From NCBI RefSeq assembly GCF_023061185.1, contig NZ_JAKGAK010000010.1:1-64000 (forward strand): a stretch of DNA of 64,000 nucleotides. The letters are read 5' to 3'. The notes under the pieces are model-generated. The model was given only the letters and a program-made list of their open reading frames with translations, made no database searches and had not been told where the DNA came from. The position numbers were made by a program, and so were the translations under genes. Positions 1 to 64,000 of this stretch are shown piece after piece (position 1 is the stretch's first letter; the number at the start of each line of letters is the position of its first letter). The stretch is from Chromohalobacter beijerinckii (GTDB lineage Bacteria > Pseudomonadota > Gammaproteobacteria > Pseudomonadales > Halomonadaceae).

Positions 1-44
1 GAAAGGTGAGCTTCGTGTTCCTGCCGAACGAGTGCGGGGCGCCG

Positions 45-1856
45 TTACTTCTTCTTGGCGCGCTTACGCTCGTTCTCGGTGAGGTGCTTCTTGCGCAGAC
101 GAATATGCTCGGGGGTGATCTCCACCAGTTCGTCGTCATCGAGAAACTCGATGGCTTGCTCGAGGCTGAAGCGGATCGGCGGCGTCAGCACCAGGGCTTC
201 GTCGGTGCCGGCGGAACGCATGTTGTCGAGCTTCTTGGCCTTGGTGGGGTTGACCGCCATGTCGTCGGCACGGTTATTGATGCCGATCAGCATGCCTTCG
301 TAGACCTCGGTGCCGTGCTCGACCATCAATTTGCCGCGATCCTGCAGGGCAAATAGCGCGTAGGCCAGCGCCTTGCCGGGGGCCATGGAGACCAGCACGC
401 CATTGCGACGCTCGACGGAGGCATCGGGCTTGAGCGGGCCGTAATGGTCGAAACGGCTGGTGAGGATGCCGGTACCGGAGGTCAGCGTCAGGAACTGGCC
501 ACGGAAGCCGATCAGCCCACGCGCGGGGATGATGAAGTCCAGGCGCACACGACCCTTGCCGTCCGGGTTCATGTTGGTCATCTCGCCCTTGCGGTAGCCG
601 AGCTCTTCCATGACCGCGCCTTGGTGCTGCTCCTCGCAGTCGATGATGACTTCTTCGTAGGGCTCCTGCTTGACGCCATCGTTCTCGCGGATGATGACCT
701 CGGGGCGGCCCACGGCCAGCTCGTAACCTTCACGACGCATACTTTCGATGAGTACTGATAGGTGCAGCTCACCGCGTCCGGAGACCTTGAATTTCTCGGG
801 CGTTTCGCCTTCCTCGACACGCAGCGCGACGTTGTGAATCAGCTCCTGCTCGAGGCGGTCACGAATGTTACGGCTGGTGACGAACTTGCCTTCCTTGCCG
901 GCGAACGGCGAGTCGTTGACCTGGAAGGACATCGAGACGGTGGGTTCGTCGACGGTCAGCACGGGGAGCGCCTCGACGTTGGCCGGGTCGCACAGCGTAT
1001 CGGAGATCGCCAAATCGCTGATGCCGGTAATGCAGACGATGTCGCCGGCTTCGGCTTGTTCGGTCTGCACGCGCTCGAGGCCGAGGTGCGTCATGACCTG
1101 ACCCACCTTGCCCTTGCGGACATTGCCTTCCTTGGAGATCACGCTGATCTGTTGCCCGGGGCTCACGTTGCCGCGCTTGATGCGGCCCAGACCGATAACG
1201 CCGACGTAGCTGTTGTAGTCCAGCGCGGAGATCTGCATCTGGAACGGCCCGTCGCGTTCGACCGTGGGCGGTTCGACGATATCGACGATGGATTGGAACA
1301 TCGGCGTCATGTCGTCTTCGAGCTCTTCCGGGTCCATGCCGGCGACGCCGTTGAGCGCCGAGCAATAGATGATCGGGAAGTCGAGCTGCTCGTCGCTGGC
1401 GCCGAGGTTGTCGAACAAATCGAAGATCTGGTCGATGACCCAGTCAGGGCGCGCGCCGGGACGGTCGATCTTGTTGACCACGACGATGGGCTTCAAGCCG
1501 CGATCGAAGGCTTTCTGAGTGACGAAGCGCGTCTGCGGCATGGGGCCGTCGACAGCGTCCACCATCAACAGGACGGAATCGACCATCGACATGACGCGCT
1601 CGACTTCACCACCGAAGTCGGCGTGTCCGGGTGTGTCGACGATGTTGATGTGGTAATCGTGCCACTGGATCGCGGTATTCTTGGACAGAATGGTGATACC
1701 GCGTTCTTTCTCCTGGTCGTTGGAGTCCATGATGCGCTCTTGCCCTTCGGCCTTGCGGTCGAGGGTGCCGGACTGACTCAGGAGCTGATCGACCAGAGTG
1801 GTCTTGCCATGGTCGACGTGGGCGATAATGGCGATGTTGCGAAGGTTCTCGATCAC
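45..1856 (-). CDS. typA: Ribosome-associated GTPase TypA/BipA
   Basis: A 603-residue translational GTPase of the EF-G/LepA superfamily, which acts on ribosomes and in ribosome assembly under stress. The G domain is complete: G1 [10 protein letters not shown] (about residues 12–21), the RGITI switch, G3 DTPGHADF, G4 NKID, then EF-G-like domains and a lysine/arginine-rich tail ending RKRAKKK. Length is normal for the family. Translation starts at GTG (1854–1856), preceded on the minus strand by AGGAT. A TATAAT-like -10 reads leftward at 1886–1891. It is transcribed alone; the gene to the left lies outside the window. Confidence 0.97.
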
Positions 1857-2124
1857 GTAGGGATCCTGCTTGAAAATTGGGCCGTATTATAGGGTCAGGG
1901 TGCCGACGACTGCCAGTTTGATGACCGTTGCCAACAGGCGCGGCACGACAAAAATCGCGTTGGCGCGGCGATAACCGTGGCGCTATCAGGGACTTGGGGC
2001 GTTTTGGCGGCAGGACGAAAATACGCAAAAAAATGGCGGCGCACTCGTCAATCGCCATTTATCGCGTCGAGGTAGACGCCTGGCGTGGGGTGGAGCGCAC
2101 CGATCTAGAAGGGCTATTCACTCA

Positions 2125-2190
2125 TTAAAGGTGCCCGAGGAGCCAATCATAGAGACGTCCTGCGCTGCTGGCAACGGGTTGCGTGACAAC
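2125..2190 (-). pseudogene. Orphan C-terminal tail of a polysaccharide deacetylase gene
   Basis: Read on the minus strand, this stretch encodes TQPVASSAGRLYDWLLGHL followed by TAA. That nearly equals the last 19 residues of the deacetylase at 4509–5501 (TQPVASSAGRLYDYLLGRL, stop TAG). A 28-base core is identical between the copies (2159–2186 against 4543–4570). The remaining codons differ mainly at synonymous positions. Nothing upstream of the tail is recognisably deacetylase, so this is a displaced 3' end and not a gene. It forms the left flank of the TonB-receptor gene; the intact gene forms the right flank. Confidence 0.85.
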
Positions 2191-2204
2191 GAGGTACTTA
2201 TGTA

Positions 2205-2231
2205 GGAGGCATTACTTTGCCGCCTTTTTTT
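2205..2231 (+). terminator. Weak stem-loop followed by T7
   Basis: GGAGGC (2205–2210) can pair with GCCGCC (2219–2224) with one mismatch, followed by seven T. It looks like a weak rightward intrinsic terminator, but no gene is seen feeding into it. It may be a relic of earlier gene order. Confidence 0.3.
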
Positions 2232-2235
2232 GTTT

Positions 2236-2253
2236 TGATACGATATAACATCA
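2236..2253 (+). promoter_or_regulatory. Zur-like operator before the TonB receptor gene
   Basis: TGATACGATATAACATCA is an imperfect dyad. Its right half TATAACATC matches the right half of the enterobacterial Zur box (TATAACATTTC) closely; the left half matches in about half its positions. It lies 26 bp upstream of the receptor start, where a repressor would act. The receptor resembles zinc-uptake TonB receptors, which fits. The Zur assignment is inferred from half-site similarity only. Confidence 0.45.
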
Positions 2254-2278
2254 CATAAAAGGTCCATGTAAAATATAG

Positions 2279-4426
2279 GTGTCATCAATGCGTTCAGGGG
2301 AACAGTGTGCAGCGGGTGCACTTATCGGTGTGTTTATTCTGGGTGTGTCAGTAACGTCGGATAAAGCGTTAGCGGCACAGGAGGACGAATCGCAAACACT
2401 CGAAACCGTTACTGTTACGGGCGCTCCATTACCGGGCAACCCGCTATTGCAGGCGGCTGATGTCGATGTGGTCGAGTCCAATGAAATGGAAGCCAAAGGC
2501 GCCATCAACATCGGTGAAGCGCTTGAGTCACAAGCGGGTGTCGATTCGATCAGTACCGGCAACAGCGTAGGAAAACCAGTGATCCGCGGGCTTTCCGGTG
2601 AGCGGATCAAGATGCTCAATAATGGTATTGGGGTCGACCATCAGCAATATGGTGTGCGTCACATGCCGACGACCGATACGTTCCTGCTGGATCGCGTCGA
2701 AGTAGTACGAGGGGCGTCGAGCGTGCTCTATGGTTCGAGTGCGTTGGGGGGCGCCGTCAATATGCTGTCGTCTGAAATCGCCTGGGATACGCCTGTTAGA
2801 GGTGAAACGCTGACCCGCTACTCGAGCAATAATGGCCAATGGGACACCGGAATCAAGGCGACGGGCGGCAATGGTCGGTTGGGTTACTCGCTAGGCCTCA
2901 TCCGTCGTGATGGTGGCAATATACAGACACCCGATGAGACGACGCACTTTCCACCTCCACCTTCACAGGATTTGCAGGATGCGCCCGCTTACACAGGCGA
3001 GCTCGACGATACCGATTTCAATCAAGTCAACGGGGAACTGGCGCTCGGCTTTCGCGACGACGGTGGCGGCACCTGGACGGCGCGTTATTCCCGCTTCAAC
3101 GATGAACACAACTTTCTGCTGCCGCCGCCGGCGGGTCAGTTGCCTCCCTCGGCGGGCGCGGAAGGCGTAGGGCAATACATCGATAATCAGCAACTCGAGC
3201 TATCCGGTGAGAAGCGGGTCGACGGGATTACCTGGAAGCCGAAACTCGTCTGGCAGAACAATCGGCGTCGCTCCAACGCGGGGGGACGTCCGCGCACGGC
3301 CGGGTTCGATGGCACTATCGATGTCGAGTTCGATCAGTACACCGCACGCCTCGAAGGACAGCACGGCCCCTTTGCCGGGCTGGACGGCGGTACGGTGGGG
3401 ATTGAATACACGCACAAGGACCAGGAGTCGCGTGGGACGACCCAGCTATCGCCCGGCGGCACGGTAGATAATATGGCCGCGTTTGCCTTTGAGGAAAAGC
3501 GATTTGGGGATCTCTTGCTGCAAGCGGGGCTACGCTATGACCATCACCAAATCGAAGGTAAAGCTTCCAAAACGGCCAATCCGTCGCAGAACGTTACCGA
3601 TGCCGAGCGCCATAGCTATGATGTTGTGACCGGGTCGCTGGGCGGTATCTATACGCTGACCGACAACCTCTCCTTGGCGGCTAACGCCGGACGTGGCTTT
3701 CGCGCGCCGAGCCTTTTCGAGCTCTATGTAGCCGGCAAGCACGGCGGGGTGGCCGCTTTCCAGCAAGGCAGTCCCGATCTCGACCCGGAAACCTCGTTCA
3801 ATACTGATCTCTCGCTACGCTGGGCATCAAGCACGGCGCGTGCCAGCGCGACCGTCTACCGTAACGTGATCGACGATTATATTTTTCCCCGCGATACCGG
3901 TGAGAGGCGTAGTGGATCGCCAGTATTCGCCTACGATCAGACCGATGCCATATTGCGGGGTGTGGAGCTGTCCATCGAGAAGGATGTCACGTCTCGGCTG
4001 ACGCTTTCGGCGGCGGCTGAGACCGTTAACGGGGAACGGCGCGACAATGGCGACGATTTGCCTTTGCTGCCCGCCGACAACATGCGCGTCGGCGCCCGTT
4101 TCGCGCCACAAGGGGCAGGGTGGGCGCGTAACCCGTATACATCCTTGACGGTTCGCCGCTACGCCTCCAAGGACGCTGCGCCAGGCGAGCCCTTTAGTCA
4201 GTTCGACGACGCGCCTTTTGGCACTGCATCGACCGATGGTTACACACTGGTCGATCTGGGCGCGGGGATCGCACCCCGCATCGGCGAGCAAGTGCTGCAT
4301 TTGGACCTGGCGGTTCATAACCTCTTTGACGAGGATTATCGGGGCTTTCTCGACACCTATAAGGGCTACGCCCTGTCGCCGGGGCGTGATATTCGCTTGA
4401 CCGCTCGTCTGGACTTCGGTGCCTGA
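2279..4426 (+). CDS. TonB-dependent outer-membrane receptor, probably for metal (zinc) uptake
   Basis: A 715-residue TonB-dependent receptor. A signal peptide with hydrophobic core GALIGVFILGVSV is followed by a TonB-box-like ETVTVTG (about residue 44), a plug domain (about 50–165; RGLSGERIKMLNNGI, VEVVRGASSVLYGSSALGG) and a beta-barrel ending LHLDLAVHNLFDEDYRGF…LTARLDF. The plug motif resembles ZnuD-type zinc receptors, but the His-rich loop of classical ZnuD is missing, so the substrate is uncertain. Start is GTG at 2279 or ATG at 2288; neither has a strong RBS. A Zur-like site lies upstream. The gene stands alone, bracketed by duplicated deacetylase 3' ends, which suggests it was acquired. 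Confidence 0.88.
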   Translation: MSSMRSGEQCAAGALIGVFILGVSVTSDKALAAQEDESQTLETVTVTGAPLPGNPLLQAADVDVVESNEMEAKGAINIGEALESQAGVDSISTGNSVGKPVIRGLSGERIKMLNNGIGVDHQQYGVRHMPTTDTFLLDRVEVVRGASSVLYGSSALGGAVNMLSSEIAWDTPVRGETLTRYSSNNGQWDTGIKATGGNGRLGYSLGLIRRDGGNIQTPDETTHFPPPPSQDLQDAPAYTGELDDTDFNQVNGELALGFRDDGGGTWTARYSRFNDEHNFLLPPPAGQLPPSAGAEGVGQYIDNQQLELSGEKRVDGITWKPKLVWQNNRRRSNAGGRPRTAGFDGTIDVEFDQYTARLEGQHGPFAGLDGGTVGIEYTHKDQESRGTTQLSPGGTVDNMAAFAFEEKRFGDLLLQAGLRYDHHQIEGKASKTANPSQNVTDAERHSYDVVTGSLGGIYTLTDNLSLAANAGRGFRAPSLFELYVAGKHGGVAAFQQGSPDLDPETSFNTDLSLRWASSTARASATVYRNVIDDYIFPRDTGERRSGSPVFAYDQTDAILRGVELSIEKDVTSRLTLSAAAETVNGERRDNGDDLPLLPADNMRVGARFAPQGAGWARNPYTSLTVRRYASKDAAPGEPFSQFDDAPFGTASTDGYTLVDLGAGIAPRIGEQVLHLDLAVHNLFDEDYRGFLDTYKGYALSPGRDIRLTARLDFGA

Positions 4427-4508
4427 CATCGTGAGAAGGGTGAGCCGTGCATGCTAAAAGCGCAGCAGTGTGATGCAGTACGATGGCCGATGTCTTGAAC
4501 GCTCTGCG

Positions 4509-5501
4509 CTATAGTCGTCCTAGTAGGTAGTCGTACAGGCGCCCTGCGCTGCTGGCAACGGGTTGCGTGATCGGGAAGCGTGGCAATGCCAGCGGGTCGT
4601 CGCGGTGCGAGAGCCAGCCGGCATGGCTGTGCAGGGCTTCCTGAACGCCGCAGCGCTGGGCCAGTTGACGTACACGGAGCGAGGCTTCCGGCTGTGGATA
4701 GGCGAAATAAGACAACGGGTCGCGGCATAGCACGCCGAGTTGGCGGCGCGAATGGCGAATTTGCCATTGGATCTGATGATCGTTGAGGGTGTCTAGCGGT
4801 GTGGCGGCGACGCCGCGCGCGCCGAAACGCACCAGGCCGTCGCTTTCCAGGCGGCGCACGCTGAACGGGTCGAGCGTTTGGGGGGCGATGTCGAACTCGG
4901 TGCCCAGCGCCGAGCCGAGCCGAACCAGCGTCAATGGAGCAGCTTGTTGCGCGAGTCGTTCGAGGTAGTCGTGCAATGCGTTGCTGTAGGCGGTGCCTGG
5001 GTGGTCGGGCCGTGGCGGTGGGAGCGGGAGCCCGGCATCGCCGAGGCATTCGCGAACGCGCATGGGCTGGGTGCCGTCCCAGAGAATGTCGCCGAGGGCC
5101 ATCCGCCAATCGCCTTGCGAGCGTCCTGTATCGCCCGTACTCAGAAACACGCTGGCCGGCAACGCCAGGCGCTCGAGCTGTCGCAGCGCTACCTCGGTGG
5201 TGTCGCGCCAGCCGCCGTCGAAGGTCAGCGCGATGCGTGGCATCGGGTCGCGATGCAGACGGCGAGCACTCGCCAGGGAGACGATCTGAGCGTGATCGGT
5301 CAGGTGGTCGAGCAGCCGCCGGAAGCTTTCCGGGCCGAGGCAGTAGGGAGCTCGGTGCGGCAGGCGTGCGGCGGCTTCGTCGGGCAATACGCGCTGTATG
5401 ACTAGAATCGCGCTGCGTCCGCGAAGCGGCTCGCTCAGGCTGCGTCGCCAGTGTCCGCGCAGGCGCTGCACGACGTCATGGGCAAGGCTGAGATGACTCA
5501 T
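4509..5501 (-). CDS. NodB-type polysaccharide deacetylase-like protein, catalytic motifs degenerate
   Basis: A 330-residue protein of the CE4/NodB fold, starting at ATG 5499–5501 behind a clear GGAGGG (a longer frame reaches 5579). The fold is recognisable: RIALTFDGGWRD is motif 1, and SYFAYPQPE is the usual FAYPxG strand. The metal ligands look lost: motif 1 is FDGG instead of FDDG, and where HxxxH is expected the sequence is GARGVAATPL, with Arg and Ala in place of both His. It may be non-catalytic or use other residues. The GT2 gene upstream on the same strand suggests a role in surface or secreted polysaccharide. The last 19 codons are duplicated at 2125–2190. Confidence 0.8.
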   Translation of the reverse strand: MSHLSLAHDVVQRLRGHWRRSLSEPLRGRSAILVIQRVLPDEAAARLPHRAPYCLGPESFRRLLDHLTDHAQIVSLASARRLHRDPMPRIALTFDGGWRDTTEVALRQLERLALPASVFLSTGDTGRSQGDWRMALGDILWDGTQPMRVRECLGDAGLPLPPPRPDHPGTAYSNALHDYLERLAQQAAPLTLVRLGSALGTEFDIAPQTLDPFSVRRLESDGLVRFGARGVAATPLDTLNDHQIQWQIRHSRRQLGVLCRDPLSYFAYPQPEASLRVRQLAQRCGVQEALHSHAGWLSHRDDPLALPRFPITQPVASSAGRLYDYLLGRL

Positions 5502-5648
5502 GGCGTGTCCCTCCGCACTGCTGTCGTTGCTCGGTGTGCGAGCGTTGTTGCCGTGGTGACATCCTGTCGCAGACGGCAAGGGTCTCCTGTGAGGGATGAT
5601 GTTGTGATGGCGGTTGCGATATCTATAAGCATATCTCGTTGTCTCAAT

Positions 5649-6611
5649 TTAGCCAGTCAGCCCCGGTTTTCCTCGTCGGCAGAACGTCATCATCGCCACG
5701 CCGGTGGCAGACAACTGCAAGGCGTGCAAGCTCCAGCGATACCAGTAGACGCGGTAGGCCTTGCGCGGCGCCGCTGTGTCGTCGCGCCACGCCATGAGCC
5801 CGGCGGGGAGTGCACTGAAGGTCAAGCCGGCCATCCCGACCCCCGGCGATAAGGGCAGCCAGAGCAGCAAGGCCAGCGGGAGGCTCGTGCCTTGAAGGAG
5901 GGCGGCGGTCACCCGGGGGACGAGAAAACGCGGATGTCGTGCGGTGCTGGGGATGTAAAGGCAATGCCGCTGATGTCGGTGCTGCCGGCGCCACCAGGGG
6001 CCAAGGCGCCGCGGGGCTGCATGGTCGATCAGCAATGGGGCGTCCTGCCAGCAGAGGTGCGCGTGGCAGCGCCACAGACGCACGAGGATATCCAGGTCGG
6101 CGCCAGCTTCGAGGCGTGGGTCATGGCCCCCGAGGCGCTCGTACCACTCACGGGTGACGGCCAATTGACCGGTAGGCCAATCCCACGGGTGGTCGTCAAA
6201 GCCGCGTTGCGTGCGGCTGAGATACCAACTAGCGAGCGGCGGCGGCAACGGGGTGACTGGGTATTGGGCGCAGACGATGGCGTCGGCGGCCTGGTAACTG
6301 AAGGCACGGGCGAGCCCGGTAAGCCATTGCTCCGGGACCTCGAGTGCTGCGTCCAAAAACACCAGTACATCGCCATTGAGACAGGTGGCGCCATGGTGGC
6401 GCAGCGCGCCCTGTCCATGTTGGGGCAGCACGGCGAAGCGAATATCACGTTCAATCAGCAGGCGCTGGGTGGGTTCATCAAGCGTCGTCAGCTGTACCAA
6501 CGTCTCGGTGTGTCCGCTGAAGTGAGCGATACTGCGTGCCAGGGCGCTCAGACAGCGCTCCAAGTGCTCGGGGGTATGGCTGGCGTCGATTAGCAGACTG
6601 TAAGTGCGCAT
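5649..6611 (-). CDS. Family 2 glycosyltransferase with C-terminal membrane segments
   Basis: About 320 residues from ATG 6609–6611; a TTG at 6689 would add 26 residues. The GT-A core shows a nucleotide-binding N-terminus (TYSLLIDASHTPEHLERCL), GDVLVFLDAALEVP at the DXD position, and WYERLGGHDPRLEAGADLDI at the acceptor-loop position. The C-terminus carries two hydrophobic stretches (SLPLALLLWLPLSPGVGMAGL; LHALQLSATGVAMMTF). The second Asp of DXD and the usual ED of the acceptor motif are changed, so activity is not assured. It lies 147 bp upstream of the deacetylase-like gene on the same strand and is probably co-transcribed. Confidence 0.82.
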   Translation of the reverse strand: MRTYSLLIDASHTPEHLERCLSALARSIAHFSGHTETLVQLTTLDEPTQRLLIERDIRFAVLPQHGQGALRHHGATCLNGDVLVFLDAALEVPEQWLTGLARAFSYQAADAIVCAQYPVTPLPPPLASWYLSRTQRGFDDHPWDWPTGQLAVTREWYERLGGHDPRLEAGADLDILVRLWRCHAHLCWQDAPLLIDHAAPRRLGPWWRRQHRHQRHCLYIPSTARHPRFLVPRVTAALLQGTSLPLALLLWLPLSPGVGMAGLTFSALPAGLMAWRDDTAAPRKAYRVYWYRWSLHALQLSATGVAMMTFCRRGKPGLTG

Positions 6612-6796
6612 CGCTGGGAGTGCCTTGGGATCAAAGCCCGTGTCGGGGGAGCTGCCCAACAGACTGGGGGGTGGCGTGAACCCTGGCAATCATCGCTGGG
6701 GCTGGTTTTTCTAAAGCGATACTGACTACGAGCCTGCGCGAGTTCAGCCCTATAGGGTGTGGCGCTCAGCTATCGAGCGGGGGGCGAACATTCTTT

Positions 6797-6813
6797 TGCA
6801 CCAATCTTGTGCA
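6797..6813 (+). promoter_or_regulatory. NtrC-type enhancer dyad upstream of glnA
   Basis: TGCACCAATCTTGTGCA matches the NtrC pattern TGCAC-N7-GTGCA exactly. It lies about 180 bp upstream of the best sigma-54 promoter, an ordinary enhancer distance. A second symmetric element, AAAGTGCCTCTGCACTTT at 6848–6865 (7-bp arms), and AGGTGCACCT near 6825–6834 may be further sites. Confidence 0.7.
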
Positions 6814-6973
6814 TAGGGGTGGTGAGGTGCACCTTTTTAGGGCTCTAAAGTGCCTCTGCACTTTAATGTGGCGCGCCTGGCGCTAAAGTGGTGCTGACCG
6901 ATGCGCAAAGATGGTCTATTTTTTCTCGGTGGATCATGTGTTTATCGAAGGCGCACTTAGGTGGCTCAATGAT

Positions 6974-6989
6974 TGGCATGCCTTCTGCA
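6974..6989 (+). promoter_or_regulatory. Sigma-54 promoter of glnA
   Basis: TGGCATGCCTTCTGCA fits the -24/-12 consensus TGGCAC-N5-TTGCA with correct GG-to-GC spacing. The expected start of transcription is near 7001, giving a leader of about 100 nt before the glnA ATG at 7100. A weaker -24/-12-like element (TGGCGC at 6869, GCGCT at 6880) lies upstream. Confidence 0.7.
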
Positions 6990-7099
6990 TTGCAAAACGT
7001 AAAGTGCATACCCGTGGGCAGCTGCCGGCGGGCGTGCTACAAACGACGCTGAACACGCAAGCAAACGACCCGAGCCGTGGGCTCATAGTGGAGGAAATC

Positions 7100-8509
7100 A
7101 TGTCCGAGAAGACCCTCGCCCTGATCGAAGAACACGATATCAAGTGGGTGGATCTGCGCTTTACCGATACCAAGGGCAAGGAGCAGCACGTCACGATTCC
7201 GGCCGGCGCCGTCGATGATGAGTTCTTCGAGGACGGCCAGATGTTCGATGGCTCCTCCATTGAAGGCTGGAAGGGTATCAACGAGTCCGACATGATCCTG
7301 CGCCCGGAAGATGGCAGCGGTTATCTCGACCCGTTCACCGAAGACGCTACCCTCGTGCTGCGTTGCGATATCATCGAGCCGGCTACCATGCAGGGCTATG
7401 AGCGTGATCCGCGCTCCATCGCCAAGCGTGCCGAGGCGTATCTGAAGTCCACCGGGCTGGGCGATACCGCCTTCTTCGGCCCGGAACCTGAATTCTTCAT
7501 TTTCGACGAAGTGCACTGGAATACCGACATCCAGGGCGCGATGTACAAGATCACGTCCGAGGAAGGCGCCTGGGCGACCGACTCCACCACCGTGGAAGGT
7601 GGCAACCTGGGGCACCGTCCGCGCGTCAAGGGCGGTTATTTCCCGGTACCGCCGGTGGATAGTTTCCACGACATCCGCAGCGCGATGTGCAACACGCTGG
7701 AGGCCATCGGCCAGTCGGTCGAGGTGCATCACCACGAGGTGGCCAACGCTGGCCAGAACGAGATCGGCGTCAAGTTCAACACCTTGGTCAAGAAGGCCGA
7801 TGAAGTTCAGGAAATGAAGTACGTGATCCACAACGTGGCCCACGCGTACGGCAAGACCGCGACCTTCATGCCCAAGCCGCTGGTGGGTGACAACGGTTCC
7901 GGCATGCACGTGCACCAGTCTTTCTGGAAGGACGGCGCCAACATGTTCGCGGGTGACGAATATGCTGGGCTGTCTGAGACCGCGCTGTACTATATCGGCG
8001 GTGTCATCAAGCATGCGCGTGCCCTGAATGCCTTCACCAACGCGTCGACCAACTCCTACAAGCGTCTGGTGCCGGGCTTCGAAGCACCGGTCATGCTCGC
8101 CTACAGCGCGCGTAACCGCAGTGCATCGATCCGCATTCCGTATACCGCAAGTCCCAAGGGCAAGCGCGTCGAGTGTCGTTTCCCCGACCCGACCGCCAAC
8201 CCGTACCTGGCATTCTCCGCACTGCTGATGGCGGGTATCGACGGCATCAAGAACAAGATCCATCCCGGCGACGCGATGGACAAGAACCTCTATGACCTGC
8301 CGCCAGAAGAAGGCAAGGCGATCCCCACCGTGGCCGAGAGCCTCGACCAGGCCCTGGAGGCGCTGGACACCGATCGTGCCTTCCTCACCGAGGGTGAAGT
8401 GTTCACCGATGCGATGATCGACGCTTACCTCGAGCTCAAGCAGGAAGAAGTCGATCGCCTGCGCATGGCGACGCATCCGGTCGAATTCGACATGTACTAC
8501 AGCTGCTGA
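7100..8509 (+). CDS. glnA: Glutamine synthetase type I
   Basis: A 469-residue GS-I, identical in length to the E. coli enzyme; it condenses glutamate and ammonia using ATP. The start ATG at 7100 follows GGAGG. Visible motifs include [10 protein letters not shown] near the N-terminus, the metal-site [12 protein letters not shown], the Asn/His block [13 protein letters not shown], the ATP loop [10 protein letters not shown], and [10 protein letters not shown] with the tyrosine that GlnE adenylylates in this class. It is controlled by a sigma-54 promoter with NtrC-like sites and followed by a strong terminator at 8543–8571, separating it from ntrBC. Confidence 0.98.
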
Positions 8510-8542
8510 TCTCGCACGACGGCGAGTGATCGCGACTGACCG

Positions 8543-8571
8543 AGGCCCCGTCCGATGTGACGGGGCCTTTT
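8543..8571 (+). terminator. Intrinsic terminator of glnA
   Basis: AGGCCCCGTC (8543–8552) pairs perfectly with GACGGGGCCT (8559–8568) across a 6-nt loop, followed by T residues. It lies 33 bp after the glnA stop. Confidence 0.9.
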
Positions 8572-8688
8572 ACGTTATGACGCGTGCATGATGGAGGGGT
8601 CGTTGAGGGTGTAGAGGGGACGTGTTGTGGTTGGATAAATTGAAGGTGCGCTAGACTGAGCGTTCGGTAAAGGCACGAGGAGAAGGGC

Positions 8689-9309
8689 ATGCGCCAAGGG
8701 TGGGCCACCGCGACATGGTTGAAAGGCGCTTGGGCGTTGCTCGTAGCGGTTGTGATGGGTGTCTCGGCGGCGCAGGCGACGCCGGTCTATCGCAGCGTCG
8801 ATGCGCAAGGCAACGTGACCTTTTCCGATCGCCCGGTAGGCGAGAAGGTAGACGTCGGTACGGTGAACACGGTGCCCGGCCAGCCGCGCGAGACACGCGA
8901 TCTCCAGGCGCTGCCGGACGCAGCGACCGAGACGGGAGCGGATGACGCATCGTCATTCACCGCTTACGAGCGTCTTGCCATTGCGGCCCCTGGCAAAGAG
9001 ACGACTCTGCCCACTGGCGCGGCGGGCGATACCCAGGTGCGTGTGGCGATCTCTCCCGAACTGCGAAAGGGGCACAGGTTGCGCATCCTCGTCGATGATG
9101 AGGTGAGTGGGCCGGCCCAGCATGCAACGACCTTCTCGGTCACCGAACTAGTGCGCGGGGAGCATACCTTGCGTGCTGAAGTCGTCGATGCTGAGGGGCG
9201 TGTGCGCCAACGTAGTGCCCCGATCACGCTGTATGTGCAACGTGCCAGCCGTTACCTACCTGCCAACCCCAACAATCCCCGTAATAATGGTGGCAGCGAC
9301 AACCAGTGA
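8689..9309 (+). CDS. Secreted DUF4124-domain protein
   Basis: A 206-residue exported protein. A signal peptide (hydrophobic ALLVAVVMGVSAAQA, about residues 17–31) is followed directly by a DUF4124 domain (TPVYRSVDAQGNVTFSDRP), a low-complexity linker and a C-terminal beta-rich half. The start ATG at 8689 has GAGGAG upstream. DUF4124 proteins often sit between glnA and ntrB in gammaproteobacteria, but their function is not established. It ends about 108 bp before the ntrB promoter. Confidence 0.8.
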   Translation: MRQGWATATWLKGAWALLVAVVMGVSAAQATPVYRSVDAQGNVTFSDRPVGEKVDVGTVNTVPGQPRETRDLQALPDAATETGADDASSFTAYERLAIAAPGKETTLPTGAAGDTQVRVAISPELRKGHRLRILVDDEVSGPAQHATTFSVTELVRGEHTLRAEVVDAEGRVRQRSAPITLYVQRASRYLPANPNNPRNNGGSDNQ

Positions 9310-9347
9310 GCCGATTTGGCGCCTGGCGCTGTCTACCTTCCCCTTTT

Positions 9348-9364
9348 TGCACTATTTTGGTGCG
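9348..9364 (+). promoter_or_regulatory. NtrC-type dyad upstream of ntrBC
   Basis: TGCACTATTTTGGTGCG fits the NtrC pattern TGCAC-N7-GTGC. It is 70 bp upstream of the sigma-54 element at 9418–9433. A further GTGC-N8-GCAC arrangement follows at about 9377–9392. Feedback control of ntrBC by NtrC is implied. Confidence 0.6.
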
Positions 9365-9417
9365 TTAGTGACTCATGTGCCAATGACTGCACTGCCCTAT
9401 GCCGGGCGGTGACAGAC

Positions 9418-9433
9418 TGGCGCGCTTCTTGCA
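9418..9433 (+). promoter_or_regulatory. Sigma-54 promoter of ntrBC
   Basis: TGGCGCGCTTCTTGCA matches TGGCAC-N5-TTGCA at all but one defined position. Transcription would begin near 9444. That is only about 9 nt before the ATG at 9453, so either the leader is very short or translation starts at ATG 9471. Confidence 0.65.
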
Positions 9434-9452
9434 CTGCTAACGTACATGGACG

Positions 9453-10565
9453 ATGGATAATGGATGGCACATGCCAGAACCTCCTTTGCCACAATATTCG
9501 TTCGAACCACCAGGCTCGGTCGAACCAAAACGTTTGCTAGAACACCTGACGACGGCGGTGGTACTGCTCGATGGCGATTTGCATGTGCGCTGGATGAATC
9601 CGGCCGCTGAGTCGTTGCTGGCGACTAGCCGGTTGCGTGTCATGGGTCAGCGACTGGAAAGTCTGGCGGGGGTCGAGGGCAGTGTCGAAGCGGTGTTGTT
9701 CAAGGCGCGCGACGAGCTGCACCCCTTCACGCAACGCGAGGCGAATCTGACGTTGCCGTCGGGGGATTCGGCCACGGTGGACTTTACCGTCACGCCGTTG
9801 TCCGCCGATGAACTGCTGATCGAGATCGAGCCGCGCGATCGGCTGTTGCGCATTTCCCGCGAGGAGGCACTGATCGCGCGCCAAGAAACCATCAAGGTGC
9901 TCACCCGGGGGCTAGCGCACGAGGTCAAGAACCCGCTGGGCGGCATTCGCGGCGCGGCGCAGCTGCTCGAGCGGGACCTGCCCGATCCGCAGCTCGCCGA
10001 GTTCACGCGGGTTATCGTCGAAGAGGCGGACCGTCTGCGCGATCTGGTCGACCGTATGCTGGGACCCAACAGCATGAGCCGCCACGAACCGCTCAACATC
10101 CATAAAGTGCTCGAGCGCGTGCGGACCCTGCTGGAGGCCGAGCATCCGCGTACCGAGTACGTACGCGACTATGATCCCAGTCTGCCGGAGCTGGAGGGCG
10201 ATGAAGCGCAACTGATCCAGGCGGTGCTCAACGTCGCCCGCAACGCCGTCCAGGCGATGGAGGAGCACGGCGTCGACGCCCCGCGCCTGACCCTGCGTAC
10301 TCGCGCCCGGCGGCAATTCACGCTGGGGGCCGAGCGTCACCGCTTGGTCTGTGAGCTGGGCATCCTCGATAACGGCCCCGGCATCCCCGAGACGCTACGC
10401 GAGACGCTGTTCTATCCGATGGTGTCGGGGCGTGCCGAGGGCAGTGGCCTGGGCCTTTCCATCGCGCAATCGATCCTGCACCAGCACCAGGGCTTGATCG
10501 AGTGCGACTCGGTGCCCGGGTGTACCGAATTCCGTTTGTTGATTCCGCTTGAGAGCCATCATTGA
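9453..10565 (+). CDS. ntrB: Nitrogen regulation sensor histidine kinase NtrB
   Basis: A 370-residue cytoplasmic kinase that phosphorylates or dephosphorylates NtrC according to PII state. It has an N-terminal PAS domain (about 25–125), the dimerisation/phosphoacceptor helix with His in LTRGLAHEVKNPLGGIRGAA, an N box (NVARNAVQAM), G1 (ILDNGPGIP) and G2 (GSGLGLSIAQ). Two starts are possible, ATG 9453 or ATG 9471; the sigma-54 promoter just upstream slightly favours 9471. It is separated from ntrC by 15 bp and is clearly co-transcribed. Confidence 0.95.
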   Translation: MDNGWHMPEPPLPQYSFEPPGSVEPKRLLEHLTTAVVLLDGDLHVRWMNPAAESLLATSRLRVMGQRLESLAGVEGSVEAVLFKARDELHPFTQREANLTLPSGDSATVDFTVTPLSADELLIEIEPRDRLLRISREEALIARQETIKVLTRGLAHEVKNPLGGIRGAAQLLERDLPDPQLAEFTRVIVEEADRLRDLVDRMLGPNSMSRHEPLNIHKVLERVRTLLEAEHPRTEYVRDYDPSLPELEGDEAQLIQAVLNVARNAVQAMEEHGVDAPRLTLRTRARRQFTLGAERHRLVCELGILDNGPGIPETLRETLFYPMVSGRAEGSGLGLSIAQSILHQHQGLIECDSVPGCTEFRLLIPLESHH

Positions 10566-10580
10566 GGCTTGGGAGGCCCT

Positions 10581-11990
10581 ATGACTGACGTCGCACGCAT
10601 TGTGATCGTCGACGATGACCGCGCCATACGCTGGGTGCTGGAGCGCGCGCTGGCTCAGCCGGATCTCGACGTGCAGAGCTTTGAGCGCGCTGACACCGCG
10701 CTGGAACAGATGCTGCGTCAACCGCCCGATGTGCTACTGACCGATATTCGCATGCCGGGACTCGATGGGCTGGACCTGATGGCGCGCATTCGTGAAAGCC
10801 ACCCGGATCTGCCGGTGATCGTGATGACCGCGCATTCCGACCTCGACAGCGCCGTGGCGTCGTATCAGGGCGGCGCCTTCGAGTACCTGCCCAAGCCGTT
10901 CGATGTCGACGAGGCCCTGGCCTTGGTACGCCGTGGCGTGGCGCATGCCCGCGAACGGCGTGCACCGGCGGCGGTGCCGGAAGGCCTGTCGGCGGAGATC
11001 ATCGGTGAGGCGCCGGCGATGCAGGAGGTTTTTCGCGCCATCGGGCGGCTCTCGCAATCGCATATCACGGTGATGATCAACGGTGAATCGGGCACCGGCA
11101 AGGAGCGTGTCGCCCAGGCGCTTCACCAGCACAGCCCGCGTCATAACGGGCCCTTTATTGCCCTCAACATGGCGGCGATTCCCAAGGATCTGATGGAATC
11201 CGAGCTCTTCGGCCATGAAAAGGGCGCTTTTACCGGGGCGACGTCGCAGCGGCGAGGGCGCTTCGAGCAGTCTGATGGTGGCACGCTATTCCTCGACGAG
11301 ATTGGCGACATGCCCGCCGAGACGCAGACGCGCCTGTTGCGCGTGTTGGCCGATGGCGAGTTCTACCGGGTCGGTGGCCACACACCGGTCAAGGTCGACG
11401 TGCGCATCATCGCCGCGACTCACCAGCATTTGGAGCGCCTGGTCGAGGATGGCCGTTTCCGCGAGGATCTGTTCCACCGCCTCAATGTGATTCGTATCCA
11501 TCTGCCGCGTCTTTCCGAGCGACGCGAGGACATTCCTCGCTTGGCGCAGCACTTTCTGGCCGACGCTGCCAAGGAGCTCGCCACCGAGCCCAAGGTACTG
11601 ACTCAGGAGGCCGAGCAGCACCTCACGCAACTGCCGTGGCCGGGTAACGTGCGCCAGCTCGAGAACACCTGTCGCTGGCTGACGGTAATGGCCTCAGGCC
11701 GAGAGGTGTTGGTCGAGGACCTGCCGCCGGAGCTGCGTGATATCGAGGGCACCGAAAGTGCCGGTGGCGACTGGCGCGGTGCCTTCCGTGAGTGGGCCGA
11801 TCGCGCCCTGGCGGCGGGGCATACGCATCTGCTCGAAGAGGCGGTGCCGGACTTCGAACGCATCCTCATCGAAACGGCGCTCAAGCATACTGGCGGGCGC
11901 AAGGGCGAGGCTGCCGAGCTGCTCGGTTGGGGCCGCAATACACTGACACGTAAGCTCAAGGTGCTGCTGCCGGCGTTGGCAGACGATTGA
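10581..11990 (+). CDS. ntrC: Nitrogen regulation response regulator NtrC
   Basis: A 469-residue sigma-54 activator starting at ATG 10581 behind GGGAGG. The receiver domain has acidic residues in VIVDDD and the phosphoacceptor Asp in LLTDIRMPG (about residue 54). The AAA+ domain has Walker A GESGTGKE, the sigma-54 contact loop GAFTGA, and Walker B GGTLFLDEIGDMP. A Fis-type helix-turn-helix lies at the C-terminus (GGRKGEAAELLGWGRNTLTR). It presumably drives glnA and its own operon through the NtrC-like dyads found in this window. Confidence 0.97.
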   Translation: MTDVARIVIVDDDRAIRWVLERALAQPDLDVQSFERADTALEQMLRQPPDVLLTDIRMPGLDGLDLMARIRESHPDLPVIVMTAHSDLDSAVASYQGGAFEYLPKPFDVDEALALVRRGVAHARERRAPAAVPEGLSAEIIGEAPAMQEVFRAIGRLSQSHITVMINGESGTGKERVAQALHQHSPRHNGPFIALNMAAIPKDLMESELFGHEKGAFTGATSQRRGRFEQSDGGTLFLDEIGDMPAETQTRLLRVLADGEFYRVGGHTPVKVDVRIIAATHQHLERLVEDGRFREDLFHRLNVIRIHLPRLSERREDIPRLAQHFLADAAKELATEPKVLTQEAEQHLTQLPWPGNVRQLENTCRWLTVMASGREVLVEDLPPELRDIEGTESAGGDWRGAFREWADRALAAGHTHLLEEAVPDFERILIETALKHTGGRKGEAAELLGWGRNTLTRKLKVLLPALADD

Positions 11991-12032
11991 ACCTGAGAGT
12001 GAGGCCGATATGTCGGCCGCGGGTGTCGCGTG

Positions 12033-12087
12033 GTCATGGCAACGTCACGGGATCGTCATCGAAGCGTCGCGGAACTGTCATTCAAGC
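12033..12087 (+). promoter_or_regulatory. Five-unit Pho box upstream of phnDCEE
   Basis: GTCA/GTCG tetranucleotides recur at 12033, 12044, 12055, 12066 and 12077, exactly 11 bp apart. PhoB binds such tandem 11-bp direct repeats (consensus unit CTGTCAT plus four A/T-rich bases); the last unit here is CTGTCATTCAA. A usable -10 (AACAAT, 12093–12098) sits at the expected distance after the last unit. Phosphate-starvation activation of the operon is inferred. Confidence 0.7.
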
Positions 12088-12089
12088 GG

Positions 12090-12118
12090 GCGAACAATGG
12101 GCATTACTCATTGTTCGC
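12090..12118 (+). promoter_or_regulatory. 10-bp inverted repeat between Pho box and phnD
   Basis: GCGAACAATG (12090–12099) and CATTGTTCGC (12109–12118) form a perfect dyad around 9 nt. It overlaps the predicted -10/start region and ends 16 bp before the phnD ATG. It could be an operator for a second regulator or a leader hairpin near the ribosome site. Confidence 0.5.
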
Positions 12119-12134
12119 AACCAGGTGACAACGC

Positions 12135-13106
12135 ATGTTCTCGCAGACGCTTTCACTGTCTCGCCCCGTTCTGGGGTTTGCCTTTGCTGCCCTCGCGGGT
12201 ATTTCCACCGCCCAGGCCGACTTCCAGCTAAGCGACCGCTACACCGATGCCGATGGCGACCTCGTCGCCGACATTCCAGAAGATGAATCCCAGTGGCGCG
12301 ATCCGGACACGCTGGTCTTCGCCTATACCCCGGTGGAGGATCCTGCCGTGTATGCGGATGTGTGGTCTGGCTTCCTGGATCATATGGAGGAAGTCACCGG
12401 CAAGAAGGTGAAGTTCTTCCCGGTGCAGTCCAACGCCGCTCAGATCGAGGCGATGCGCGCCGGGCGCTTGCACGTCGCCGGCTTCAATACTGGCTCCAAT
12501 CCGCTTGCGGTGGCCTGCGCGGGCTTTCGGCCCTTCGCCATGATGGCCGCCGATGATGGCTCCTTCGGCTACGAGATGGAGATCATCACCTATCCCGGCT
12601 CCGGCATCGACGAGGTCGAGGACATCAAGGGCAAGACCCTGACCCATACCTCGGAGACGTCCAATTCCGGCTACAAGGCGCCTACCGCGCTGATGGCCTC
12701 GGAATTCGGCATGACTTCCGGTGAGGATTACGAGGTCGAGTTTTCCGGCAAGCACGACAATTCGATTCTCGGCGTGGCCAATCACGACTATGAAGTCGCT
12801 ACCATCGCCAATTCGGTCAAGGATCGCATGATCGACCGTGGCGTGATCGACGCGGATCAGATCGAGGTGATCTACCAGTCGGATACCTTCCCGACGACGG
12901 GCTATGGCGTGGCGCACGACCTCAAGCCCGAATTGCAGGAAGCCATCAAGAAAGCGTTCTTCGACTTCGACTGGGAAGGCACTGCGCTGTCCGAGGAATT
13001 CGGCAAGAACGGCGAATCTCAATTCATCCCCATCACCTTCAAGAAAGAATGGTCGGTGATCCGGCAGATCGACGCGGCAAACGACGTGCAGTACCAGTGT
13101 TCGTAA
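12135..13106 (+). CDS. phnD: Phosphonate/phosphate ABC transporter substrate-binding protein
   Basis: A 323-residue periplasmic protein of the PhnD/PtxB family. A signal peptide (residues 1–25, ending STAQA) is followed by VFAYTPVEDPAVYADVWSGF, MRAGRLHVAGFNTGSNPLAV and GKTLTHTSETSNSGYKAP, the phosph(on)ate-binding loop motifs. Start ATG 12135 follows AGGTGA. It heads the phnDCEE operon under a Pho box. No phosphonate-degrading genes (C–P lyase, phnX/W) lie next to it, so the substrate could be phosphonate, phosphite or phosphate. Confidence 0.9.
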   Translation: MFSQTLSLSRPVLGFAFAALAGISTAQADFQLSDRYTDADGDLVADIPEDESQWRDPDTLVFAYTPVEDPAVYADVWSGFLDHMEEVTGKKVKFFPVQSNAAQIEAMRAGRLHVAGFNTGSNPLAVACAGFRPFAMMAADDGSFGYEMEIITYPGSGIDEVEDIKGKTLTHTSETSNSGYKAPTALMASEFGMTSGEDYEVEFSGKHDNSILGVANHDYEVATIANSVKDRMIDRGVIDADQIEVIYQSDTFPTTGYGVAHDLKPELQEAIKKAFFDFDWEGTALSEEFGKNGESQFIPITFKKEWSVIRQIDAANDVQYQCS

Positions 13107-13170
13107 GCCGGCGGGTAGTGGGCGGCGTCTTGCATGACGTCGTCTGCTGCCATGGTGCTGGGAGGATGAC

Positions 13171-13992
13171 ATGCTAGAACTCCAGCAACTTTCCAAGACG
13201 TATGCCACCGGTGACACGGCGCTGCGGGATGTCTCTTTCGTCGTGCCACGCGGTCAGGTGATGGGCTTGATCGGGCCTTCAGGCGCCGGCAAGTCGACAC
13301 TGATTCGTTGCATCAATCGCCTGGTCGATCCCAGTGGGGGCCGTATCCTGCTCGGCGATACCGATCTCGCTCAGGTAGGGCGCAGTGAATTACGTCGCCA
13401 ACGGCGGCGCATTGGCATGATCTTCCAGGAGTATGCCTTGGTCGAGCGCCTCACCGTCATGGAAAACGTGCTCTCCGGACGCCTGGGGTATGTACCGTTC
13501 TGGCGCAGCTTCACGCGGCGTTTTCCAGGGCAAGATATCGAGAATGCCTACCGCCTGCTGGATCGCGTGGGATTGCTCGAACAGGCCGACAAGCGTGCCG
13601 ATGCCTTATCGGGCGGACAGCGCCAGCGGGTGGGTATTGCCCGTGCCCTGGCGCAGGAACCGGCGTTGCTGCTGGTCGATGAGCCGACCGCGAGCCTGGA
13701 TCCCAAGACGAGCCGCCAAATCATGCGCTTGATCATCGAGATCTGTGACGAGCGCGAATTGCCGGCCATCGTCAATATTCACGACGTGCCGCTGGCGCAG
13801 CAATTCATGCATCGCCTAATCGGCTTGCGTGCGGGCGAGGTGGTCTTCGACGGCACGCCGGCGGCGCTCGATGAAGCGGTGCTCGGCGATATCTACGGTG
13901 CCGAGGACTGGACGGCGATGCGCCGTGAGCACGAAGAAGATCAGGCAGCCGAGGCGGACGCCACGCGGCGTGTGGCGGAGGTCGCACGATGA
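13171..13992 (+). CDS. phnC: Phosphonate ABC transporter ATP-binding protein
   Basis: A 273-residue ATPase. Walker A is GPSGAGKST (about residues 34–42), the Q-loop is [19 protein letters not shown], the signature [16 protein letters not shown], and Walker [14 protein letters not shown]. The extended Q-loop region with FTRRFP is typical of PhnC. The start has a clear GGGAGG. The stop overlaps the first permease start (ATGA), implying translational coupling. Confidence 0.95.
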
Positions 13993-14798
13993 GCTTCGAG
14001 ACGACCTATCCGACGCACTGGCGGCGCCCGCCGCGGATGTTGCGCGATCGGCGCTGGCGGCTCGTCGTACAGGGCGCGGTGCTCGTTTATCTAGTGCTGG
14101 CGATGGGCTCGTTGGACATCGAGTGGTCGCGGGTGGTGGAAGGACTGGCACGAGGACAGCGCTTCGTGGAGGGCTTCTTGCAGCCCGACTTCATCAGCCG
14201 CTGGAGCGATATCCGTCAAGGGCTGATCGAAAGCCTGACCATGACGCTTACCGCGACGGTGGTGGGGGGCTTGATCTCGGTCCCCATCGGTATCGGCGGG
14301 GCGCGTAACCTGGTGCCGGCGCCGGTATATGGGATATGTCGCACGATCATTGCCGTCAGCCGTTCGCTGCAGGAGATCATTATCGCGATCTTCCTGGTGG
14401 CGATGTTCGGTTTCGGCCCGCTGGCGGGTTTCATGACATTGTCGTTCGCCTCGATCGGTTTCATCGCCAAGCTCCTCGCCGAAGACATCGAAGAATGCGA
14501 TGTGCACCAGATCGAAGCGGTGCGTGCGACGGGAGCGTCATGGTGGCAGGTGCTGCACTATGCCATCCAGCCGCAAGTCATGCCGCGCCTGATTGGCCTG
14601 TCGATGTACCGATTGGACATCAACTTCCGCGAAAGCGCGGTGATCGGCATCGTCGGCGCCGGCGGCATCGGTGCCACGCTCAATACCGCCATCGACCGTT
14701 ACGAATATGACAGTGCCGGCGCCATCCTGCTGATCGTTATCGTCATCGTCATGCTATCCGAGTATGGCTCCAGCTATTTGAGAAGGTTCCTGCAATGA
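13989..14798 (+). CDS. phnE: Phosphonate ABC transporter permease, first subunit
   Basis: A 269-residue inner-membrane permease of the PhnE/MetI type, with the ABC-interaction loop [23 protein letters not shown] around residues 165–185 and a following [20 protein letters not shown] segment typical of PhnE. Its start overlaps phnC and its stop overlaps the second permease, each by 4 bp. The two permeases are unequal in sequence and probably form a heterodimer. Confidence 0.93.
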
Positions 14799-15628
14799 AA
14801 CCATCTCTCGTTAATACCACCGAGCCGGCGACATATGCCCAGATCTGGACATTCCGCACTCCGCGCGCCCAGCTGGCTTTGTGGTGCGGGTGGCTGGCGC
14901 TGGTCGCGCTGTTCGTCTACTGCTGGCAGGTCATGAACGCCGATACGATGTGGGTATTCGTGGCCGATGCGCCGACCCAAGCCGTCGATATCGGTTCACG
15001 CATGTGGCCACCGAGTTTGAGTTATCTGCCCGAGCTGATGAAGCCGCTGTGGGATACGCTCAATATCGCCACCCTGGGCACGCTGGGCGGGGTGATCATG
15101 GCGGTGCCGGTCGCCTTTCTCGCGGCGCGCAATACCACGCCATCCTCGATCTTGATCAGGCCGCTGGCGTTGTGGGTGATCGTCGCGTCGCGCTCGATCA
15201 ATTCACTGATCTGGGCCTTGCTGCTGGTGGCTATCATCGGGCCGGGGCTGCTCGCCGGCGTGGTGGCGATTGCGCTGCGTTCCATCGGCTTCGTCGGCAA
15301 GTTGCTCTACGAGGCCATCGAGGAAACCGATATCCGCCAGGTCGAGGCGGTCAGCGCCACGGGTGCGAGTTCCATGCAGCAGCTCAACTACGCCATCGTG
15401 CCGCAGATACTGCCGGCGTTCTGGGGAATCACCATGTTTCGCTGGGACATCAACATCCGCGAGAGCACCATTCTGGGGCTAGTCGGCGCTGGCGGCATCG
15501 GTCTCAAGCTGCAGTCGTCGATCAATGTGCTGGCCTGGCCGCAAGTGGCGACGATCCTGCTGCTCATCCTGGCCACGGTGATCGTCAGCGAGTGGGTCTC
15601 GGCGCGGGTGCGCCATGCCATTCTGTGA
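14795..15628 (+). CDS. phnE: Phosphonate ABC transporter permease, second subunit
   Basis: A 277-residue permease paralogous to the preceding gene. It has a longer N-terminal part before the conserved core, the EAA-type loop EAIEETDIRQVEAVSATGAS, and LPAFWGITMFRWDINIRES matching the same segment in its partner. It ends the phnDCEE operon. The 230 bp after it contain no gene; only a short CCAG/CTGG stem near 15766 is visible. Confidence 0.93.
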   Translation: MKPSLVNTTEPATYAQIWTFRTPRAQLALWCGWLALVALFVYCWQVMNADTMWVFVADAPTQAVDIGSRMWPPSLSYLPELMKPLWDTLNIATLGTLGGVIMAVPVAFLAARNTTPSSILIRPLALWVIVASRSINSLIWALLLVAIIGPGLLAGVVAIALRSIGFVGKLLYEAIEETDIRQVEAVSATGASSMQQLNYAIVPQILPAFWGITMFRWDINIRESTILGLVGAGGIGLKLQSSINVLAWPQVATILLLILATVIVSEWVSARVRHAIL

Positions 15629-15861
15629 TCTTTACGCCGTCGACACGCGGCATGCCCCGTGCATCTTGTCGTGCGGCGTAATATCCTTCTCCTCCTAACG
15701 TCTAAGTCGATGCCTTTCCGCCTGGTTTGACAGGTGACGCGTCAGCGGGAGGCATGTCCCATGCGCCAGTTAAGCTGGCCGTGTTCAATCCGACCGCCGT
15801 CGTCCGCGCGGGCCTTTCACCCGTGCGCCGTACGGTCGTCGCGTGACAATAGGAGTCCCGA

Positions 15862-16725
15862 GTGGCAACCCCCTCGCAACACGATCTACGTAATGACTTC
15901 CGCGCCCTGCTGGCCTCCGATCAATGCTTCTTCACCGCCTCGGTCTTCGACCCCATGTCGGCGCGCATCGCCGCCGACTTGGGCTTCGAAGTGGGGATTC
16001 TGGGCGGCTCGGTGGCCTCGCTGCAGGTGCTGGCGGCGCCCGATTTCGCGCTGATCACCTTGAGCGAGTTCGTCGAGCAAGCGACTCGCATCGGCCGCGT
16101 GACGCGACTCCCGGTGATCGCCGACGCCGACCATGGCTATGGCAACGCGCTCAACGTCATGCGCACCATTACCGAGCTCGAACGTGCCGGCGTGGCGGCG
16201 TTGACCATCGAGGACACCTTGCTGCCGGCGCAGTACGGGCACAAGTCCACCGACCTCATCCCCCTCGACGAGGGCGTAGGCAAGATGCGTGCGGCCTTGG
16301 AGGCGCGCATCGACCCGGCGATGGCGATCATCGCGCGCACCAACGCCGGTCAACTCGACGATGAGGCTGCCGTCGAGCGCGTGTGTGCCTATCAAGCGGC
16401 GGGCGTGGATGCTATCTGCCTGGTGGGCGTGCGTGACTTCGACCACCTCGAGCGCCTGGCGGCGCCGCTGGACATTCCGCTGATGCTGGTCACCTACGGC
16501 AACCCCGAGTTACGTGATCGCGAGCGTCTGGCTGCGCTCGGCGTGCGCGTGGTGGTCAACGGCCATGCGGCCTACTTCGCCGCCATCAAGGCCACCTACG
16601 ATTGCCTGCGCGAGCAGCGCGATATCGCCGCTAGCGAATTGAGCGCGTCGCAGTTGTCCACACGTTACTCTACGCTGGACGAGTATCGCGCCTGGGCGCG
16701 CGATTATATGGATGTGAAAGAGTAG
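15862..16725 (+). CDS. Oxaloacetate decarboxylase of the PEP mutase/isocitrate lyase superfamily
   Basis: A 287-residue cytosolic enzyme. It closely resembles the Pseudomonas PA4872-type oxaloacetate decarboxylase along its whole length: [40 protein letters not shown], metal-site [38 protein letters not shown]. It should convert oxaloacetate to pyruvate and CO2 with Mg2+. It is often annotated as carboxyphosphonoenolpyruvate phosphonomutase, which the PA4872-like signature argues against. GTG start at 15862 follows TAGGAG. It is followed after 22 bp by the dNTPase gene. Confidence 0.85.
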
Positions 16726-16747
16726 GCCTCGACAACCGGAGAGTGCG

Positions 16748-18085
16748 ATGAGCGCCATGCAATGGGAGCGTCTGCTTGACCCTACCCGCCTCAATGACAA
16801 GCACGGAGGCTCGCGCGATGAAATCGGGCGCAGTCCGTTCCATAAGGATCACGACCGTATTGTCTTCGCCGGCTCGTTCCGGCGCTTGGGGCGCAAGACG
16901 CAGGTCCACCCGCTGACCGACAACGATCATATCCACACCCGCTTGACGCATTCTCTGGAAGTGGGCTGCGTGGGGCGCTCGCTGGGCATGATCGTCGGCG
17001 AGGAGTTGCGTGAGCGACTGCCGGGTTGGATCACGCCGGCCGACTTGGGGGTCATCGTGCAGGCGGCCTGCCTGGGGCATGACATCGGCAATCCGCCGTT
17101 CGGGCATGCCGGCGAATATGCCATTCGCGACTGGTTCAAGCGCGCCGAGGCGGAGGGCAGCGGGCTGTTGGCCGAGCTTTCGCCGGCCGAGCGAGAGGAC
17201 CTGCTGACTTACGAGGGTAACGCCCAAGGGTTTCGCATCGTCACGCAGATCGAGTACAACCAGTTCAATGGCGGCATGCGTCTAACCGCTGCCACGCTTG
17301 GCACGATGCTCAAGTACCCGTGGACGGTGGAGCGTGCCTCGCGGGCCGGCAAGTTCGGTTGTTACCAGTCGGAGCGCGAGCAATTGGGCGAGGTGGCCGA
17401 GCGTCTGGGTCTGTTGCCGCATGGCGAAACCGCCTGGTGTCGGCACCCGCTGGCGTATCTCGTCGAGGCCGCCGACGATATCTGCTACGCACTGCTGGAT
17501 CTCGAGGACGGCCTGGAGATGGGCATTCTGCGCTACGACGAAGTCGCCGAGGTGCTCATCCAGATCGCCGGGGGGACGCCATCGGGCTATGACGACATGC
17601 GTGCCCGGGGCGTGTCCCAGCGTCGACGTATTGCGGCCTTGCGCGGCGCGGCGATGGAACGTGCGGTGAACGATGTCGCGGCAGTATTCGTGCAACATGA
17701 GAGTGCGCTGCTGAACGGCACCCTGAATGGCGACCTGCTCGAGCTGTGTCATCCCGACTTGGGATGGGGAGTAGGCACGGCCAAGCAGATCGCCCGCGAA
17801 CGTATCTTCCAAAACGAACGCAAGGCCAAGCTGGAGATCGGGGCCTACACGACGCTGGGCATTCTCCTCGAAGCCTTCATCGGCGCGGCGTATGAGCTTC
17901 ACCACAGCGGCGAGTCGTCCTTCAAGCACCAGCGCGTGCTGGCGTTGATCGGCGAGAACACGCCCAAGCCCTCATGGTCGCTCTATGCCAGCTATCGGCG
18001 CATGCTCGATTTCATCGGCGGCATGACTGACCACTACGCCGTCGATCTGGCGCAGGAGATGGGCGGTCGCCTGCGCGGCGAGTAA
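16748..18085 (+). CDS. dgt: dGTP triphosphohydrolase-like dNTPase (HD superfamily)
   Basis: A 445-residue HD-domain protein that hydrolyses dNTPs to nucleoside and triphosphate. The metal site is laid out as H (LTHSLEV, about residue 60), HD (CLGHDIGNPPFGHAGE, about 115–130) and a later D (VEAADDICYALLDLEDG). Length is that of the Dgt-like type-2 group rather than the 505-residue E. coli enzyme. Start ATG at 16748 behind GGAG. Its last codons form one arm of a 17-bp perfect inverted repeat. Confidence 0.93.
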   Translation: MSAMQWERLLDPTRLNDKHGGSRDEIGRSPFHKDHDRIVFAGSFRRLGRKTQVHPLTDNDHIHTRLTHSLEVGCVGRSLGMIVGEELRERLPGWITPADLGVIVQAACLGHDIGNPPFGHAGEYAIRDWFKRAEAEGSGLLAELSPAEREDLLTYEGNAQGFRIVTQIEYNQFNGGMRLTAATLGTMLKYPWTVERASRAGKFGCYQSEREQLGEVAERLGLLPHGETAWCRHPLAYLVEAADDICYALLDLEDGLEMGILRYDEVAEVLIQIAGGTPSGYDDMRARGVSQRRRIAALRGAAMERAVNDVAAVFVQHESALLNGTLNGDLLELCHPDLGWGVGTAKQIARERIFQNERKAKLEIGAYTTLGILLEAFIGAAYELHHSGESSFKHQRVLALIGENTPKPSWSLYASYRRMLDFIGGMTDHYAVDLAQEMGGRLRGE

Positions 18086-18111
18086 TGTGCTCGCTACTCG
18101 CCGCGCAGGCG
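18068..18111. terminator. 17-bp perfect inverted repeat at the dgt/malM junction
   Basis: CGCCTGCGCGGCGAGTA (18068–18084) and its exact reverse complement (18095–18111) flank a 10-nt loop. The left arm is the last codons and stop of dgt; the right arm lies just before the stop of the convergent malM-like gene. It should act as a bidirectional stem-loop terminator, although there is no T-run on either side. Confidence 0.75.
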
Positions 18112-18116
18112 CAGGG

Positions 18117-19037
18117 TTACGGCGAGACGCTGCGCAGGCGTTCGGCCAACCAGGCACGGGTGCCGCTGTGGCCTTCGCGTTCGGCGCGTTCGGCCAGTTG
18201 CATGGCCAGCTCGATGTCGTCGGCCTTGAGAGCAGCGTTGATCATCCGCCGGTAATCGAAGTCAGGCGTGGAGGCGCCAGCGCTTGACTGGGATGCCTGC
18301 TTGTCGCGTGCAGTCGCGCTGCGGGTCTCCGTCACACTGTCGGCATGCGAGCGCGTGCCGAGAATCGGCGTTAGCAGGCCACCGCCGGTCTCGCGGGATT
18401 CGCTTTCTAGGGTAACATTGCCGGTGGCGCTGTGCTCGGCGATGGGGTCGGGGCCTGGGGGAAGCGCGAGACCGCGCACGCGGGCATAGACTTTTTCCGC
18501 GCTTTCATACTGCGTCGTGCCTTGGCGCGCGGTCTCGTTGCTGTAGATCACCATGTAGGTGGCATTGGGGCCGGGGGTGATGTCGAAGGTGGCGCCCAAA
18601 CGCGCCCCGGCGAAACCATTGGGGCTGAGGTAGTCGAATTTATCGCTGGTGACGCGCTGCGTGGGCTGAAAATCCTCATCGAGGATCAGCACCGTGGGCG
18701 CGAAGACCTGATCCTTGGCGATGGTGCTGGTGAGTTTGAACGTCAGCGGCTCGCGCGTGCGCGGTAACTCGAACGCCTGGAAGTAGCTGGCCCCGTCCTC
18801 GAAACGGTGCATCGGGGCTTGTGTGTCGAGCGTTAACGACTGTGACTCACCGACCGCCAAGGACTGATAAGGCAAGGCGGCGAGCGTGTCGCAGCAGTCC
18901 GTGGCTTGGGCGAGCGCTCGTTGGCTTTGCTTGGCCGGCGTCACGGCGGTGTCGCCGTGGGGAACCAACGAGGCGCAGCCCGCTAGGCTGGTCAGGGCCA
19001 GTCCCGAGAGTAGGATGGCGATATGGCGTTGTGGCAT
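18117..19037 (-). CDS. malM: MalM-family periplasmic lipoprotein
   Basis: A 306-residue lipoprotein starting at ATG 19035–19037 behind GGGAG (a longer frame reaches 19058). Lipobox is LTSLAGC, with the acylated Cys near residue 20. The body matches maltose-operon periplasmic protein MalM: ATDCCDTLAALPYQSL, FELPRTREPLTFKLTS, ATYMVIYSN; the C-terminus ends in a helical repeat (DDIELAMQLAERAEREGH). It is downstream of lamB on the same strand, as in mal operons, but no malEFGK, malT or malPQ lies nearby. Confidence 0.85.
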   Translation of the reverse strand: MPQRHIAILLSGLALTSLAGCASLVPHGDTAVTPAKQSQRALAQATDCCDTLAALPYQSLAVGESQSLTLDTQAPMHRFEDGASYFQAFELPRTREPLTFKLTSTIAKDQVFAPTVLILDEDFQPTQRVTSDKFDYLSPNGFAGARLGATFDITPGPNATYMVIYSNETARQGTTQYESAEKVYARVRGLALPPGPDPIAEHSATGNVTLESESRETGGGLLTPILGTRSHADSVTETRSATARDKQASQSSAGASTPDFDYRRMINAALKADDIELAMQLAERAEREGHSGTRAWLAERLRSVSP

Positions 19038-19146
19038 GCAATGAACTCCCGAATGCAAAAGCGGCCCCGACGCTCACGCGGCGGGGCCCGAAGGATCGAT
19101 ACAGCTTACTAGCGTGTCAGCGGTCGCTTTGGTGACCGCCGAGCGA

Positions 19147-21234
<2,088 letters not shown>

Positions 21235-22161
21235 TCAAGAGGTAGTGCCTCGAGAGGATGTGCCGCGAGGTCCGTCGCGCTTGACGCGCTGATCGAGTGC
21301 CTGAACAACGCGTTGGTGCGCGTCGTCGTTCATGGGCTTGAGCGGAGTACCATTGATCAGGGCGGCGAGCCCTTCGCCGTTGACGACCATCAGCCCGTTG
21401 GGGGCTTTCTCGATCTTTATCTCCCAGCCGGGTAGGACCAGCACACCTTGCACGGCGATATCGCCCAGGGAGTGGCGCGTCAGCCATTGACGGCACCAAC
21501 TCGCGGCCATCCGTGTGTGTGCCAGGGACTGCCGTTCGCGCCAGCCCGGGAAGCGCAGGCGCTGCCCGGCCACCGTTACCTGAGTGCGGGGCTCGCCCAT
21601 GACGTCCAGCGGTGGGGTCCGGGCACTGACCTCGACCACGAAGACCCCATGTGGGGTGACCACGACATGGTCGATGGCAAAGCTGTCGGAGGGCACATCA
21701 TGAAACACGAAATAGGGGTGCGCCTCCGGACGGATCAGACGTTCCAGCTCCTGGCCCACGGCTAGCTCGCAGGCCAGACCCAGCTTGAGGCGGCGAATAC
21801 GCTGCACGTCGCGAATCAACCGAAAGCACAGCACTAACGCCAGCAAGGTGGTCAAAAGCCCGTAAAGCGCCCATTCCAGCCAGCTGTGCCGGTTGGCGAA
21901 CAGCATGCGTCCCATGCCATAGACCAGCGGCGCCAGGGTGATGATGGGCCCCAGTGCGCCATCCAGGAAGAGCGCAGCATAAGCGCGGTCGAGTCGGTCG
22001 CGTAGCGACTGTGCGGGTTCGCGCAGTGTGCGCCCGTCATAAGGTGATACGAGCGCGCCGTCTTCCAGGTGGCGTAGCGCCAGCACTACGAGCGCAGTGG
22101 CGCCGAGCGGGGCGAGAAAAATGATCGGCAGTACGTATTCCAGCCAAGCCATCACGGTCAT
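21235..22161 (-). CDS. Membrane-anchored NERD-domain protein
   Basis: A 308-residue protein with an N-terminal membrane helix (VLPIIFLAPLGATALVVLAL), two more hydrophobic segments (about 70–120, LEWALYGLLTTLLALVLCF), then a nuclease-related NERD domain (about 140–260). The NERD core is visible: GQELERLI, SFAIDHVVVTPHGVFVVEVSAR, which carries the D…ExK-like catalytic pattern of restriction-type nucleases, although here the Lys position is Ser. Substrate and role are unknown. ATG at 22161 or 22152 could start it. It is divergent from the sirtuin gene. Confidence 0.75.
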   Translation of the reverse strand: MTVMAWLEYVLPIIFLAPLGATALVVLALRHLEDGALVSPYDGRTLREPAQSLRDRLDRAYAALFLDGALGPIITLAPLVYGMGRMLFANRHSWLEWALYGLLTTLLALVLCFRLIRDVQRIRRLKLGLACELAVGQELERLIRPEAHPYFVFHDVPSDSFAIDHVVVTPHGVFVVEVSARTPPLDVMGEPRTQVTVAGQRLRFPGWRERQSLAHTRMAASWCRQWLTRHSLGDIAVQGVLVLPGWEIKIEKAPNGLMVVNGEGLAALINGTPLKPMNDDAHQRVVQALDQRVKRDGPRGTSSRGTTS

Positions 22162-22300
22162 CCTGGTCGAGAACGTGTTACATGAACGCCCATTCTAGCT
22201 AGCTTGTCGGAGATCGGCGATGCCGACGAGCGATGGGCGCTTGTCGCGACGTGGGACGCCGGTTGTATCATGTGAACATCGGCTTTCCCGGGAGATCACG

Positions 22301-23182
22301 ATGTTCGATTCCTCAGCGTCGTCATTGGCGACCTTTCTTTCCCGTCATTCGCGGTTGTTCGTGCTCACTGGTGCCGGGATGAGTACCGATAGCGGCATCC
22401 CCGATTATCGTGATGAGCAGGGCGCTTGGAAACGCTCGCCGCCGATGACGCATCAAACGTTCATGCACAGCGATACCGCGCGTCGCCGTTACTGGGCGCG
22501 TAGCCTGGTGGGGTTCCAGGCGCTCTCCGAGGCGCGGCCTGGACGCGCGCATCGTGCGCTCGCCGCGCTGGAGCGTGCCGGACGCATCGAGCAACTGGTC
22601 ACGCAGAATGTCGACGGACTCCACCAGCGTGCCGGGTCGCGGCGCGTGATCGACCTGCATGGTCAGGCCGACGTGGTGCGTTGCATGCACTGTGGGGCGA
22701 CCCAGATGCGCCATGCCGTGCACGCCGCCTTGGCGCGTCTCAATCCCCAATGGACGGGCCTGGAGGCAAGCGTCGGGCCAGATGGCGATGCCGACTTGGC
22801 GCATGACGACTTCGGCGATTTCTCGCTGCTTTCATGCGCACGTTGCGGGGACGGTATCTTCAAGCCCGATGTGGTGTTCTTCGGCGACAGCGTGCCACGC
22901 TCCCGCGTGGACGCGGCATTCGCTGCGCTTGAACGCGCCGATGCGATGCTGGTGGTAGGCTCGTCGCTGATGGTGTATTCGGGCTATCGCTTTGCGCGTC
23001 GAGCGGCGGAATCGGGCAAGCCGATGGCCTGCATCAACATGGGGCGCACGCGCGCCGACGCGCTGTTCAGCCTCAAGGTCGAAGCGTCGGCGGGCGAGAC
23101 GCTGGATGCTGCGCTGCGTTCCCTGGAAGGCACTATGCTCACCGAGGGACTGGTTTCTCCAGCCCCGGCGGCCAGGACCTAG
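22301..23182 (+). CDS. Sir2-family NAD-dependent protein deacylase
   Basis: A 293-residue sirtuin starting at ATG 22301 behind GGGAG. The NAD site is LTGAGMSTDSGIPDYRD (about 20–40), TQNVDGLHQRAG follows, catalytic His is in IDLHGQ, and the zinc knuckle is CMHC…CARC. Length and motifs match the class II-like bacterial sirtuins rather than short CobB. It should remove acyl groups from lysines using NAD. It is a single-gene unit between divergent NERD and convergent lipoprotein genes. Confidence 0.93.
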   Translation: MFDSSASSLATFLSRHSRLFVLTGAGMSTDSGIPDYRDEQGAWKRSPPMTHQTFMHSDTARRRYWARSLVGFQALSEARPGRAHRALAALERAGRIEQLVTQNVDGLHQRAGSRRVIDLHGQADVVRCMHCGATQMRHAVHAALARLNPQWTGLEASVGPDGDADLAHDDFGDFSLLSCARCGDGIFKPDVVFFGDSVPRSRVDAAFAALERADAMLVVGSSLMVYSGYRFARRAAESGKPMACINMGRTRADALFSLKVEASAGETLDAALRSLEGTMLTEGLVSPAPAART

Positions 23183-23234
23183 CCCGGCATCGAATGTCGT
23201 GGCGCGTCCGCCCCGCTCATTTTCGTTCCACCCC

Positions 23235-23642
23235 CTAAGGTGAAGCGGGTTCCAGCGTTACGGTCGGGATGGTGCCGGTCTCGCCGTTGAAGACCTCGAC
23301 GCGCTCACGGTTGAGATGCGTCAGCCGCCCTTGATCGCGCACTTCGGCCTGCAAGATGTACGTATGCGCCGCCTCGATGGCGCCCTGGTCGTATTGCAGC
23401 GTAACCTCGGTCGCGGTGGTGTCGACGCGTGTATAGCGGCTTTCCGCGACGGTGTCGCCATCATTGCTATCTTTCAGCGTGACATCGAGGATGGCATCGT
23501 CCGACAGCTCGGGCGGTTGATCGAAGACGACCCGCGCATCGAGCGTGGTGAAATCAGGGCCACTGGCACAGCCCGCGAGGCCAAGCAGCAATAAACCGGT
23601 GAGTACGGCATATAGGCGACGCGGCACGTTAGGCAAGGACAT
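23235..23642 (-). CDS. YbaY/YscW-family lipoprotein
   Basis: A 135-residue lipoprotein. The signal VLTGLLLLGLAGC puts the acylated Cys near residue 25. The mature part is a small beta-sandwich of the YbaY/YscW kind (LSDDAILDVTLKD, QYDQGAIEAAHTYILQAEVRDQGRL). Family members are envelope lipoproteins; one, YscW, pilots type III secretins, but no secretion genes are nearby. Same strand as the following SUI1 gene, 46 bp apart, so they might share a transcript. Confidence 0.75.
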   Translation of the reverse strand: MSLPNVPRRLYAVLTGLLLLGLAGCASGPDFTTLDARVVFDQPPELSDDAILDVTLKDSNDGDTVAESRYTRVDTTATEVTLQYDQGAIEAAHTYILQAEVRDQGRLTHLNRERVEVFNGETGTIPTVTLEPASP

Positions 23643-23688
23643 GAGGGCCTCCTCGCACAGGGAAGGGAAAGTAGCCGACGGAGCGCGT

Positions 23689-24063
23689 TCAACCGCCAGC
23701 CAGTTTGACGCGATAGCCGCGCGCTTCGAGTTCTGCCTTTAGCGTTTCGCGCTGATCGCCTTGAATCTCGATGATGCCATCCTTGATGGCGCCGCCAGTG
23801 CCACAGCGCTGCTTGAGCGCCTTGGCCAGAGCCTTGAGCGCGTCGGCCTTGAGCGGCACGCCGTCTACTAGAGTCACGCCCTTGCCCTTGCGTCCCTTGG
23901 TCTCACGGCGCAGGCGGACGGTACCGTCGAGGCTTGCCAGGCGTTCTTCCTCTGCGGTTTCGGCACAGCGACACTCGGCCAGCGGTGCCCGGCACTCGGG
24001 GCAGACCTCGCCATGTTCGGTGGAATATACCCGTCCGCGTAATTGATCCTGCAGCGATGCCAT
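23689..24063 (-). CDS. YciH/SUI1-family translation factor
   Basis: A 124-residue protein starting at ATG 24061–24063 behind GGAGG (a longer frame reaches 24099). An N-terminal Cys cluster (VCPECRAPLAECRC) precedes the SUI1 domain: GRKGKGVTLVDGVPL, LKQRCGTGGAIKDGIIEIQG, YRVKLAGG. Bacterial YciH resembles eukaryotic eIF1 and can influence initiation fidelity. The Cys cluster could bind a metal. Confidence 0.9.
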   Translation of the reverse strand: MASLQDQLRGRVYSTEHGEVCPECRAPLAECRCAETAEEERLASLDGTVRLRRETKGRKGKGVTLVDGVPLKADALKALAKALKQRCGTGGAIKDGIIEIQGDQRETLKAELEARGYRVKLAGG

Positions 24064-24152
24064 GCGTGCCTCCTGAATCGATGTGTCGCGGACCTCCATG
24101 ATAACGCGCCATGCCGGTAGGCACGATATCGGTCAACGCCATGCGGTGGGAG

Positions 24153-24830
24153 TCAGTGCAGCACGGCTTCCAACTGTTCCAATTTCGCCACGGCGCTGGG
24201 TAGGTCGCGCATGTCATGCAAGGCGATGGCACCCTCGGGCGTGGTTTCGCGCTCGGGGAAGCGGTTGATGTGTATCGTGCGCATTCCCGCCGCCAGGCCT
24301 GCTGCGACGCCCACCTCGGCATCATCGATGACGACGCAGCGTTCGGGCGCAACCCCCATCTCGCGCGCGGCATGCAGGAACAGATCGGGATCGGGTTTCC
24401 AGCGCTCGATGGTGTAGCCGCTGTAGAGGCGGTCCCCGAAATAGGGGCGCAGGCCGGTGCTGTCGAGGGCGCGGCGAATCTTGTGCTCCGGACCGTTGGA
24501 GGCGACGCAGCGGGGGTATTCGGCGAGCCGGTCGAGCGCCTCGCGGACCCCCGGAATCGGTTGCAACTCGGTGCTCATGCGCGCCTGCATGGTGCGGCGC
24601 ATCTCCGCCTCGGCGGCCTCTCGAGTGGTGTCATCCAGAGCCCCGAAACGGCGCTCCAGCTCGGCGACGATGTTGGCGAATCTGACGCCTCGAAACTCTT
24701 CCATGTATTGGGGCGCGGCGAAGGGTAATCCGGCGCGGGTCAGGACATCGGACATGACGTCGGCGAGAAGGGGTTCGCTATCGACCAGGGTGCCATCGCA
24801 GTCGAACAACAGGCACAACGGATGAGACAT
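24153..24830 (-). CDS. HAD-superfamily phosphatase, subclass IA
   Basis: A 225-residue hydrolase starting at ATG 24828–24830 (longer frame to 24911). Motif I is LLFDCDGTLVDSEP with the nucleophile Asp, motif II is VASNG, and motif III/IV KPDPDLFLHAAREMGVAPERCVVIDDAEVG. It resembles YieH/beta-phosphoglucomutase-like phosphatases that act on sugar phosphates; the exact substrate cannot be read from sequence. No operon partner on this strand. Confidence 0.85.
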   Translation of the reverse strand: MSHPLCLLFDCDGTLVDSEPLLADVMSDVLTRAGLPFAAPQYMEEFRGVRFANIVAELERRFGALDDTTREAAEAEMRRTMQARMSTELQPIPGVREALDRLAEYPRCVASNGPEHKIRRALDSTGLRPYFGDRLYSGYTIERWKPDPDLFLHAAREMGVAPERCVVIDDAEVGVAAGLAAGMRTIHINRFPERETTPEGAIALHDMRDLPSAVAKLEQLEAVLH

Positions 24831-24960
24831 GGTGAAGCCTCGAGGGCATAGTGGATTAAACCGTTCATTGTCCCAAATATCGGCAGGCGACGCCCAGTCT
24901 TGATAAAGCACACCGAGTTTGCGAACGGCGTTTTTAAACGCTATCTAGAACTTTAGTTGT

Positions 24961-24986
24961 CCCTGGCCGTGATAGCAAGGCCAGGG
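24961..24986 (-). terminator. Hairpin left of the TRAP operon
   Basis: CCCTGGCC (24961–24968) and GGCCAGGG (24979–24986) form a perfect 8-bp stem. It immediately follows (leftward) the orphan SDR gene tail at 24989–25009, so it may be the original downstream hairpin of the SDR gene, now serving dctM. Confidence 0.55.
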
Positions 24987-24988
24987 AG

Positions 24989-25009
24989 GCGTTCAAAGCG
25001 ATTGTCCGC
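24989..25009 (-). repeat. Left copy of a 21-bp direct repeat (orphan SDR gene tail)
   Basis: The 21 bases are identical to 29282–29302. In the right copy they are the last codons (Gly-Gln-Ser-Leu) and stop of the SDR gene plus four bases. Here they lie just after the dctM stop with no SDR sequence attached. The pair brackets dctM, dctQ, dctP and the lacI-type gene. Confidence 0.85.
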
Positions 25010-25011
25010 GA

Positions 25012-26319
25012 TTATACGAAGTCCGGCGTCAGCCAGCGCGGGATGGTAAGCACCAGCTCCGGAAAGATGATCAGCAACACGATCACCGCCACCATCACCG
25101 CCAGGTAGATAAGCGTCGTGCCCAAAGCCTTGAGCAGCGGGATACCGCCTATCTTTGCCGAGATCATCAGGCAGAGGCCGTAGGGCGGCGTAATGAGACC
25201 CAACCCCAGAGCCATGACGCCGATCACCCCGAACTGCACCGGATGCACGCCTGCCTGCATCGCCAGCGGCTGGAAGATCGGCGCCAGGATCGCCATCGCC
25301 GGCAGCGAGTCCATGAAGGTGCCGATGATTAGCATTACCACTGCCATGATGATCAGCAGCGTGGTCGGGTCGCTGATGGTGACCCCGGCCATCAGCTTGG
25401 GAGGAATCTGATAGAAACTGATCAAGTAACCGAAGATCGCTGCGCCGACCAGGCTGAAAAGCGACAGCGAACACAGCCGTACGGTGCTGGTCGAGGCCTC
25501 AAGCACGTGCTTGAAGGTCAGCTCACGGTAGACGAAGAAGCCCAGTGCCAAGGCGTAGAGAACGGCGATCACGGCAGCCTCGGTGGGGGTGACCAGGCCT
25601 AGAGTGATACCGCCGATGATGACGATGGGGATCCCCGCCGCCAGCAGGCCATCTTTGCCCGAGCTCATCAGTTCGGAGAACGTCGCGCGCTGGCGCACTG
25701 GGACGTCATAGCGGCGCACGTAGAGCAGGTTGAGCAAAAGTTGAGCAACGCCGATCATCACCCCGGGCAGTATGCCGCCGAGGAACAGCCCGGCGATCGA
25801 GGTGTTGGTCAGCGCGCCCCACACGATCATGTTGATCGATGGTGGGATGATGATGCCCATCACCGACGAGGCGGCGGTGACGGCCACCGCGAAATGGGTC
25901 GGATAGCCTTCACGCTTCATCGCCGGAATCAGCACCGTGCCGACCCCCGCGCTGTCGGCGGTGGACGAGCCCGAGACGCCGGCGAATAGCATGCTGACCA
26001 TGACGTTGACGTGGGCCAGCGCGCCCTTGAAGTGACCGACCATGCGCATGCATAGGGTGATCAGCCGATCGGTGATGTGCGCCGAATTCATCAGGTTGCC
26101 GGCAAGCAGGAACAGCGGCACGGCAAGCAGCACGAACGAGTCCATGCCGTTGTACATGCGCTGGAACATCACCCACATGGTCAGCCGCGGATCGAGAAGG
26201 ATCATGCTGAAGGCGGTCAGCACCAGCGACATGGCGATGGGGATGCCGGCGATGATCAGCACGCCAAGCAGGGCAAACAGCAGCCACGGCAGGATGAAGG
26301 TCCATTCCATCGGCATCAT
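25012..26319 (-). CDS. dctM: TRAP transporter large permease subunit
   Basis: A 435-residue DctM-type inner-membrane protein with about 12 hydrophobic segments. Conserved stretches include the N-terminal FALLGVLIIAGIPIAM, the glycine/serine-rich FAGVSGSSTADSAGVGTVLIP, and the second-half loop GVHPVQFGVIGVMALGLGLITPPYG. It forms the Na+-driven transport channel with DctQ. The start overlaps the dctQ stop by 4 bp. Last gene of dctPQM. Confidence 0.95.
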   Translation of the reverse strand: MMPMEWTFILPWLLFALLGVLIIAGIPIAMSLVLTAFSMILLDPRLTMWVMFQRMYNGMDSFVLLAVPLFLLAGNLMNSAHITDRLITLCMRMVGHFKGALAHVNVMVSMLFAGVSGSSTADSAGVGTVLIPAMKREGYPTHFAVAVTAASSVMGIIIPPSINMIVWGALTNTSIAGLFLGGILPGVMIGVAQLLLNLLYVRRYDVPVRQRATFSELMSSGKDGLLAAGIPIVIIGGITLGLVTPTEAAVIAVLYALALGFFVYRELTFKHVLEASTSTVRLCSLSLFSLVGAAIFGYLISFYQIPPKLMAGVTISDPTTLLIIMAVVMLIIGTFMDSLPAMAILAPIFQPLAMQAGVHPVQFGVIGVMALGLGLITPPYGLCLMISAKIGGIPLLKALGTTLIYLAVMVAVIVLLIIFPELVLTIPRWLTPDFV

Positions 26320-26906
26320 GAGCGTGGCCCTCGCGGTTGTTCGCTGGCGTCGAGCGGCGTGTCGTCGGCGCTCGCCAGCTCGTCCAGTTCGTTAGGGGTG
26401 TTGAGTTCGGCTTCCATGGCGTTCATGCCGTGGAGCGCGGCATGCAGCAGCCGCTCGAGGCTGTACAGAACGATGAATATGCCGCAGACAGTGAACGCCG
26501 AATAGACGTAGATCATCGGCAAGCCGGACGCAGTGGCGCTGCGTCTCAGGCCGGAGATGGCGAAATCCTTGCCGTAGTAGATGAAGATTACGCCCACCGC
26601 AAAGCAGGCCAGATCGCGGATCAGGCGGGTCGCCAGGTCTGCCCGCGTGCCGCGTGGAAACGCCTCGAGCACGAAATGGTCGGCATGATAGACGCCGATC
26701 GCCGTGCCCAGCATGATTAGCCACTGAAAGGCGAATCGGCTGAATTCCTCGGTCCAGTAGAGCCGCGGCAACAAGGGCAGGTTGCGGCTGACGATCTGGT
26801 AGATGATCAGCAGGATGAAGCCCAGCAACAACGCCAGCAGGATCGCGTTGAGCAGGCGCTCAAGCCCTCGGTTGAGCCGTGACAGGCCATGCAGCAGTGC
26901 GGCCAT
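26316..26906 (-). CDS. dctQ: TRAP transporter small permease subunit
   Basis: A 196-residue DctQ-type membrane protein starting at ATG 26904–26906 behind GAGG (longer frame to 26957). Four membrane segments are apparent, beginning LLNAILLALLLGFILLIIYQIVSRN, with the family's WTEEFSRFAFQWLIMLGTAIG. The C-terminus is an acidic cytoplasmic tail of about 30 residues. Gap to dctP is 76 bp. Confidence 0.92.
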   Translation of the reverse strand: MAALLHGLSRLNRGLERLLNAILLALLLGFILLIIYQIVSRNLPLLPRLYWTEEFSRFAFQWLIMLGTAIGVYHADHFVLEAFPRGTRADLATRLIRDLACFAVGVIFIYYGKDFAISGLRRSATASGLPMIYVYSAFTVCGIFIVLYSLERLLHAALHGMNAMEAELNTPNELDELASADDTPLDASEQPRGPRS

Positions 26907-26982
26907 GGCGTTGTCCTCGTGGTTGATGATGAGAGGTGGGAAGAACCGGCGGGGCACCTGCGCACGATGCCCCGCGTTGGGC

Positions 26983-27999
26983 TCACTTGCCCACGTTGAC
27001 GATCTTCTGATGCAACTCGCTCAGGCCCATCTCGTCGATGACCTGCTGGAGCGGCTCGGCAACGATCTCCATCATCCGCTCACGGTCCATCGGGTAGAGC
27101 GTCGCGCCCTCCTGCTTGAGGGTTTCGAGGGCCTCGGCATCCTGCTTGAGCTGGACGTCACGTGCGTAGCTGGCGGCTTCATTGGCGGCTTCCATCACTG
27201 CCTGCTGCTGGCTTTCGTCGAGCCCTTCCCAGCTCATCTGCGACATGGTCAGCAGGCGCACCGTGATGTCGTGCTCGGATAGGCCGATATGCGGCGCGAC
27301 CTCATGAAAGCGCATGCGTTCGATCCACTCGGCCTCATTGAGCAGACCGTCGATCGCACCCAATTGCAGGCCGGTGTAGATCTCCTTCCAGGCCATTACC
27401 GTGGGCTCGGCGCCTAGCGCCTTCCACGCGGTGATAAGCGGCTTGGTGGGGTTGGTGCGCAGTTTCATGCCCTCGAGGTCGTCGAGGCTCTCGAGCGGGC
27501 GCGTGCTGACGATCTGGCGCTTGCCGCCGCCGAAGAAGGCCAGCACTTTCACGTCGGTCTCGTCCTCGATCTTGTCGGCGATCTCGCGGCCGACCTCACC
27601 ATCGAGCACCGCACGCCAGTGGTCGACGTCGCGATACATGAACGGTATCGAGAACACATTGGCGGTATCCGAGAAGTCAGTGATCAGCCCGGGATTGATG
27701 ATCGAGAGGTCAAGTGCGCCGGCCATCTGCTGCTCGAACATCTCGGTCTCGTGGCCGAGCACGGAGTTGCCCATGATGGTGACGGAAACATCTCCGTCAG
27801 TCTTGTCTTCGATCAATTCTTTGAAGCGTTCGGCCCCGAGCTGATAGGCGGTGTCCTCGGTACCGCCATGGCCGAAGCGTAAGTCTACGGCCTGGGCGCC
27901 ACTGGCCAGTGTCATACCGAGCGTCAGCGCGACGATGCCAAGTGCACGCTTGGTGAAGGAGTGGCGAGATAGAGTTGGATCGATCCAGTGCTGAGTCAT
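26983..27999 (-). CDS. dctP: TRAP transporter periplasmic substrate-binding protein
   Basis: A 338-residue DctP-type protein starting at ATG 27997–27999 behind GAGGTGA; a much longer open frame continues to 28686 but overlaps the regulator gene. Signal peptide is TLGMTLASGAQA. Binding-site motifs are present: LRTNPTK supplies the conserved Arg that holds carboxylates, and LQLGAIDGLLNEAEWIE is the family signature. A sugar acid is likely, since kdgK and a hydroxyacid dehydrogenase lie upstream on the same strand. Confidence 0.92.
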   Translation of the reverse strand: MTQHWIDPTLSRHSFTKRALGIVALTLGMTLASGAQAVDLRFGHGGTEDTAYQLGAERFKELIEDKTDGDVSVTIMGNSVLGHETEMFEQQMAGALDLSIINPGLITDFSDTANVFSIPFMYRDVDHWRAVLDGEVGREIADKIEDETDVKVLAFFGGGKRQIVSTRPLESLDDLEGMKLRTNPTKPLITAWKALGAEPTVMAWKEIYTGLQLGAIDGLLNEAEWIERMRFHEVAPHIGLSEHDITVRLLTMSQMSWEGLDESQQQAVMEAANEAASYARDVQLKQDAEALETLKQEGATLYPMDRERMMEIVAEPLQQVIDEMGLSELHQKIVNVGK

Positions 28000-28055
28000 G
28001 ATGTCACCTCGTTCATTGTTGTATCCGCCTCGGGCGGGCTGGCGTGACGCCTCGG

Positions 28056-29159
28056 TTAGGCGTCGAGAGTGGCGTGTGGATATCGTCGATACAGTGCTTC
28101 CCCATGGGCGGGAATGGGGTCGCATGAGTGACGCACTTGCAGGCGTGGTGTCAGGATTACTTGTTCGCGAGCGCCGCCAGGATTGGCAATGCGCCGCATG
28201 GCCAGTCGCGCCGCTTCCTCGCCGATGGAGAAAGGGTGCGTGGCAACACTGGTCAAAGGAGGCAGGCTCAGAGCCGCTTCCTCGATATCGTCGGTACCGA
28301 TGATCGCGCAGTCTTCGCCGGGTATCAGACCCAACCGCTGAAGTCCCAGCATGGCGCCTAGTGCCATTAGATCGTTGTGGCAGATCACGGCCGTGGGGCG
28401 AGGAGTTTCTTGCATCAGTGTCTGGATGCCCTCGAAACCGGCGCGGCGTGTCACAGGTCCGCGCACGATGCCCAGTACCTCGCCGAGCCCCTGCGCGTGC
28501 ATGGCGTCGTGATAACCCTGGTGGCGGGCGCGTGTGGCGGAGTGCTCGGCTTCGCCGCCGAGAAATACGATGCGACGGTGGCCGAGCGCCACGAGATGAT
28601 CCACTGCTTGTCGTACACCGAGTTCGAAATCGGTACCGGCGTAGTCGAACGGGGGCGTACCGATATGGCGCAATACCTGAACGCAAGGCATGTTCCAGCC
28701 CATCAACTGGGTGAGCAGTGCGGGATCAGTACCTTCGGCGGGACATAGCAGCAAGCCGTCGACACGTTGCTCGCGCATGCGCTCCAGAAAGCGCTGCTGC
28801 CGCTCGGGAGAATCTTCGCTGTTGGCCAGGAACGAGACATAGTTTTCGCGGTGCAGGACCGAATCGATACCCGCGACCATGGCACCGAAGAACGGATTGG
28901 CGATGTCGTAGACGACCACGCCGAGGGTAAAGGTATGACTGGCGCGTAGCGCTGCCGCTCCACGGTTGTAGACATATCCCAGAGCTTTGATTGAGGCCTG
29001 CACCCGCGTTCGAGTGGAATCCGCCACTAGCGGGCTTTCGCGCAGTACCAGCGAGACCGTAGAGCGTGAGACTCCGGCATGGGCCGCGATGTCCTGCAGC
29101 GTGACGCTTTGACGCGCGCTCTCGCGTGGGGATGATGGGGGCTCGGAGGATTCGGCCAT
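28056..29159 (-). CDS. LacI-family transcriptional regulator
   Basis: A 367-residue repressor: LacI helix-turn-helix VTLQDIAAHAGVSRSTVSLVLR (about 19–40), hinge NRGAAALRASHT, and a periplasmic-binding-protein-like effector domain (FTLGVVVYDIANPFFG onward). It lies directly upstream of dctPQM and probably controls it and the adjacent sugar-acid genes. A TTTGGAT/ATCCAAA dyad lies just upstream of its start. The C-terminus is slightly longer than usual. Confidence 0.92.
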   Translation of the reverse strand: MAESSEPPSSPRESARQSVTLQDIAAHAGVSRSTVSLVLRESPLVADSTRTRVQASIKALGYVYNRGAAALRASHTFTLGVVVYDIANPFFGAMVAGIDSVLHRENYVSFLANSEDSPERQQRFLERMREQRVDGLLLCPAEGTDPALLTQLMGWNMPCVQVLRHIGTPPFDYAGTDFELGVRQAVDHLVALGHRRIVFLGGEAEHSATRARHQGYHDAMHAQGLGEVLGIVRGPVTRRAGFEGIQTLMQETPRPTAVICHNDLMALGAMLGLQRLGLIPGEDCAIIGTDDIEEAALSLPPLTSVATHPFSIGEEAARLAMRRIANPGGAREQVILTPRLQVRHSCDPIPAHGEALYRRYPHATLDA

Positions 29160-29175
29160 GGCTGGTTTGCCTCGT

Positions 29176-29191
29176 TTTGGATTGATCCAAA
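29176..29191 (-). promoter_or_regulatory. Putative operator upstream of the LacI-family gene
   Basis: TTTGGATTGATCCAAA has perfect 7-bp arms around TG and lies 17 bp from the regulator start. A shorter related dyad TTTGGTCCAA occurs near 29240. LacI proteins often bind such short dyads and autoregulate; the match is structural only. Confidence 0.5.
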
Positions 29192-29281
29192 TATGAGAGT
29201 CAGCCTAGAAGAGTCACCGCCTCGTCCCCATTCGCCTTTGGTCCAAGTGCGACCAGAGTCGTAGGTGGGATGCGTTAGAAC

Positions 29282-29302
29282 GCGTTCAAAGCGATTGTCC
29301 GC
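29282..29302 (-). repeat. Right copy of a 21-bp direct repeat (3' end of the SDR gene)
   Basis: It contains the final codons and stop of the SDR gene (stop at 29286–29288) and is identical to 24989–25009, 4.29 kb away. See the left copy for the bracketing pattern. Confidence 0.85.
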
Positions 29303-30044
29303 CGGTGAGTTCGATGCGTTCACCGTTGAGCCAGTTGAAATCGCTCGACAATAGGCTCGCGACGGCGGCGCCGATATCATCCGGCTTGGCGGTGCGTCCT
29401 AGCGGCGTGATCGAGCGGAAGTGAGCGTTGAGATCCGGATCGTCGCGCACCGCGCCGCCTGCGAAGTCGGTTTCCACGGCGCCAGGGGCGATGGCGTTGA
29501 CCGTGATCCGGCGCTCGCCGAGTTCCTTGGCCATATAACGCGTGGTCACCTCCAGCGCGCTCTTCATCGCCGAATAGGCGCAGTGATTGTCCAGCACGAA
29601 GCGCGTGGCGGCGGTGGAGACGTTCAGGATGCGTCCGCCCCGGGCGATCATTGGCAGCAGGGCTTGGCTGAGCAGGAAGGGGCCCTTGAAGTGGGTGCGG
29701 TAGAGGGCGTCGAGATCATCCTCGGTGGTCTCTTCGTAGGGAGCGAGAATGCCCTCGCCCGCATTGTGGACCACGGCGTCTAGCTCCGTACGGCCGAAAG
29801 TGTCTTTCAGCGTATCCGCCACGTTGTCCTTGAATTCGGCGAAGGCGGTGCTGTCGCCGATATCGAGTTTGAGCATCGCCGCCGTGCCGCCGGCGGCCTC
29901 GATTTCGCGGGCGACCGACAGGGCGTCGTCGCGGTGACTGCGGTAGGTGCCGATGACGCCAACGCCGGCGGCGGCGAGGTGCAACGCCATGCTACGGCCG
30001 AGGCCCCGGCCGGCGCCGGTGATGAGGGCAATGCTGGAGGACAT
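29286..30044 (-). CDS. Short-chain dehydrogenase/reductase
   Basis: A 252-residue SDR starting at ATG 30042–30044 behind GGGAG (longer frame to 30116). Cofactor loop is LITGAGRGLGRS, the NAG motif is VVHNAGEG, and the active site is S in NVSTAATR with YSAMK as YxxxK. The end DFNWLNGERIELTGGQSL is typical of classical SDRs. It could oxidise or reduce a sugar acid or polyol, given kdgK and ghrB-like neighbours, but the substrate cannot be read. A terminator separates it from the genes upstream. Confidence 0.88.
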   Translation of the reverse strand: MSSSIALITGAGRGLGRSMALHLAAAGVGVIGTYRSHRDDALSVAREIEAAGGTAAMLKLDIGDSTAFAEFKDNVADTLKDTFGRTELDAVVHNAGEGILAPYEETTEDDLDALYRTHFKGPFLLSQALLPMIARGGRILNVSTAATRFVLDNHCAYSAMKSALEVTTRYMAKELGERRITVNAIAPGAVETDFAGGAVRDDPDLNAHFRSITPLGRTAKPDDIGAAVASLLSSDFNWLNGERIELTGGQSL

Positions 30045-30143
30045 GGGTAGCTCCCGAAGCGGAAAGTGGGCGGCGTTGGGGCCGCTGTCAGTGAGCACTG
30101 CCTGGGGGCGGGACACTAGGTTTCAAGCGTGCGTGCATGAAAC

Positions 30144-30173
30144 GAAAACGCCTGCACCGAGAGGAGCAGGCGT
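30144..30173 (-). terminator. Intrinsic terminator after the hydroxyacid dehydrogenase gene
   Basis: ACGCCTGC (30148–30155) and GCAGGCGT (30166–30173) pair around a 10-nt loop; read leftward the stem is followed by TTTTCGTTT. It ends the kdgK–dehydrogenase transcript before the SDR gene. Confidence 0.75.
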
Positions 30174-30209
30174 GAAAGGACGTGGCGCGTACGGCGTATG
30201 GGGAAGACG

Positions 30210-31187
30210 TCAGCCGCGCGGTGTGACGTCGTTGTAGGGGCTGGGCGGTTGCTGGCCCTCGAGGGCGGCGATGACGTTGTCAACGGCGCGCTGGGCCATG
30301 GCCTCGCGCGTTTCATGCGTCGCCGAGCCGATGTGCGGCAGGGTCACGACGTTGTCCATCCGCGTGAACGGCGAGTCGCCGGGCAGCGGTTCCTGAGCGA
30401 AGACATCGAGCCCCGCAGCGTGGATCTCGCCGCTGGAGAGCGCCTCGATCAGGGCCTCCTCGTCGACCACCTTGCCACGCGCGATATTGATCAGAATCGC
30501 CGAGGACTTCATGCGCTTGAGCACGTCCGCGTCGATCAAGCCGGTGGTCTCGGTGGTCAGGGGCACGTTGACGCAGACGAAGTCGGACTGCTCGAGCAAG
30601 GCATCGAATTCGCAGTGCGTGGCGCCGAGTTCCGCTTCAAGGGCCGGCTTGGGCGAAGCGTGGGTGTAGAGCACCTGCATGCCGAAGCCCAGTGCGCCGC
30701 GACGCGCGATAGCCTGGCCGATGCGCCCGAAGCCGATCATGCCCAGCGTCTTGCCGTGGACATCGGTGCCGAAGTGAGGCTCGCCGATACTGCTCGTCCA
30801 CTGGCCTTGCTTGACCATGTTGGCCAGTTCCACCGCGCGACGGGCGCTGGCCATGATCAGCAGGAAGCCGGTGTCCGCGGTGGTTTCGGTGAGCACGTCC
30901 GGCGTGTGGCAGAGCAGAATGTTGCGCCGGGTCAGCTCGTCCACGGGGTAGTTGTCGACCCCCACCGAGATGCTCGAAATGGCTTCCAGGTGTGGGGCAT
31001 CATCGAGCAGCTCGGAGGTGACCGGCAAACTGGCGCCTAGCAGGCCGTGCGCTTCGCTCAGCGCTTCACGAAACGCGGGGTCGTCGGCGCTTTCCAGATG
31101 GTCAAAATAATCGACGTGGAAGTGTGTGCGCAGTTGTTCGAGGTGATGGGGCTTGAGTCGCCCGAAGGCGAGGATGCGCTTGGTCAT
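30210..31187 (-). CDS. ghrB: D-isomer 2-hydroxyacid dehydrogenase (GhrB/2-ketogluconate reductase-like)
   Basis: A 325-residue dehydrogenase starting at ATG 31185–31187 behind AGGAG. The NAD(P) loop is GMIGFGRIGQAIARRG (about 150–165). The catalytic Arg lies in NIARGKVVDEEAL, the Glu in the DVFAQEPLP region and the His in LPHIGSATHETREAM. Full-length similarity suggests glyoxylate/hydroxypyruvate reductase B, which also reduces 2-ketogluconate. It is 41 bp downstream of kdgK and probably co-transcribed, consistent with sugar-acid metabolism. Confidence 0.85.
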   Translation of the reverse strand: MTKRILAFGRLKPHHLEQLRTHFHVDYFDHLESADDPAFREALSEAHGLLGASLPVTSELLDDAPHLEAISSISVGVDNYPVDELTRRNILLCHTPDVLTETTADTGFLLIMASARRAVELANMVKQGQWTSSIGEPHFGTDVHGKTLGMIGFGRIGQAIARRGALGFGMQVLYTHASPKPALEAELGATHCEFDALLEQSDFVCVNVPLTTETTGLIDADVLKRMKSSAILINIARGKVVDEEALIEALSSGEIHAAGLDVFAQEPLPGDSPFTRMDNVVTLPHIGSATHETREAMAQRAVDNVIAALEGQQPPSPYNDVTPRG

Positions 31188-31228
31188 GCAGGGCTCCTGA
31201 TCGTGAAATACAGCATGGTGGCGTGTCG

Positions 31229-32194
31229 TCACGCCATTGGATGTGCGGCTTCCAGGTCGCGCAGTCGGTCCCGGTGCGGCAGGCCTTCCATGTCACCGAC
31301 GACCTGAACCTGTTCGGCGCCGATGAGATTGCCGCGATGCGCGGCCTGGCGTGGCGAGCACCCGTCGAGCAAGGCGCTGATCACACCCACCGCGAAGCCA
31401 TCGCCAGCCCCCACGGTATCGACGACCCGGGAGACGGCCACTCCCTTCACTATGCCGGCATCGTCTGCCGTGCGCACGTAGCTGCCTTCCGGACCGAGCT
31501 TGATGATGACCCCGCTGGCGCCTTGATCGAGGTAATAGCCGGCGATGTCGTGCGCGTTATCGAGGCCGGTCAGGCGCTGGCCCTCGGCGAGCCCCGGTAG
31601 CACCCAGTCGGCGTGTGCGGCCAGCGCATTGAGGGTCTCGCGCATCTCGGCTTCGCTGTTCCACAGCGAGGGCCGCAGGTTGGGATCGAAGCTGATCGTG
31701 AGACCGGCCTCGCGCGCGCGTTCCAGCATGTGGAAGGCAAGTTCGCGTGTACTGGGTGAGAGCGCGGGGGGCAAGCCGGTGGCGTGTAGGTGGCGCACTC
31801 CCTGAAAGTCGAGATCGCGCACGTCGGCAACGCCCAGGTGGCTGGCGGCGCTGCCGCGCCGGTAATAGGCCACCTTGGGATCCTCGCCGTGTTCGGCGCG
31901 TTCCTTGAAGACTAGGCCGGTGGGATGCTCGGTATCGGTGCTCAGGTAGCGGCAGTCGAGCCCTTCGGCGTCGAGCGTGTGGCGGATGAAGCGGCCGAAG
32001 CCATCGTCACCGACGCGGCTGATCCAGGCGACGTGAAAGGCTAGCCGCGCCAGGCCGATGGCGACATTGGTATCGGCGCCGGCGATGCGCCGCTGGAAGC
32101 GCTCGACCTCGGCCAGGTCGCCGGGCGTTTCGGCGATGAACAGCGTCATCGCTTCACCGAAAGTCAGGATATCCGGTGTAGTGGAATCGTTCAT
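31229..32194 (-). CDS. kdgK: 2-keto-3-deoxygluconate kinase
   Basis: A 321-residue PfkB-family kinase. It has the N-terminal ILTFGEAMTLFIAE, the GADTNVAIGLARL segment, the KDG-kinase-like VAYYRRGSAASHL, and the C-terminal catalytic DTVGAGDGFAVG with the Asp base. It should phosphorylate KDG to KDPG for the Entner–Doudoroff aldolase. Heads the kdgK–ghrB transcript. Confidence 0.85.
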   Translation of the reverse strand: MNDSTTPDILTFGEAMTLFIAETPGDLAEVERFQRRIAGADTNVAIGLARLAFHVAWISRVGDDGFGRFIRHTLDAEGLDCRYLSTDTEHPTGLVFKERAEHGEDPKVAYYRRGSAASHLGVADVRDLDFQGVRHLHATGLPPALSPSTRELAFHMLERAREAGLTISFDPNLRPSLWNSEAEMRETLNALAAHADWVLPGLAEGQRLTGLDNAHDIAGYYLDQGASGVIIKLGPEGSYVRTADDAGIVKGVAVSRVVDTVGAGDGFAVGVISALLDGCSPRQAAHRGNLIGAEQVQVVGDMEGLPHRDRLRDLEAAHPMA

Positions 32195-32367
32195 GAAAAG
32201 ATCCTGAAGGAAGCTGCAAAAGCGGTTGCCGAGGGCACGGCATCACGACGGGTCGAGCGATCGTCGATAGGAAAACCCCATCATAGAAATACCGGGGCAT
32301 TACGACAATCGAACATACCTAGACTTTGGTCGGGAAGGTGGCGCTAAAGGAGAGCGGGGAGGTAGGT

Positions 32368-32392
32368 TGCGCGGGGCGTTGCGCCCCGCGCA
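32368..32392. terminator. Stem-loop after pcaR
   Basis: TGCGCGGGGCG (32368–32378) and CGCCCCGCGCA (32382–32392) form a perfect 11-bp stem with a 3-nt loop, 8 bp past the pcaR stop. No T-run follows. Confidence 0.6.
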
Positions 32393-32400
32393 TGCGTGCT

Positions 32401-33180
32401 TCAGCTGACATGCGTGTGGATCAACTGCACCTTGTCCTGCAGCAGTGGCAGGAAGGTATGCGTCAGGGTGTCGAAGTCGATGCGGGCGGCATTGGTGCTG
32501 ATGTTGATGGCGCCGAGCAGCTTGCCGTTGGCGTCGAAGGCCGGCACTGCCAGGGAGCGCAGACCGGGGTCCAGCTCTTGGTCGACGATACTGTAGCCCT
32601 GCTGGCGAACCTGCTCGATGCAGTTACGCAACTGCGCCCTGTCGGTGATCGAGCGTTCGGTGTGGGCCTCAAGCGCCACCCGTTCCAGGTAGGCCTCCAG
32701 CGCGTCGTCGGCGAGCTGGGCCAGCAGCACCCGCCCCATCGAGGTGTAAGTCGCCGGCAGCCGCGTGCCGACCGACAGGGTAATCGCCATCAGTCTATGC
32801 TTAGCGGAAGAGCGGGCTACGTACATCACCTCGTCGCCGTCCAGCACCCCCAGTGACGAGGATTCGCCGATCTCGGCGGTGATGTCTTCCAGGTACTGCT
32901 GGATTACCGAGCGATAGTTGTTGGCCGACAAGAAAGCATAGCCGAGCTGCAGGACCTTGGGCGCGAGCTCGAAGTGGCGCTGTTGCTTGCGCACGTAACC
33001 CTGGGCATGGAGCGTCAGCAGGAAGCGACGGGCGCGGGCCCGGTTCATCCCCGTCTTGGTGGCCACCTCGCTCAGTGTCATGCGCGGGGTATCGGCGTCG
33101 AAGGCCTGTATCACCTCCAGCCCGCTAGCCAGGGCGGTGACGAAGTCACGATCGTCGGTGGTCAGGGTTTCGTCATGCAT
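32401..33180 (-). CDS. pcaR: IclR-family regulator of the beta-ketoadipate pathway (PcaR-like)
   Basis: A 259-residue regulator: winged HTH MTLSEVATKTGMNRARARRFLLTL (about 34–57), then the IclR ligand domain ending GAINISTNAARIDFDTL. The FVTALASGLEVIQAFD start and overall sequence fit the PcaR/PobR subgroup that senses beta-ketoadipate or hydroxybenzoate. It is divergent from the pcaB remnant and pcaIJF. IclR-type dyads lie upstream of both it (33244–33260) and pcaI (33922–33938). Confidence 0.85.
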   Translation of the reverse strand: MHDETLTTDDRDFVTALASGLEVIQAFDADTPRMTLSEVATKTGMNRARARRFLLTLHAQGYVRKQQRHFELAPKVLQLGYAFLSANNYRSVIQQYLEDITAEIGESSSLGVLDGDEVMYVARSSAKHRLMAITLSVGTRLPATYTSMGRVLLAQLADDALEAYLERVALEAHTERSITDRAQLRNCIEQVRQQGYSIVDQELDPGLRSLAVPAFDANGKLLGAINISTNAARIDFDTLTHTFLPLLQDKVQLIHTHVS

Positions 33181-33243
33181 GAGGGCATCATCACTGCGGT
33201 TGCGTATCGAGTTACTAGGCCATCCACCCTCAACCTAACATAA

Positions 33244-33260
33244 TGTTCGAGTAGCGAACA
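33244..33260. promoter_or_regulatory. IclR/PcaR-type operator upstream of pcaR
   Basis: TGTTCGAGTAGCGAACA has perfect 6-bp arms around a 5-nt centre. It is nearly the same as the element before pcaI, which supports a shared regulator. Confidence 0.7.
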
Positions 33261-33280
33261 CTTGCACGCTTTGGGCAGAG

Positions 33281-33802
33281 GTGGCGGCTCCTGCCCCGTC
33301 GTCCGCCTTACCTTACGGAGATTCTGCCAAGCCCGCCGAGATGCTCCAGTCACCCTTAATGAGTCCCGAGGCTCTGATGGCCAGCCGCGACGAGGACTTC
33401 GTCGGCGTCATACTGGCCTTCGAACAGGCCCTGGCCGGCGCCGTCGACAAACTGGCGTTGGATGTCTCGTTGCTGACTCAGTCCGAAGTCGCGGAAGTCA
33501 GCGAGCCTGCTGTCCCGGGTGCCGGTGGTTCGTCGTCGATGCCCCATAAACGCAACCCGGTGATCTGTGCCCGCTTTCTCGCTGAGGTGCTAGGGGCAGA
33601 CGCCGCACAGCGTGTTGCCAAGGAGGCCGCCGAGACCTCGCGTCACGAGCGTCGTGACTATGCCGATGTGCTCCTGGCTGACGAGGAGATAGCCAGGCAG
33701 GTGGATGCGCAGCGCCTGCGGGCATGTGTCGATCCAGGTTTATACATTGGTAGTAGCCCGTGGCAGGTTCAGCGCGTGCTGGATATGTTTGAAGCCATGT
33801 AA
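33281..33802 (+). pseudogene. pcaB: pcaB (3-carboxymuconate cycloisomerase) remnant
   Basis: A 173-codon open stretch holding pieces of a fumarase/aspartase-superfamily enzyme of about 450 residues. KLALDVSLLTQSEVAEVSEP and the signature GGSSSMPHKRNPV are intact. The sequence then jumps to the C-terminal region (VDAQRLRACVDPGLYIG…WQVQRVLDMFEAM). Most of the N-terminal domain and a large central part are missing, so it cannot be active. Its position next to pcaR and pcaIJF identifies it as pcaB. The start shown is the open frame only. Confidence 0.8.
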
Positions 33803-33841
33803 TTTACTATTTTTAAAGCGTTAATTGTTTTTTTGTCCTTG

Positions 33842-33867
33842 GGGCAACGCGATTGCGTTGCCCTTTT
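33842..33867 (+). terminator. Intrinsic terminator after the pcaB remnant
   Basis: GGGCAACGC (33842–33850), loop GATT, GCGTTGCCC (33855–33863), then TTTT. It isolates pcaIJF from upstream transcription. Confidence 0.8.
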
Positions 33868-33921
33868 GTGCGTTTGACCGGCCGTCGCAATCCCGATAAT
33901 TTTGTTCGTATCACAAACCAG

Positions 33922-33938
33922 TGTTCACCAAGCGAACA
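33922..33938 (+). promoter_or_regulatory. IclR/PcaR-type operator upstream of pcaI
   Basis: TGTTCACCAAGCGAACA matches the pcaR-side dyad in 12 of 17 positions, including 11 of the 12 arm bases. A weaker copy (TGTTCGTATCACAAACC) lies at 33903–33919, 19 bp upstream. Both are directly before the pcaI start at 33957. Confidence 0.65.
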
Positions 33939-33956
33939 AGTTGCGAGGCAATCCGC

Positions 33957-34778
33957 ATGGCCGAATTTCTTAGCCTCCATGACGCCGTGGCGCGCTATGT
34001 CGAAGATGGCGCCACCGTGGCCATGGAAGGCTTCACCCACCTGATTCCCTTCGCCGCCGGACACGAGGTCATTCGCCAGCGCAAGCATGACCTGACGCTG
34101 ATCCGCATGACGCCGGACTTGGTCTACGACCAATTGATCGGCGCCGGGTGTGCCAAGAAGTTGATCTTCTCGTGGGGCGGTAACCCCGGCGTGGGGTCGC
34201 TACATCGCTTGCGCGATGCGGTGGAGAAAGGCTGGCCGCACAAGGTGGAGATCTTCGAGCACAGTCATGCGGCCATGGCGTGCGCGTTCGAGGCCGGCGC
34301 GGCGGGCCTGCCATTGGCGGTATTGCGCGGTTACGTGGGCAGCGAGTTGCCCAGCGTCAACGATCAGATCAAGTACATCGAATGTCCATTCACAGGCGAG
34401 CGCCTCGCGGCGGTGCCTTCGGTGCGCCCGGACGTATCTCTGGTGCATGCGCAGAAGGCGGATCGCAAGGGCAACGTGCTGGTGGAAGGCATCATCGGCG
34501 TGCAGAAGGAGGCGATCCTGGCGGCGGGCAAGAGCATCGTCACCGTCGAGGAAATCGTCGACGATCTCGAGGCCGGTCCCAATGCCTGCGTGATCCCCGG
34601 CTGGGCCATCGACGCCATCGCCGTCGCCGAGAAGGGCGCTTACCCCTCCTACGCTCACGGTTACTACCCGCGCGACAACCGCTTCTACAAGGAGTGGGAT
34701 ACCATCGCGCGCGATCGCGACACCTTTCAGGCATGGCTCGATGAGAATATCTACAACGCAGGAGGTCAGGCCCAATGA
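33957..34778 (+). CDS. pcaI: 3-oxoadipate CoA-transferase subunit A
   Basis: A 273-residue class I CoA-transferase alpha subunit starting at ATG 33957 behind GAGG; a GTG upstream would lie inside the operator. FTHLIPFAAGHEVIRQ and the GGNPGVGSLHRLRDA loop fit PcaI. With PcaJ it moves CoA from succinyl-CoA to 3-oxoadipate. The stop overlaps pcaJ by 4 bp. Regulated by the PcaR-like protein by inference from operators. Confidence 0.92.
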   Translation: MAEFLSLHDAVARYVEDGATVAMEGFTHLIPFAAGHEVIRQRKHDLTLIRMTPDLVYDQLIGAGCAKKLIFSWGGNPGVGSLHRLRDAVEKGWPHKVEIFEHSHAAMACAFEAGAAGLPLAVLRGYVGSELPSVNDQIKYIECPFTGERLAAVPSVRPDVSLVHAQKADRKGNVLVEGIIGVQKEAILAAGKSIVTVEEIVDDLEAGPNACVIPGWAIDAIAVAEKGAYPSYAHGYYPRDNRFYKEWDTIARDRDTFQAWLDENIYNAGGQAQ

Positions 34779-35551
34779 GTAACGAATATACCTCCTCGGA
34801 AATGATGACCGTGACGGCGGCGAAGGCGCTGGAGAACGGCATGACCTGCTTCGTGGGCATCGGCTTGCCGTCCGAGGCCGCCAACCTGGCGCGCCTGACG
34901 CACGCACCGGACGTGGTGCTGATCTATGAGTCTGGCACGCTGCAGACCAAGCCGGACGTGCTACCGCTTTCCATTGGCGATGGCGAGCTTTGCGAGTCGG
35001 CGCTGACCACCGTGTCGGTGCCGGAAATGTTCCGCTACTGGCTGCAGGGCGGCAAGATCGATGTGGGCTTTCTGGGCACCGCGCAGATCGATCGCTACTG
35101 CAACCTCAACACCACGCTGATCGGCGATTATCAGGCGCCCAAGGTGCGCTTGCCCGGCGGCGGCGGGGCACCGGAGATCGCGACCTGCGCCGGTGAGGTG
35201 TTCATCACGCTCAAGCATTCCAAGCGGACCTTCGTCGACCAGGTGGATTTCATCACCACCCTCGGCTTCGGTCGCGACGGCAAGGCGCGTGACGGGGTGC
35301 CCAATATCGGCCGTGGCCCGACCCGGGTGATCACCGACCTGTGCGTGATGAAGCCCGATCCCGAGACTCGCGAGCTGGTAGTGGTATCGCTGCATCCGGG
35401 CGTGACCGCCGAGCAGGTGCAGGACGCGACCGGCTGGGAGATCCGTTTCGCCGAGCAGCTCGACACCACGCCGATGCCTTCCGCGAATGAGCTCGACGTG
35501 TTGCGGGATCTCAAGGCGCGTACCGAACGCAAACATGCCGGTGAGGCGTGA
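34775..35551 (+). CDS. pcaJ: 3-oxoadipate CoA-transferase subunit B
   Basis: A 258-residue beta subunit. The catalytic Glu is in VVLIYESGTL (about residue 50), and the family pieces CFVGIGLPSEAANLA and GGGGAPEIATCAGEV are present. It pairs with PcaI and is translationally coupled to it. Ten bases separate its stop from the pcaF start, with the pcaF RBS in between. Confidence 0.93.
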   Translation: MSNEYTSSEMMTVTAAKALENGMTCFVGIGLPSEAANLARLTHAPDVVLIYESGTLQTKPDVLPLSIGDGELCESALTTVSVPEMFRYWLQGGKIDVGFLGTAQIDRYCNLNTTLIGDYQAPKVRLPGGGGAPEIATCAGEVFITLKHSKRTFVDQVDFITTLGFGRDGKARDGVPNIGRGPTRVITDLCVMKPDPETRELVVVSLHPGVTAEQVQDATGWEIRFAEQLDTTPMPSANELDVLRDLKARTERKHAGEA

Positions 35552-35561
35552 GGAGAATTCG

Positions 35562-36767
35562 ATGAGCGATGTTTGGTTGTGTCATCCCACGCGTTCCGCC
35601 GTGGGACGTTTCGGCGGCTCGCTGGCCAGCGTCCGTCCCGACGACCTGGCGGCCACGATTTTCCGGGCCGTGCTGGCGCAGGCGCCGGACCTCGAGCCGG
35701 CGGCCATCGATGAAGTGATCATGGGCTGCGCCAATCAGGCCGGCGAGGACAATCGCAACGTGGCGCGCATGTCGGCGTTGCTGGCCGGGCTGCCCACCTC
35801 CGTGCCCGGTACCACGATGAACCGCCTGTGTGGGTCGGGCATGGACGCCGTGGGCACCGCATTTCGCGCCATCAAGGCGGGCGAGTTCGAGTTGGCCCTG
35901 GCCGGCGGCGTGGAGTCCATGTCGCGCGCACCGTTCGTGATGGGCAAGGCCGAGACGGCATTCTCGCGCAGCCAGGCGATCGAGGACACGACCATCGGCT
36001 GGCGTTTCGTCAATCCGCTGATGAAGAACCACTACGGCGTCGAGTCGATGCCCGAGACCGCCGAGAACGTCGCCGAGCAGTTCCACGTGTCCCGCGAGGA
36101 TCAGGATGCCTTCGCCGTGCGCTCGCAGCAGAAGACCGAGCGTGCCCAGCAGTCCGGGCGCCTGGCGCAGGAGATCACGCCGGTCGAGGTGCCGCGTCGC
36201 AAGCAGGACCCCCTGGTCGTCGATCAGGACGAGCATCCGCGCGCAGGTACCACTCTGGAAAAGCTGGCCAAGTTGCCCACGCCGTTTCGCGACGGCGGCA
36301 GCGTGACCGCGGGCAATGCCTCGGGCGTCAACGACGGGGCGGCGGCGATGCTGGTCGCCAGTGACGCCGCTGTCGCGCGCCATGGTCTCACTCCGATGGC
36401 GCGGATCCTGGGCATGGCCACCGCCGGCGTCGAACCGCGCATCATGGGCATGGGCCCGGTACCGGCGACGCGCAAGCTGCTCGAGCGTCTGGGTATCGGC
36501 ATCGATGAGGTCGACATCATCGAGCTCAACGAAGCCTTTGCCGCCCAGGGGCTGGCATGCCTGCGTGAACTGGGCGTGGCCGATGACGATCCGCGCGTCA
36601 ATCCCAACGGCGGTGCGATCGCGCTGGGACATCCGCTGGGCATGTCCGGGGCGCGGCTGCTGCTGACTGCAGCGCACGAGCTGCATGTACTGAACAAGCG
36701 TTACGCCCTTTGCACCATGTGTGTCGGCGTGGGCCAGGGCGTGGCCACTTTGATCGAACGCGTTTAG
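35562..36767 (+). CDS. pcaF: 3-oxoadipyl-CoA thiolase
   Basis: A 401-residue thiolase starting at ATG 35562 behind AGGAG (longer frame from 35487 overlaps pcaJ). The acyl Cys is in [13 protein letters not shown] (about residue 90), the active His in [14 protein letters not shown], and the second Cys in [10 protein letters not shown]. Length and motifs match PcaF/PaaJ. It cleaves 3-oxoadipyl-CoA to succinyl-CoA and acetyl-CoA, finishing the pathway. AtoE-like permease follows after 22 bp. Confidence 0.93.
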
Positions 36768-36789
36768 AAAACTACCAGATGAGTTACCA

Positions 36790-38106
36790 ATGGAAGCAAT
36801 AACCAACTTTTCTGTACGGGTCGTACAGCGTTATCTACCCAGTGCATTTGTCCTGGCAGTGATTCTCACCGCTATCGTTTTTGTGTTGGGCGTCGCCGTT
36901 GGCGGTGAGTCACCCATGAACATGGCGGATTACTGGGGTGATGGGTTCTCGAGCCTGTTCAAGTTCGGAATGCAGATGACTCTGGTGTTGCTGACGGGTT
37001 ATGTGCTGGCACTGACCCCGGTGGTACAGAGTCTCTTGACCGGTTTGACCAGGCGGGCCAATACGCCGAAGCAGGCGTTAGTGCTGACGATCGTGGTGAG
37101 CTTTGTCTGTTACTACCTGAATTGGGGCTTCGGCATGGTGGCTGGTGCCATCCTGGCGCGGGAGATGGGGCGTCGGGTCGCTATTCACTTCCCGCTGATT
37201 GTTGCCGCAGCCTACGGTGGCGAGTTGGTGCGTGGTCCCTCTTCCTCCATCCCGCTGGTTATAGCAACTCCTGACCACTTCATGGAAGACGCTATCGGTA
37301 TCGTGCCTGTGACTGAAACCCTCTACTCCGTCTGGAATATTGCGCTGACAGTCGGTCTGCTATGCCTGTTGGTAATCTTCTTCATGCTCCAGAAACAGCC
37401 TGAAAAGATCATCCGGCTGGAAGCGGACAGCGAAGAAGGGCGGGATGCGCCGGCTCCAGAAAAGGCCTACCAAAGCCCATCGGATCGTATTGAGAAGAGC
37501 CGCTGGCCGACGCTTTTCCTCGGTCTACTGGCAGCGGGATATTTACTGAACAAAGTGATTTTTCAGGGATTCAGCATCGATCTGAACACGATCATTCTGA
37601 TCTTTCTGGCCTTGGGCCTTCTCTTGCACCAGAGCCCAGCCGCTTATCTAGGTGCGGCGGAGAAGGCGGTCAATGCGGCTCGCGGAATTATCGTTCAATT
37701 CCCACTCTATGCGGGTATCGCCGGCATGATGACCAGTGCTGGCCTGGTTACCCAGTTTTCTGAAGCCATTATCTCGGTCGCCACACCAGAGACGTTCCCT
37801 CTGCTGACGTTCCTGTCTGCGGGTGCAGTGAACTTTTTCATTCCATCCGGCGGTGGGCAGTGGGCTATTCAGGGGCCCATCATGATGGAAGCGGCTGCAG
37901 CGCTGGGGGCTGACCCGGCACAGACCATCATGGCTTTCACCTGGGGAGATGGCTGGACCAACCAGATCCAGCCCTTCTGGGCGCTTCCCTTGCTGGGTGT
38001 GGCCGGCCGTTCGGCGCGCGACATCATGGGCTATCTGGTGATCTGGTTGATTATCTCCGGCGCTGCCATCGTCAGTACCTTTGTGGCATTGGTCGTATTT
38101 GGCTAG
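36790..38106 (+). CDS. atoE: AtoE-type short-chain fatty acid permease
   Basis: A 438-residue membrane protein with about 11–12 hydrophobic segments. AtoE-family marks are LNWGFGMVAGAILAREM, GGELVRGPSSSIPLVIATP, VNFFIPSGGGQWAIQGPIM and FTWGDGWTNQIQPFWALPLLG. In E. coli AtoE brings in short-chain fatty acids with the ato CoA-transferase. Here it sits behind pcaIJF, so beta-ketoadipate or a related oxo acid is a reasonable substrate (inference). The RBS is weak, consistent with coupling to pcaF. Confidence 0.88.
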   Translation: MEAITNFSVRVVQRYLPSAFVLAVILTAIVFVLGVAVGGESPMNMADYWGDGFSSLFKFGMQMTLVLLTGYVLALTPVVQSLLTGLTRRANTPKQALVLTIVVSFVCYYLNWGFGMVAGAILAREMGRRVAIHFPLIVAAAYGGELVRGPSSSIPLVIATPDHFMEDAIGIVPVTETLYSVWNIALTVGLLCLLVIFFMLQKQPEKIIRLEADSEEGRDAPAPEKAYQSPSDRIEKSRWPTLFLGLLAAGYLLNKVIFQGFSIDLNTIILIFLALGLLLHQSPAAYLGAAEKAVNAARGIIVQFPLYAGIAGMMTSAGLVTQFSEAIISVATPETFPLLTFLSAGAVNFFIPSGGGQWAIQGPIMMEAAAALGADPAQTIMAFTWGDGWTNQIQPFWALPLLGVAGRSARDIMGYLVIWLIISGAAIVSTFVALVVFG

Positions 38107-38132
38107 AGCCACTTTCAAGTAGTGAGTCAGTG

Positions 38133-38523
38133 ATGTCCTTTATCAATATCAACGGCTGCACGGTTGCCTATCGCGATAGCGGTGCAGCCGCGCTGTTGGC
38201 GCATCTCTGGGCGTGAGCCAGAACGTGTGGGAGGGTGTGGTCGCTGCCTTGCATGGCCGCTTCCGCTGCGTGACTTGGGATCTGCTCGGCCATGGCGCCA
38301 GTGGCGGCCTGATCTTGGCGGCCATCTACCTCCCGAGCTGGACGATGTGCTGGGAGTGGCACGCTTGCATTTCGTGGGTACCTCGGTCAGGGGCGTGATC
38401 AGCTAGCTGTTGCTGATCCTGTGTCCTGAGAGTCTTTCCGATGTCGTGCTGATCAATACCGGCGCGTTCATCGACACCCCGACAACGGGCACACGCGGGT
38501 CTCGCACGTACGTCAAAGACGTC
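38133..38523 (+). pseudogene. pcaD: pcaD (3-oxoadipate enol-lactonase) remnant
   Basis: Starts as an alpha/beta-hydrolase, MSFININGCTVAYRDSG, but a frameshift near 38195–38205 leads to a stop. Another frame continues as GVSQNVWEGVVAALHGRF and LLGHGASG. After further shifts it resumes with VARLHFVGTSVRGVIS, whose nucleophile Ser of GxSxG is lost, then an in-frame stop and SLSDVVLINTGAFIDTP. It is cut off by the convergent dehydratase gene. Its position after pcaIJF fits pcaD. Confidence 0.8.
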
Positions 38524-38525
38524 GC

Positions 38526-39470
38526 TCACAAAAAGCCGGCCAGCTCATCGCGCCCCAGGTTGGCGCCGGTGACGATGACCACGATATCGCCTTGCGGCGG
38601 TAGTGTCGCCGCGCTTTCGAGCAGGGCGGCCACCCCCACGGCGGCGCCAGGCTCCGCGACTAGCTTGGTCTGGTAAAGCAAGTGGCGCATGGCACGGTGG
38701 ATGGCATCTTCATCCACGTCGACGAGCTCGGCGACGTGTTGGCGACTCAGCGGATAGGTGTGCTCGCCGACGATAGCGGCGGCGAGACTCTTGGCGCAGC
38801 TTTGCACCTCACTGAGCCTAGCGGGGCCACCCTGGGCCCAGGCATGCGCCATGCTCGCCGCCCCGCTGGGTTCCACGCCGATCAGCGAGAGCGAGGGGCG
38901 CAGCGCCGACGTCGCCACGCCGATGCCCCCGATCAGGCCGCCGCCACCGACCGGGCACAGAATCGCCTGGGCGTCCGGCGCCTGCTCGAGCACCTCGAGC
39001 CCCAGCGTGCCCTGGCCGGCGATGATGCGTTCGTCGTCATAGGGATGCACCAGCGTCAGGCCGCGTTCCTCGACCATTTCATGCATCAATGTCCAGGCCG
39101 CGTTGATATCGCCATGCAGGATGACCTCCGCACCCAGCGCGCGGCTTCCTTCGACCTTGAAGGGACTCGCATTCTCGGGCATCACGATGGTTACGGGCAC
39201 GCTCCTTTGCTGTGCCGCCCAGGCTAGGCCCAAGGCGTGGTTGCCGGCGGAAACGGCGCCTAGCCCACCGACAAGTTCCGCGTCGCGGGCCGTGCGTAGC
39301 CAGTTCAGCGAACCGCGTGCCTTGAAGGAGCCGGTGTGCTGAAATGACTCTGCCTTGAGCCACACGCGCCGTCCCAGACGCTCGGACAGCGTCTGGTCGA
39401 GCAACAGCGGTGTCGGCGCGAGGGCCTCGGCGATCCGTTCCCGCGCGCGTTGGACATCGCTTACTTCCAT
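38526..39470 (-). CDS. PLP-dependent threonine/serine dehydratase-family enzyme
   Basis: A 314-residue fold-type II PLP enzyme. The Schiff-base Lys is in SFQHTGSFKARG (about residue 50), Asn loop is AVSAGNHALGLAW, and the phosphate cup is CPVGGGGLIGG. No C-terminal ACT regulatory domain, so it resembles catabolic threonine/serine dehydratases and serine racemase-like enzymes more than biosynthetic IlvA. Its start overlaps the end of the upstream thioredoxin-fold gene by 10 bp. Confidence 0.85.
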   Translation of the reverse strand: MEVSDVQRARERIAEALAPTPLLLDQTLSERLGRRVWLKAESFQHTGSFKARGSLNWLRTARDAELVGGLGAVSAGNHALGLAWAAQQRSVPVTIVMPENASPFKVEGSRALGAEVILHGDINAAWTLMHEMVEERGLTLVHPYDDERIIAGQGTLGLEVLEQAPDAQAILCPVGGGGLIGGIGVATSALRPSLSLIGVEPSGAASMAHAWAQGGPARLSEVQSCAKSLAAAIVGEHTYPLSRQHVAELVDVDEDAIHRAMRHLLYQTKLVAEPGAAVGVAALLESAATLPPQGDIVVIVTGANLGRDELAGFL

Positions 39471-40009
39471 TTGATATTGCAGCCCATGGAAGGCGTCTGC
39501 TGCGCTGACGGTGCGCGGTCCGCGAGCACGGCGTTGGCGGCGGCCCGTAAATCCTCCCCGGTGACCGGCGTCTCCTTGCTGGGTCGGCTGGCGTCGAACT
39601 GCCCTCGGTAGGCCAAGCGATGCTCATGGTCGAAGAGGAAGAAGTCCGGAGTACAGGCTGCCTCGAAAGCACGTGCCACGTCCTGGCTTTCATCCACCAG
39701 ATAATCGAAGGTGTAGCCGCGTGCGTCGATTTCTGCACGCATGTTCTCGGGATTGTCGTCCGGATGGGCGTGAAAGTCGTTGCTGTTGATGGCGATCACC
39801 GCCAGGCCCTTGGCCTGATACTCGCGGGCGAAATCGGCGAAGGCATCCGCGATGTGCTTGACGAAGGGGCAGTGGTTGCAGATGAACGCGACGAGGATCG
39901 GCCGCCCGGCGAAATCGGCGCTGTCGACTTCCTTGCCGTCGGCATCGGGAAGCTGAAATGCCGGCAGTGGGGAGCCCAGTTCGGTCATGGTGGAAGGTGT
40001 CAATGACAT
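39461..40009 (-). CDS. Thioredoxin-fold (AhpC/TSA-like) protein
   Basis: A 182-residue protein starting at ATG 40007–40009 behind GGAGG (longer frame to 40042). It has a redoxin core with AFICNHCPFVKHIADAF, a CxxC-type active site near residue 40, followed by INSNDFHAHPDDNPENM and CTPDFFLFD. The group is often labelled thioredoxin-family or peroxiredoxin-like of unknown role. Translational overlap with the dehydratase suggests joint expression. Confidence 0.82.
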   Translation of the reverse strand: MSLTPSTMTELGSPLPAFQLPDADGKEVDSADFAGRPILVAFICNHCPFVKHIADAFADFAREYQAKGLAVIAINSNDFHAHPDDNPENMRAEIDARGYTFDYLVDESQDVARAFEAACTPDFFLFDHEHRLAYRGQFDASRPSKETPVTGEDLRAAANAVLADRAPSAQQTPSMGCNIKWK

Positions 40010-40126
40010 GGGGACCTCCGATGCGCGCTGAATATCACTCACGCCTTATGACGGGCGAGAAGCCTGCCTTCATTCTAGGCGCGATTGGCCCCTCAAGGGC
40101 AAGGGTGCCTCTGAGAGGGGCATTGT

Positions 40127-40292
40127 CTAGGCGCGTTGGGCAGACATGAGGTTACGCCAAGCGAGCAGTGCGATGAGCAGGAACAACAGCGCGGCGATGC
40201 TGAACAACAGGGGGAAACCGCCGAGGCCGAACAACAGGGCGCCGAGAAACGGCCCGCTGGCCATGCCCATGAAGCTAAAGAAGTTGTAGGGT
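40127..40292 (-). pseudogene. C-terminal fragment of an MFS transporter
   Basis: On the minus strand this codes for about 54 residues ending in TAG, including FFSFMGMASGPFLGALLF and FPLLFSIAALLFLLIALLAW, the last two membrane helices of a major-facilitator permease. Homology stops abruptly near 40292, where an AT-rich stretch begins. The rest of the transporter is absent, so the gene was truncated, probably when the aldehyde/alcohol dehydrogenase block arrived. Confidence 0.7.
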
Positions 40293-40406
40293 ATCAAGTT
40301 CGTTGATAATTGCTATTAGCCTGCATATTAATTATCCGGCTAGGCTCGCATGACCACGACGCGGCCCGACGAGGCGCGTCTTCGCATGTCGATTGAGGTG
40401 AGACAC

Positions 40407-41879
40407 ATGACACAAGCACCGTTGTTTGCCGGCCAGGATGCCCAGCCGATCGCAGGAGGCTGGCGCCAGGGAAGTGCCGAGCGCCGCCTGACCGTGACCA
40501 ACCCGTATTCCGGGGAAACGCTGCTCGAGCTGGCGATGGCCGACCGGCAAGACCTGGACGCGGCCTATCGCCATGCGCAGGCGGCCCAGGCCGAATGGGC
40601 GGCGCTGGGGCCGAACGCGCGTGGCGATGTCATGCGGCGCGCGGTGGCGATCTTCGACGAGCGCCATGACGAGATCATCGACTGGATCATTCGCGAGTCG
40701 GGCAGTACGCGGATCAAGGCGCAGCTTGAGTGGAACGCGGCACGGGCGATTACTCAGGAAGCGGCGAGCATGCCGACCCGGGCCCATGGCCGCATCCTGC
40801 CGTCTGACATTCCTGGCAAGGAAAGTCGCGTCTATCGGGCGCCGCTGGGCGTGGTGGGCGTGATCAGCCCGTGGAACTTCCCGCTCAACCTGAGCGCTCG
40901 CTCGGTGGCGCCGGCGCTGGCGCTGGGCAACGCGGTGGTCGTCAAGCCGGCCAGCGACACGCCGGTGACCGGCGGACTGCTGCTGGCACGTATCTTCGAA
41001 GAGGCAGGGTTGCCACCGGGCGTGTTGAGCGTCGTCGTCGGTGCCGGTTCCGAGATCGGCGATGCCTTCGTCGAGCATCCCGTTCCTTCGTTGATCACCT
41101 TCACCGGCTCCACCCCCGTGGGGCTCAACATCGGTCGCCTGGCGAGCGGCGGCAAGCATCTCAAGCACGTCGCCCTGGAACTCGGCGGCAACAGTCCCTT
41201 CGTGGTGCTGGCGGATGCCGATGTGGAGCAGGCGGTCGATGCGGCGGTGGTCGGCAAGTTCCTCCATCAGGGCCAGATTTGCATGGCGATCAATCGCATC
41301 ATCGTCGAAGAGCCGTTGCGTGACGCCTTCACCACTCGCTTCGTCGAACGCGTCAAGGCATTGCACCTGGGCGACCCCGCCGACCCCGAGACCGCCGTGG
41401 GGCCGATCATCAACGCCAAGCAGCTCGAGGGACTCCAGACCAAGATCGCCAAGGCGCATGCCGAGGGCGCCACCTTGCTGACCGGAGGCGACCCCGAGGG
41501 TAATGTCTTGCCGCCGCACGTGTTCGGCGATGTCACGGCGGACATGGAATTGGCCGACGAAGAGATTTTCGGGCCGCTGGTGGGGATTCAGTCCGCGCGT
41601 GACGAAGCGCATGCGCTGGAGCTGGCCAACCGCACCGAGTTCGGTCTGTCGAGCGCGGTCTTCACGAGCAACCTGGAACGCGGCGTGCGCTTCGCGCAGG
41701 GCATCAAGGCGGGCATGACCCATGTCAACGACATCCCCGTCAACGACGAGCCGCATGCGCCGTTCGGCGGCGAAAAGAACTCCGGCCTGGGCCGCTTCAA
41801 TGGCGACTGGGCGATCGATGAGTTCACCACGGAGCACTGGATCACGCTGCAGCATGAACCGCGCCAGTATCCGTTCTAA
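40407..41879 (+). CDS. NAD(P)-dependent aldehyde dehydrogenase (aryl-aldehyde type)
   Basis: A 490-residue ALDH starting at ATG 40407 behind AGGTGA. Catalytic Glu is in [12 protein letters not shown], Cys in [13 protein letters not shown] (about residue 290), and the cofactor loop is [12 protein letters not shown]. The motif pattern resembles benzaldehyde/vanillin dehydrogenases. The next gene is an aryl-alcohol dehydrogenase, so the pair would take benzyl-type alcohols to benzoates. No transport or ring-cleavage gene is adjacent. Confidence 0.87.
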
Positions 41880-41952
41880 CCCATAGGCGGGAGCGATACC
41901 CGGGCCGAGGCATGGCCCGGGACATGCACCGCAACGTCGTGAGGAGCTTTCC

Positions 41953-43044
41953 ATGCAAATCAAAGCGGCCGTGACGCGAGACAAGGGCGGGCCCTTCTCG
42001 GTGGAGACCCTGACCTTGACCGAGCCGGGGGCCAACGAGTTGCGCCTGCGCATCGTGGCCACCGGGGTGTGCCACACGGATGCCGTCGCCCGGGACCTGG
42101 AGCTGACGCCGTTCCCCGTTGTTCTGGGGCACGAGGGCGCCGGGGTAGTGGAAGCCGTGGGGAGCGAGATCACGGCGTTCGCGCCGGGGGACCATGTCGT
42201 GCTGTCGTTTGCCCATTGCGGCGCATGCGAGCATTGCCTGACCGGCCATCCTACCGTCTGCATGCGCATGAACGAGTTGAATTTCGGCGGGCGTGCCGAG
42301 AACGGGGCCTGTTACCTGCATCGAGGCGACGAAGCGGTTTCCACCTTCTTCGGGCAGTCCTCGTTCGGGTCCCATGCGGTGGTGCATGAGCGCAACGCGG
42401 TCAAGGTGGATCCGGATCTCGACCTGGGCTTGCTGGCCCCATTGGGCTGCGGCATTCAGACCGGGAGCGGCACGGTTCTCAATCGCCTCAAGCCGGCGTT
42501 CGGCAGCAGCCTGGTGGTCTACGGCTGTGGCGCGGTGGGATTGAGCGCCGTCATGGCGGCCCGTCTCGCCGGCTGCGCACGGATCATCGCCGTCGACGTG
42601 CACGACAATCGCTTGTCGCTCGCCAAGGAGCTGGGGGCCACGCACGTCTTCAATGGCAGCCAGGTAGACGTGGTGGAAGAGATTCGTGCGGTGACCGGCG
42701 TGGGGGCGCACTATGGTATCGAGACAACCGGTGTGCCGCAGGTCGTGCGGCAAGGGATGCATGCGTTGCGTCCGCTGGGTCAGCTGGCCATCGTGGGCGT
42801 GACACCGGAGGTCACGCTGGACGTGCACAATGATCTGATGGCGGAAGGCAAGACCATGCTGGGCGTGATCGAGGGCGACTCGGTGCCCAAGGTGTTCATT
42901 CCCCAGCTCATCGACTACTACTGCCAGGGGCAGTTTCCGTTCGACAAGCTGGTGACGTTTTATGAGTTCGATGCCCTGGAAGAGGCGTTTTCGGATTCCA
43001 AGTCCGGCAAGACCATCAAGCCGGTGGTGCGTATGAATCCATAG
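41953..43044 (+). CDS. Zinc-dependent aryl-alcohol dehydrogenase (XylB-like)
   Basis: A 363-residue medium-chain dehydrogenase. The catalytic zinc ligands are Cys in GVCHTDAV and His in LGHEGAGVVE; the structural zinc Cys cluster is CGACEHCLTGHPTVC, and the NAD loop is VYGCGAVGLSAVMAA. The insertion after the Cys cluster and overall length match benzyl-alcohol dehydrogenases. It is 73 bp after the aldehyde dehydrogenase. The stop codon is inside a 10-bp hairpin. Confidence 0.87.
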   Translation: MQIKAAVTRDKGGPFSVETLTLTEPGANELRLRIVATGVCHTDAVARDLELTPFPVVLGHEGAGVVEAVGSEITAFAPGDHVVLSFAHCGACEHCLTGHPTVCMRMNELNFGGRAENGACYLHRGDEAVSTFFGQSSFGSHAVVHERNAVKVDPDLDLGLLAPLGCGIQTGSGTVLNRLKPAFGSSLVVYGCGAVGLSAVMAARLAGCARIIAVDVHDNRLSLAKELGATHVFNGSQVDVVEEIRAVTGVGAHYGIETTGVPQVVRQGMHALRPLGQLAIVGVTPEVTLDVHNDLMAEGKTMLGVIEGDSVPKVFIPQLIDYYCQGQFPFDKLVTFYEFDALEEAFSDSKSGKTIKPVVRMNP

Positions 43045-43059
43045 ATTCATACGCTTCTT
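43029..43059 (+). terminator. Stem-loop over the aryl-alcohol dehydrogenase stop
   Basis: GCGTATGAAT (43029–43038) and ATTCATACGC (43045–43054) form a perfect 10-bp stem with loop CCATAG that contains the TAG stop, followed by TTCTT. Likely terminator. Confidence 0.65.
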
Positions 43060-43098
43060 GCAGAAGATGAAAAACGTCTACGACGCTTGAATGTCGCG

Positions 43099-44199
43099 TT
43101 AGCCGAATAGCTTTTTAAGCGTATGCGGCTGGCTGCGCAAATACTGCTTCGGGGCATGTACGGTCGCGCCGAGCTTGGCGGCGGCGTGCCACGGCCAGCG
43201 CGGGTCGTAGAGCATGCCGCGGGCCAGCGCGACGGCGTCTGCTTCGCCACCGAAGACGATGCCCTCTGCCTGTTCCGGTTCGGTGATCAGGCCGACAGCA
43301 ATCACCGGCATGGCGACTTCCTGCTTCATGCGGCGAGCGAACGGTACCTGATAGTTGGGGCCGACGTTCAAGGTCTGGCGTGGGTCCAGGCCACCACCGG
43401 AGCAGTCGATGAAGCTGCAGCCGCGGGCGTCGAGTGCTCGCGCCAACTCGACGCTTTGTTCCAGATCCCAGCCGCCTTCGACCCAATCGCTTCCGGAGAT
43501 ACGGATACCCACAGGCTTGTCGTCCGGGAAAACCGAACGCACGGCATCGAAGATCTCCAGCACGATCCGCATGCGGTTTTCCAGACTGCCGCCGTACTCG
43601 TCATCGCGCTGATTCGAAAGCGGCGACAAGAACTCGTGCAGCAGATAGCCATGCGCTGCGTGCAGTTCGATCAACTCGAAACCGAGACGCTCGGCGCGCT
43701 TGGCCGAGGCGACGAAGTTCGCCTTGAGCTGCTCGATATCATCGAGACTCATCGCCTGTGGCGGACGCTGCCCGTCCTGATACGGTACGGCGGAAGGCGC
43801 CACGGTTTGCCAGCCCCCCTCTTCCAGGCTTAGCTGGGCACCGCCTTCCCAAGGTGCCTGGCAGGAGGCTTTGCGTCCGGCGTGGCCCAACTGGATGCCG
43901 ACCGGCATCGGCGAGTGGGCACGAACGGACTCGAGTACACGTGCCATCGCTTGCTCGTTGTCGTCCGAATAGAGCCCCACGTCGCCAGAGGTGATGCGTC
44001 CTTCCGGCGCGACGGCGGAGGCCTCGACGATCAAGAGTCCTGCCCCGGAGAGAGCGAGATGCCCCAGATGAATCTTGTGCCAGTCGGTCATGCTGCCGTT
44101 TTCGTCGGCGGAGTATTGGCACATCGGTGAAATGACGATGCGATTGGGCAATTCGAGCCGGCCGAGCGTGAGCGGCGAGAACAGCTTAGGGGATGCCAT
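43099..44199 (-). CDS. Old yellow enzyme-family NADH:flavin oxidoreductase (YqjM/XenA-like)
   Basis: A 366-residue FMN enzyme that reduces activated C=C bonds and xenobiotics. YqjM-type features: the active-site Cys in SPMCQYSADENG (about residue 26), HAAHGYLLHEFLSPLSN with the substrate-binding His pair, DEYGGSLENR, and the C-terminal FGGEADAVALARGMLYDPRWPW. It converges on the alcohol dehydrogenase. A single-gene unit, with TRIC-type gene upstream on the same strand. Confidence 0.92.
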   Translation of the reverse strand: MASPKLFSPLTLGRLELPNRIVISPMCQYSADENGSMTDWHKIHLGHLALSGAGLLIVEASAVAPEGRITSGDVGLYSDDNEQAMARVLESVRAHSPMPVGIQLGHAGRKASCQAPWEGGAQLSLEEGGWQTVAPSAVPYQDGQRPPQAMSLDDIEQLKANFVASAKRAERLGFELIELHAAHGYLLHEFLSPLSNQRDDEYGGSLENRMRIVLEIFDAVRSVFPDDKPVGIRISGSDWVEGGWDLEQSVELARALDARGCSFIDCSGGGLDPRQTLNVGPNYQVPFARRMKQEVAMPVIAVGLITEPEQAEGIVFGGEADAVALARGMLYDPRWPWHAAAKLGATVHAPKQYLRSQPHTLKKLFG

Positions 44200-44261
44200 T
44201 GAAACGTTCCTGAAGGGAATGATGGCAACAATGTAGCGTGCTAATAATTGCTTGGCAATGG

Positions 44262-45032
44262 CTATCTGCGCCGTCGTTTGGGCGAGAGCATTCGTACGCG
44301 GGCTTTAGAGCGTGGCTTCTTTTCTATCTCGTTCGACGACGGTGTTGCGTTGTGCATAGTGCTTTGAGATTCAGCACTTTTAGATTTAGTGCTTTTAGAT
44401 GAAGCCTCGGCTGGCGAGGTGATCCAGGCGAATACCGGCAAGGAGAGGCGCCAGTAGATGGCACTGAGACGCAGCCCCAGGATCACCAGTATAGGCAGCG
44501 CGATAGTGGCGTAGGGGTGGATAGGTTGACTGTACAGGATGACGTAAGTCCAGGCGCCTGCAATAGAAGCTGTCGCATAAATTTCCTGGCGCAGCACCAT
44601 GGGGACGCGTCTTGCGAGTACATCACGCAGCATCCCGCCCGCGACACCGGTGAGGAGTCCCATCAATACCGCTACGGTACCACCATGGCCCAACGCCAAT
44701 GCCTTGTGAGCGCCGATGATGGTGAAGATGGCGAGCCCGAAGGCATCGAGTACGGGCAGGACGATGCGCGATAACCGGTGAATGTAATGAAAGCCGACAA
44801 TCGATGACACGACGGTGATGATGATCACCCATAGATAGGTGGGGTCGGTGACCCAGAACACCGGGCGAATGCCCAGTAACAGATCGCGCAGGGTACCGCC
44901 GCCGATGCCTGTCATCGCGGCCAGTACCAGCATGCCGAACGGATCCATCCTCGAGCGGCAGGCAATGATCACGCCCGACAGCGCAAAGACGATCACGCCC
45001 GCCAGGTCCAGCCAGTAAATCCATCCTGCCAC
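44262..45032 (-). CDS. TRIC/UPF0126-family membrane channel
   Basis: A 256-residue inner-membrane protein with seven hydrophobic segments in two repeats, each with the glycine-rich signature (AAMTGIGGGTLRDLL; GLLTGVAGGMLRDVL). Prokaryotic TRIC proteins form trimeric cation channels. An unusual hydrophilic, Ser/Lys/Arg-rich tail of about 50 residues follows the membrane core (SPAEASSKSTKSKSAES to KRRRR), which is not part of the normal fold. Confidence 0.87.
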   Translation of the reverse strand: MAGWIYWLDLAGVIVFALSGVIIACRSRMDPFGMLVLAAMTGIGGGTLRDLLLGIRPVFWVTDPTYLWVIIITVVSSIVGFHYIHRLSRIVLPVLDAFGLAIFTIIGAHKALALGHGGTVAVLMGLLTGVAGGMLRDVLARRVPMVLRQEIYATASIAGAWTYVILYSQPIHPYATIALPILVILGLRLSAIYWRLSLPVFAWITSPAEASSKSTKSKSAESQSTMHNATPSSNEIEKKPRSKARVRMLSPKRRRR

Positions 45033-45269
45033 TGCGACGCTCCTTGGCTACTTTGCCAGCTACCGCTTGAGCGGAAATACAAAACGAACGCCATTGTAGG
45101 CTCAAGTGCCTGGATACGTCGCGCGCTCAGGCTCGTCTTTCCCCGGTCGCCAAGCGGCTGGCGCACCAGGGATACCTACGATATCGTATGTAAAGGGCCG
45201 GGTGTGCGTGCCTGCAAGTGGCGGGCGGTCAGCCGGTGGTCATGCAATGAATCCAGGGAGTCGGTCGAC

Positions 45270-46040
45270 ATGCAGGCAGGATATCGATACGCGGCGTTGG
45301 CCGTGGCGTTACCGATGCTGGCGGTGGCAACGCCCAGCCAGGCGCAGGACAGCGGCTGGCAAGGGAGTCTGGGGGCGGGGGCGATCCATGCTCCCGATTA
45401 TCTGGGAAGCGATGACTACGAAACGTCCGTATGGCCGTCGGTCGACCTGACCTATGGCGATAGCCTGTATATCAACGCGCGCGATGGCGTGGGCTGGAAC
45501 GTCATCAATCGGGATGGCTGGCGGGTATCGCCGTTTCTCGGTTACACCTTCGGACGCGACAACGACGATGACCTGCATCGTCTCGATGAAGTCGACGGCG
45601 GAGTCACGGCGGGCCTGCGGGCCGAATACACCGAGGGCCATTGGCAGTACAGCGCGGCCGTGGAAACGCCGCTGAGCGGTGACGTGGATGGCTACCATGT
45701 CAGCGCCAAGGCGCACTGGCGCTCGCGCTTGACCCAGCGGCTCTCCGTTTCGCTGGGCCCGAACGTCGCCTATGGAAGCGACGCCTGGACCGAGGACATG
45801 TTCGGCATTTCCGCGCGGGAGAGTCGGCGTTCCGGGCTGGATGCGTACTCGCCGAGCGAGGGCTATTTCCGCTTCGGTGCCGATGCCAGTGCCAGTTATT
45901 ATCTCACGCGGACGTGGTCCGTCACGGGCCTGGTCGGCGTGTCGCGCCTGACCGGCGACGCCAAGGACAGTCCCATCGTCGACGAGATCGGTGATGCGAC
46001 CCAGGCCTACGTGGGCGGATTCATCAACTACAACTTCTAG
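45270..46040 (+). CDS. MipA/OmpV-family outer-membrane protein
   Basis: A 256-residue outer-membrane beta-barrel starting at ATG 45270 behind GGGAG. Signal peptide ends ATPSQA; the mature N-terminus GWQGSLGAGAIHAPDYLGSDDYETSVWPSVDLTY is the MipA signature (pattern GxxxxPxYxGS). The C-terminus VGGFINYNF ends in Phe, as expected for BAM-dependent barrels. Family members scaffold murein enzymes or act as small porins; which applies here is unknown. Confidence 0.88.
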   Translation: MQAGYRYAALAVALPMLAVATPSQAQDSGWQGSLGAGAIHAPDYLGSDDYETSVWPSVDLTYGDSLYINARDGVGWNVINRDGWRVSPFLGYTFGRDNDDDLHRLDEVDGGVTAGLRAEYTEGHWQYSAAVETPLSGDVDGYHVSAKAHWRSRLTQRLSVSLGPNVAYGSDAWTEDMFGISARESRRSGLDAYSPSEGYFRFGADASASYYLTRTWSVTGLVGVSRLTGDAKDSPIVDEIGDATQAYVGGFINYNF

Positions 46041-46116
46041 GCACGGTTCAGTCGGTATCGTCCAGCAGGCAGTTGGCAGAAAGTGCCTGACGTCGGGAGC
46101 GCTACAGGTGCAGAAA

Positions 46117-46147
46117 TTAGACCAAGGTCTAAAGACCAAGGTATAAT
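46117..46147 (+). promoter_or_regulatory. Palindromic operator and -10 box before a small ORF
   Basis: TTAGACCAAGGTCTAA (46117–46132) is a dyad with 7-bp arms; AGACCAAGGT repeats at 46133–46142 and runs into a perfect TATAAT (46142–46147). The TAGACC/GGTCTA arms resemble operators of TetR-family regulators such as NemR. No TetR gene is in the window. Confidence 0.55.
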
Positions 46148-46180
46148 ATCTGGATATCCACCGACACAGGCACGTTATCC

Positions 46181-46309
46181 ATGACGATTTCGACTGCGCG
46201 ACCGACTCTGCTCAAGCGTTTTGGCAAGCATGCAGGCCGTGTGCTGGGAATGATGACCGAGAGCGCCTATCGCGGCTTTCAGGCACGCACGTCCAGCGCC
46301 TATATCTGA
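46181..46309 (+). CDS. Small basic protein, unknown
   Basis: A 42-codon frame, ATG 46181 to TGA 46307–46309, beginning MTISTARPTLLKRFGKHAGR. It follows a strong TATAAT and a palindromic operator and is closed by a strong terminator, so this unit looks like a complete transcript. The ribosome site is weak (AGG 9 nt upstream). I recognise no family. It may be a small protein or the transcript may be a regulatory RNA. Confidence 0.4.
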   Translation: MTISTARPTLLKRFGKHAGRVLGMMTESAYRGFQARTSSAYI

Positions 46310-46387
46310 AGGGCCCGGCTCAGCAGAGTCCCGGTCGCGGCATGGCCGGCCTTGCCCATGACGTGACATCGCGGTCGCCGAACGAAA

Positions 46388-46420
46388 AAGCGCCCCCGCC
46401 CATATCGGGCGGGGGCGCTT
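46388..46420. terminator. Strong bidirectional terminator
   Basis: AAGCGCCCCCGCCC (46388–46401) pairs perfectly with 46407–46420 around ATATC: a 14-bp stem with A-rich left and T-containing right flank. It serves both the small ORF and the convergent succinate-semialdehyde dehydrogenase gene. Confidence 0.85.
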
Positions 46421-46444
46421 GCGTTGGGTGCGTTCACGCTCCGC

Positions 46445-47824
46445 TTATTTGGCGATGTAGACCGTGCGCACGTTGAGGAAGGCGCCGAAGCCGTATTCGC
46501 TCTGCTCGCGACCGTAACCGCTTTCCTTGACGCCACCGAACGGAAGCTCGGCGAAGGGCGTGGTGGGGCGATTGACGAAGCTCATGCCGACTTCGAGACG
46601 GCGCGCGACCTGTTCGGCGCGCTTCACGTCCTGGCCGACCACGGTGCCGCCCAGACCGTAGCGGCAGTTGTTGGCCAGCTCGATGGCGTGCTCGGCGTCA
46701 TCGGCGGCGATGATCGACGCCACCGGACCGAACAGCTCCTCGTCGAAGGCCGGGTTGCCAGGCGCGACGTTGGTCAGCACCGTGGGCGCATACCAGGCGC
46801 CGGGGCGGTCGAGCACCTCGCCGCCGGTCTCGAGCTGCGCACCGTGCTTGATCGCCCGCTGCACCTGGTCGTGCAGGTCGTCGCGCAGGTCCTTGCGCGA
46901 CATGGGGCCGATTTCGGTGTCGCCGTCCATGGGATCGCCGATACGCATCTTCTGCACGCGGTCGATGAGCTTTTCGGTGAAGCGCTCCAGCATCGGGCGT
47001 TCCACGATCAGGCGCTTGGATGCCGCGCAGCTTTGCCCGGTATTGTCGAAGCGGCCGTTCACGGCCAGCTCCACCGCCTTGTCGACGTCGGCATCGTCGA
47101 GCACGATCAGCGGGTCGATACCGCCGAGCTCGAGCACGCTGGGCTTGATGGCCTCGCCGGCGATCTTGGCCACGGCACGGCCGGCATCTTCACTGCCGGT
47201 GAGCGTGACGCCGCACACCAGTGGGTCGTGGATGATGCCCTCGACCTTGTCGGAGCCAACCGGCAGCCAGGTGAAGGTCCCTTCCTTGAAGCCTGCGTCG
47301 TGGAAAAGCTTGGTGATGAACTTGGCGCAGCCCGGGACATTGGAGGCATGCTTGAGCAGGCAGACGTTGCCACCTGCCAGATTGGGCGCGGCGAAGCGTA
47401 CCACCTGATAAAGCGGATAGTTCCACGGCATCACGCCGAGCACGGCCCCCATCGGGTCGTGAACGATCTCGGCCTTCTGCGCGCCTTCTACCTGGCGTGG
47501 CTGCGGCTTGAGCAGGGATTCCAGGTTGTCGGCGTAGAAGCGAACGATGGCCGAGGAAATCTGTGTCTCGGCAATCCCCTGATGGAAGGGTTTGCCCATC
47601 TCGTGGGCGATGATCTCGGCCATTTCGCGCTGATGCTGGTCGATCAAGTCGGCCAGTGCGGTGAGTCGTTGGCGACGATCGGCCAACGGCAAGTGGCGGA
47701 ATTCGGCATAGCCCGCGCGGGCTTGGTCGAGCTTTTCAGCCAACTGGGCATCGTCGAGCATCTCGTGCTCGCCGAGTACTTGATCGTTGGCGGGATTGAC
47801 GGCGGTGAGGGTCTTGCGGCTCAT
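46445..47824 (-). CDS. sad: Succinate-semialdehyde dehydrogenase, Sad/YneI type
   Basis: A 459-residue NAD(P) aldehyde dehydrogenase starting at ATG 47822–47824 behind GGAGG. The catalytic Cys is in NTGQSCAASKRLIVE (about residue 265), Glu in VLELGGIDPLIVLDD, and the N-terminal TLTAVNPANDQVLGEHE fits the YneI/Sad group. It oxidises succinate semialdehyde to succinate. No GABA transaminase lies beside it. Some members accept other short aldehydes. Confidence 0.87.
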   Translation of the reverse strand: MSRKTLTAVNPANDQVLGEHEMLDDAQLAEKLDQARAGYAEFRHLPLADRRQRLTALADLIDQHQREMAEIIAHEMGKPFHQGIAETQISSAIVRFYADNLESLLKPQPRQVEGAQKAEIVHDPMGAVLGVMPWNYPLYQVVRFAAPNLAGGNVCLLKHASNVPGCAKFITKLFHDAGFKEGTFTWLPVGSDKVEGIIHDPLVCGVTLTGSEDAGRAVAKIAGEAIKPSVLELGGIDPLIVLDDADVDKAVELAVNGRFDNTGQSCAASKRLIVERPMLERFTEKLIDRVQKMRIGDPMDGDTEIGPMSRKDLRDDLHDQVQRAIKHGAQLETGGEVLDRPGAWYAPTVLTNVAPGNPAFDEELFGPVASIIAADDAEHAIELANNCRYGLGGTVVGQDVKRAEQVARRLEVGMSFVNRPTTPFAELPFGGVKESGYGREQSEYGFGAFLNVRTVYIAK

Positions 47825-47989
47825 GTCATCCTCCTTAACGGGATCGTCGGTGACGAGTCTTCCTGAGGTAGCCGTTCCTGCTTGCCTCACTACTCGTTTT
47901 GGCGATGCGCAAGGAGAGAATCAAGGGGGAGCTTCACATCCACTTAGCCCTGGCCACCAGAGATAATCCAGCAGCCAGGGCCAGGCGGG

Positions 47990-49981
47990 TCAGTCGAGCA
48001 AGGCGCGGGCCTTGTCGATCACGTTTTCGACGGTGAAGCCGAAGTGCCGGAACAGGTCCTCGGCCTTGCCCGATTCGCCATAGCCGGTCATGCCGATCAC
48101 GTTGCCGCGAGGGCCGACGTACTTACGCCAATAGTCGGGATGCGAAGCTTCGATGGCGAGCCGGCGTGTCACCGTGGGTGGTAGCACCGCCTCCTGGTAA
48201 TCGGCGTCTTGGGCATCGAATTCGCTGGCGCAGGGCATCGAGACGACGCGGACCTGCCGTCCCTGGTCGTTGAGCTGGGCAGCCGCTTCCATGGCCAGAC
48301 CGACTTCCGAGCCGGTGGCGATGAGGATCAACTCGGGCGTGCCCTCGCAATCGTCGAGCACGTAACCGCCGCGTTCGATCGCGGCGAGCTGGGCGACATC
48401 GCGTGCTTGCCCGGGAAGCCCTTGGCGCGAGAATACCAAAGCCGTGGGGCCGTCCTGGCGCTTGAGAGCGGCGAGCCAGGCCACGCTGGTTTCGGTGGCG
48501 TCGCAGGGGCGCCACGTTGCCAAGTTCGGCGTGATGCGTAGCGCATTGAGTTGTTCGATGGGCTGGTGAGTCGGGCCGTCTTCCCCCAGGCCGATGGAGT
48601 CGTGGGTGTAGACGAAGATCACCTGGCGCCGCGCGATGGCGGCCATGCGCACGGCGTTGTGCATGTATTCCATGAACGTCAGGAAGGTGGCCCCATAGGG
48701 AATGAAGCCGCCGTGCATGCTGATGCCGTTCATGATGGCGCCCATGGCGAATTCACGAACGCCGTAATGCAGGTAGTTGCCGTCGGGCGCCTGGGCCGAG
48801 ATGGCGCGTGCGCCCTCCCAGATCGTCAGATTCGATGGCGCGAGGTCGGCGCTGCCGCCCAGCAGTTCCGGCAGGCGTGGCCCCAGGTGGTTGAGCACAC
48901 CGAGTGAGGCCTTGCGCGAGGCCAGTGTATCGCAGGCGTGCTGGGCCTCTTCGATCAGGGCACTGCCGCCCAGGTCGCCGGGTAGCTCGCCACGCCAGCG
49001 GCGCTCGAGCTCTTCGGCAAGCTCGGGATAAGCCGCGGCGTAGCGCGCGAAGCGTTGGCGCCACTCGTCCTCGGCGTGCTGGCCGGCCGTGTCGGCGTTC
49101 CAGCCTGCGTAGACCTCCTCGGGCACGTGAAACGGCGGGTGTGACCACTCGAGGCGCTGGCGCGCGGCGGCGACTTCATCCTCGCCTAGGGCGGCACCAT
49201 GACAGGCGCCGGTGCCCTGTTTGTTGGGCGCGCCGAAGCCGATGACCGTCTTGCAGATGATCAAGGTCGGGCGCTGGTCGTGTTGTTTGGCTGCGCTGAT
49301 GGCGTCTTCGATGGCAGCAGGGTCATGGCCGTCGACATCGGCGATGACCTGCCAGCCGTAGGCCTCGAAGCGCTTGGCGGTATCATCGGTGAACCATCCT
49401 GCGACCTCGCCATCGATGGAGATGCCGTTGTCGTCGTAGATGACGGTGAGCTTGCCGAGGCCCTGGGTTCCCGCCAGCGAGCAGGCTTCGTGGCTGATGC
49501 CCTCCATCAGGCAACCATCGCCGACGAAGCACCAGGTGCGATGGTCGACGATGTCATGCCCTGGGCGATTGTACTGCGCGGCCAGAGTGCGTTCGGCGAG
49601 TGCCATGCCCACGGCATTGGCCAGCCCCTGACCCAGCGGGCCGGTGGTGGTTTCGACCCCAGGCGTGTAGCCGAGCTCGGGATGCCCGGGCGTGCGCGAA
49701 TGGAGCTGGCGGAACTGCTTGATGTCGTCGATGGCCAAGTCATAACCGCTGAGGTGTAAAAGCGAATACAACAGCATCGAACCATGCCCGTTGGAGAGCA
49801 CGAAACGGTCGCGGTCGGGCCAGGTGGGGTTGCTGGGGTTGTGCTTGAGATGGTCGTTCCACAGCACTTCGGCGATATCGGCCATACCCATCGGCGCGCC
49901 GGGGTGGCCGGAATTGGCTGCCTGCACGGCATCCATCGACAGGGCGCGAATGGCATTGGCCAGCGTGAAGCGAGAGGGCAT
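47990..49981 (-). CDS. tkt: Transketolase
   Basis: A 663-residue thiamine-diphosphate enzyme, the same length as E. coli TktA, starting at ATG 49979–49981 behind GGAGGAG. ThDP-site motifs are [17 protein letters not shown] at the N-terminus, [14 protein letters not shown], and the central [19 protein letters not shown]. It transfers two-carbon units, so it can feed erythrose-4-phosphate into the pentose-phosphate cycle. It lies 25 bp after tal in the dhaK–dhaL–tal–tkt series, which suggests it serves that pathway. Confidence 0.97.
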
Positions 49982-50006
49982 CGATGTCTCCTCCATGAGC
50001 GATGAA

Positions 50007-50963
50007 TCAGTTAGCGAGCCGGTCGGCGATCAAGTCCTCGAGACAGGCCTGGTCGTCGGCGAAGCGACGAATGCCTTCGGCCAGCTTGTCGATGGCCATG
50101 GGGTCCTGATTATGCTGCCAGCGAAAGGCGTTTTCCTCTAGGGGAGGGACAGGCTGCGCCTCGGGATGCGTGAAGCGGACCTTGGCGTCGACATCTCCTT
50201 CGCGCGCCTCGAGCGTTTCCAGCAAGGCGGGCGAAATCGTCAGGCGATGACAGCCGGCGAGGGCGAGGACTTGCTCCGGCGTACGGAAGCTGGCCCCCAT
50301 GACGACGGTATCGTAGCCGCCCCGGTCGGCGCGCTCGCAGACCTGGCGCACGAACCGCACGCCGGGGTCCTCCTCCGGGGAGAACGTTTGACCGGTTTCT
50401 TTCTGATACCAGTCGGTGACACGCCCCACGAAGGGCGAAACCAGGAACACGCCGGCATCGAAGCAGGCCTGCGCCTGAGCGTCGCTGAACAGGAGGGTGA
50501 GGTTGCATTGAATGCCTTCGCGCTCGAGTACCTCGGCGGCACGGATGCCTTCCCAGGTCGACGCGAGCTTGATCAAGATCCGCTCACGGCCGATACCCAG
50601 CGCCTCGTAACGCTCCACCAACTCATGAGCCTTGCGGATACTGGCCTGGGTATCGAACGAGAGCTTGGCGGCGGCCTCGGTGGAGACGCGTCCCGGAATG
50701 AGTTGGGCGACCTCGCTGCCGATGCCGACCGAGAGGCGGTCGACGATACGCTCCAAGTGGTCGGCGTCATGTGACTTCTCGTCACGCGCCTCTTCCAGGA
50801 TCCGCTCGATCAGTGGCTGATAGCCGGGCAGCTCGAATGCCTTGAGGATCAAGGAAGGATTGGTGGTGGCATCGACGGGCCGATAACGTTCGATGGCGGC
50901 TGGGTCCCCGGTGTCGGCGACCACTTGCGATAGTGCCTTGAGTGAGTCGAGCTGTGAAACCAT
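50007..50963 (-). CDS. tal: Transaldolase
   Basis: A 318-residue TalB-type transaldolase. The Schiff-base Lys is in [20 protein letters not shown] (about residue 132), preceded by [12 protein letters not shown] and followed by [17 protein letters not shown] and [11 protein letters not shown]. It moves dihydroxyacetone units between sugar phosphates, with erythrose-4-phosphate as a partner. Its location between dhaL and tkt supports a dedicated role in the tetritol block. Confidence 0.96.
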
Positions 50964-51049
50964 GGTGTGCTCCGCCGCGGTATGCGGGCGTGAAGGCCCT
51001 CGACGTGCCAGACGGCGTCGGGGGCTAAGAAATGGAGGGGAACCCAGTA

Positions 51050-51082
51050 AGCCGCCGCCAGTGCTCAGGCGGCGGCTTTTTC
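51050..51082. terminator. GC-rich stem-loop at the dhaL stop
   Basis: AGCCGCCGCC (51050–51059) and GGCGGCGGCT (51068–51077) form a perfect 10-bp stem whose 8-nt loop contains the dhaL stop; T-run follows on the plus side only. On the operon strand it would sit between dhaL and tal and may lower downstream expression. Confidence 0.55.
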
Positions 51083-51718
51083 CAGGCGACGTTCGGTGCT
51101 ATCGGCCAAGCGGGTCAGCAGCAGGCAGCACGACACCGCGCCGGCGTCCAGATGGCCGCGCGAGCGTTCGCCGAGGCGTGCCGCGCGTCCGATCTTGGCT
51201 TCCAGGTCGAGCGTCGAATCGCGACCGTCTTGGGCGCCGTTACGTAAGGCTTGCAGTGCGTGAGGAAAGTCGTCTCCGCCCTCGACGGCGTCACGGTAAC
51301 GTTCGATGGCCGGCACTAGAGTGTCGAGAAGACACTTGTCGCCGACCTTGGCATCGCTGATCTGCTCGAGTGCTTCGCGTCCATCGGCCAACATGTCACC
51401 GAAATCCTTGGCGTCGAGGACGTTCTTGTCCTTGACCGACTTGGCCATGCCCATGAAGAGGCTGCCGTAAAGCGGCCCCATCGAACCGCCGATCGAGCCC
51501 ATCAAGGTCGTGGCGAGCGTGCCCAGCGCCTTGGAAAGCGACAGCGATTGGCCGGCGACCGACTCCCCGCAAAGCCGAAACCCCTTGGCCATGTTGATGC
51601 CGTGATCGCCGTCGCCGATCGCGCCGTCGACGTCACTCAGGTATTGGCGGTTGTCGACGATGACCTCGACTAACTCCTCGAGAATGTCCCTGCCTTGAGT
51701 CGCGTCCAGAACTTGCAT
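51065..51718 (-). CDS. dhaL: Dihydroxyacetone-kinase-type ADP/ATP-binding subunit DhaL
   Basis: A 217-residue DhaL-family subunit. Nucleotide/Mg motifs: DGAIGDGDHGINMAKGF (about 28–44) and LMGSIGGSMGPLYGSLFMGM. The C-terminus is an all-helical DegV-like region ending LEKAAA. It works with DhaK on a ketose substrate. No DhaM phosphotransferase partner is found nearby, so phosphate probably comes directly from ATP, as in the ketotetrose kinases of tetritol pathways (inference). 27 bp after dhaK. Confidence 0.9.
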   Translation of the reverse strand: MQVLDATQGRDILEELVEVIVDNRQYLSDVDGAIGDGDHGINMAKGFRLCGESVAGQSLSLSKALGTLATTLMGSIGGSMGPLYGSLFMGMAKSVKDKNVLDAKDFGDMLADGREALEQISDAKVGDKCLLDTLVPAIERYRDAVEGGDDFPHALQALRNGAQDGRDSTLDLEAKIGRAARLGERSRGHLDAGAVSCCLLLTRLADSTERRLEKAAA

Positions 51719-51745
51719 GATGAGTCTCCGTAGTAGCGGTTCCGA

Positions 51746-52738
51746 TCAGCACTGCGTGATGGCCAGCGAGCGCGCCGGGGCGTCCAGCAGCGGTTTGAGC
51801 TCGTCGTCGAGCTTCATCAGCGTAAGCGTGGCGCCCATCATCTCCAGCGAGGTGAAGTAATTGCCGATGTCCGTACGGTGTACGCGAATATCAGCGGCTT
51901 CGAGCCGTTCGGCGATGTGTGCGTAGAGGATATTGAGCTCCATCACTGGCGTGGCGCCAAGTCCGGAGATCAACACCGCCACCTCGCTGCCGGCGAAGTC
52001 CTGGTCGGCGAGAACGGGGTCGCACATGGCCGTGGCGATGGCCTCGGCACTGGTCAGCGGCGCGACTTCTATTCCCGGTTCGCCGTGGTGGCCGATGCCG
52101 AGCTCCATGTGGCCGGGCTCGATCGAAAAGTTGGGCTTGCCATTGGCGGGGATGGTGCAGCTACTCAGCCCGACGCCGATGCTCGAACACGCATCGACGG
52201 CTTTTTGCGCCAGGCGAATGACCTCGTCGAGACTATCGCCCCGGGCCGCTGCCGCGCCGCCGATTTTCCACATCATCACCTCGCCGGCCACGCCGCGCCG
52301 CTTGTCGCGCTCCGCTGCCGGTGCCGAGGCCACGTCGTCGCGTGCAATCACCGTCTTGACCTCGATGTCTTCCATCTCGGCCATCTGCTTGGCCATCTTC
52401 ACGTTCATGTTGTCGCCCGCGTAGTTGCCGTACAGGCAGGCGACGCCCTGCCCGTGGGGCGCGGAACGAAAGGCTTCGAGAAATGCATCGGCGGTGGGCG
52501 ATGAGAATATCTCGCCGATGGCTACCGCATCACACATTCCTTCACCGATATATCCCAGGAAGGCCGGTTCGTGGCCGGAACCGCCACCGGTGACGATACC
52601 GACCTTGTCGCTTGCGCTGCTCGGGTACTTGAGAACACGCGGGTGGTCGGTGGCGGCAAACAAGCTCGGCGAGGCGCGCAAGTAACCTTTGATGGCATCG
52701 TCCACGACGTTGTCGGGGTCATTGATGATGCGTTGCAT
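51746..52738 (-). CDS. dhaK: Dihydroxyacetone-kinase-type substrate-binding subunit DhaK (probable erythrulose kinase)
   Basis: A 330-residue DhaK subunit. The covalent substrate His is in ELGIGHHGEPGIE (about residue 215), and other marks are VTGGGSGHEPAFLGYIGEGMCDA and NYAGDNMNVKMA. DhaK holds ketones as hemiaminals, so dihydroxyacetone or erythrulose are both chemically plausible. The surrounding tetritol-type dehydrogenase, RpiB-type isomerase and tal/tkt favour erythrulose. Transcribed leftward from a shared divergent control region with the rpiB-like gene. Confidence 0.92.
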   Translation of the reverse strand: MQRIINDPDNVVDDAIKGYLRASPSLFAATDHPRVLKYPSSASDKVGIVTGGGSGHEPAFLGYIGEGMCDAVAIGEIFSSPTADAFLEAFRSAPHGQGVACLYGNYAGDNMNVKMAKQMAEMEDIEVKTVIARDDVASAPAAERDKRRGVAGEVMMWKIGGAAAARGDSLDEVIRLAQKAVDACSSIGVGLSSCTIPANGKPNFSIEPGHMELGIGHHGEPGIEVAPLTSAEAIATAMCDPVLADQDFAGSEVAVLISGLGATPVMELNILYAHIAERLEAADIRVHRTDIGNYFTSLEMMGATLTLMKLDDELKPLLDAPARSLAITQC

Positions 52739-53116
52739 GGCGTATTCCTCTTGTTCGTTGTGACCGACGATGGGGCGTGGCGATCCACCACCTAGGCTGG
52801 CGGTATATATAATGATCTTTCACTGAACAGATGTTTAGGCTTGGGGCCCAAAGGCTGTCAAGGCATGGCCGGTGTCGACGTCTGAGACTTTGGTCGTGGG
52901 TAAGAGCGTCGAAGTGATGGTTTACGTATAAATATTTGAAATTAATGAGTTTTATTTATTTATCGGAAAATCGGTTAATAGGGTGACGCAAATCCGTGGC
53001 TGACTTTTCGTGATCGAGAATTTTACAAATGTTCGGTTAGTGATATTTTGAACATAGCCGCGAGCGGTAACAGTATGCCGGTCGCAAGCGGGAGGAATCA
53101 TCACGGGAGGCTACAC
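52739..53116. promoter_or_regulatory. Divergent promoter region between dhaK and rpiB
   Basis: A 378-bp AT-rich gap with no gene. GAACA/TGTTC-type half sites recur: TGAACAGATGTTTA at 52824–52837, and ATGTTC (53029–53034) with GAACAT (53050–53055), whose centres are 21 bp apart, two helical turns. These are candidates for the SorC-family regulator encoded at 53703. A TATATATAAT-like tract lies at 52804–52813. Confidence 0.55.
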
Positions 53117-53611
53117 ATGTCAGACTCAACAGGCCGCGCGGCGGCAATGCGCATCGCAGTGGGTGGCGACGAGGCCGCGTTCGAGCTCAAGGCTTTGCTG
53201 ATCGAGCACATTCGCGCTCTGGGTTACGAGCCTGTCGATTACGGCACCTATAACGCTGAGCCGGTGCTTTATCCCGATGTGGCGGTCAAGGTGGCGCGTG
53301 CCATCGACGCGGGAGAAGTGGCGCGGGGAGTGCTGGTCTGTGGGACCGGCATCGGTGTGGCGATTTCGGCCAACAAGGTGCGCGGGATTCGCGCGGCGCA
53401 GGCGCATGACACCTATTCGGCCGCCAAGGCGCGTTCGAGCAACGATGCGCAAATCGTGACGCTCGGCGCCCGTGTGGTTGGCCCGGAGTTGGCCAAGGCC
53501 GTGGTGACGACCTTCCTCGAAACCGAGTTCGGCGGTGGCGGGTCGCGCGCCAAAATAGCGCGCATTGCGGAATACGAGGGGGAGGCTTTCCGCGACTCCC
53601 CGAGCGTCTGA
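53117..53611 (+). CDS. rpiB: RpiB/LacAB-family sugar-phosphate isomerase (probable erythrulose-phosphate isomerase)
   Basis: A 164-residue isomerase starting at ATG 53117 behind CGGGAGG. Family motifs: IAVGGDEAAFELK (where most RpiB have DH), YPDVAVKVARAID, GVLVCGTGIGVAISANKVRGIRAA with the catalytic Cys, and AHDTYSAAKARSSNDAQIVTLGARV. The DH to DE change in the first motif departs from ordinary ribose-5-phosphate isomerases. Such proteins isomerise erythrulose-phosphates to erythrose-4-phosphate in tetritol pathways, which context favours. Confidence 0.87.
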   Translation: MSDSTGRAAAMRIAVGGDEAAFELKALLIEHIRALGYEPVDYGTYNAEPVLYPDVAVKVARAIDAGEVARGVLVCGTGIGVAISANKVRGIRAAQAHDTYSAAKARSSNDAQIVTLGARVVGPELAKAVVTTFLETEFGGGGSRAKIARIAEYEGEAFRDSPSV

Positions 53612-53702
53612 TCGTTAAGAGTACGCCTGTTCGCTGTGGTATCTTGTGCGCGTCGCCCGAAGTGGACCGGGATCGGGAAGCGGATCGTATGAGGCTAGTG
53701 CC

Positions 53703-54683
53703 ATGAGTGAACGTGTCGAGAGCGCCGAGGTCGCGCTAATGACGGAGATCGCCTCTCTGTATTATGTGGAGGGCGAAACCCAGGAGGCGATCGCCAACCG
53801 GCTGGGGATTTCTCGGGTCAAGGCGGGACGGCTTTTAAAACGCGCGCATGCCGAGGGGATCGTCGATGTGCGCGTGCGTCAGCACCCCGCGGTGAGTGCC
53901 GAGATCGAGCAGGCGTTGATACGTCGCTTCGGTATCAAACGCGCCTTGATAGCGCTCGACAACACCGAACCCGACGTTCAACGTTCCGGCGTGGCCAGCC
54001 TGGTGGCCGATCATTTGTCGCGCGAGCTGCACGATGGTTCGATCGTGGCGGTGGGGATGGGGCGCAACGTGGGCTCGGTGGCCGATAATGTCTTCGAGCA
54101 AGGTGAGCGCAAATGCTCGTTCGTGTGTGCCATTGGCGGCTCGCTGCGTGCCGGCGAGTACATGAACCCCGACCATATTTGTCGTCGCCTGGCGATGAAA
54201 TATGGCGGTGAAAGCGAAACGCTTTATGCCCCGGCGCTGGTGCAGAACCCGGCGCTGCGCGACTCGATGTATGAAAACCCCACCGTGCGCCAGACGTTGG
54301 ATAGAGCGCGGCGCGCAGATATCGCGATGATCGGTGTCGGTGATCTCAGCGAGGATAGCAACATGGTGCGCATGGGCTGGTTCACGCCGCAGGAGATCGC
54401 TGAGGCGCGCCTCTCGGGAACGGTGGGTGACATGATGGGGTACGACTTCATCGACATGCATGGCCGACCATCGGAAACGCCCATGCAGGGGCGGGTCATC
54501 GGTTTGACCATAACCGACTTGGCGCGGATTCCCGACGTGGTGGCGATCGCCAGCGAGAATACCAAGGCGGCGGGGATCCTGGGGGCACTGCGTACAGGTG
54601 TCATCGATACCTTGGCCACCAGTGTGACCAACGCCCATACCATCCTGCGCTTGGATGAGGCGACTACCTCAACGGCGAGCTGA
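53703..54683 (+). CDS. SorC/DeoR-family sugar-binding transcriptional regulator
   Basis: A 326-residue regulator starting at ATG 53703. An N-terminal helix-turn-helix (GETQEAIANRLGISRVKAGR, about 20–39) precedes the SorC effector domain: GMGRNVGSVADNVF, CAIGGSLRAGE, ADIAMIGVGDLSEDS, VVAIASENTKAAGILGALRTG. These bind phosphorylated sugars. It is between the rpiB-like and dehydrogenase genes and probably controls the whole locus. EryD of erythritol operons belongs to this family. A strong terminator follows. Confidence 0.92.
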   Translation: MSERVESAEVALMTEIASLYYVEGETQEAIANRLGISRVKAGRLLKRAHAEGIVDVRVRQHPAVSAEIEQALIRRFGIKRALIALDNTEPDVQRSGVASLVADHLSRELHDGSIVAVGMGRNVGSVADNVFEQGERKCSFVCAIGGSLRAGEYMNPDHICRRLAMKYGGESETLYAPALVQNPALRDSMYENPTVRQTLDRARRADIAMIGVGDLSEDSNMVRMGWFTPQEIAEARLSGTVGDMMGYDFIDMHGRPSETPMQGRVIGLTITDLARIPDVVAIASENTKAAGILGALRTGVIDTLATSVTNAHTILRLDEATTSTAS

Positions 54684-54969
54684 GTCAAAGTGTCGCCGAT
54701 TGTCGTGCAGAGCCGTTCATATGAACACTGATGTGTCTATGTGAACGGCTTTTTTGTGCGGGCTTTCTCCCTCTTTCTGCACATTGCGGGCATTGGTTTC
54801 CATAAAAGCCCATGTAAAATCCATTATTTTCAATAATTTAAAAAGCAATCCTAAAGTATAAGGCGAAAAGGTCGCCGACTTCATTGACCTGGCTATACTG
54901 AAAAGCGTTAATTCATTTGAGCATCAAAAGATCAAATGATAAGTAAGCGTCAGCTCAATGGAGGCCATC
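54684..54969 (+). promoter_or_regulatory. Upstream region of the tetritol dehydrogenase operon
   Basis: This gap holds the regulator's terminator, an AT-rich stretch (54800–54860), a TATACT -10-like box at 54894–54899 and a perfect dyad TCATTTGA-N11-TCAAATGA (54913–54939) just downstream of it, where a repressor would block transcription. No gene. Confidence 0.6.
54711..54755 (+). terminator. Terminator of the regulator gene, with embedded palindrome
   Basis: AGCCGTTCA (54711–54719) pairs with TGAACGGCT (54742–54750), extending inward with few mismatches, then T5. The left arm contains the 12-bp palindrome GTTCATATGAAC (54715–54726), similar to half sites elsewhere in the locus. Confidence 0.8.
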
Positions 54970-56070
54970 ATGAACGATACGCTCACCCCATCCCCCGACA
55001 TCCCCGACACGATGCGTGCCATCGTGGCCTATGCGCCGGAAGACTATCGACTGGAAAACGTTGCGGTCCCCGATATCGGTGAAAAGGAAATTCTGGTCAA
55101 GGTCGAGGCTTGTGGTATCTGTGCCGGTGATCTCAAGGCGTATGAAGGCGCGCCGAGTTTCTGGGGCGACGAGGATCAGCCTGCCTATATCAAAGCCCCC
55201 ATGATTCCAGGGCACGAGTTCATCGGACATGTCGTCAAGATGGGCCCCGGCGCAACAGGTTTCGAGATCGGGGATCGGGTCATTTCCGAGCAGATCGTGC
55301 CGTGCTGGGACTGCCGCTTCTGTCATCGCGGTCAGTACTGGATGTGCGAGAAACACGACGTGTATGGCTTCCAGAATAACGTCAACGGCGGCATGGCCGA
55401 GTACATGAAGTTTCCCAAGGAAGCCATCAACCACAAGCTGCCGGACGATGTGCCAGTAGAAAACATCGTGCTGACCGAGCCGTTTTCCTGCTCCATGCAC
55501 GCAGTGGAACGAGCACAAATCCAGTTGGGAGATATCGTGGTGCTCTCCGGTGCCGGCACCTTGGGGCTGGGAATGATCGGCCCGGCCAAGAAGTCCGGTC
55601 CCGCCAAGCTGGTGGTGCTCGATCTTCACGGTGAACGCTTGGAACTGGCCAAGAAATTCGGCGCCGATGTGGTGCTTAATCCAGCTGACGAAGATGTCGT
55701 TCAGATCGTCAAAGACATGACCGACGGCTATGGCTGTGACATCTACATCGAAGCGACCGGTGCACCCAAGTCGGTGGAGCAGGGGCTGTCGATGTTGCGC
55801 AAGCTGGGTCGCTTCGTCGAGTTCAGCGTGTTCAAAGACCCAGTGACGGTGGATTGGAGCATCATCAGTGACCGTAAGGAGCTGGATGTGCTCGGCTCCC
55901 ACTTGGGGCCCTACTGCTATCCGCAAGTGATCGAAGGTATCGAAAGCGGCGACTTCCCTACCGAGGGTGTGGTGACCCACAAGCTGCCACTAGCGGATTT
56001 CCACAAGGGTATCGAACTGATGAGACACGACAGCAGCGCACTCAAGATCATTCTCATTCCTGGGGCGTGA
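54970..56070 (+). CDS. eltD: Zinc-dependent erythritol/L-threitol dehydrogenase-like enzyme
   Basis: A 366-residue medium-chain dehydrogenase starting at ATG 54970 behind GGAGG. Catalytic zinc: Cys in EACGICAGDLKAYEG and His-Glu in PGHEFIGHV; structural Cys cluster CWDCRFCHRGQYWMC; NAD loop LSGAGTLGLGMIG. The long loop with PSFWGDEDQPAYIKAPMIPG is like the erythritol/L-threitol dehydrogenases of mycobacterial and rhizobial tetritol pathways. It should oxidise the tetritol to erythrulose. It heads the transport operon. Confidence 0.8.
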   Translation: MNDTLTPSPDIPDTMRAIVAYAPEDYRLENVAVPDIGEKEILVKVEACGICAGDLKAYEGAPSFWGDEDQPAYIKAPMIPGHEFIGHVVKMGPGATGFEIGDRVISEQIVPCWDCRFCHRGQYWMCEKHDVYGFQNNVNGGMAEYMKFPKEAINHKLPDDVPVENIVLTEPFSCSMHAVERAQIQLGDIVVLSGAGTLGLGMIGPAKKSGPAKLVVLDLHGERLELAKKFGADVVLNPADEDVVQIVKDMTDGYGCDIYIEATGAPKSVEQGLSMLRKLGRFVEFSVFKDPVTVDWSIISDRKELDVLGSHLGPYCYPQVIEGIESGDFPTEGVVTHKLPLADFHKGIELMRHDSSALKIILIPGA

Positions 56071-56158
56071 TGTCGCGATGTTCTGCGTGGCGATCACAAT
56101 CGTCATCCGACGCGGGACTTGATTACCACTCATCAGCGACGCCAGGGGGCGCTTCATC

Positions 56159-56809
56159 ATGACTTCAGATACGGCCGTCATGCCTACGAAACGATGGCGA
56201 AAAGGGCGCGGTAGGGCGGTGATGATCGGCGTTGTGGTCGTCCTGCTTGCCGTCATGGCTTGGGACACCAAGGTGATGCCAATCGGCGCGGAAGAAGAGC
56301 AGGAAGGCGCGAAAATGGCACGCTTCGCCGAAGAAGAATTTCCCAAGATTCGCGATGATATCGACAGTAGAGCCGTCGATATCGAGAAGCTCTCCAGTGC
56401 GATTGCCGACGACCAGAGTGCGGCAGGAGAACAGTACGGTGTATCGGGCGGAGTCGGTCCCATCATGCCCGTTACCTTCACCGGCGTGGTAGGCGAAGGT
56501 ACGTCCGGGACATATGAGGTCAAAGCCGACGAGGCGCCCGATGACCTCGTGGTACGGGTTCAGACCGGTCCAGCGATCAATGGCACCGACCTACGGGATG
56601 CCACAGGGGAGATCGCGTTCGGTCAATTCAAGAATCAGATCGAATACCAGAATGCGGGCGCCGCTCTGAACGATGCCATGAAGGCTCAGGTTCTATCGGA
56701 TATCGATACGCAAAACCTGGAAGGCAAGACCGTGACGGTGACGGGCGTATTCCAGTTGATCAATCCGAATAACTGGCTCGTGACACCGGTCGACTTTAGC
56801 GTGAAATGA
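56159..56809 (+). CDS. DUF2291-family membrane-anchored protein
   Basis: A 216-residue protein with one N-terminal membrane segment (AVMIGVVVVLLAVMAW, about 20–35) and a periplasmic domain: IDSRAVDIEKLSSAI, FTGVVGEGTSGTYEVKADEAP, NPNNWLVTPVDFSV. DUF2291 proteins recur in ribose-type ABC operons and are presumed accessory to uptake, but their job is not known. 17 bp before the ATPase start. Confidence 0.85.
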   Translation: MTSDTAVMPTKRWRKGRGRAVMIGVVVVLLAVMAWDTKVMPIGAEEEQEGAKMARFAEEEFPKIRDDIDSRAVDIEKLSSAIADDQSAAGEQYGVSGGVGPIMPVTFTGVVGEGTSGTYEVKADEAPDDLVVRVQTGPAINGTDLRDATGEIAFGQFKNQIEYQNAGAALNDAMKAQVLSDIDTQNLEGKTVTVTGVFQLINPNNWLVTPVDFSVK

Positions 56810-56826
56810 GCCGGAGGCTTGATGCG

Positions 56827-58374
56827 ATGAACGAACATGCAACCAGTCAAGAAGGGGCGCTGGGCAAGGTGATTCTGTCGGCGCGCAATATCGCCAAGTC
56901 ATTCGGTAATGTTCATGCCTTGAAGGCCGTCAATTTCGATGTCCACTACGGGCAAGTGACGACTCTTTTCGGCGAGAATGGCGCGGGAAAATCGACGCTG
57001 ATGAAAATTCTCTCGGGGGTCATGCAGCCATCCTCGGGGGAGATCGTCCTCGAAGGCGAGCCGGTTCGCTTCTCCTCGACCACGGAGGCGCAGCGCCAGG
57101 GAATATCGATCATTCACCAAGAGCTTAGCCTTGCGCCCAATTTGAGCGTCCGCGATAACGTCTTCATGGGGCGTGAAATCGTCGGCAAGGGTGGTGTCGA
57201 TTACGCGGAGGAAGCGCGTCAAACGCGCCAACTCATGGAAGAGCTGGATGAGCCCATCGATCCACTCACGCCTGTGGAAGATCTACGTCTCGGGCAGCAA
57301 CAGATCGTCGAGATTGCCCGTGCGCTATCCGTCAATTCGCGCATTCTGATCATGGATGAGCCGACCTCGGCACTGAGCGCTTCGGAAGTCGAGGTACTGT
57401 TTCGCGTGATTCGTGACCTGAAAAGCCGCGGCGTCTCGCTCGTCTATATCTCCCACCATCTCGAGGAAGCCCTGACCATTACCGACCATGCCGTGGTATT
57501 GCGCGATGGTCGGATGACGGCCTATGCCGCGCGTCAGGAGATCGATCTCGAGTGGATCGTACGCAACATGGTGGGGGAAAACTTCGATCTCGGTTCCCCA
57601 CCGACGGGCTATGCGATGGGGGATGCCGTGCTGTCGATCGAGGGCGTCACTGTCGCGGATGCTTCGGTACCCGGGAGAGCGGTGGTCGATAACGTGTCTT
57701 TGAGCGTGCGGTCCGGCGAGATCGTCTGCATCTATGGGTTGATGGGGGCGGGTCGCACGGAACTGCTCGAAAGCGTGGCGGGACGCGGCGACATGGACGC
57801 GGGCCGGGTTTTACTGCATGGCGAGGACATCTCGCGGCTGAGCATCGCGGAGCGTATCGAAAAAGGCTTGGTGCTGGTGCCCGAAGACCGCCAGCGTGAT
57901 GGCCTCGTGCAGACGATGTCGGTGGGCGAGAACCTGTCGCTTGCCAGCATCGGTGCCTTTACCAAGGGACTGCTGACATCACGTGAGCGTGAGCACGGTG
58001 TAGTGCGGGAATCGATCAGCAATGTCCACATCAAGACCGACGGTGCCGCTGCCTCCATCGGTTCGTTATCCGGCGGTAATCAGCAGAAGGTCGTGATCGG
58101 CAAGATGATGGCGACGCATCCCCGGGTCGTGCTGCTCGACGAACCCAGCCGAGGGATCGATATCGGCGCCAAGGCCGAGGTCTTCAGGCTGCTCAGCGAG
58201 GGCGCGGCGCAACAGGGCTTGGCCGTGGTGTTCTCGACGTCGGAAGTCGGCGAATGCCTGAGTATTGCCCATCGTGTCGTCGTCATGAGTCGTGGCCGGA
58301 TTGCGGCCGAATTCGGTGCCGATGCCAACAAAGAAGAGATTATGGCTGCCTCGGGCGAGGCCGTGGTCGCTTGA
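56827..58374 (+). CDS. Sugar/polyol ABC transporter ATP-binding protein (RbsA type)
   Basis: A 515-residue ATPase with two fused nucleotide-binding domains. The first has GENGAGKSTLMKILSGV, the signature LRLGQQQIVEIARAL and ILIMDEPTSAL. The second has a degenerate Walker A (YGLMGAGRTELLE) and SLSGGNQQKVVIGKMM with VVLLDEPSRGIDIGAK, as usual for RbsA/XylG. Start ATG 56827 behind GGAGG. Tetritol is the inferred substrate from context. Confidence 0.93.
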   Translation: MNEHATSQEGALGKVILSARNIAKSFGNVHALKAVNFDVHYGQVTTLFGENGAGKSTLMKILSGVMQPSSGEIVLEGEPVRFSSTTEAQRQGISIIHQELSLAPNLSVRDNVFMGREIVGKGGVDYAEEARQTRQLMEELDEPIDPLTPVEDLRLGQQQIVEIARALSVNSRILIMDEPTSALSASEVEVLFRVIRDLKSRGVSLVYISHHLEEALTITDHAVVLRDGRMTAYAARQEIDLEWIVRNMVGENFDLGSPPTGYAMGDAVLSIEGVTVADASVPGRAVVDNVSLSVRSGEIVCIYGLMGAGRTELLESVAGRGDMDAGRVLLHGEDISRLSIAERIEKGLVLVPEDRQRDGLVQTMSVGENLSLASIGAFTKGLLTSREREHGVVRESISNVHIKTDGAAASIGSLSGGNQQKVVIGKMMATHPRVVLLDEPSRGIDIGAKAEVFRLLSEGAAQQGLAVVFSTSEVGECLSIAHRVVVMSRGRIAAEFGADANKEEIMAASGEAVVA

Positions 58375-58401
58375 TCCACTTGTAAAGCGGAGATAATCAC
58401 A

Positions 58402-59553
58402 ATGTCTGATGTCAGCCAAGATAACGGCAATGGACGGGGCAAACTATTCGGCGGCGATTTCGATATAAAGCGTATTCTTCTGGAGGGGCGTGCATTCTTC
58501 GCCTTGATCGCGATCATCGTCATTTTCTCGCTTCTTTCCCCTGTCTATTTCTCGACCAGTAATTTCCTGACCATGTCGTCTCACGTCGCCATCTTCGGGC
58601 TACTGTCGCTCGGGATGTTGCTGGTCATCCTGACAGGTGGGATCGATCTTTCCGTGGGCTCGACGCTTGGTCTGGCGGGTGTCTTCGCCGGCTTTCTGAT
58701 GCAAGGCGTGTCCTTCGAAATACTGGGTGTCGTGTTCTACCCCCCTGTCTGGGTCGTGGTCATTCTGACGTGTGGGTTAGGCGCTCTAGTCGGGGCGATC
58801 AATGGCGTTCTCATCGCGTACTTCAAGGTGCCCGCATTCGTGGCGACTCTGGGGCTCTTGTACGTGGCAAGGGGCGTCGCCCTGCTGATGACCGATGGTC
58901 TGACCTATAACAATCTAGGTGGGGGTCCGGAGCTGGGCAATACCGGTTTCGACTGGTTGGGCTTCAACCGATTGTTCGGGATTCCGGTCGGTGTCCTGAT
59001 CCTGGCAGCCGTGGCGATCGCTTGCATTCTACTGCTGGCGCGCACGCCGTTCGGTCGTTGGGTGTATTCCACTGGCGGTAACGCCCGTGCTGCAGAACTT
59101 TCGGGAGTGCCGGTCAAGCGCGTGCAAGTGCTGGTGTATGTGCTTTCGGGCATCTGCGCGGCCATCGCTGGGCTGGTGCTTTCCTCGCAGCTGACCTCGG
59201 CGGGGCCGACCGCCGGGACGACCTATGAATTGACCGCGATTGCCGGTGTCGTCATCGGCGGTGCGGCACTCACCGGTGGCCGCGGCAACGTGCGCGGCAC
59301 TCTGCTGGGCGCCTTCGTGATCGGGTTTCTCTCCGACGGACTGGTGATCATCGGGGTCTCGTCGTACTGGCAGACCGTGTTCACCGGGGCCGTCATCATT
59401 CTGGCGGTCTTGCTCAACAGCATTCAATACAGCGGTCGGAAGAAGCAGAAAGCCTCTTCCGATGGCGAGACGACTTCGCCGCAACCGGATAGCGCCACTG
59501 AGCGCTCGCCGGCCTCGGGAAGTACTGCCGGTAAAGCCGGTACACAATCATAA
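58402..59553 (+). CDS. Sugar/polyol ABC transporter permease (RbsC type)
   Basis: A 383-residue membrane protein with about 9–10 hydrophobic segments and the RbsC/XylH signatures GIDLSVGSTLGLAGV, YSTGGNARAAELSGVPVKRV and GGAALTGGRGNVRGTLLGAF. The C-terminal tail of about 40 residues is hydrophilic and Ser/Thr-rich, longer than usual. Follows the ATPase by 27 bp. Confidence 0.92.
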   Translation: MSDVSQDNGNGRGKLFGGDFDIKRILLEGRAFFALIAIIVIFSLLSPVYFSTSNFLTMSSHVAIFGLLSLGMLLVILTGGIDLSVGSTLGLAGVFAGFLMQGVSFEILGVVFYPPVWVVVILTCGLGALVGAINGVLIAYFKVPAFVATLGLLYVARGVALLMTDGLTYNNLGGGPELGNTGFDWLGFNRLFGIPVGVLILAAVAIACILLLARTPFGRWVYSTGGNARAAELSGVPVKRVQVLVYVLSGICAAIAGLVLSSQLTSAGPTAGTTYELTAIAGVVIGGAALTGGRGNVRGTLLGAFVIGFLSDGLVIIGVSSYWQTVFTGAVIILAVLLNSIQYSGRKKQKASSDGETTSPQPDSATERSPASGSTAGKAGTQS

Positions 59554-59571
59554 GAGTAAAGGTGGTCGATT

Positions 59572-60528
59572 ATGTTCATGAAAGGAAAACGCCTGCTGAT
59601 AGCTGCACTGGCCGTGAGCACGCCGCTCTTCGCGAGTGGGGTCGCGGCCCAGGACGAAGGACGTATCTCCATTATCGTCAACGATACCTCCAATCCCTAC
59701 TGGTTCACGGAAGGCAAGATCGCCGAGGAAACCGCCGAAGATCTGGGCTATCGCGCCGAGGTGAGCTCTCACAAGGGGGACACCAATAAGGAAAGCAACC
59801 AGATCGATACGGCCATCACCAATGGTGTCGAGGCGATCATTCTCGATCCGGCCAATGCCGACGGCTCCATTGGCGCGGTGCGCAAGGCCGTCGAAGCGGA
59901 CATCCCGGTATTTATCATCAATGCCGAAATCAACGAGCAGGGGTTAGCCCAGGCACAGCTGGTGTCGAACAACGCTCAGGGTGCGGCGCTGGGCGCCCAG
60001 CAGTGGATCAAGAGTGTCGGCGATTCGGCAAGCTACGTGGAACTCAAGGGTGCGCCCTCGGATAACAACGCTGCCACCCGTTCCAACGGTTACGAAACCG
60101 TGCTCAGCCAATATCCTGGCCTCGAGCGGGTCGGCGTCGATGTCGCCAACTGGGATAGAACCCAGGGCTTCAATAAGACGCAGAGCATGTTGCAGGCCAA
60201 CCCCGACATCGATGGCGTGATCAGCGGTAACGACGAGATGGCGCTGGGCGCGATCTCAGCCTTGAAGGAGGCCGGTAAGCTCGACGATGTCGTCGTGGGG
60301 GGCTTCGATGGTTCGCCCGACGCGGTCGAGGCGGTAAAAGCCGGTGAGATGGAATATACCGTGCTGCAGCCGGTGGCCATCTTCTCTGAAATGGCGGTGC
60401 GTATGGCGGATAAATACATCAAGAACGGTGATACCGGCATCGACGGCGAGAAGAAGCTCTTCGACTGCTTCCTCATCACCGCGGACAACGCCGATCAATA
60501 CACCGACCCGTTCGTGCTTAAGCAGTAA
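59572..60528 (+). CDS. Sugar/polyol ABC transporter substrate-binding protein (RbsB type)
   Basis: A 318-residue periplasmic protein of Peripla_BP_4 type. Signal peptide LLIAALAVSTPLFASGVAA; core strands ISIIVNDTSNPYWFTEG, ILDPANADGSIGAVRKA, VFIINAEI, DGVISGNDEMALGAISAL. Ligand is not readable from sequence; the catabolic genes upstream point to erythritol or threitol, while ribose is less likely because no ribokinase is present. Last gene of the operon. Confidence 0.9.
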   Translation: MFMKGKRLLIAALAVSTPLFASGVAAQDEGRISIIVNDTSNPYWFTEGKIAEETAEDLGYRAEVSSHKGDTNKESNQIDTAITNGVEAIILDPANADGSIGAVRKAVEADIPVFIINAEINEQGLAQAQLVSNNAQGAALGAQQWIKSVGDSASYVELKGAPSDNNAATRSNGYETVLSQYPGLERVGVDVANWDRTQGFNKTQSMLQANPDIDGVISGNDEMALGAISALKEAGKLDDVVVGGFDGSPDAVEAVKAGEMEYTVLQPVAIFSEMAVRMADKYIKNGDTGIDGEKKLFDCFLITADNADQYTDPFVLKQ

Positions 60529-60543
60529 TCCTTCCTTGAATCG

Positions 60544-60570
60544 CTTGAGAGCGCCAGTGGCGCTCTCAAG
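60544..60570. terminator. 12-bp stem-loop between convergent SBP and fba genes
   Basis: CTTGAGAGCGCC (60544–60555) and GGCGCTCTCAAG (60559–60570) pair perfectly around AGT. It can terminate both transcripts. Confidence 0.8.
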
Positions 60571-60592
60571 TCACTCCCGGTCTCGATAGGTC

Positions 60593-61657
60593 TTACGAGA
60601 CCTGCGGCTTCAACTCGCCACGTGCGTAGCGTTCGAACATGCGCTCGAGGTCGAGCGGGGCGATCTTGCTGGCCTGGCCGGCGGTGCCGAAGGCTTCGAA
60701 GCGTGCGATGCACACATCGCGCATGGCGGTGACGCTTTCCTTGAGGAACTTGCGCGGATCGAATTCGCTGGGATTTTCGGCCAGGAAGCGACGTACCGCG
60801 CCGGTGGACGCCAAGCGCAGGTCGGTGTCGATGTTGACCTTGCGCACGCCGTGCTTGATACCTTCGACGATTTCCTCGACCGGGACGCCATAGGTCTCGG
60901 GAATTTCGCCGCCGTGCGCGTTGATGGTCTCCAGCCATTCCTGCGGTACCGAGCTTGAGCCGTGCATCACCAGGTGCGTGTCGGGGATGCGGTCGTGAAT
61001 TTCCTTGATGCGTTGGATGGAGAGGATGTCGCCGGTCGGCGGCCGCGTGAACTTGTAGGCGCCGTGGCTGGTGCCGATGGCGATGGCCAGGGCGTCGACC
61101 TGGGTGGCGGCGACGAACTGCGCGGCCTCTTCCGGGTCGGTCAGCAGCTGGCTGTGATCCAGCGTGCCTTCGGCGCCGACGCCGTCTTCCTCGCCGGCCT
61201 GGCCGGTTTCCAGCGAGCCCAGGCAACCCAGCTCGCCTTCCACCGAGACGCCACAGGCGTGCGCCATTTCCACCGCGCGACGGGTGACGTCGACGTTATA
61301 GGCGTAGTCGGCAGGGGTCTTGCCGTCTTCCTTGAGCGAGCCGTCCATCATCACCGACGAGAAGCCGAGCTGGATGGAGCGCTGGCACACGCCGGGGCTG
61401 GTGCCATGGTCCTGGTGCATGACCACCGGGATATGCGGAAATTCTTCCACGGCGGCTTGGATCAAGTGACGCAGGAAGGGCGCGCCGGCGTATTTGCGAG
61501 CGCCCGCGGAGGCCTGCACGATCACCGGTGAGTCGGTGCGGTCGGCGGCTTCCATGATGGCGCGCATCTGTTCCAGGTTGTTGACGTTGAACGCGGGAAC
61601 GCCGTAAGCGTGTTCGGCGGCGTGGTCGAGCAGTTGACGCAGGCTGATCAGAGCCAT
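60593..61657 (-). CDS. fba: Fructose-bisphosphate aldolase, class II
   Basis: A 354-residue zinc aldolase of the CbbA/Calvin-cycle subtype. Zinc-site residues are in [10 protein letters not shown] and [10 protein letters not shown], and the DHAP-binding [18 protein letters not shown] and KVNIDTDLR loops are complete. Start ATG at 61657. It is the third gene of the epd–pgk–fba order common in proteobacteria; a repeat-rich gap of 136 bp separates it from pgk. Confidence 0.96.
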
Positions 61658-61685
61658 GGGGAGTGTGATTCCTCTAGAAGTACAA

Positions 61686-61703
61686 GGCGGCCCGCAGGCC
61701 GCC
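61686..61703 (-). terminator. Stem-loop in the pgk–fba gap
   Basis: GGCGGCC and GGCCGCC flank CGCA: a 7-bp stem with a 4-nt loop, 28 bp upstream of the fba start. There is no T-run, so it may be a processing or attenuation element. Confidence 0.45.
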
Positions 61704-61712
61704 GATCGTGAC

Positions 61713-61785
61713 GTAGTGGTTTGAGTGGTCGTTTTAAGTAGTGGCTTGAGTAGTAGTTGTAAGTAGTTGTAAGTCGTGGCGTAGT
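61713..61785. repeat. Degenerate tandem repeat in the pgk–fba gap
   Basis: About five imperfect 10–13-bp units of the kind TTGAGTAGTAG, TTGTAAGTAG, TTTTAAGTAGTGG follow one another with no open frame. The exact repeated part is AGTTGTAAGT, twice in tandem near 61755–61774. Base composition is clearly lower in GC than the flanking genes. Confidence 0.6.
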
Positions 61786-61793
61786 GAGCCGGG

Positions 61794-62957
61794 TTACCGA
61801 GAGGCGGCTTCGAGAGCCGCTACGGCAGGCAGCTGCTTGCCTTCCACATATTCGAGGAAGGCGCCGCCGCCGGTGGAGATGTAGGAGACGTCGTCGGCGA
61901 CGCCGTACTTGTCGATGGCCGCCAGGGTATCGCCACCACCGGCGATGGAGAACGCCGAGCTGGCGGCGATGGCGCGCGAGAGCGTCTCGGTGCCTTTACC
62001 GAACTGGTCGATCTCGAACACGCCGACGGGGCCATTCCACAGGATGGTGCCGGCGTTTTCGAGCAGTTCGGCGAAGCGCTGGGCGGTATCCGGGCCGATG
62101 TCGAGGATCATCTCGTCGTCACCGACCTGGTCGACCGGCTTCACCGTGGCCTCGGCCTGCTCTGAGAATTCGGTGGCGACCACCACGTCGGAAGGCAGCG
62201 GAATCTCGACCTTGGCCATGATGGCCTTGGCCTGATCGACCAGGTCCGCTTCATGCAGCGACTTGCCGACGTTGTAACCTGCTGCGGCGATGAAGGTGTT
62301 GGCGATGCCGCCGCCGACGATCAACTGGTCGCACTTTTCGGACAGTGCGGTGAGCACGTCGAGCTTGGTGGACACCTTGGAGCCGCCGACGATGGCCAGC
62401 ATCGGGCGTGCCGGCGTGGCCAGCGCCTTTTCTAGGGCGTCGAGCTCGCCCGCCAACAGGGGGCCTGCGCAAGCGGTGGGTGCGTAGCGGGCCACGCCGT
62501 GGGTCGAGGCCTGCGCACGGTGTGCGGTGCCGAAGGCATCCATCACATAGACGTCGCAGAGTGCGGCGTAGGTCTTGGCCAACGCCTCGTCGTCCTTCTT
62601 CTCGCCCTTGTTGTAGCGCACGTTCTCGAGCAGCACGATCTCGCCGTCTGCGATCTCGACGCTGCCGTCGAGATAGTCCTTTTCCAGGCGTACCTCGCGT
62701 CCCAGCAGCTTGCCGAGGTGTGTCGCCACCGGGCCGAGCGAGAACTCGTCGGCGGGCTCGCCTTCGGTGGGACGGCCCAGGTGGCTCATCAGCATCACCC
62801 GAGCGCCGGCGTCGAGCGCAGCCTGGATGGTTGGCAGGCAGGCGCGCAGGCGCGCGTCGCTGGTGACTTGGTCGCCCTTGATGGGGACGTTGAGGTCTTC
62901 ACGAATCAGTACACGTTTTCCGGCGAGATCCAGATCGGTCATCTTGCGCACGTTCAT
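61794..62957 (-). CDS. pgk: Phosphoglycerate kinase
   Basis: A 387-residue kinase, the same length as E. coli Pgk, starting at ATG 62955–62957 behind GAGGA. Motifs: [12 protein letters not shown] (substrate Arg/Asp), [34 protein letters not shown], and the C-terminal [20 protein letters not shown]. Eleven bases separate it from epd. Confidence 0.97.
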
Positions 62958-62968
62958 GGGCGTGTTCC

Positions 62969-64000
62969 TCACTTGGGTGAAGGGATGTCAGACGACAACG
63001 ACGATGTCGAGGGTGCGGCGCGCGTCGGTGTGGCGGGAGCGGGCTGGGCGGCAAGCGCCAGCCAGTGCGTTGCCACGTCGAGCATGCGGTTGGCGAAGCC
63101 CCACTCGTTGTCGAACCAGCACAGCATCTTGATCAGATGGCTGCCGGCCACGCGGGTCTGGGTGGCGTCCACGATACCCGAGCGCGGATCGTGGTTGAAG
63201 TCGACCGACGTCACCGGCTCTTGGGTATAGCCGAGCAAACCGTAGAGCCTTTCTTGGCAGGCGGCTTGCAACAGCGCGTTGACCTGCTCGGCCGTGGTGG
63301 CCTCGCGCACCGAAAGCGCCATGTCCATGGCCGAGACGTTGATGGTCGGCACCCGCACGTGCAGGCACTCGAAGCGCCCGGCCAGATGCGGCATGAGGCG
63401 CTCGATGCCGCGTGCCAGCCCGGTATCCACGGGGATGATCGAATGCATGGCCGAGCGCGTCAGGCGCAGGTCGGTCTTGTGATAGGCGTCGATCACCGGT
63501 TGGTCGTTCATCGCCGAATGAATGGTCGTGGTCACGCCATGCTCCAGCCCCAGCGCCTCGTCGATAACCGTCAACAGCGGCACCAGACAGTTGGTGGTGC
63601 AGGACGCGGCTGAGACGACGCGCATCTCGGGGCGCAGCTCGGCGTCGTTGATGCCATGCACGATGGTGGCGTCGACATCGGCTTCTGCGGGCTGCGAGAA
63701 CAGTAGCCGTTGAGCGCCGGCGGCGATATGTCGCTCGGCGGTGGCGCGGTCCTTGAAGCTGCCCGAGCATTCGAGCACCAGGTCGATGCCAAGCTCCGCC
63801 CAGGGCAGGCGCGAGGGGTCGGGCTCGGAGAGCACGCGGATGGCGTGACCGTCGATGATCAGCGCGCCGTCGCGGGTTTCCACCTGGCCGGGAAAGCGCC
63901 CATGGGTGGTGTCGTAGCGCGTCAGATAGGCGATGGTATCGAGATCGGAAAGCTCGTTGATGGCCACGACGACCAAGTCCGTCGCATGGCGCTCGATGAG
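62969..64000 (-). CDS. epd: Erythrose-4-phosphate dehydrogenase (partial, 5' end outside window)
   Basis: The reading frame runs off the right edge; about 344 residues are visible, missing only the N-terminal Rossmann start. The catalytic Cys is in [14 protein letters not shown]. Epd-type stretches [39 protein letters not shown] and [19 protein letters not shown] distinguish it from GapA. It oxidises erythrose-4-phosphate to erythronate-4-phosphate for pyridoxal phosphate synthesis. The C-terminus carries about 25 extra Ala/Pro/Ser/Thr-rich residues. Confidence 0.9.

Follow-up and report, generated by a model that had tools for sequence, protein, structure and literature searches.

How do accessory genes come to lie between an intact gene and a second, orphaned copy of that gene's own 3' end? 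The question is raised by two blocks in a stretch of 64,000 nucleotides from Chromohalobacter beijerinckii (NZ_JAKGAK010000010.1, positions 1 to 64,000; the whole stretch is called the window below). A first-pass annotation of the window had described the same geometry in both blocks, namely an intact minus-strand gene on the right, an accessory transport module in the middle and a short orphan copy of the gene's stop-codon region on the left, and had suggested an undescribed class of small cassette. A repeat search of window positions 1-32000 returns four repeat families, the two strongest of which are the two block repeats, found where that annotation had placed them; the remaining two are 18-19 nt long and 89-94% identical. 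The block 1 repeat (2126-2186 / 4510-4570) spans 61 nt at 79% identity overall, its last 28 nt being identical, and the block 2 repeat spans 21 nt at 100% (Table 1). The right copies include the 3' ends of the minus-strand genes for a polysaccharide deacetylase (PDA) and a short-chain dehydrogenase (SDR), the left copies are orphan 3'-end copies, and in both blocks accessory genes lie between the orphan and the intact gene. These border repeats score 60 (block 1) and 42 (block 2), against a 99th percentile of 28 in a null of mismatched borders, the top of which reaches 112 at the 99.9th percentile and 146 at maximum. Both blocks are strain-variable among ten genomes of the genus. The arrangement of 3'-end orphan, cargo and intact gene is confirmed in both window blocks; its reading as the insertion of an accessory block is straightforward for block 1 only. 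A tRNA gene as insertion target can be ruled out, as none is found within the window and none of the four tRNA genes in the stretches fetched from other genomes lies at a repeat-flanked insert.

Table 1. Features of the two blocks and their neighbours in the window.
Feature	Position	Strand	Evidence
BipA/TypA GTPase gene, to the left of block 1	45..1856	-	Pfam BipA_C, GTP_EFTU
Orphan copy of PDA 3' end; native end, displaced by insertion	2126..2186	-	Repeat search; identity to G005 uninterrupted site
28-bp identical core, left copy	2159..2186	.	Repeat search
TonB-dependent receptor gene, inserted, 715 aa	2279..4426	+	Pfam TonB_dep_Rec_b-barrel, Plug
Polysaccharide deacetylase gene (PDA), intact, last codons replaced	4509..5579	-	Pfam Polysacc_deac_1
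Substitute PDA 3' end, LYDYLLGRL(stop), vs native LYDWLLGHL(stop)	4509..4542	-	Sequence comparison
28-bp identical core, right copy; native-to-divergent switch inside core or at core end	4543..4570	.	Sequence comparison
HAD-family phosphatase gene, to the left of block 2	24153..24911	-	Pfam Hydrolase/HAD_2
Orphan copy of SDR 3' end, between DctM and native terminator	24989..25009	-	Repeat search, locus comparison
TRAP transporter DctM	25012..26319	-	Pfam DctM
TRAP transporter DctQ	26316..26957	-	Pfam DctQ
TRAP solute-binding protein DctP, start approximate (mechanical ORF to 28686)	26983..27950	-	Pfam DctP, ORF residues 271-548
LacI-family regulator	28056..29159	-	Pfam LacI, Peripla_BP_3
SDR stop-codon region, gene-attached copy of 21-bp repeat	29282..29302	-	Repeat search
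Short-chain dehydrogenase (SDR), newcomer at locus	29286..30116	-	Pfam adh_short_C2
D-2-hydroxyacid dehydrogenase (Hdh), ancestral LacI neighbour	30210..31232	-	Pfam 2-Hacid_dh_C

Block 1 fits a homology-anchored additive insertion directly. PDA and BipA are adjacent, with no receptor, in eight of the ten genus genomes, and the site is also empty in three loci of other genera (G022, G029, and G047); the TonB-dependent receptor stands between them in the other two, G000 (this window) and G008. Comparison with the empty sites reveals that the downstream flank is retained and the PDA 3' end duplicated. From the start of the repeat on, the orphan is 100% identical to the uninterrupted G005 site over 312 bp; the end attached to the gene diverges from the native one, the switch falling in or just past the 28-bp identical core. 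The orphan is the native end, and the gene now bears a divergent substitute. The receptor is rare, with matches in 3/250 family genomes at E<=1e-100 (G000 counted in), and its relatives can be found in Kushneria, Salinisphaera, Arhodomonas and others. The inserts of G000 and G008 can be aligned with their flanks over 3.7 kb at 85%, and their attached PDA ends are only 69% alike over 45 bases. Among 20 PDA ends from other genera (6 of them out of register) no donor for the attached end was found, the best reaching 69%.

With some reservation, we consider it probable that each block records an additive insertion, anchored by homology, at a gene 3' end ("3'-end displacement"). A piece of foreign chromosome that starts inside a homologue of a resident gene and runs on into neighboring cargo would recombine with the 3' part of the resident gene, which would keep its body and gain the donor 3' end together with the cargo. 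At its far end, the donor piece would be joined to the resident gene without extended homology, at or upstream of the same point; the native 3' end would be pushed downstream as an orphan and nothing would be lost. RecA-type recombination would be the driver, and the foreign DNA would enter by uptake or another route. The ComEC family is present, but it also occurs in E. coli and so is no marker of competence. Gene 3' ends are probably favored because gene and promoter stay intact there. The event itself may be break repair or sister-chromosome bridging, with end joining, or alternatively the single crossover of a recircularized fragment.

The geometry is not confined to the window. Stretches totalling 1,661,752 bases from six genomes that are only partly syntenic were compared: the window, 400 kb each of G005, G001, and G004, 238 kb of G006 and 160 kb of G007. 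Insertion rows, defined as gaps of at least 700 bp in a pairwise chain that leave no more than 60 bases of the empty site unmatched, number 80, and 17 of them have a local alignment of their borders scoring at least 30, above the 99th percentile (28) of the mismatched borders. Four of these 17 were dropped because their repeats are CRISPR arrays, and two more, at a gene which we take to be MFS-like, were not counted as insertions since their match is away from the border. The 11 remaining rows make up nine loci with in-register repeats, at the genes for PDA, SDR, BipA, a glyoxalase, an HTH-cupin protein, an RNA methyltransferase and a second SDR (ending in DYDE), at a convergent RF-1-domain/ChaC pair and at an ACT-domain 2-hydroxyacid dehydrogenase. 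The proposal that gene termini are the sites used holds for all nine, which lie at or just past gene 3' ends (two-sided p 0.004 vs one half). The core sequences differ from locus to locus, which bears out the earlier reading that there is not one fixed att site, and inspection by eye revealed no common junction motif.

Individual loci vary in what is duplicated. At the ACT-domain dehydrogenase of G001 the duplicated part is only the terminator past the stop, and it is the attached copy that matches the native sequence and the orphan that is the diverged one. At BipA, the RNA methyltransferase and the HTH-cupin gene, the two copies are 95-97% alike and the foreign copy is indistinguishable; both BipA copies share changes absent from every other genome compared. 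As at PDA, the target is duplicated and the downstream flank kept at BipA and the glyoxalase gene. An empty-site test of 25 gene-end rows gave nine rows for which one relative or more has the site empty, corresponding to seven loci (HTH-cupin, BipA, glyoxalase, PDA, SDR, DYDE-SDR, and the RF-1/ChaC pair); eight further rows were spaced but had no empty site in the relatives compared, and eight were not comparable. The empty sites of the RNA methyltransferase and the ACT-domain dehydrogenase come from the pairwise chains, and in the flank test of the former the relatives show a spacing of 1.5-1.8 kb. At the seven loci with confirmed empty sites the enclosed genes are strain-variable, not core. 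The geometry, the empty sites and the recurrence at different genes are all seen directly.

An excess of gene-end copies, which the first-pass annotation had anticipated, is likewise found. In a gene-end scan, the 3' segment of each called gene was searched for up to 15 kb downstream, with three mirrored controls (5' end or wrong side). Unfiltered, 27 of 1339 genes gave a match scoring at least 44, vs 6, 5, and 3 in the controls. After removal of paralogues (upstream-extension score of at least 60) and of matches with fewer than 15 coding bases, and with the score set at 38 or above, the count is 16/1339 vs 3/1334, 1/1332, and 2/1337 (pooled 6/4003; Fisher p 3e-6), orthologous genes being counted in several genomes, which makes the counts non-independent and the p values optimistic. 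These 16 matches sit on 14 genes, which include cases not proven as insertions, and one of the matches, of 19 bases, may be due to chance. Nine 50-kb stretches of E. coli K-12 gave 0/321, a difference from the genus of only p 0.053. Elsewhere, at scores of at least 38, the numbers are too few to judge: one non-paralogous match vs 1, 2, and 0 in the controls at further loci of the same genus (144 kb), 2 vs 1, 2, and 1 in other genera of Halomonadaceae (288 kb), and 1 vs 0, 0, and 0 in Salinisphaera and relatives (107 kb).

Regarding the origin of the attached ends, the glyoxalase locus is the most informative. Up to a switch, the G006 glyoxalase gene agrees at 92-100% per 40-base window with the native gene of G007; past it, to the stop, the agreement is 92-100% with that of G029, a member of another genus, and 50-82% with that of G007. 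In the G006 orphan, native sequence (99%) begins with the very first base. G029 has gene and cassette directly side by side, at 87% identity over 5.5 kb, and no second glyoxalase gene end was found there within 8 kb. Among the matches listed in a search of 275 genomes, those that span the gene end and the cargo come from G029, G047, G065, G258, and G220. On this sequence evidence, an uninterrupted locus of the G029 type can be identified as donor-type for the glyoxalase end and its cassette, and both here and at PDA a native orphan is paired with a divergent attached end as judged by alignment. Donor-type adjacency was found in one of two cargo donor searches: for the DYDE-SDR and GGDEF insert of G007, no donor was found, the other-genus matches listed covering the cargo alone or the gene alone.

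A tandem gene duplication followed by decay, with cargo brought in by unrelated rearrangements, could also leave orphans that are pieces of the neighboring gene. Genomes with the empty site, however, keep a single uninterrupted native end with the same downstream flank, and the attached glyoxalase end of G006 matches another genus; the duplication is refuted at the glyoxalase locus by this other-genus sequence and extremely improbable as a general account.

G008 carries the same cassette at the same glyoxalase gene, with a foreign end that comprises only about the last 25 bases, and the switch points of G006 and G008 differ. The shared cargo may stem from one common insertion ancestor, in which case the different switch points may reflect later conversion. 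At its far side, the G008 insert ends in a sequence identical at 45/58 positions to the 3' tail of the next gene in G029, of the LigB family (score 51, shuffles <=25), and an upstream, internally gapped fragment in the G008 orphan is native-like (52/57 identical vs 39/54 to the donor). Two kinds of junction can be distinguished. The homologous one is seen as the native to other-genus switch within homologous glyoxalase coding sequence and as the PDA switch in or after the 28-bp core; the non-homologous one, where the tail of the donor's next gene is followed by a native-like glyoxalase fragment, is seen at one locus only, in G008. It is because one junction is homologous and the other not, the target is duplicated and not deleted, and the boundaries look arbitrary that a homology-anchored capture with additive joining is preferred.

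The same loci bear on the circular intermediates that had been suggested at the outset. Single-crossover (Campbell) integration of a circularized cargo, which may have been excised through recombination of the same direct repeats, would account for the absence of target loss and for one repeat copy on each side, and a partial duplication of the homologous target does flank the inserts, as a single crossover of circular DNA requires. Precedents exist: in the E. coli experiments described in the relevant part of PMC3240628, 56/60 clones were duplications (14 sequenced, 109-950 bp), read as single crossovers of molecules short of part of the homology, and Jackson et al. propose such circles for rhs loci (PMC2935791). 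A foreign circle nevertheless predicts donor-like gene sequence at the start of the orphan, and the G006 glyoxalase orphan is native from its first base, a poor fit for a plain foreign circle; the upstream orphan fragment of G008 is native-like as well. Where the copies are 95-97% identical, a donor-type start of the orphan is not decidable. Integration of a circle, the route suggested earlier, is the main rival, though in our view an unlikely one.

The content of the inserts provides further evidence on mechanism. Between the repeats of the seven loci outside the window lie 29 ORFs, 27 of which were scanned against Pfam, two that cross the limits of the fetched stretches being left out. None of the 27 matched an integrase, transposase or recombinase family, four had no Pfam match, and no recombinase family was detected by Pfam in the two window blocks, in agreement with the earlier statement that no recombinase is encoded. 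Most insert ORFs are transporters, enzymes and regulators. Transport cargo includes exporter parts (ABC, MacB/FtsX, OEP, and HlyD), a dicarboxylate symporter, TRAP DctP and LysE. Further cargo comprises an alanine symporter with a fumarase-type lyase and an asparaginase, an Asp/Glu racemase, an SDR and a GGDEF protein, as well as an aromatic amino acid lyase together with an amidohydrolase, an arginase-family enzyme and transporters, which we take to be a histidine-utilization-like set. The regulators are of the GntR, AraC, LysR, and HTH types. In both content and limits the inserts resemble arbitrary pieces of donor chromosome, and the glyoxalase insert of G008 continues into the tail of the gene that comes next in the donor; the suggestion of an undescribed class of small cassette is therefore abandoned.

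Classical integrase targets typically combine an additive geometry with a substitute 3' end for the gene. It can accordingly be asked whether the blocks are remnants of site-specific integration, in which an attP restores the gene 3' end and the integrase has since been lost or acts in trans. Both features are present here. Against this, core sequences differ between loci, no integrase family is found among the 27 of 29 insert ORFs scanned or in the window blocks, the glyoxalase switch point differs between G006 and G008, and one insert end lies in a neighbor gene of the donor. This explanation is very unlikely.

Block 2 has a more complicated history, and the earlier claim of an inserted accessory transport module, straightforward for block 1, is not so here. 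Its middle (25012-29159) consists of the TRAP genes DctM/DctQ/DctP and a LacI regulator. Among the ten genus genomes, five have SDR and LacI-TRAP, four have SDR alone and one (G003) has LacI-TRAP without SDR. Outside the SDR-bearing genomes, the order Hdh-LacI-DctPQM-HAD without SDR is found at 11/11 loci examined, namely 10 taken from the 48 other-genus genomes with a match, plus G003, and SDR matches at E<=1e-80 are nearly confined to the genus (9/10 genus genomes, 1/240 other family genomes). LacI-TRAP is thus the ancestral gene order at this locus and SDR the newcomer. The sequence that follows Hdh in G003, terminator included, recurs in G006 directly upstream of LacI, after SDR, as though SDR, too, had come in at the end of a gene. 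A short orphan SDR end of about 13-21 bp follows DctM in the five filled genomes, and in G007 a TAA-type SDR stop is joined to the orphan-side flank; a reading of G003 by eye found no orphan-SDR-like sequence after DctM.

The history of block 2 is one of loss, regain or both, not of simple gain. SDR would have entered the ancestral Hdh-LacI-TRAP locus, and some lineages would then have lost LacI-TRAP, which would later either have returned at the SDR 3' end or disappeared a second time through the short repeat. For this block alone, it is quite possible, if not what we would expect, that there was never any insertion at the SDR 3' end and that deletion across short direct repeats produced the SDR-only genomes from an ancestor with LacI-TRAP. 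The conserved order at all 11 loci (10 other-genus and G003), the repeats of about 13-21 bp flanking the block in the five filled genomes and the TAA-type stop abutting the orphan-side flank in G007 are what such a deletion would leave. It does not explain why an SDR 3' end stands after DctM at all, when by eye none is there in G003.

Taken together, the phenomenon looks like an accident of ordinary DNA recombination, not like a dedicated mobile element. Many accessory regions are already known that lack a recognizable mobile element, the recombination of flanking core genes being deduced statistically, according to the relevant sections of PMC5635113. An orphan native 3' end beside a gene with a foreign tail offers the molecular footprint of a single event. 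It shows which gene served as anchor and which way the transfer went, lends itself to counting across any set of genomes and, as for the glyoxalase cassette, can lead to the donor locus. More tentatively, gene 3' ends could be a general recombinase-free entry port for foreign operons, with any resident gene whose homologue adjoins useful cargo in another genus as anchor, the repeat permitting re-excision and onward passage by ordinary recombination, and with a large share of the operon-sized accessory gain in these halophiles arising in this way; we regard this extension as rather doubtful.

Several known systems can be compared with 3'-end displacement as proposed here, although the literature searched, as far as its accessible text goes, contained no account of a 3'-end orphan footprint at housekeeping genes. 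Integrase-mediated islands differ in that the scanned elements here have no integrase gene and neither a fixed core nor a fixed crossover point. Small variable segments, as presented in a portion of PMC2884548, are flanked by direct repeats in 10-18% of cases, with illegitimate recombination discussed. Direct repeats around accessory DNA are common to both, but those repeats are mostly <30 bp, are treated there as deletion sites and are given no link to gene 3' ends in that portion. Hotspots poor in mobile genetic elements (Oliveira et al., 2017; PMC5635113) resemble the present loci in that accessory genes without recognizable mobile elements enter by homologous recombination at core genes; in the sections at hand, however, the evidence is statistical, from recombination of the flanking core genes, with no 3'-end orphan footprint.

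Homology-facilitated illegitimate recombination, as laid out in part of PMC3240628, likewise captures foreign DNA through one homologous and one illegitimate junction. Its general product deletes recipient DNA, whereas the present inserts duplicate the target without loss: no deletion of recipient DNA is seen beside the inserts at PDA, BipA, and the glyoxalase gene. The displacement of type VI secretion system (T6SS) effector-immunity modules in Vibrio cholerae (Kirchberger et al., 2017; PMC5361080) is closer, being additive, anchored by homology on one side and followed by a downstream orphan, and a process akin to homology-facilitated illegitimate recombination was proposed for it in the passages concerned. 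Those clusters are effector-immunity modules, and in the same passages no gene-end footprint at housekeeping genes appears.

Closest in layout is the C-terminal displacement of rhs genes described by Jackson et al. (2009; PMC2935791). According to its account of these loci, an intact gene is followed by downstream orphan 3' fragments of the same gene, the new 3' end is laterally acquired, no site-specific integrase is known and homology limits the inserts. In rhs genes the acquired C-terminus has no homology to the old one and makes up the cargo; at the present loci it stays homologous (LYDYLLGRL vs LYDWLLGHL), the genes are ordinary and the cargo serves transport and catabolism. The displacement of gene tails, known from toxin loci, is thereby suggested to extend to ordinary genes and metabolic operons. 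The phenomenon is real and recurrent, and it is no new class of element: it works like the displacement of tails at rhs and T6SS loci, here at ordinary genes and with metabolic cargo.

In G003, another genome of the genus, the 2-hydroxyacid dehydrogenase gene is followed by sequence that in G006 is found directly ahead of LacI. Judging by this placement, the short-chain dehydrogenase (SDR) gene seems itself to have been inserted at an earlier time, with the 3' end of the 2-hydroxyacid dehydrogenase gene as its target. Among the five genus genomes with the LacI-TRAP genes beside SDR, the binding protein DctP of the TRAP operon varies more (58-87% amino acid identity to the window copy) than DctM (87-98%) or DctQ (72-95%).

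Since the 3' end of the BipA GTPase gene carries about 2.7 kb of additional sequence in G003, this gene end may have been an insertion target more than once within the genus. A few kb past BipA, CRISPR arrays with the repeat TTTCTGAGCTGCCTGGGCGGCAGCGCAC can be found, and their length varies between genus genomes; we take this repeat to be of subtype I-F. A further gene set, present in G001 and missing at the same site in G005, is flanked by a duplicated terminator and is presumably histidine-utilisation-like.

Locations of the features discussed
Feature	Genome	Stretch (contig)	Position	Content
Candidate older gene-end insertion	window		29286-31232	SDR, 2-hydroxyacid dehydrogenase
DctP	window		26983-27950
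BipA 3' end, additional sequence	G003	L046	~10,583-13,265
CRISPR array	G004	L191 (C4)
CRISPR array	G006	L204 (C45)
CRISPR array	G007	L218 (C24)
Gene set	G001	L175-L176 (C1)	~1,573,840-1,583,357	Pfam: aromatic amino acid lyase, amidohydrolase, arginase family, UTRA/GntR
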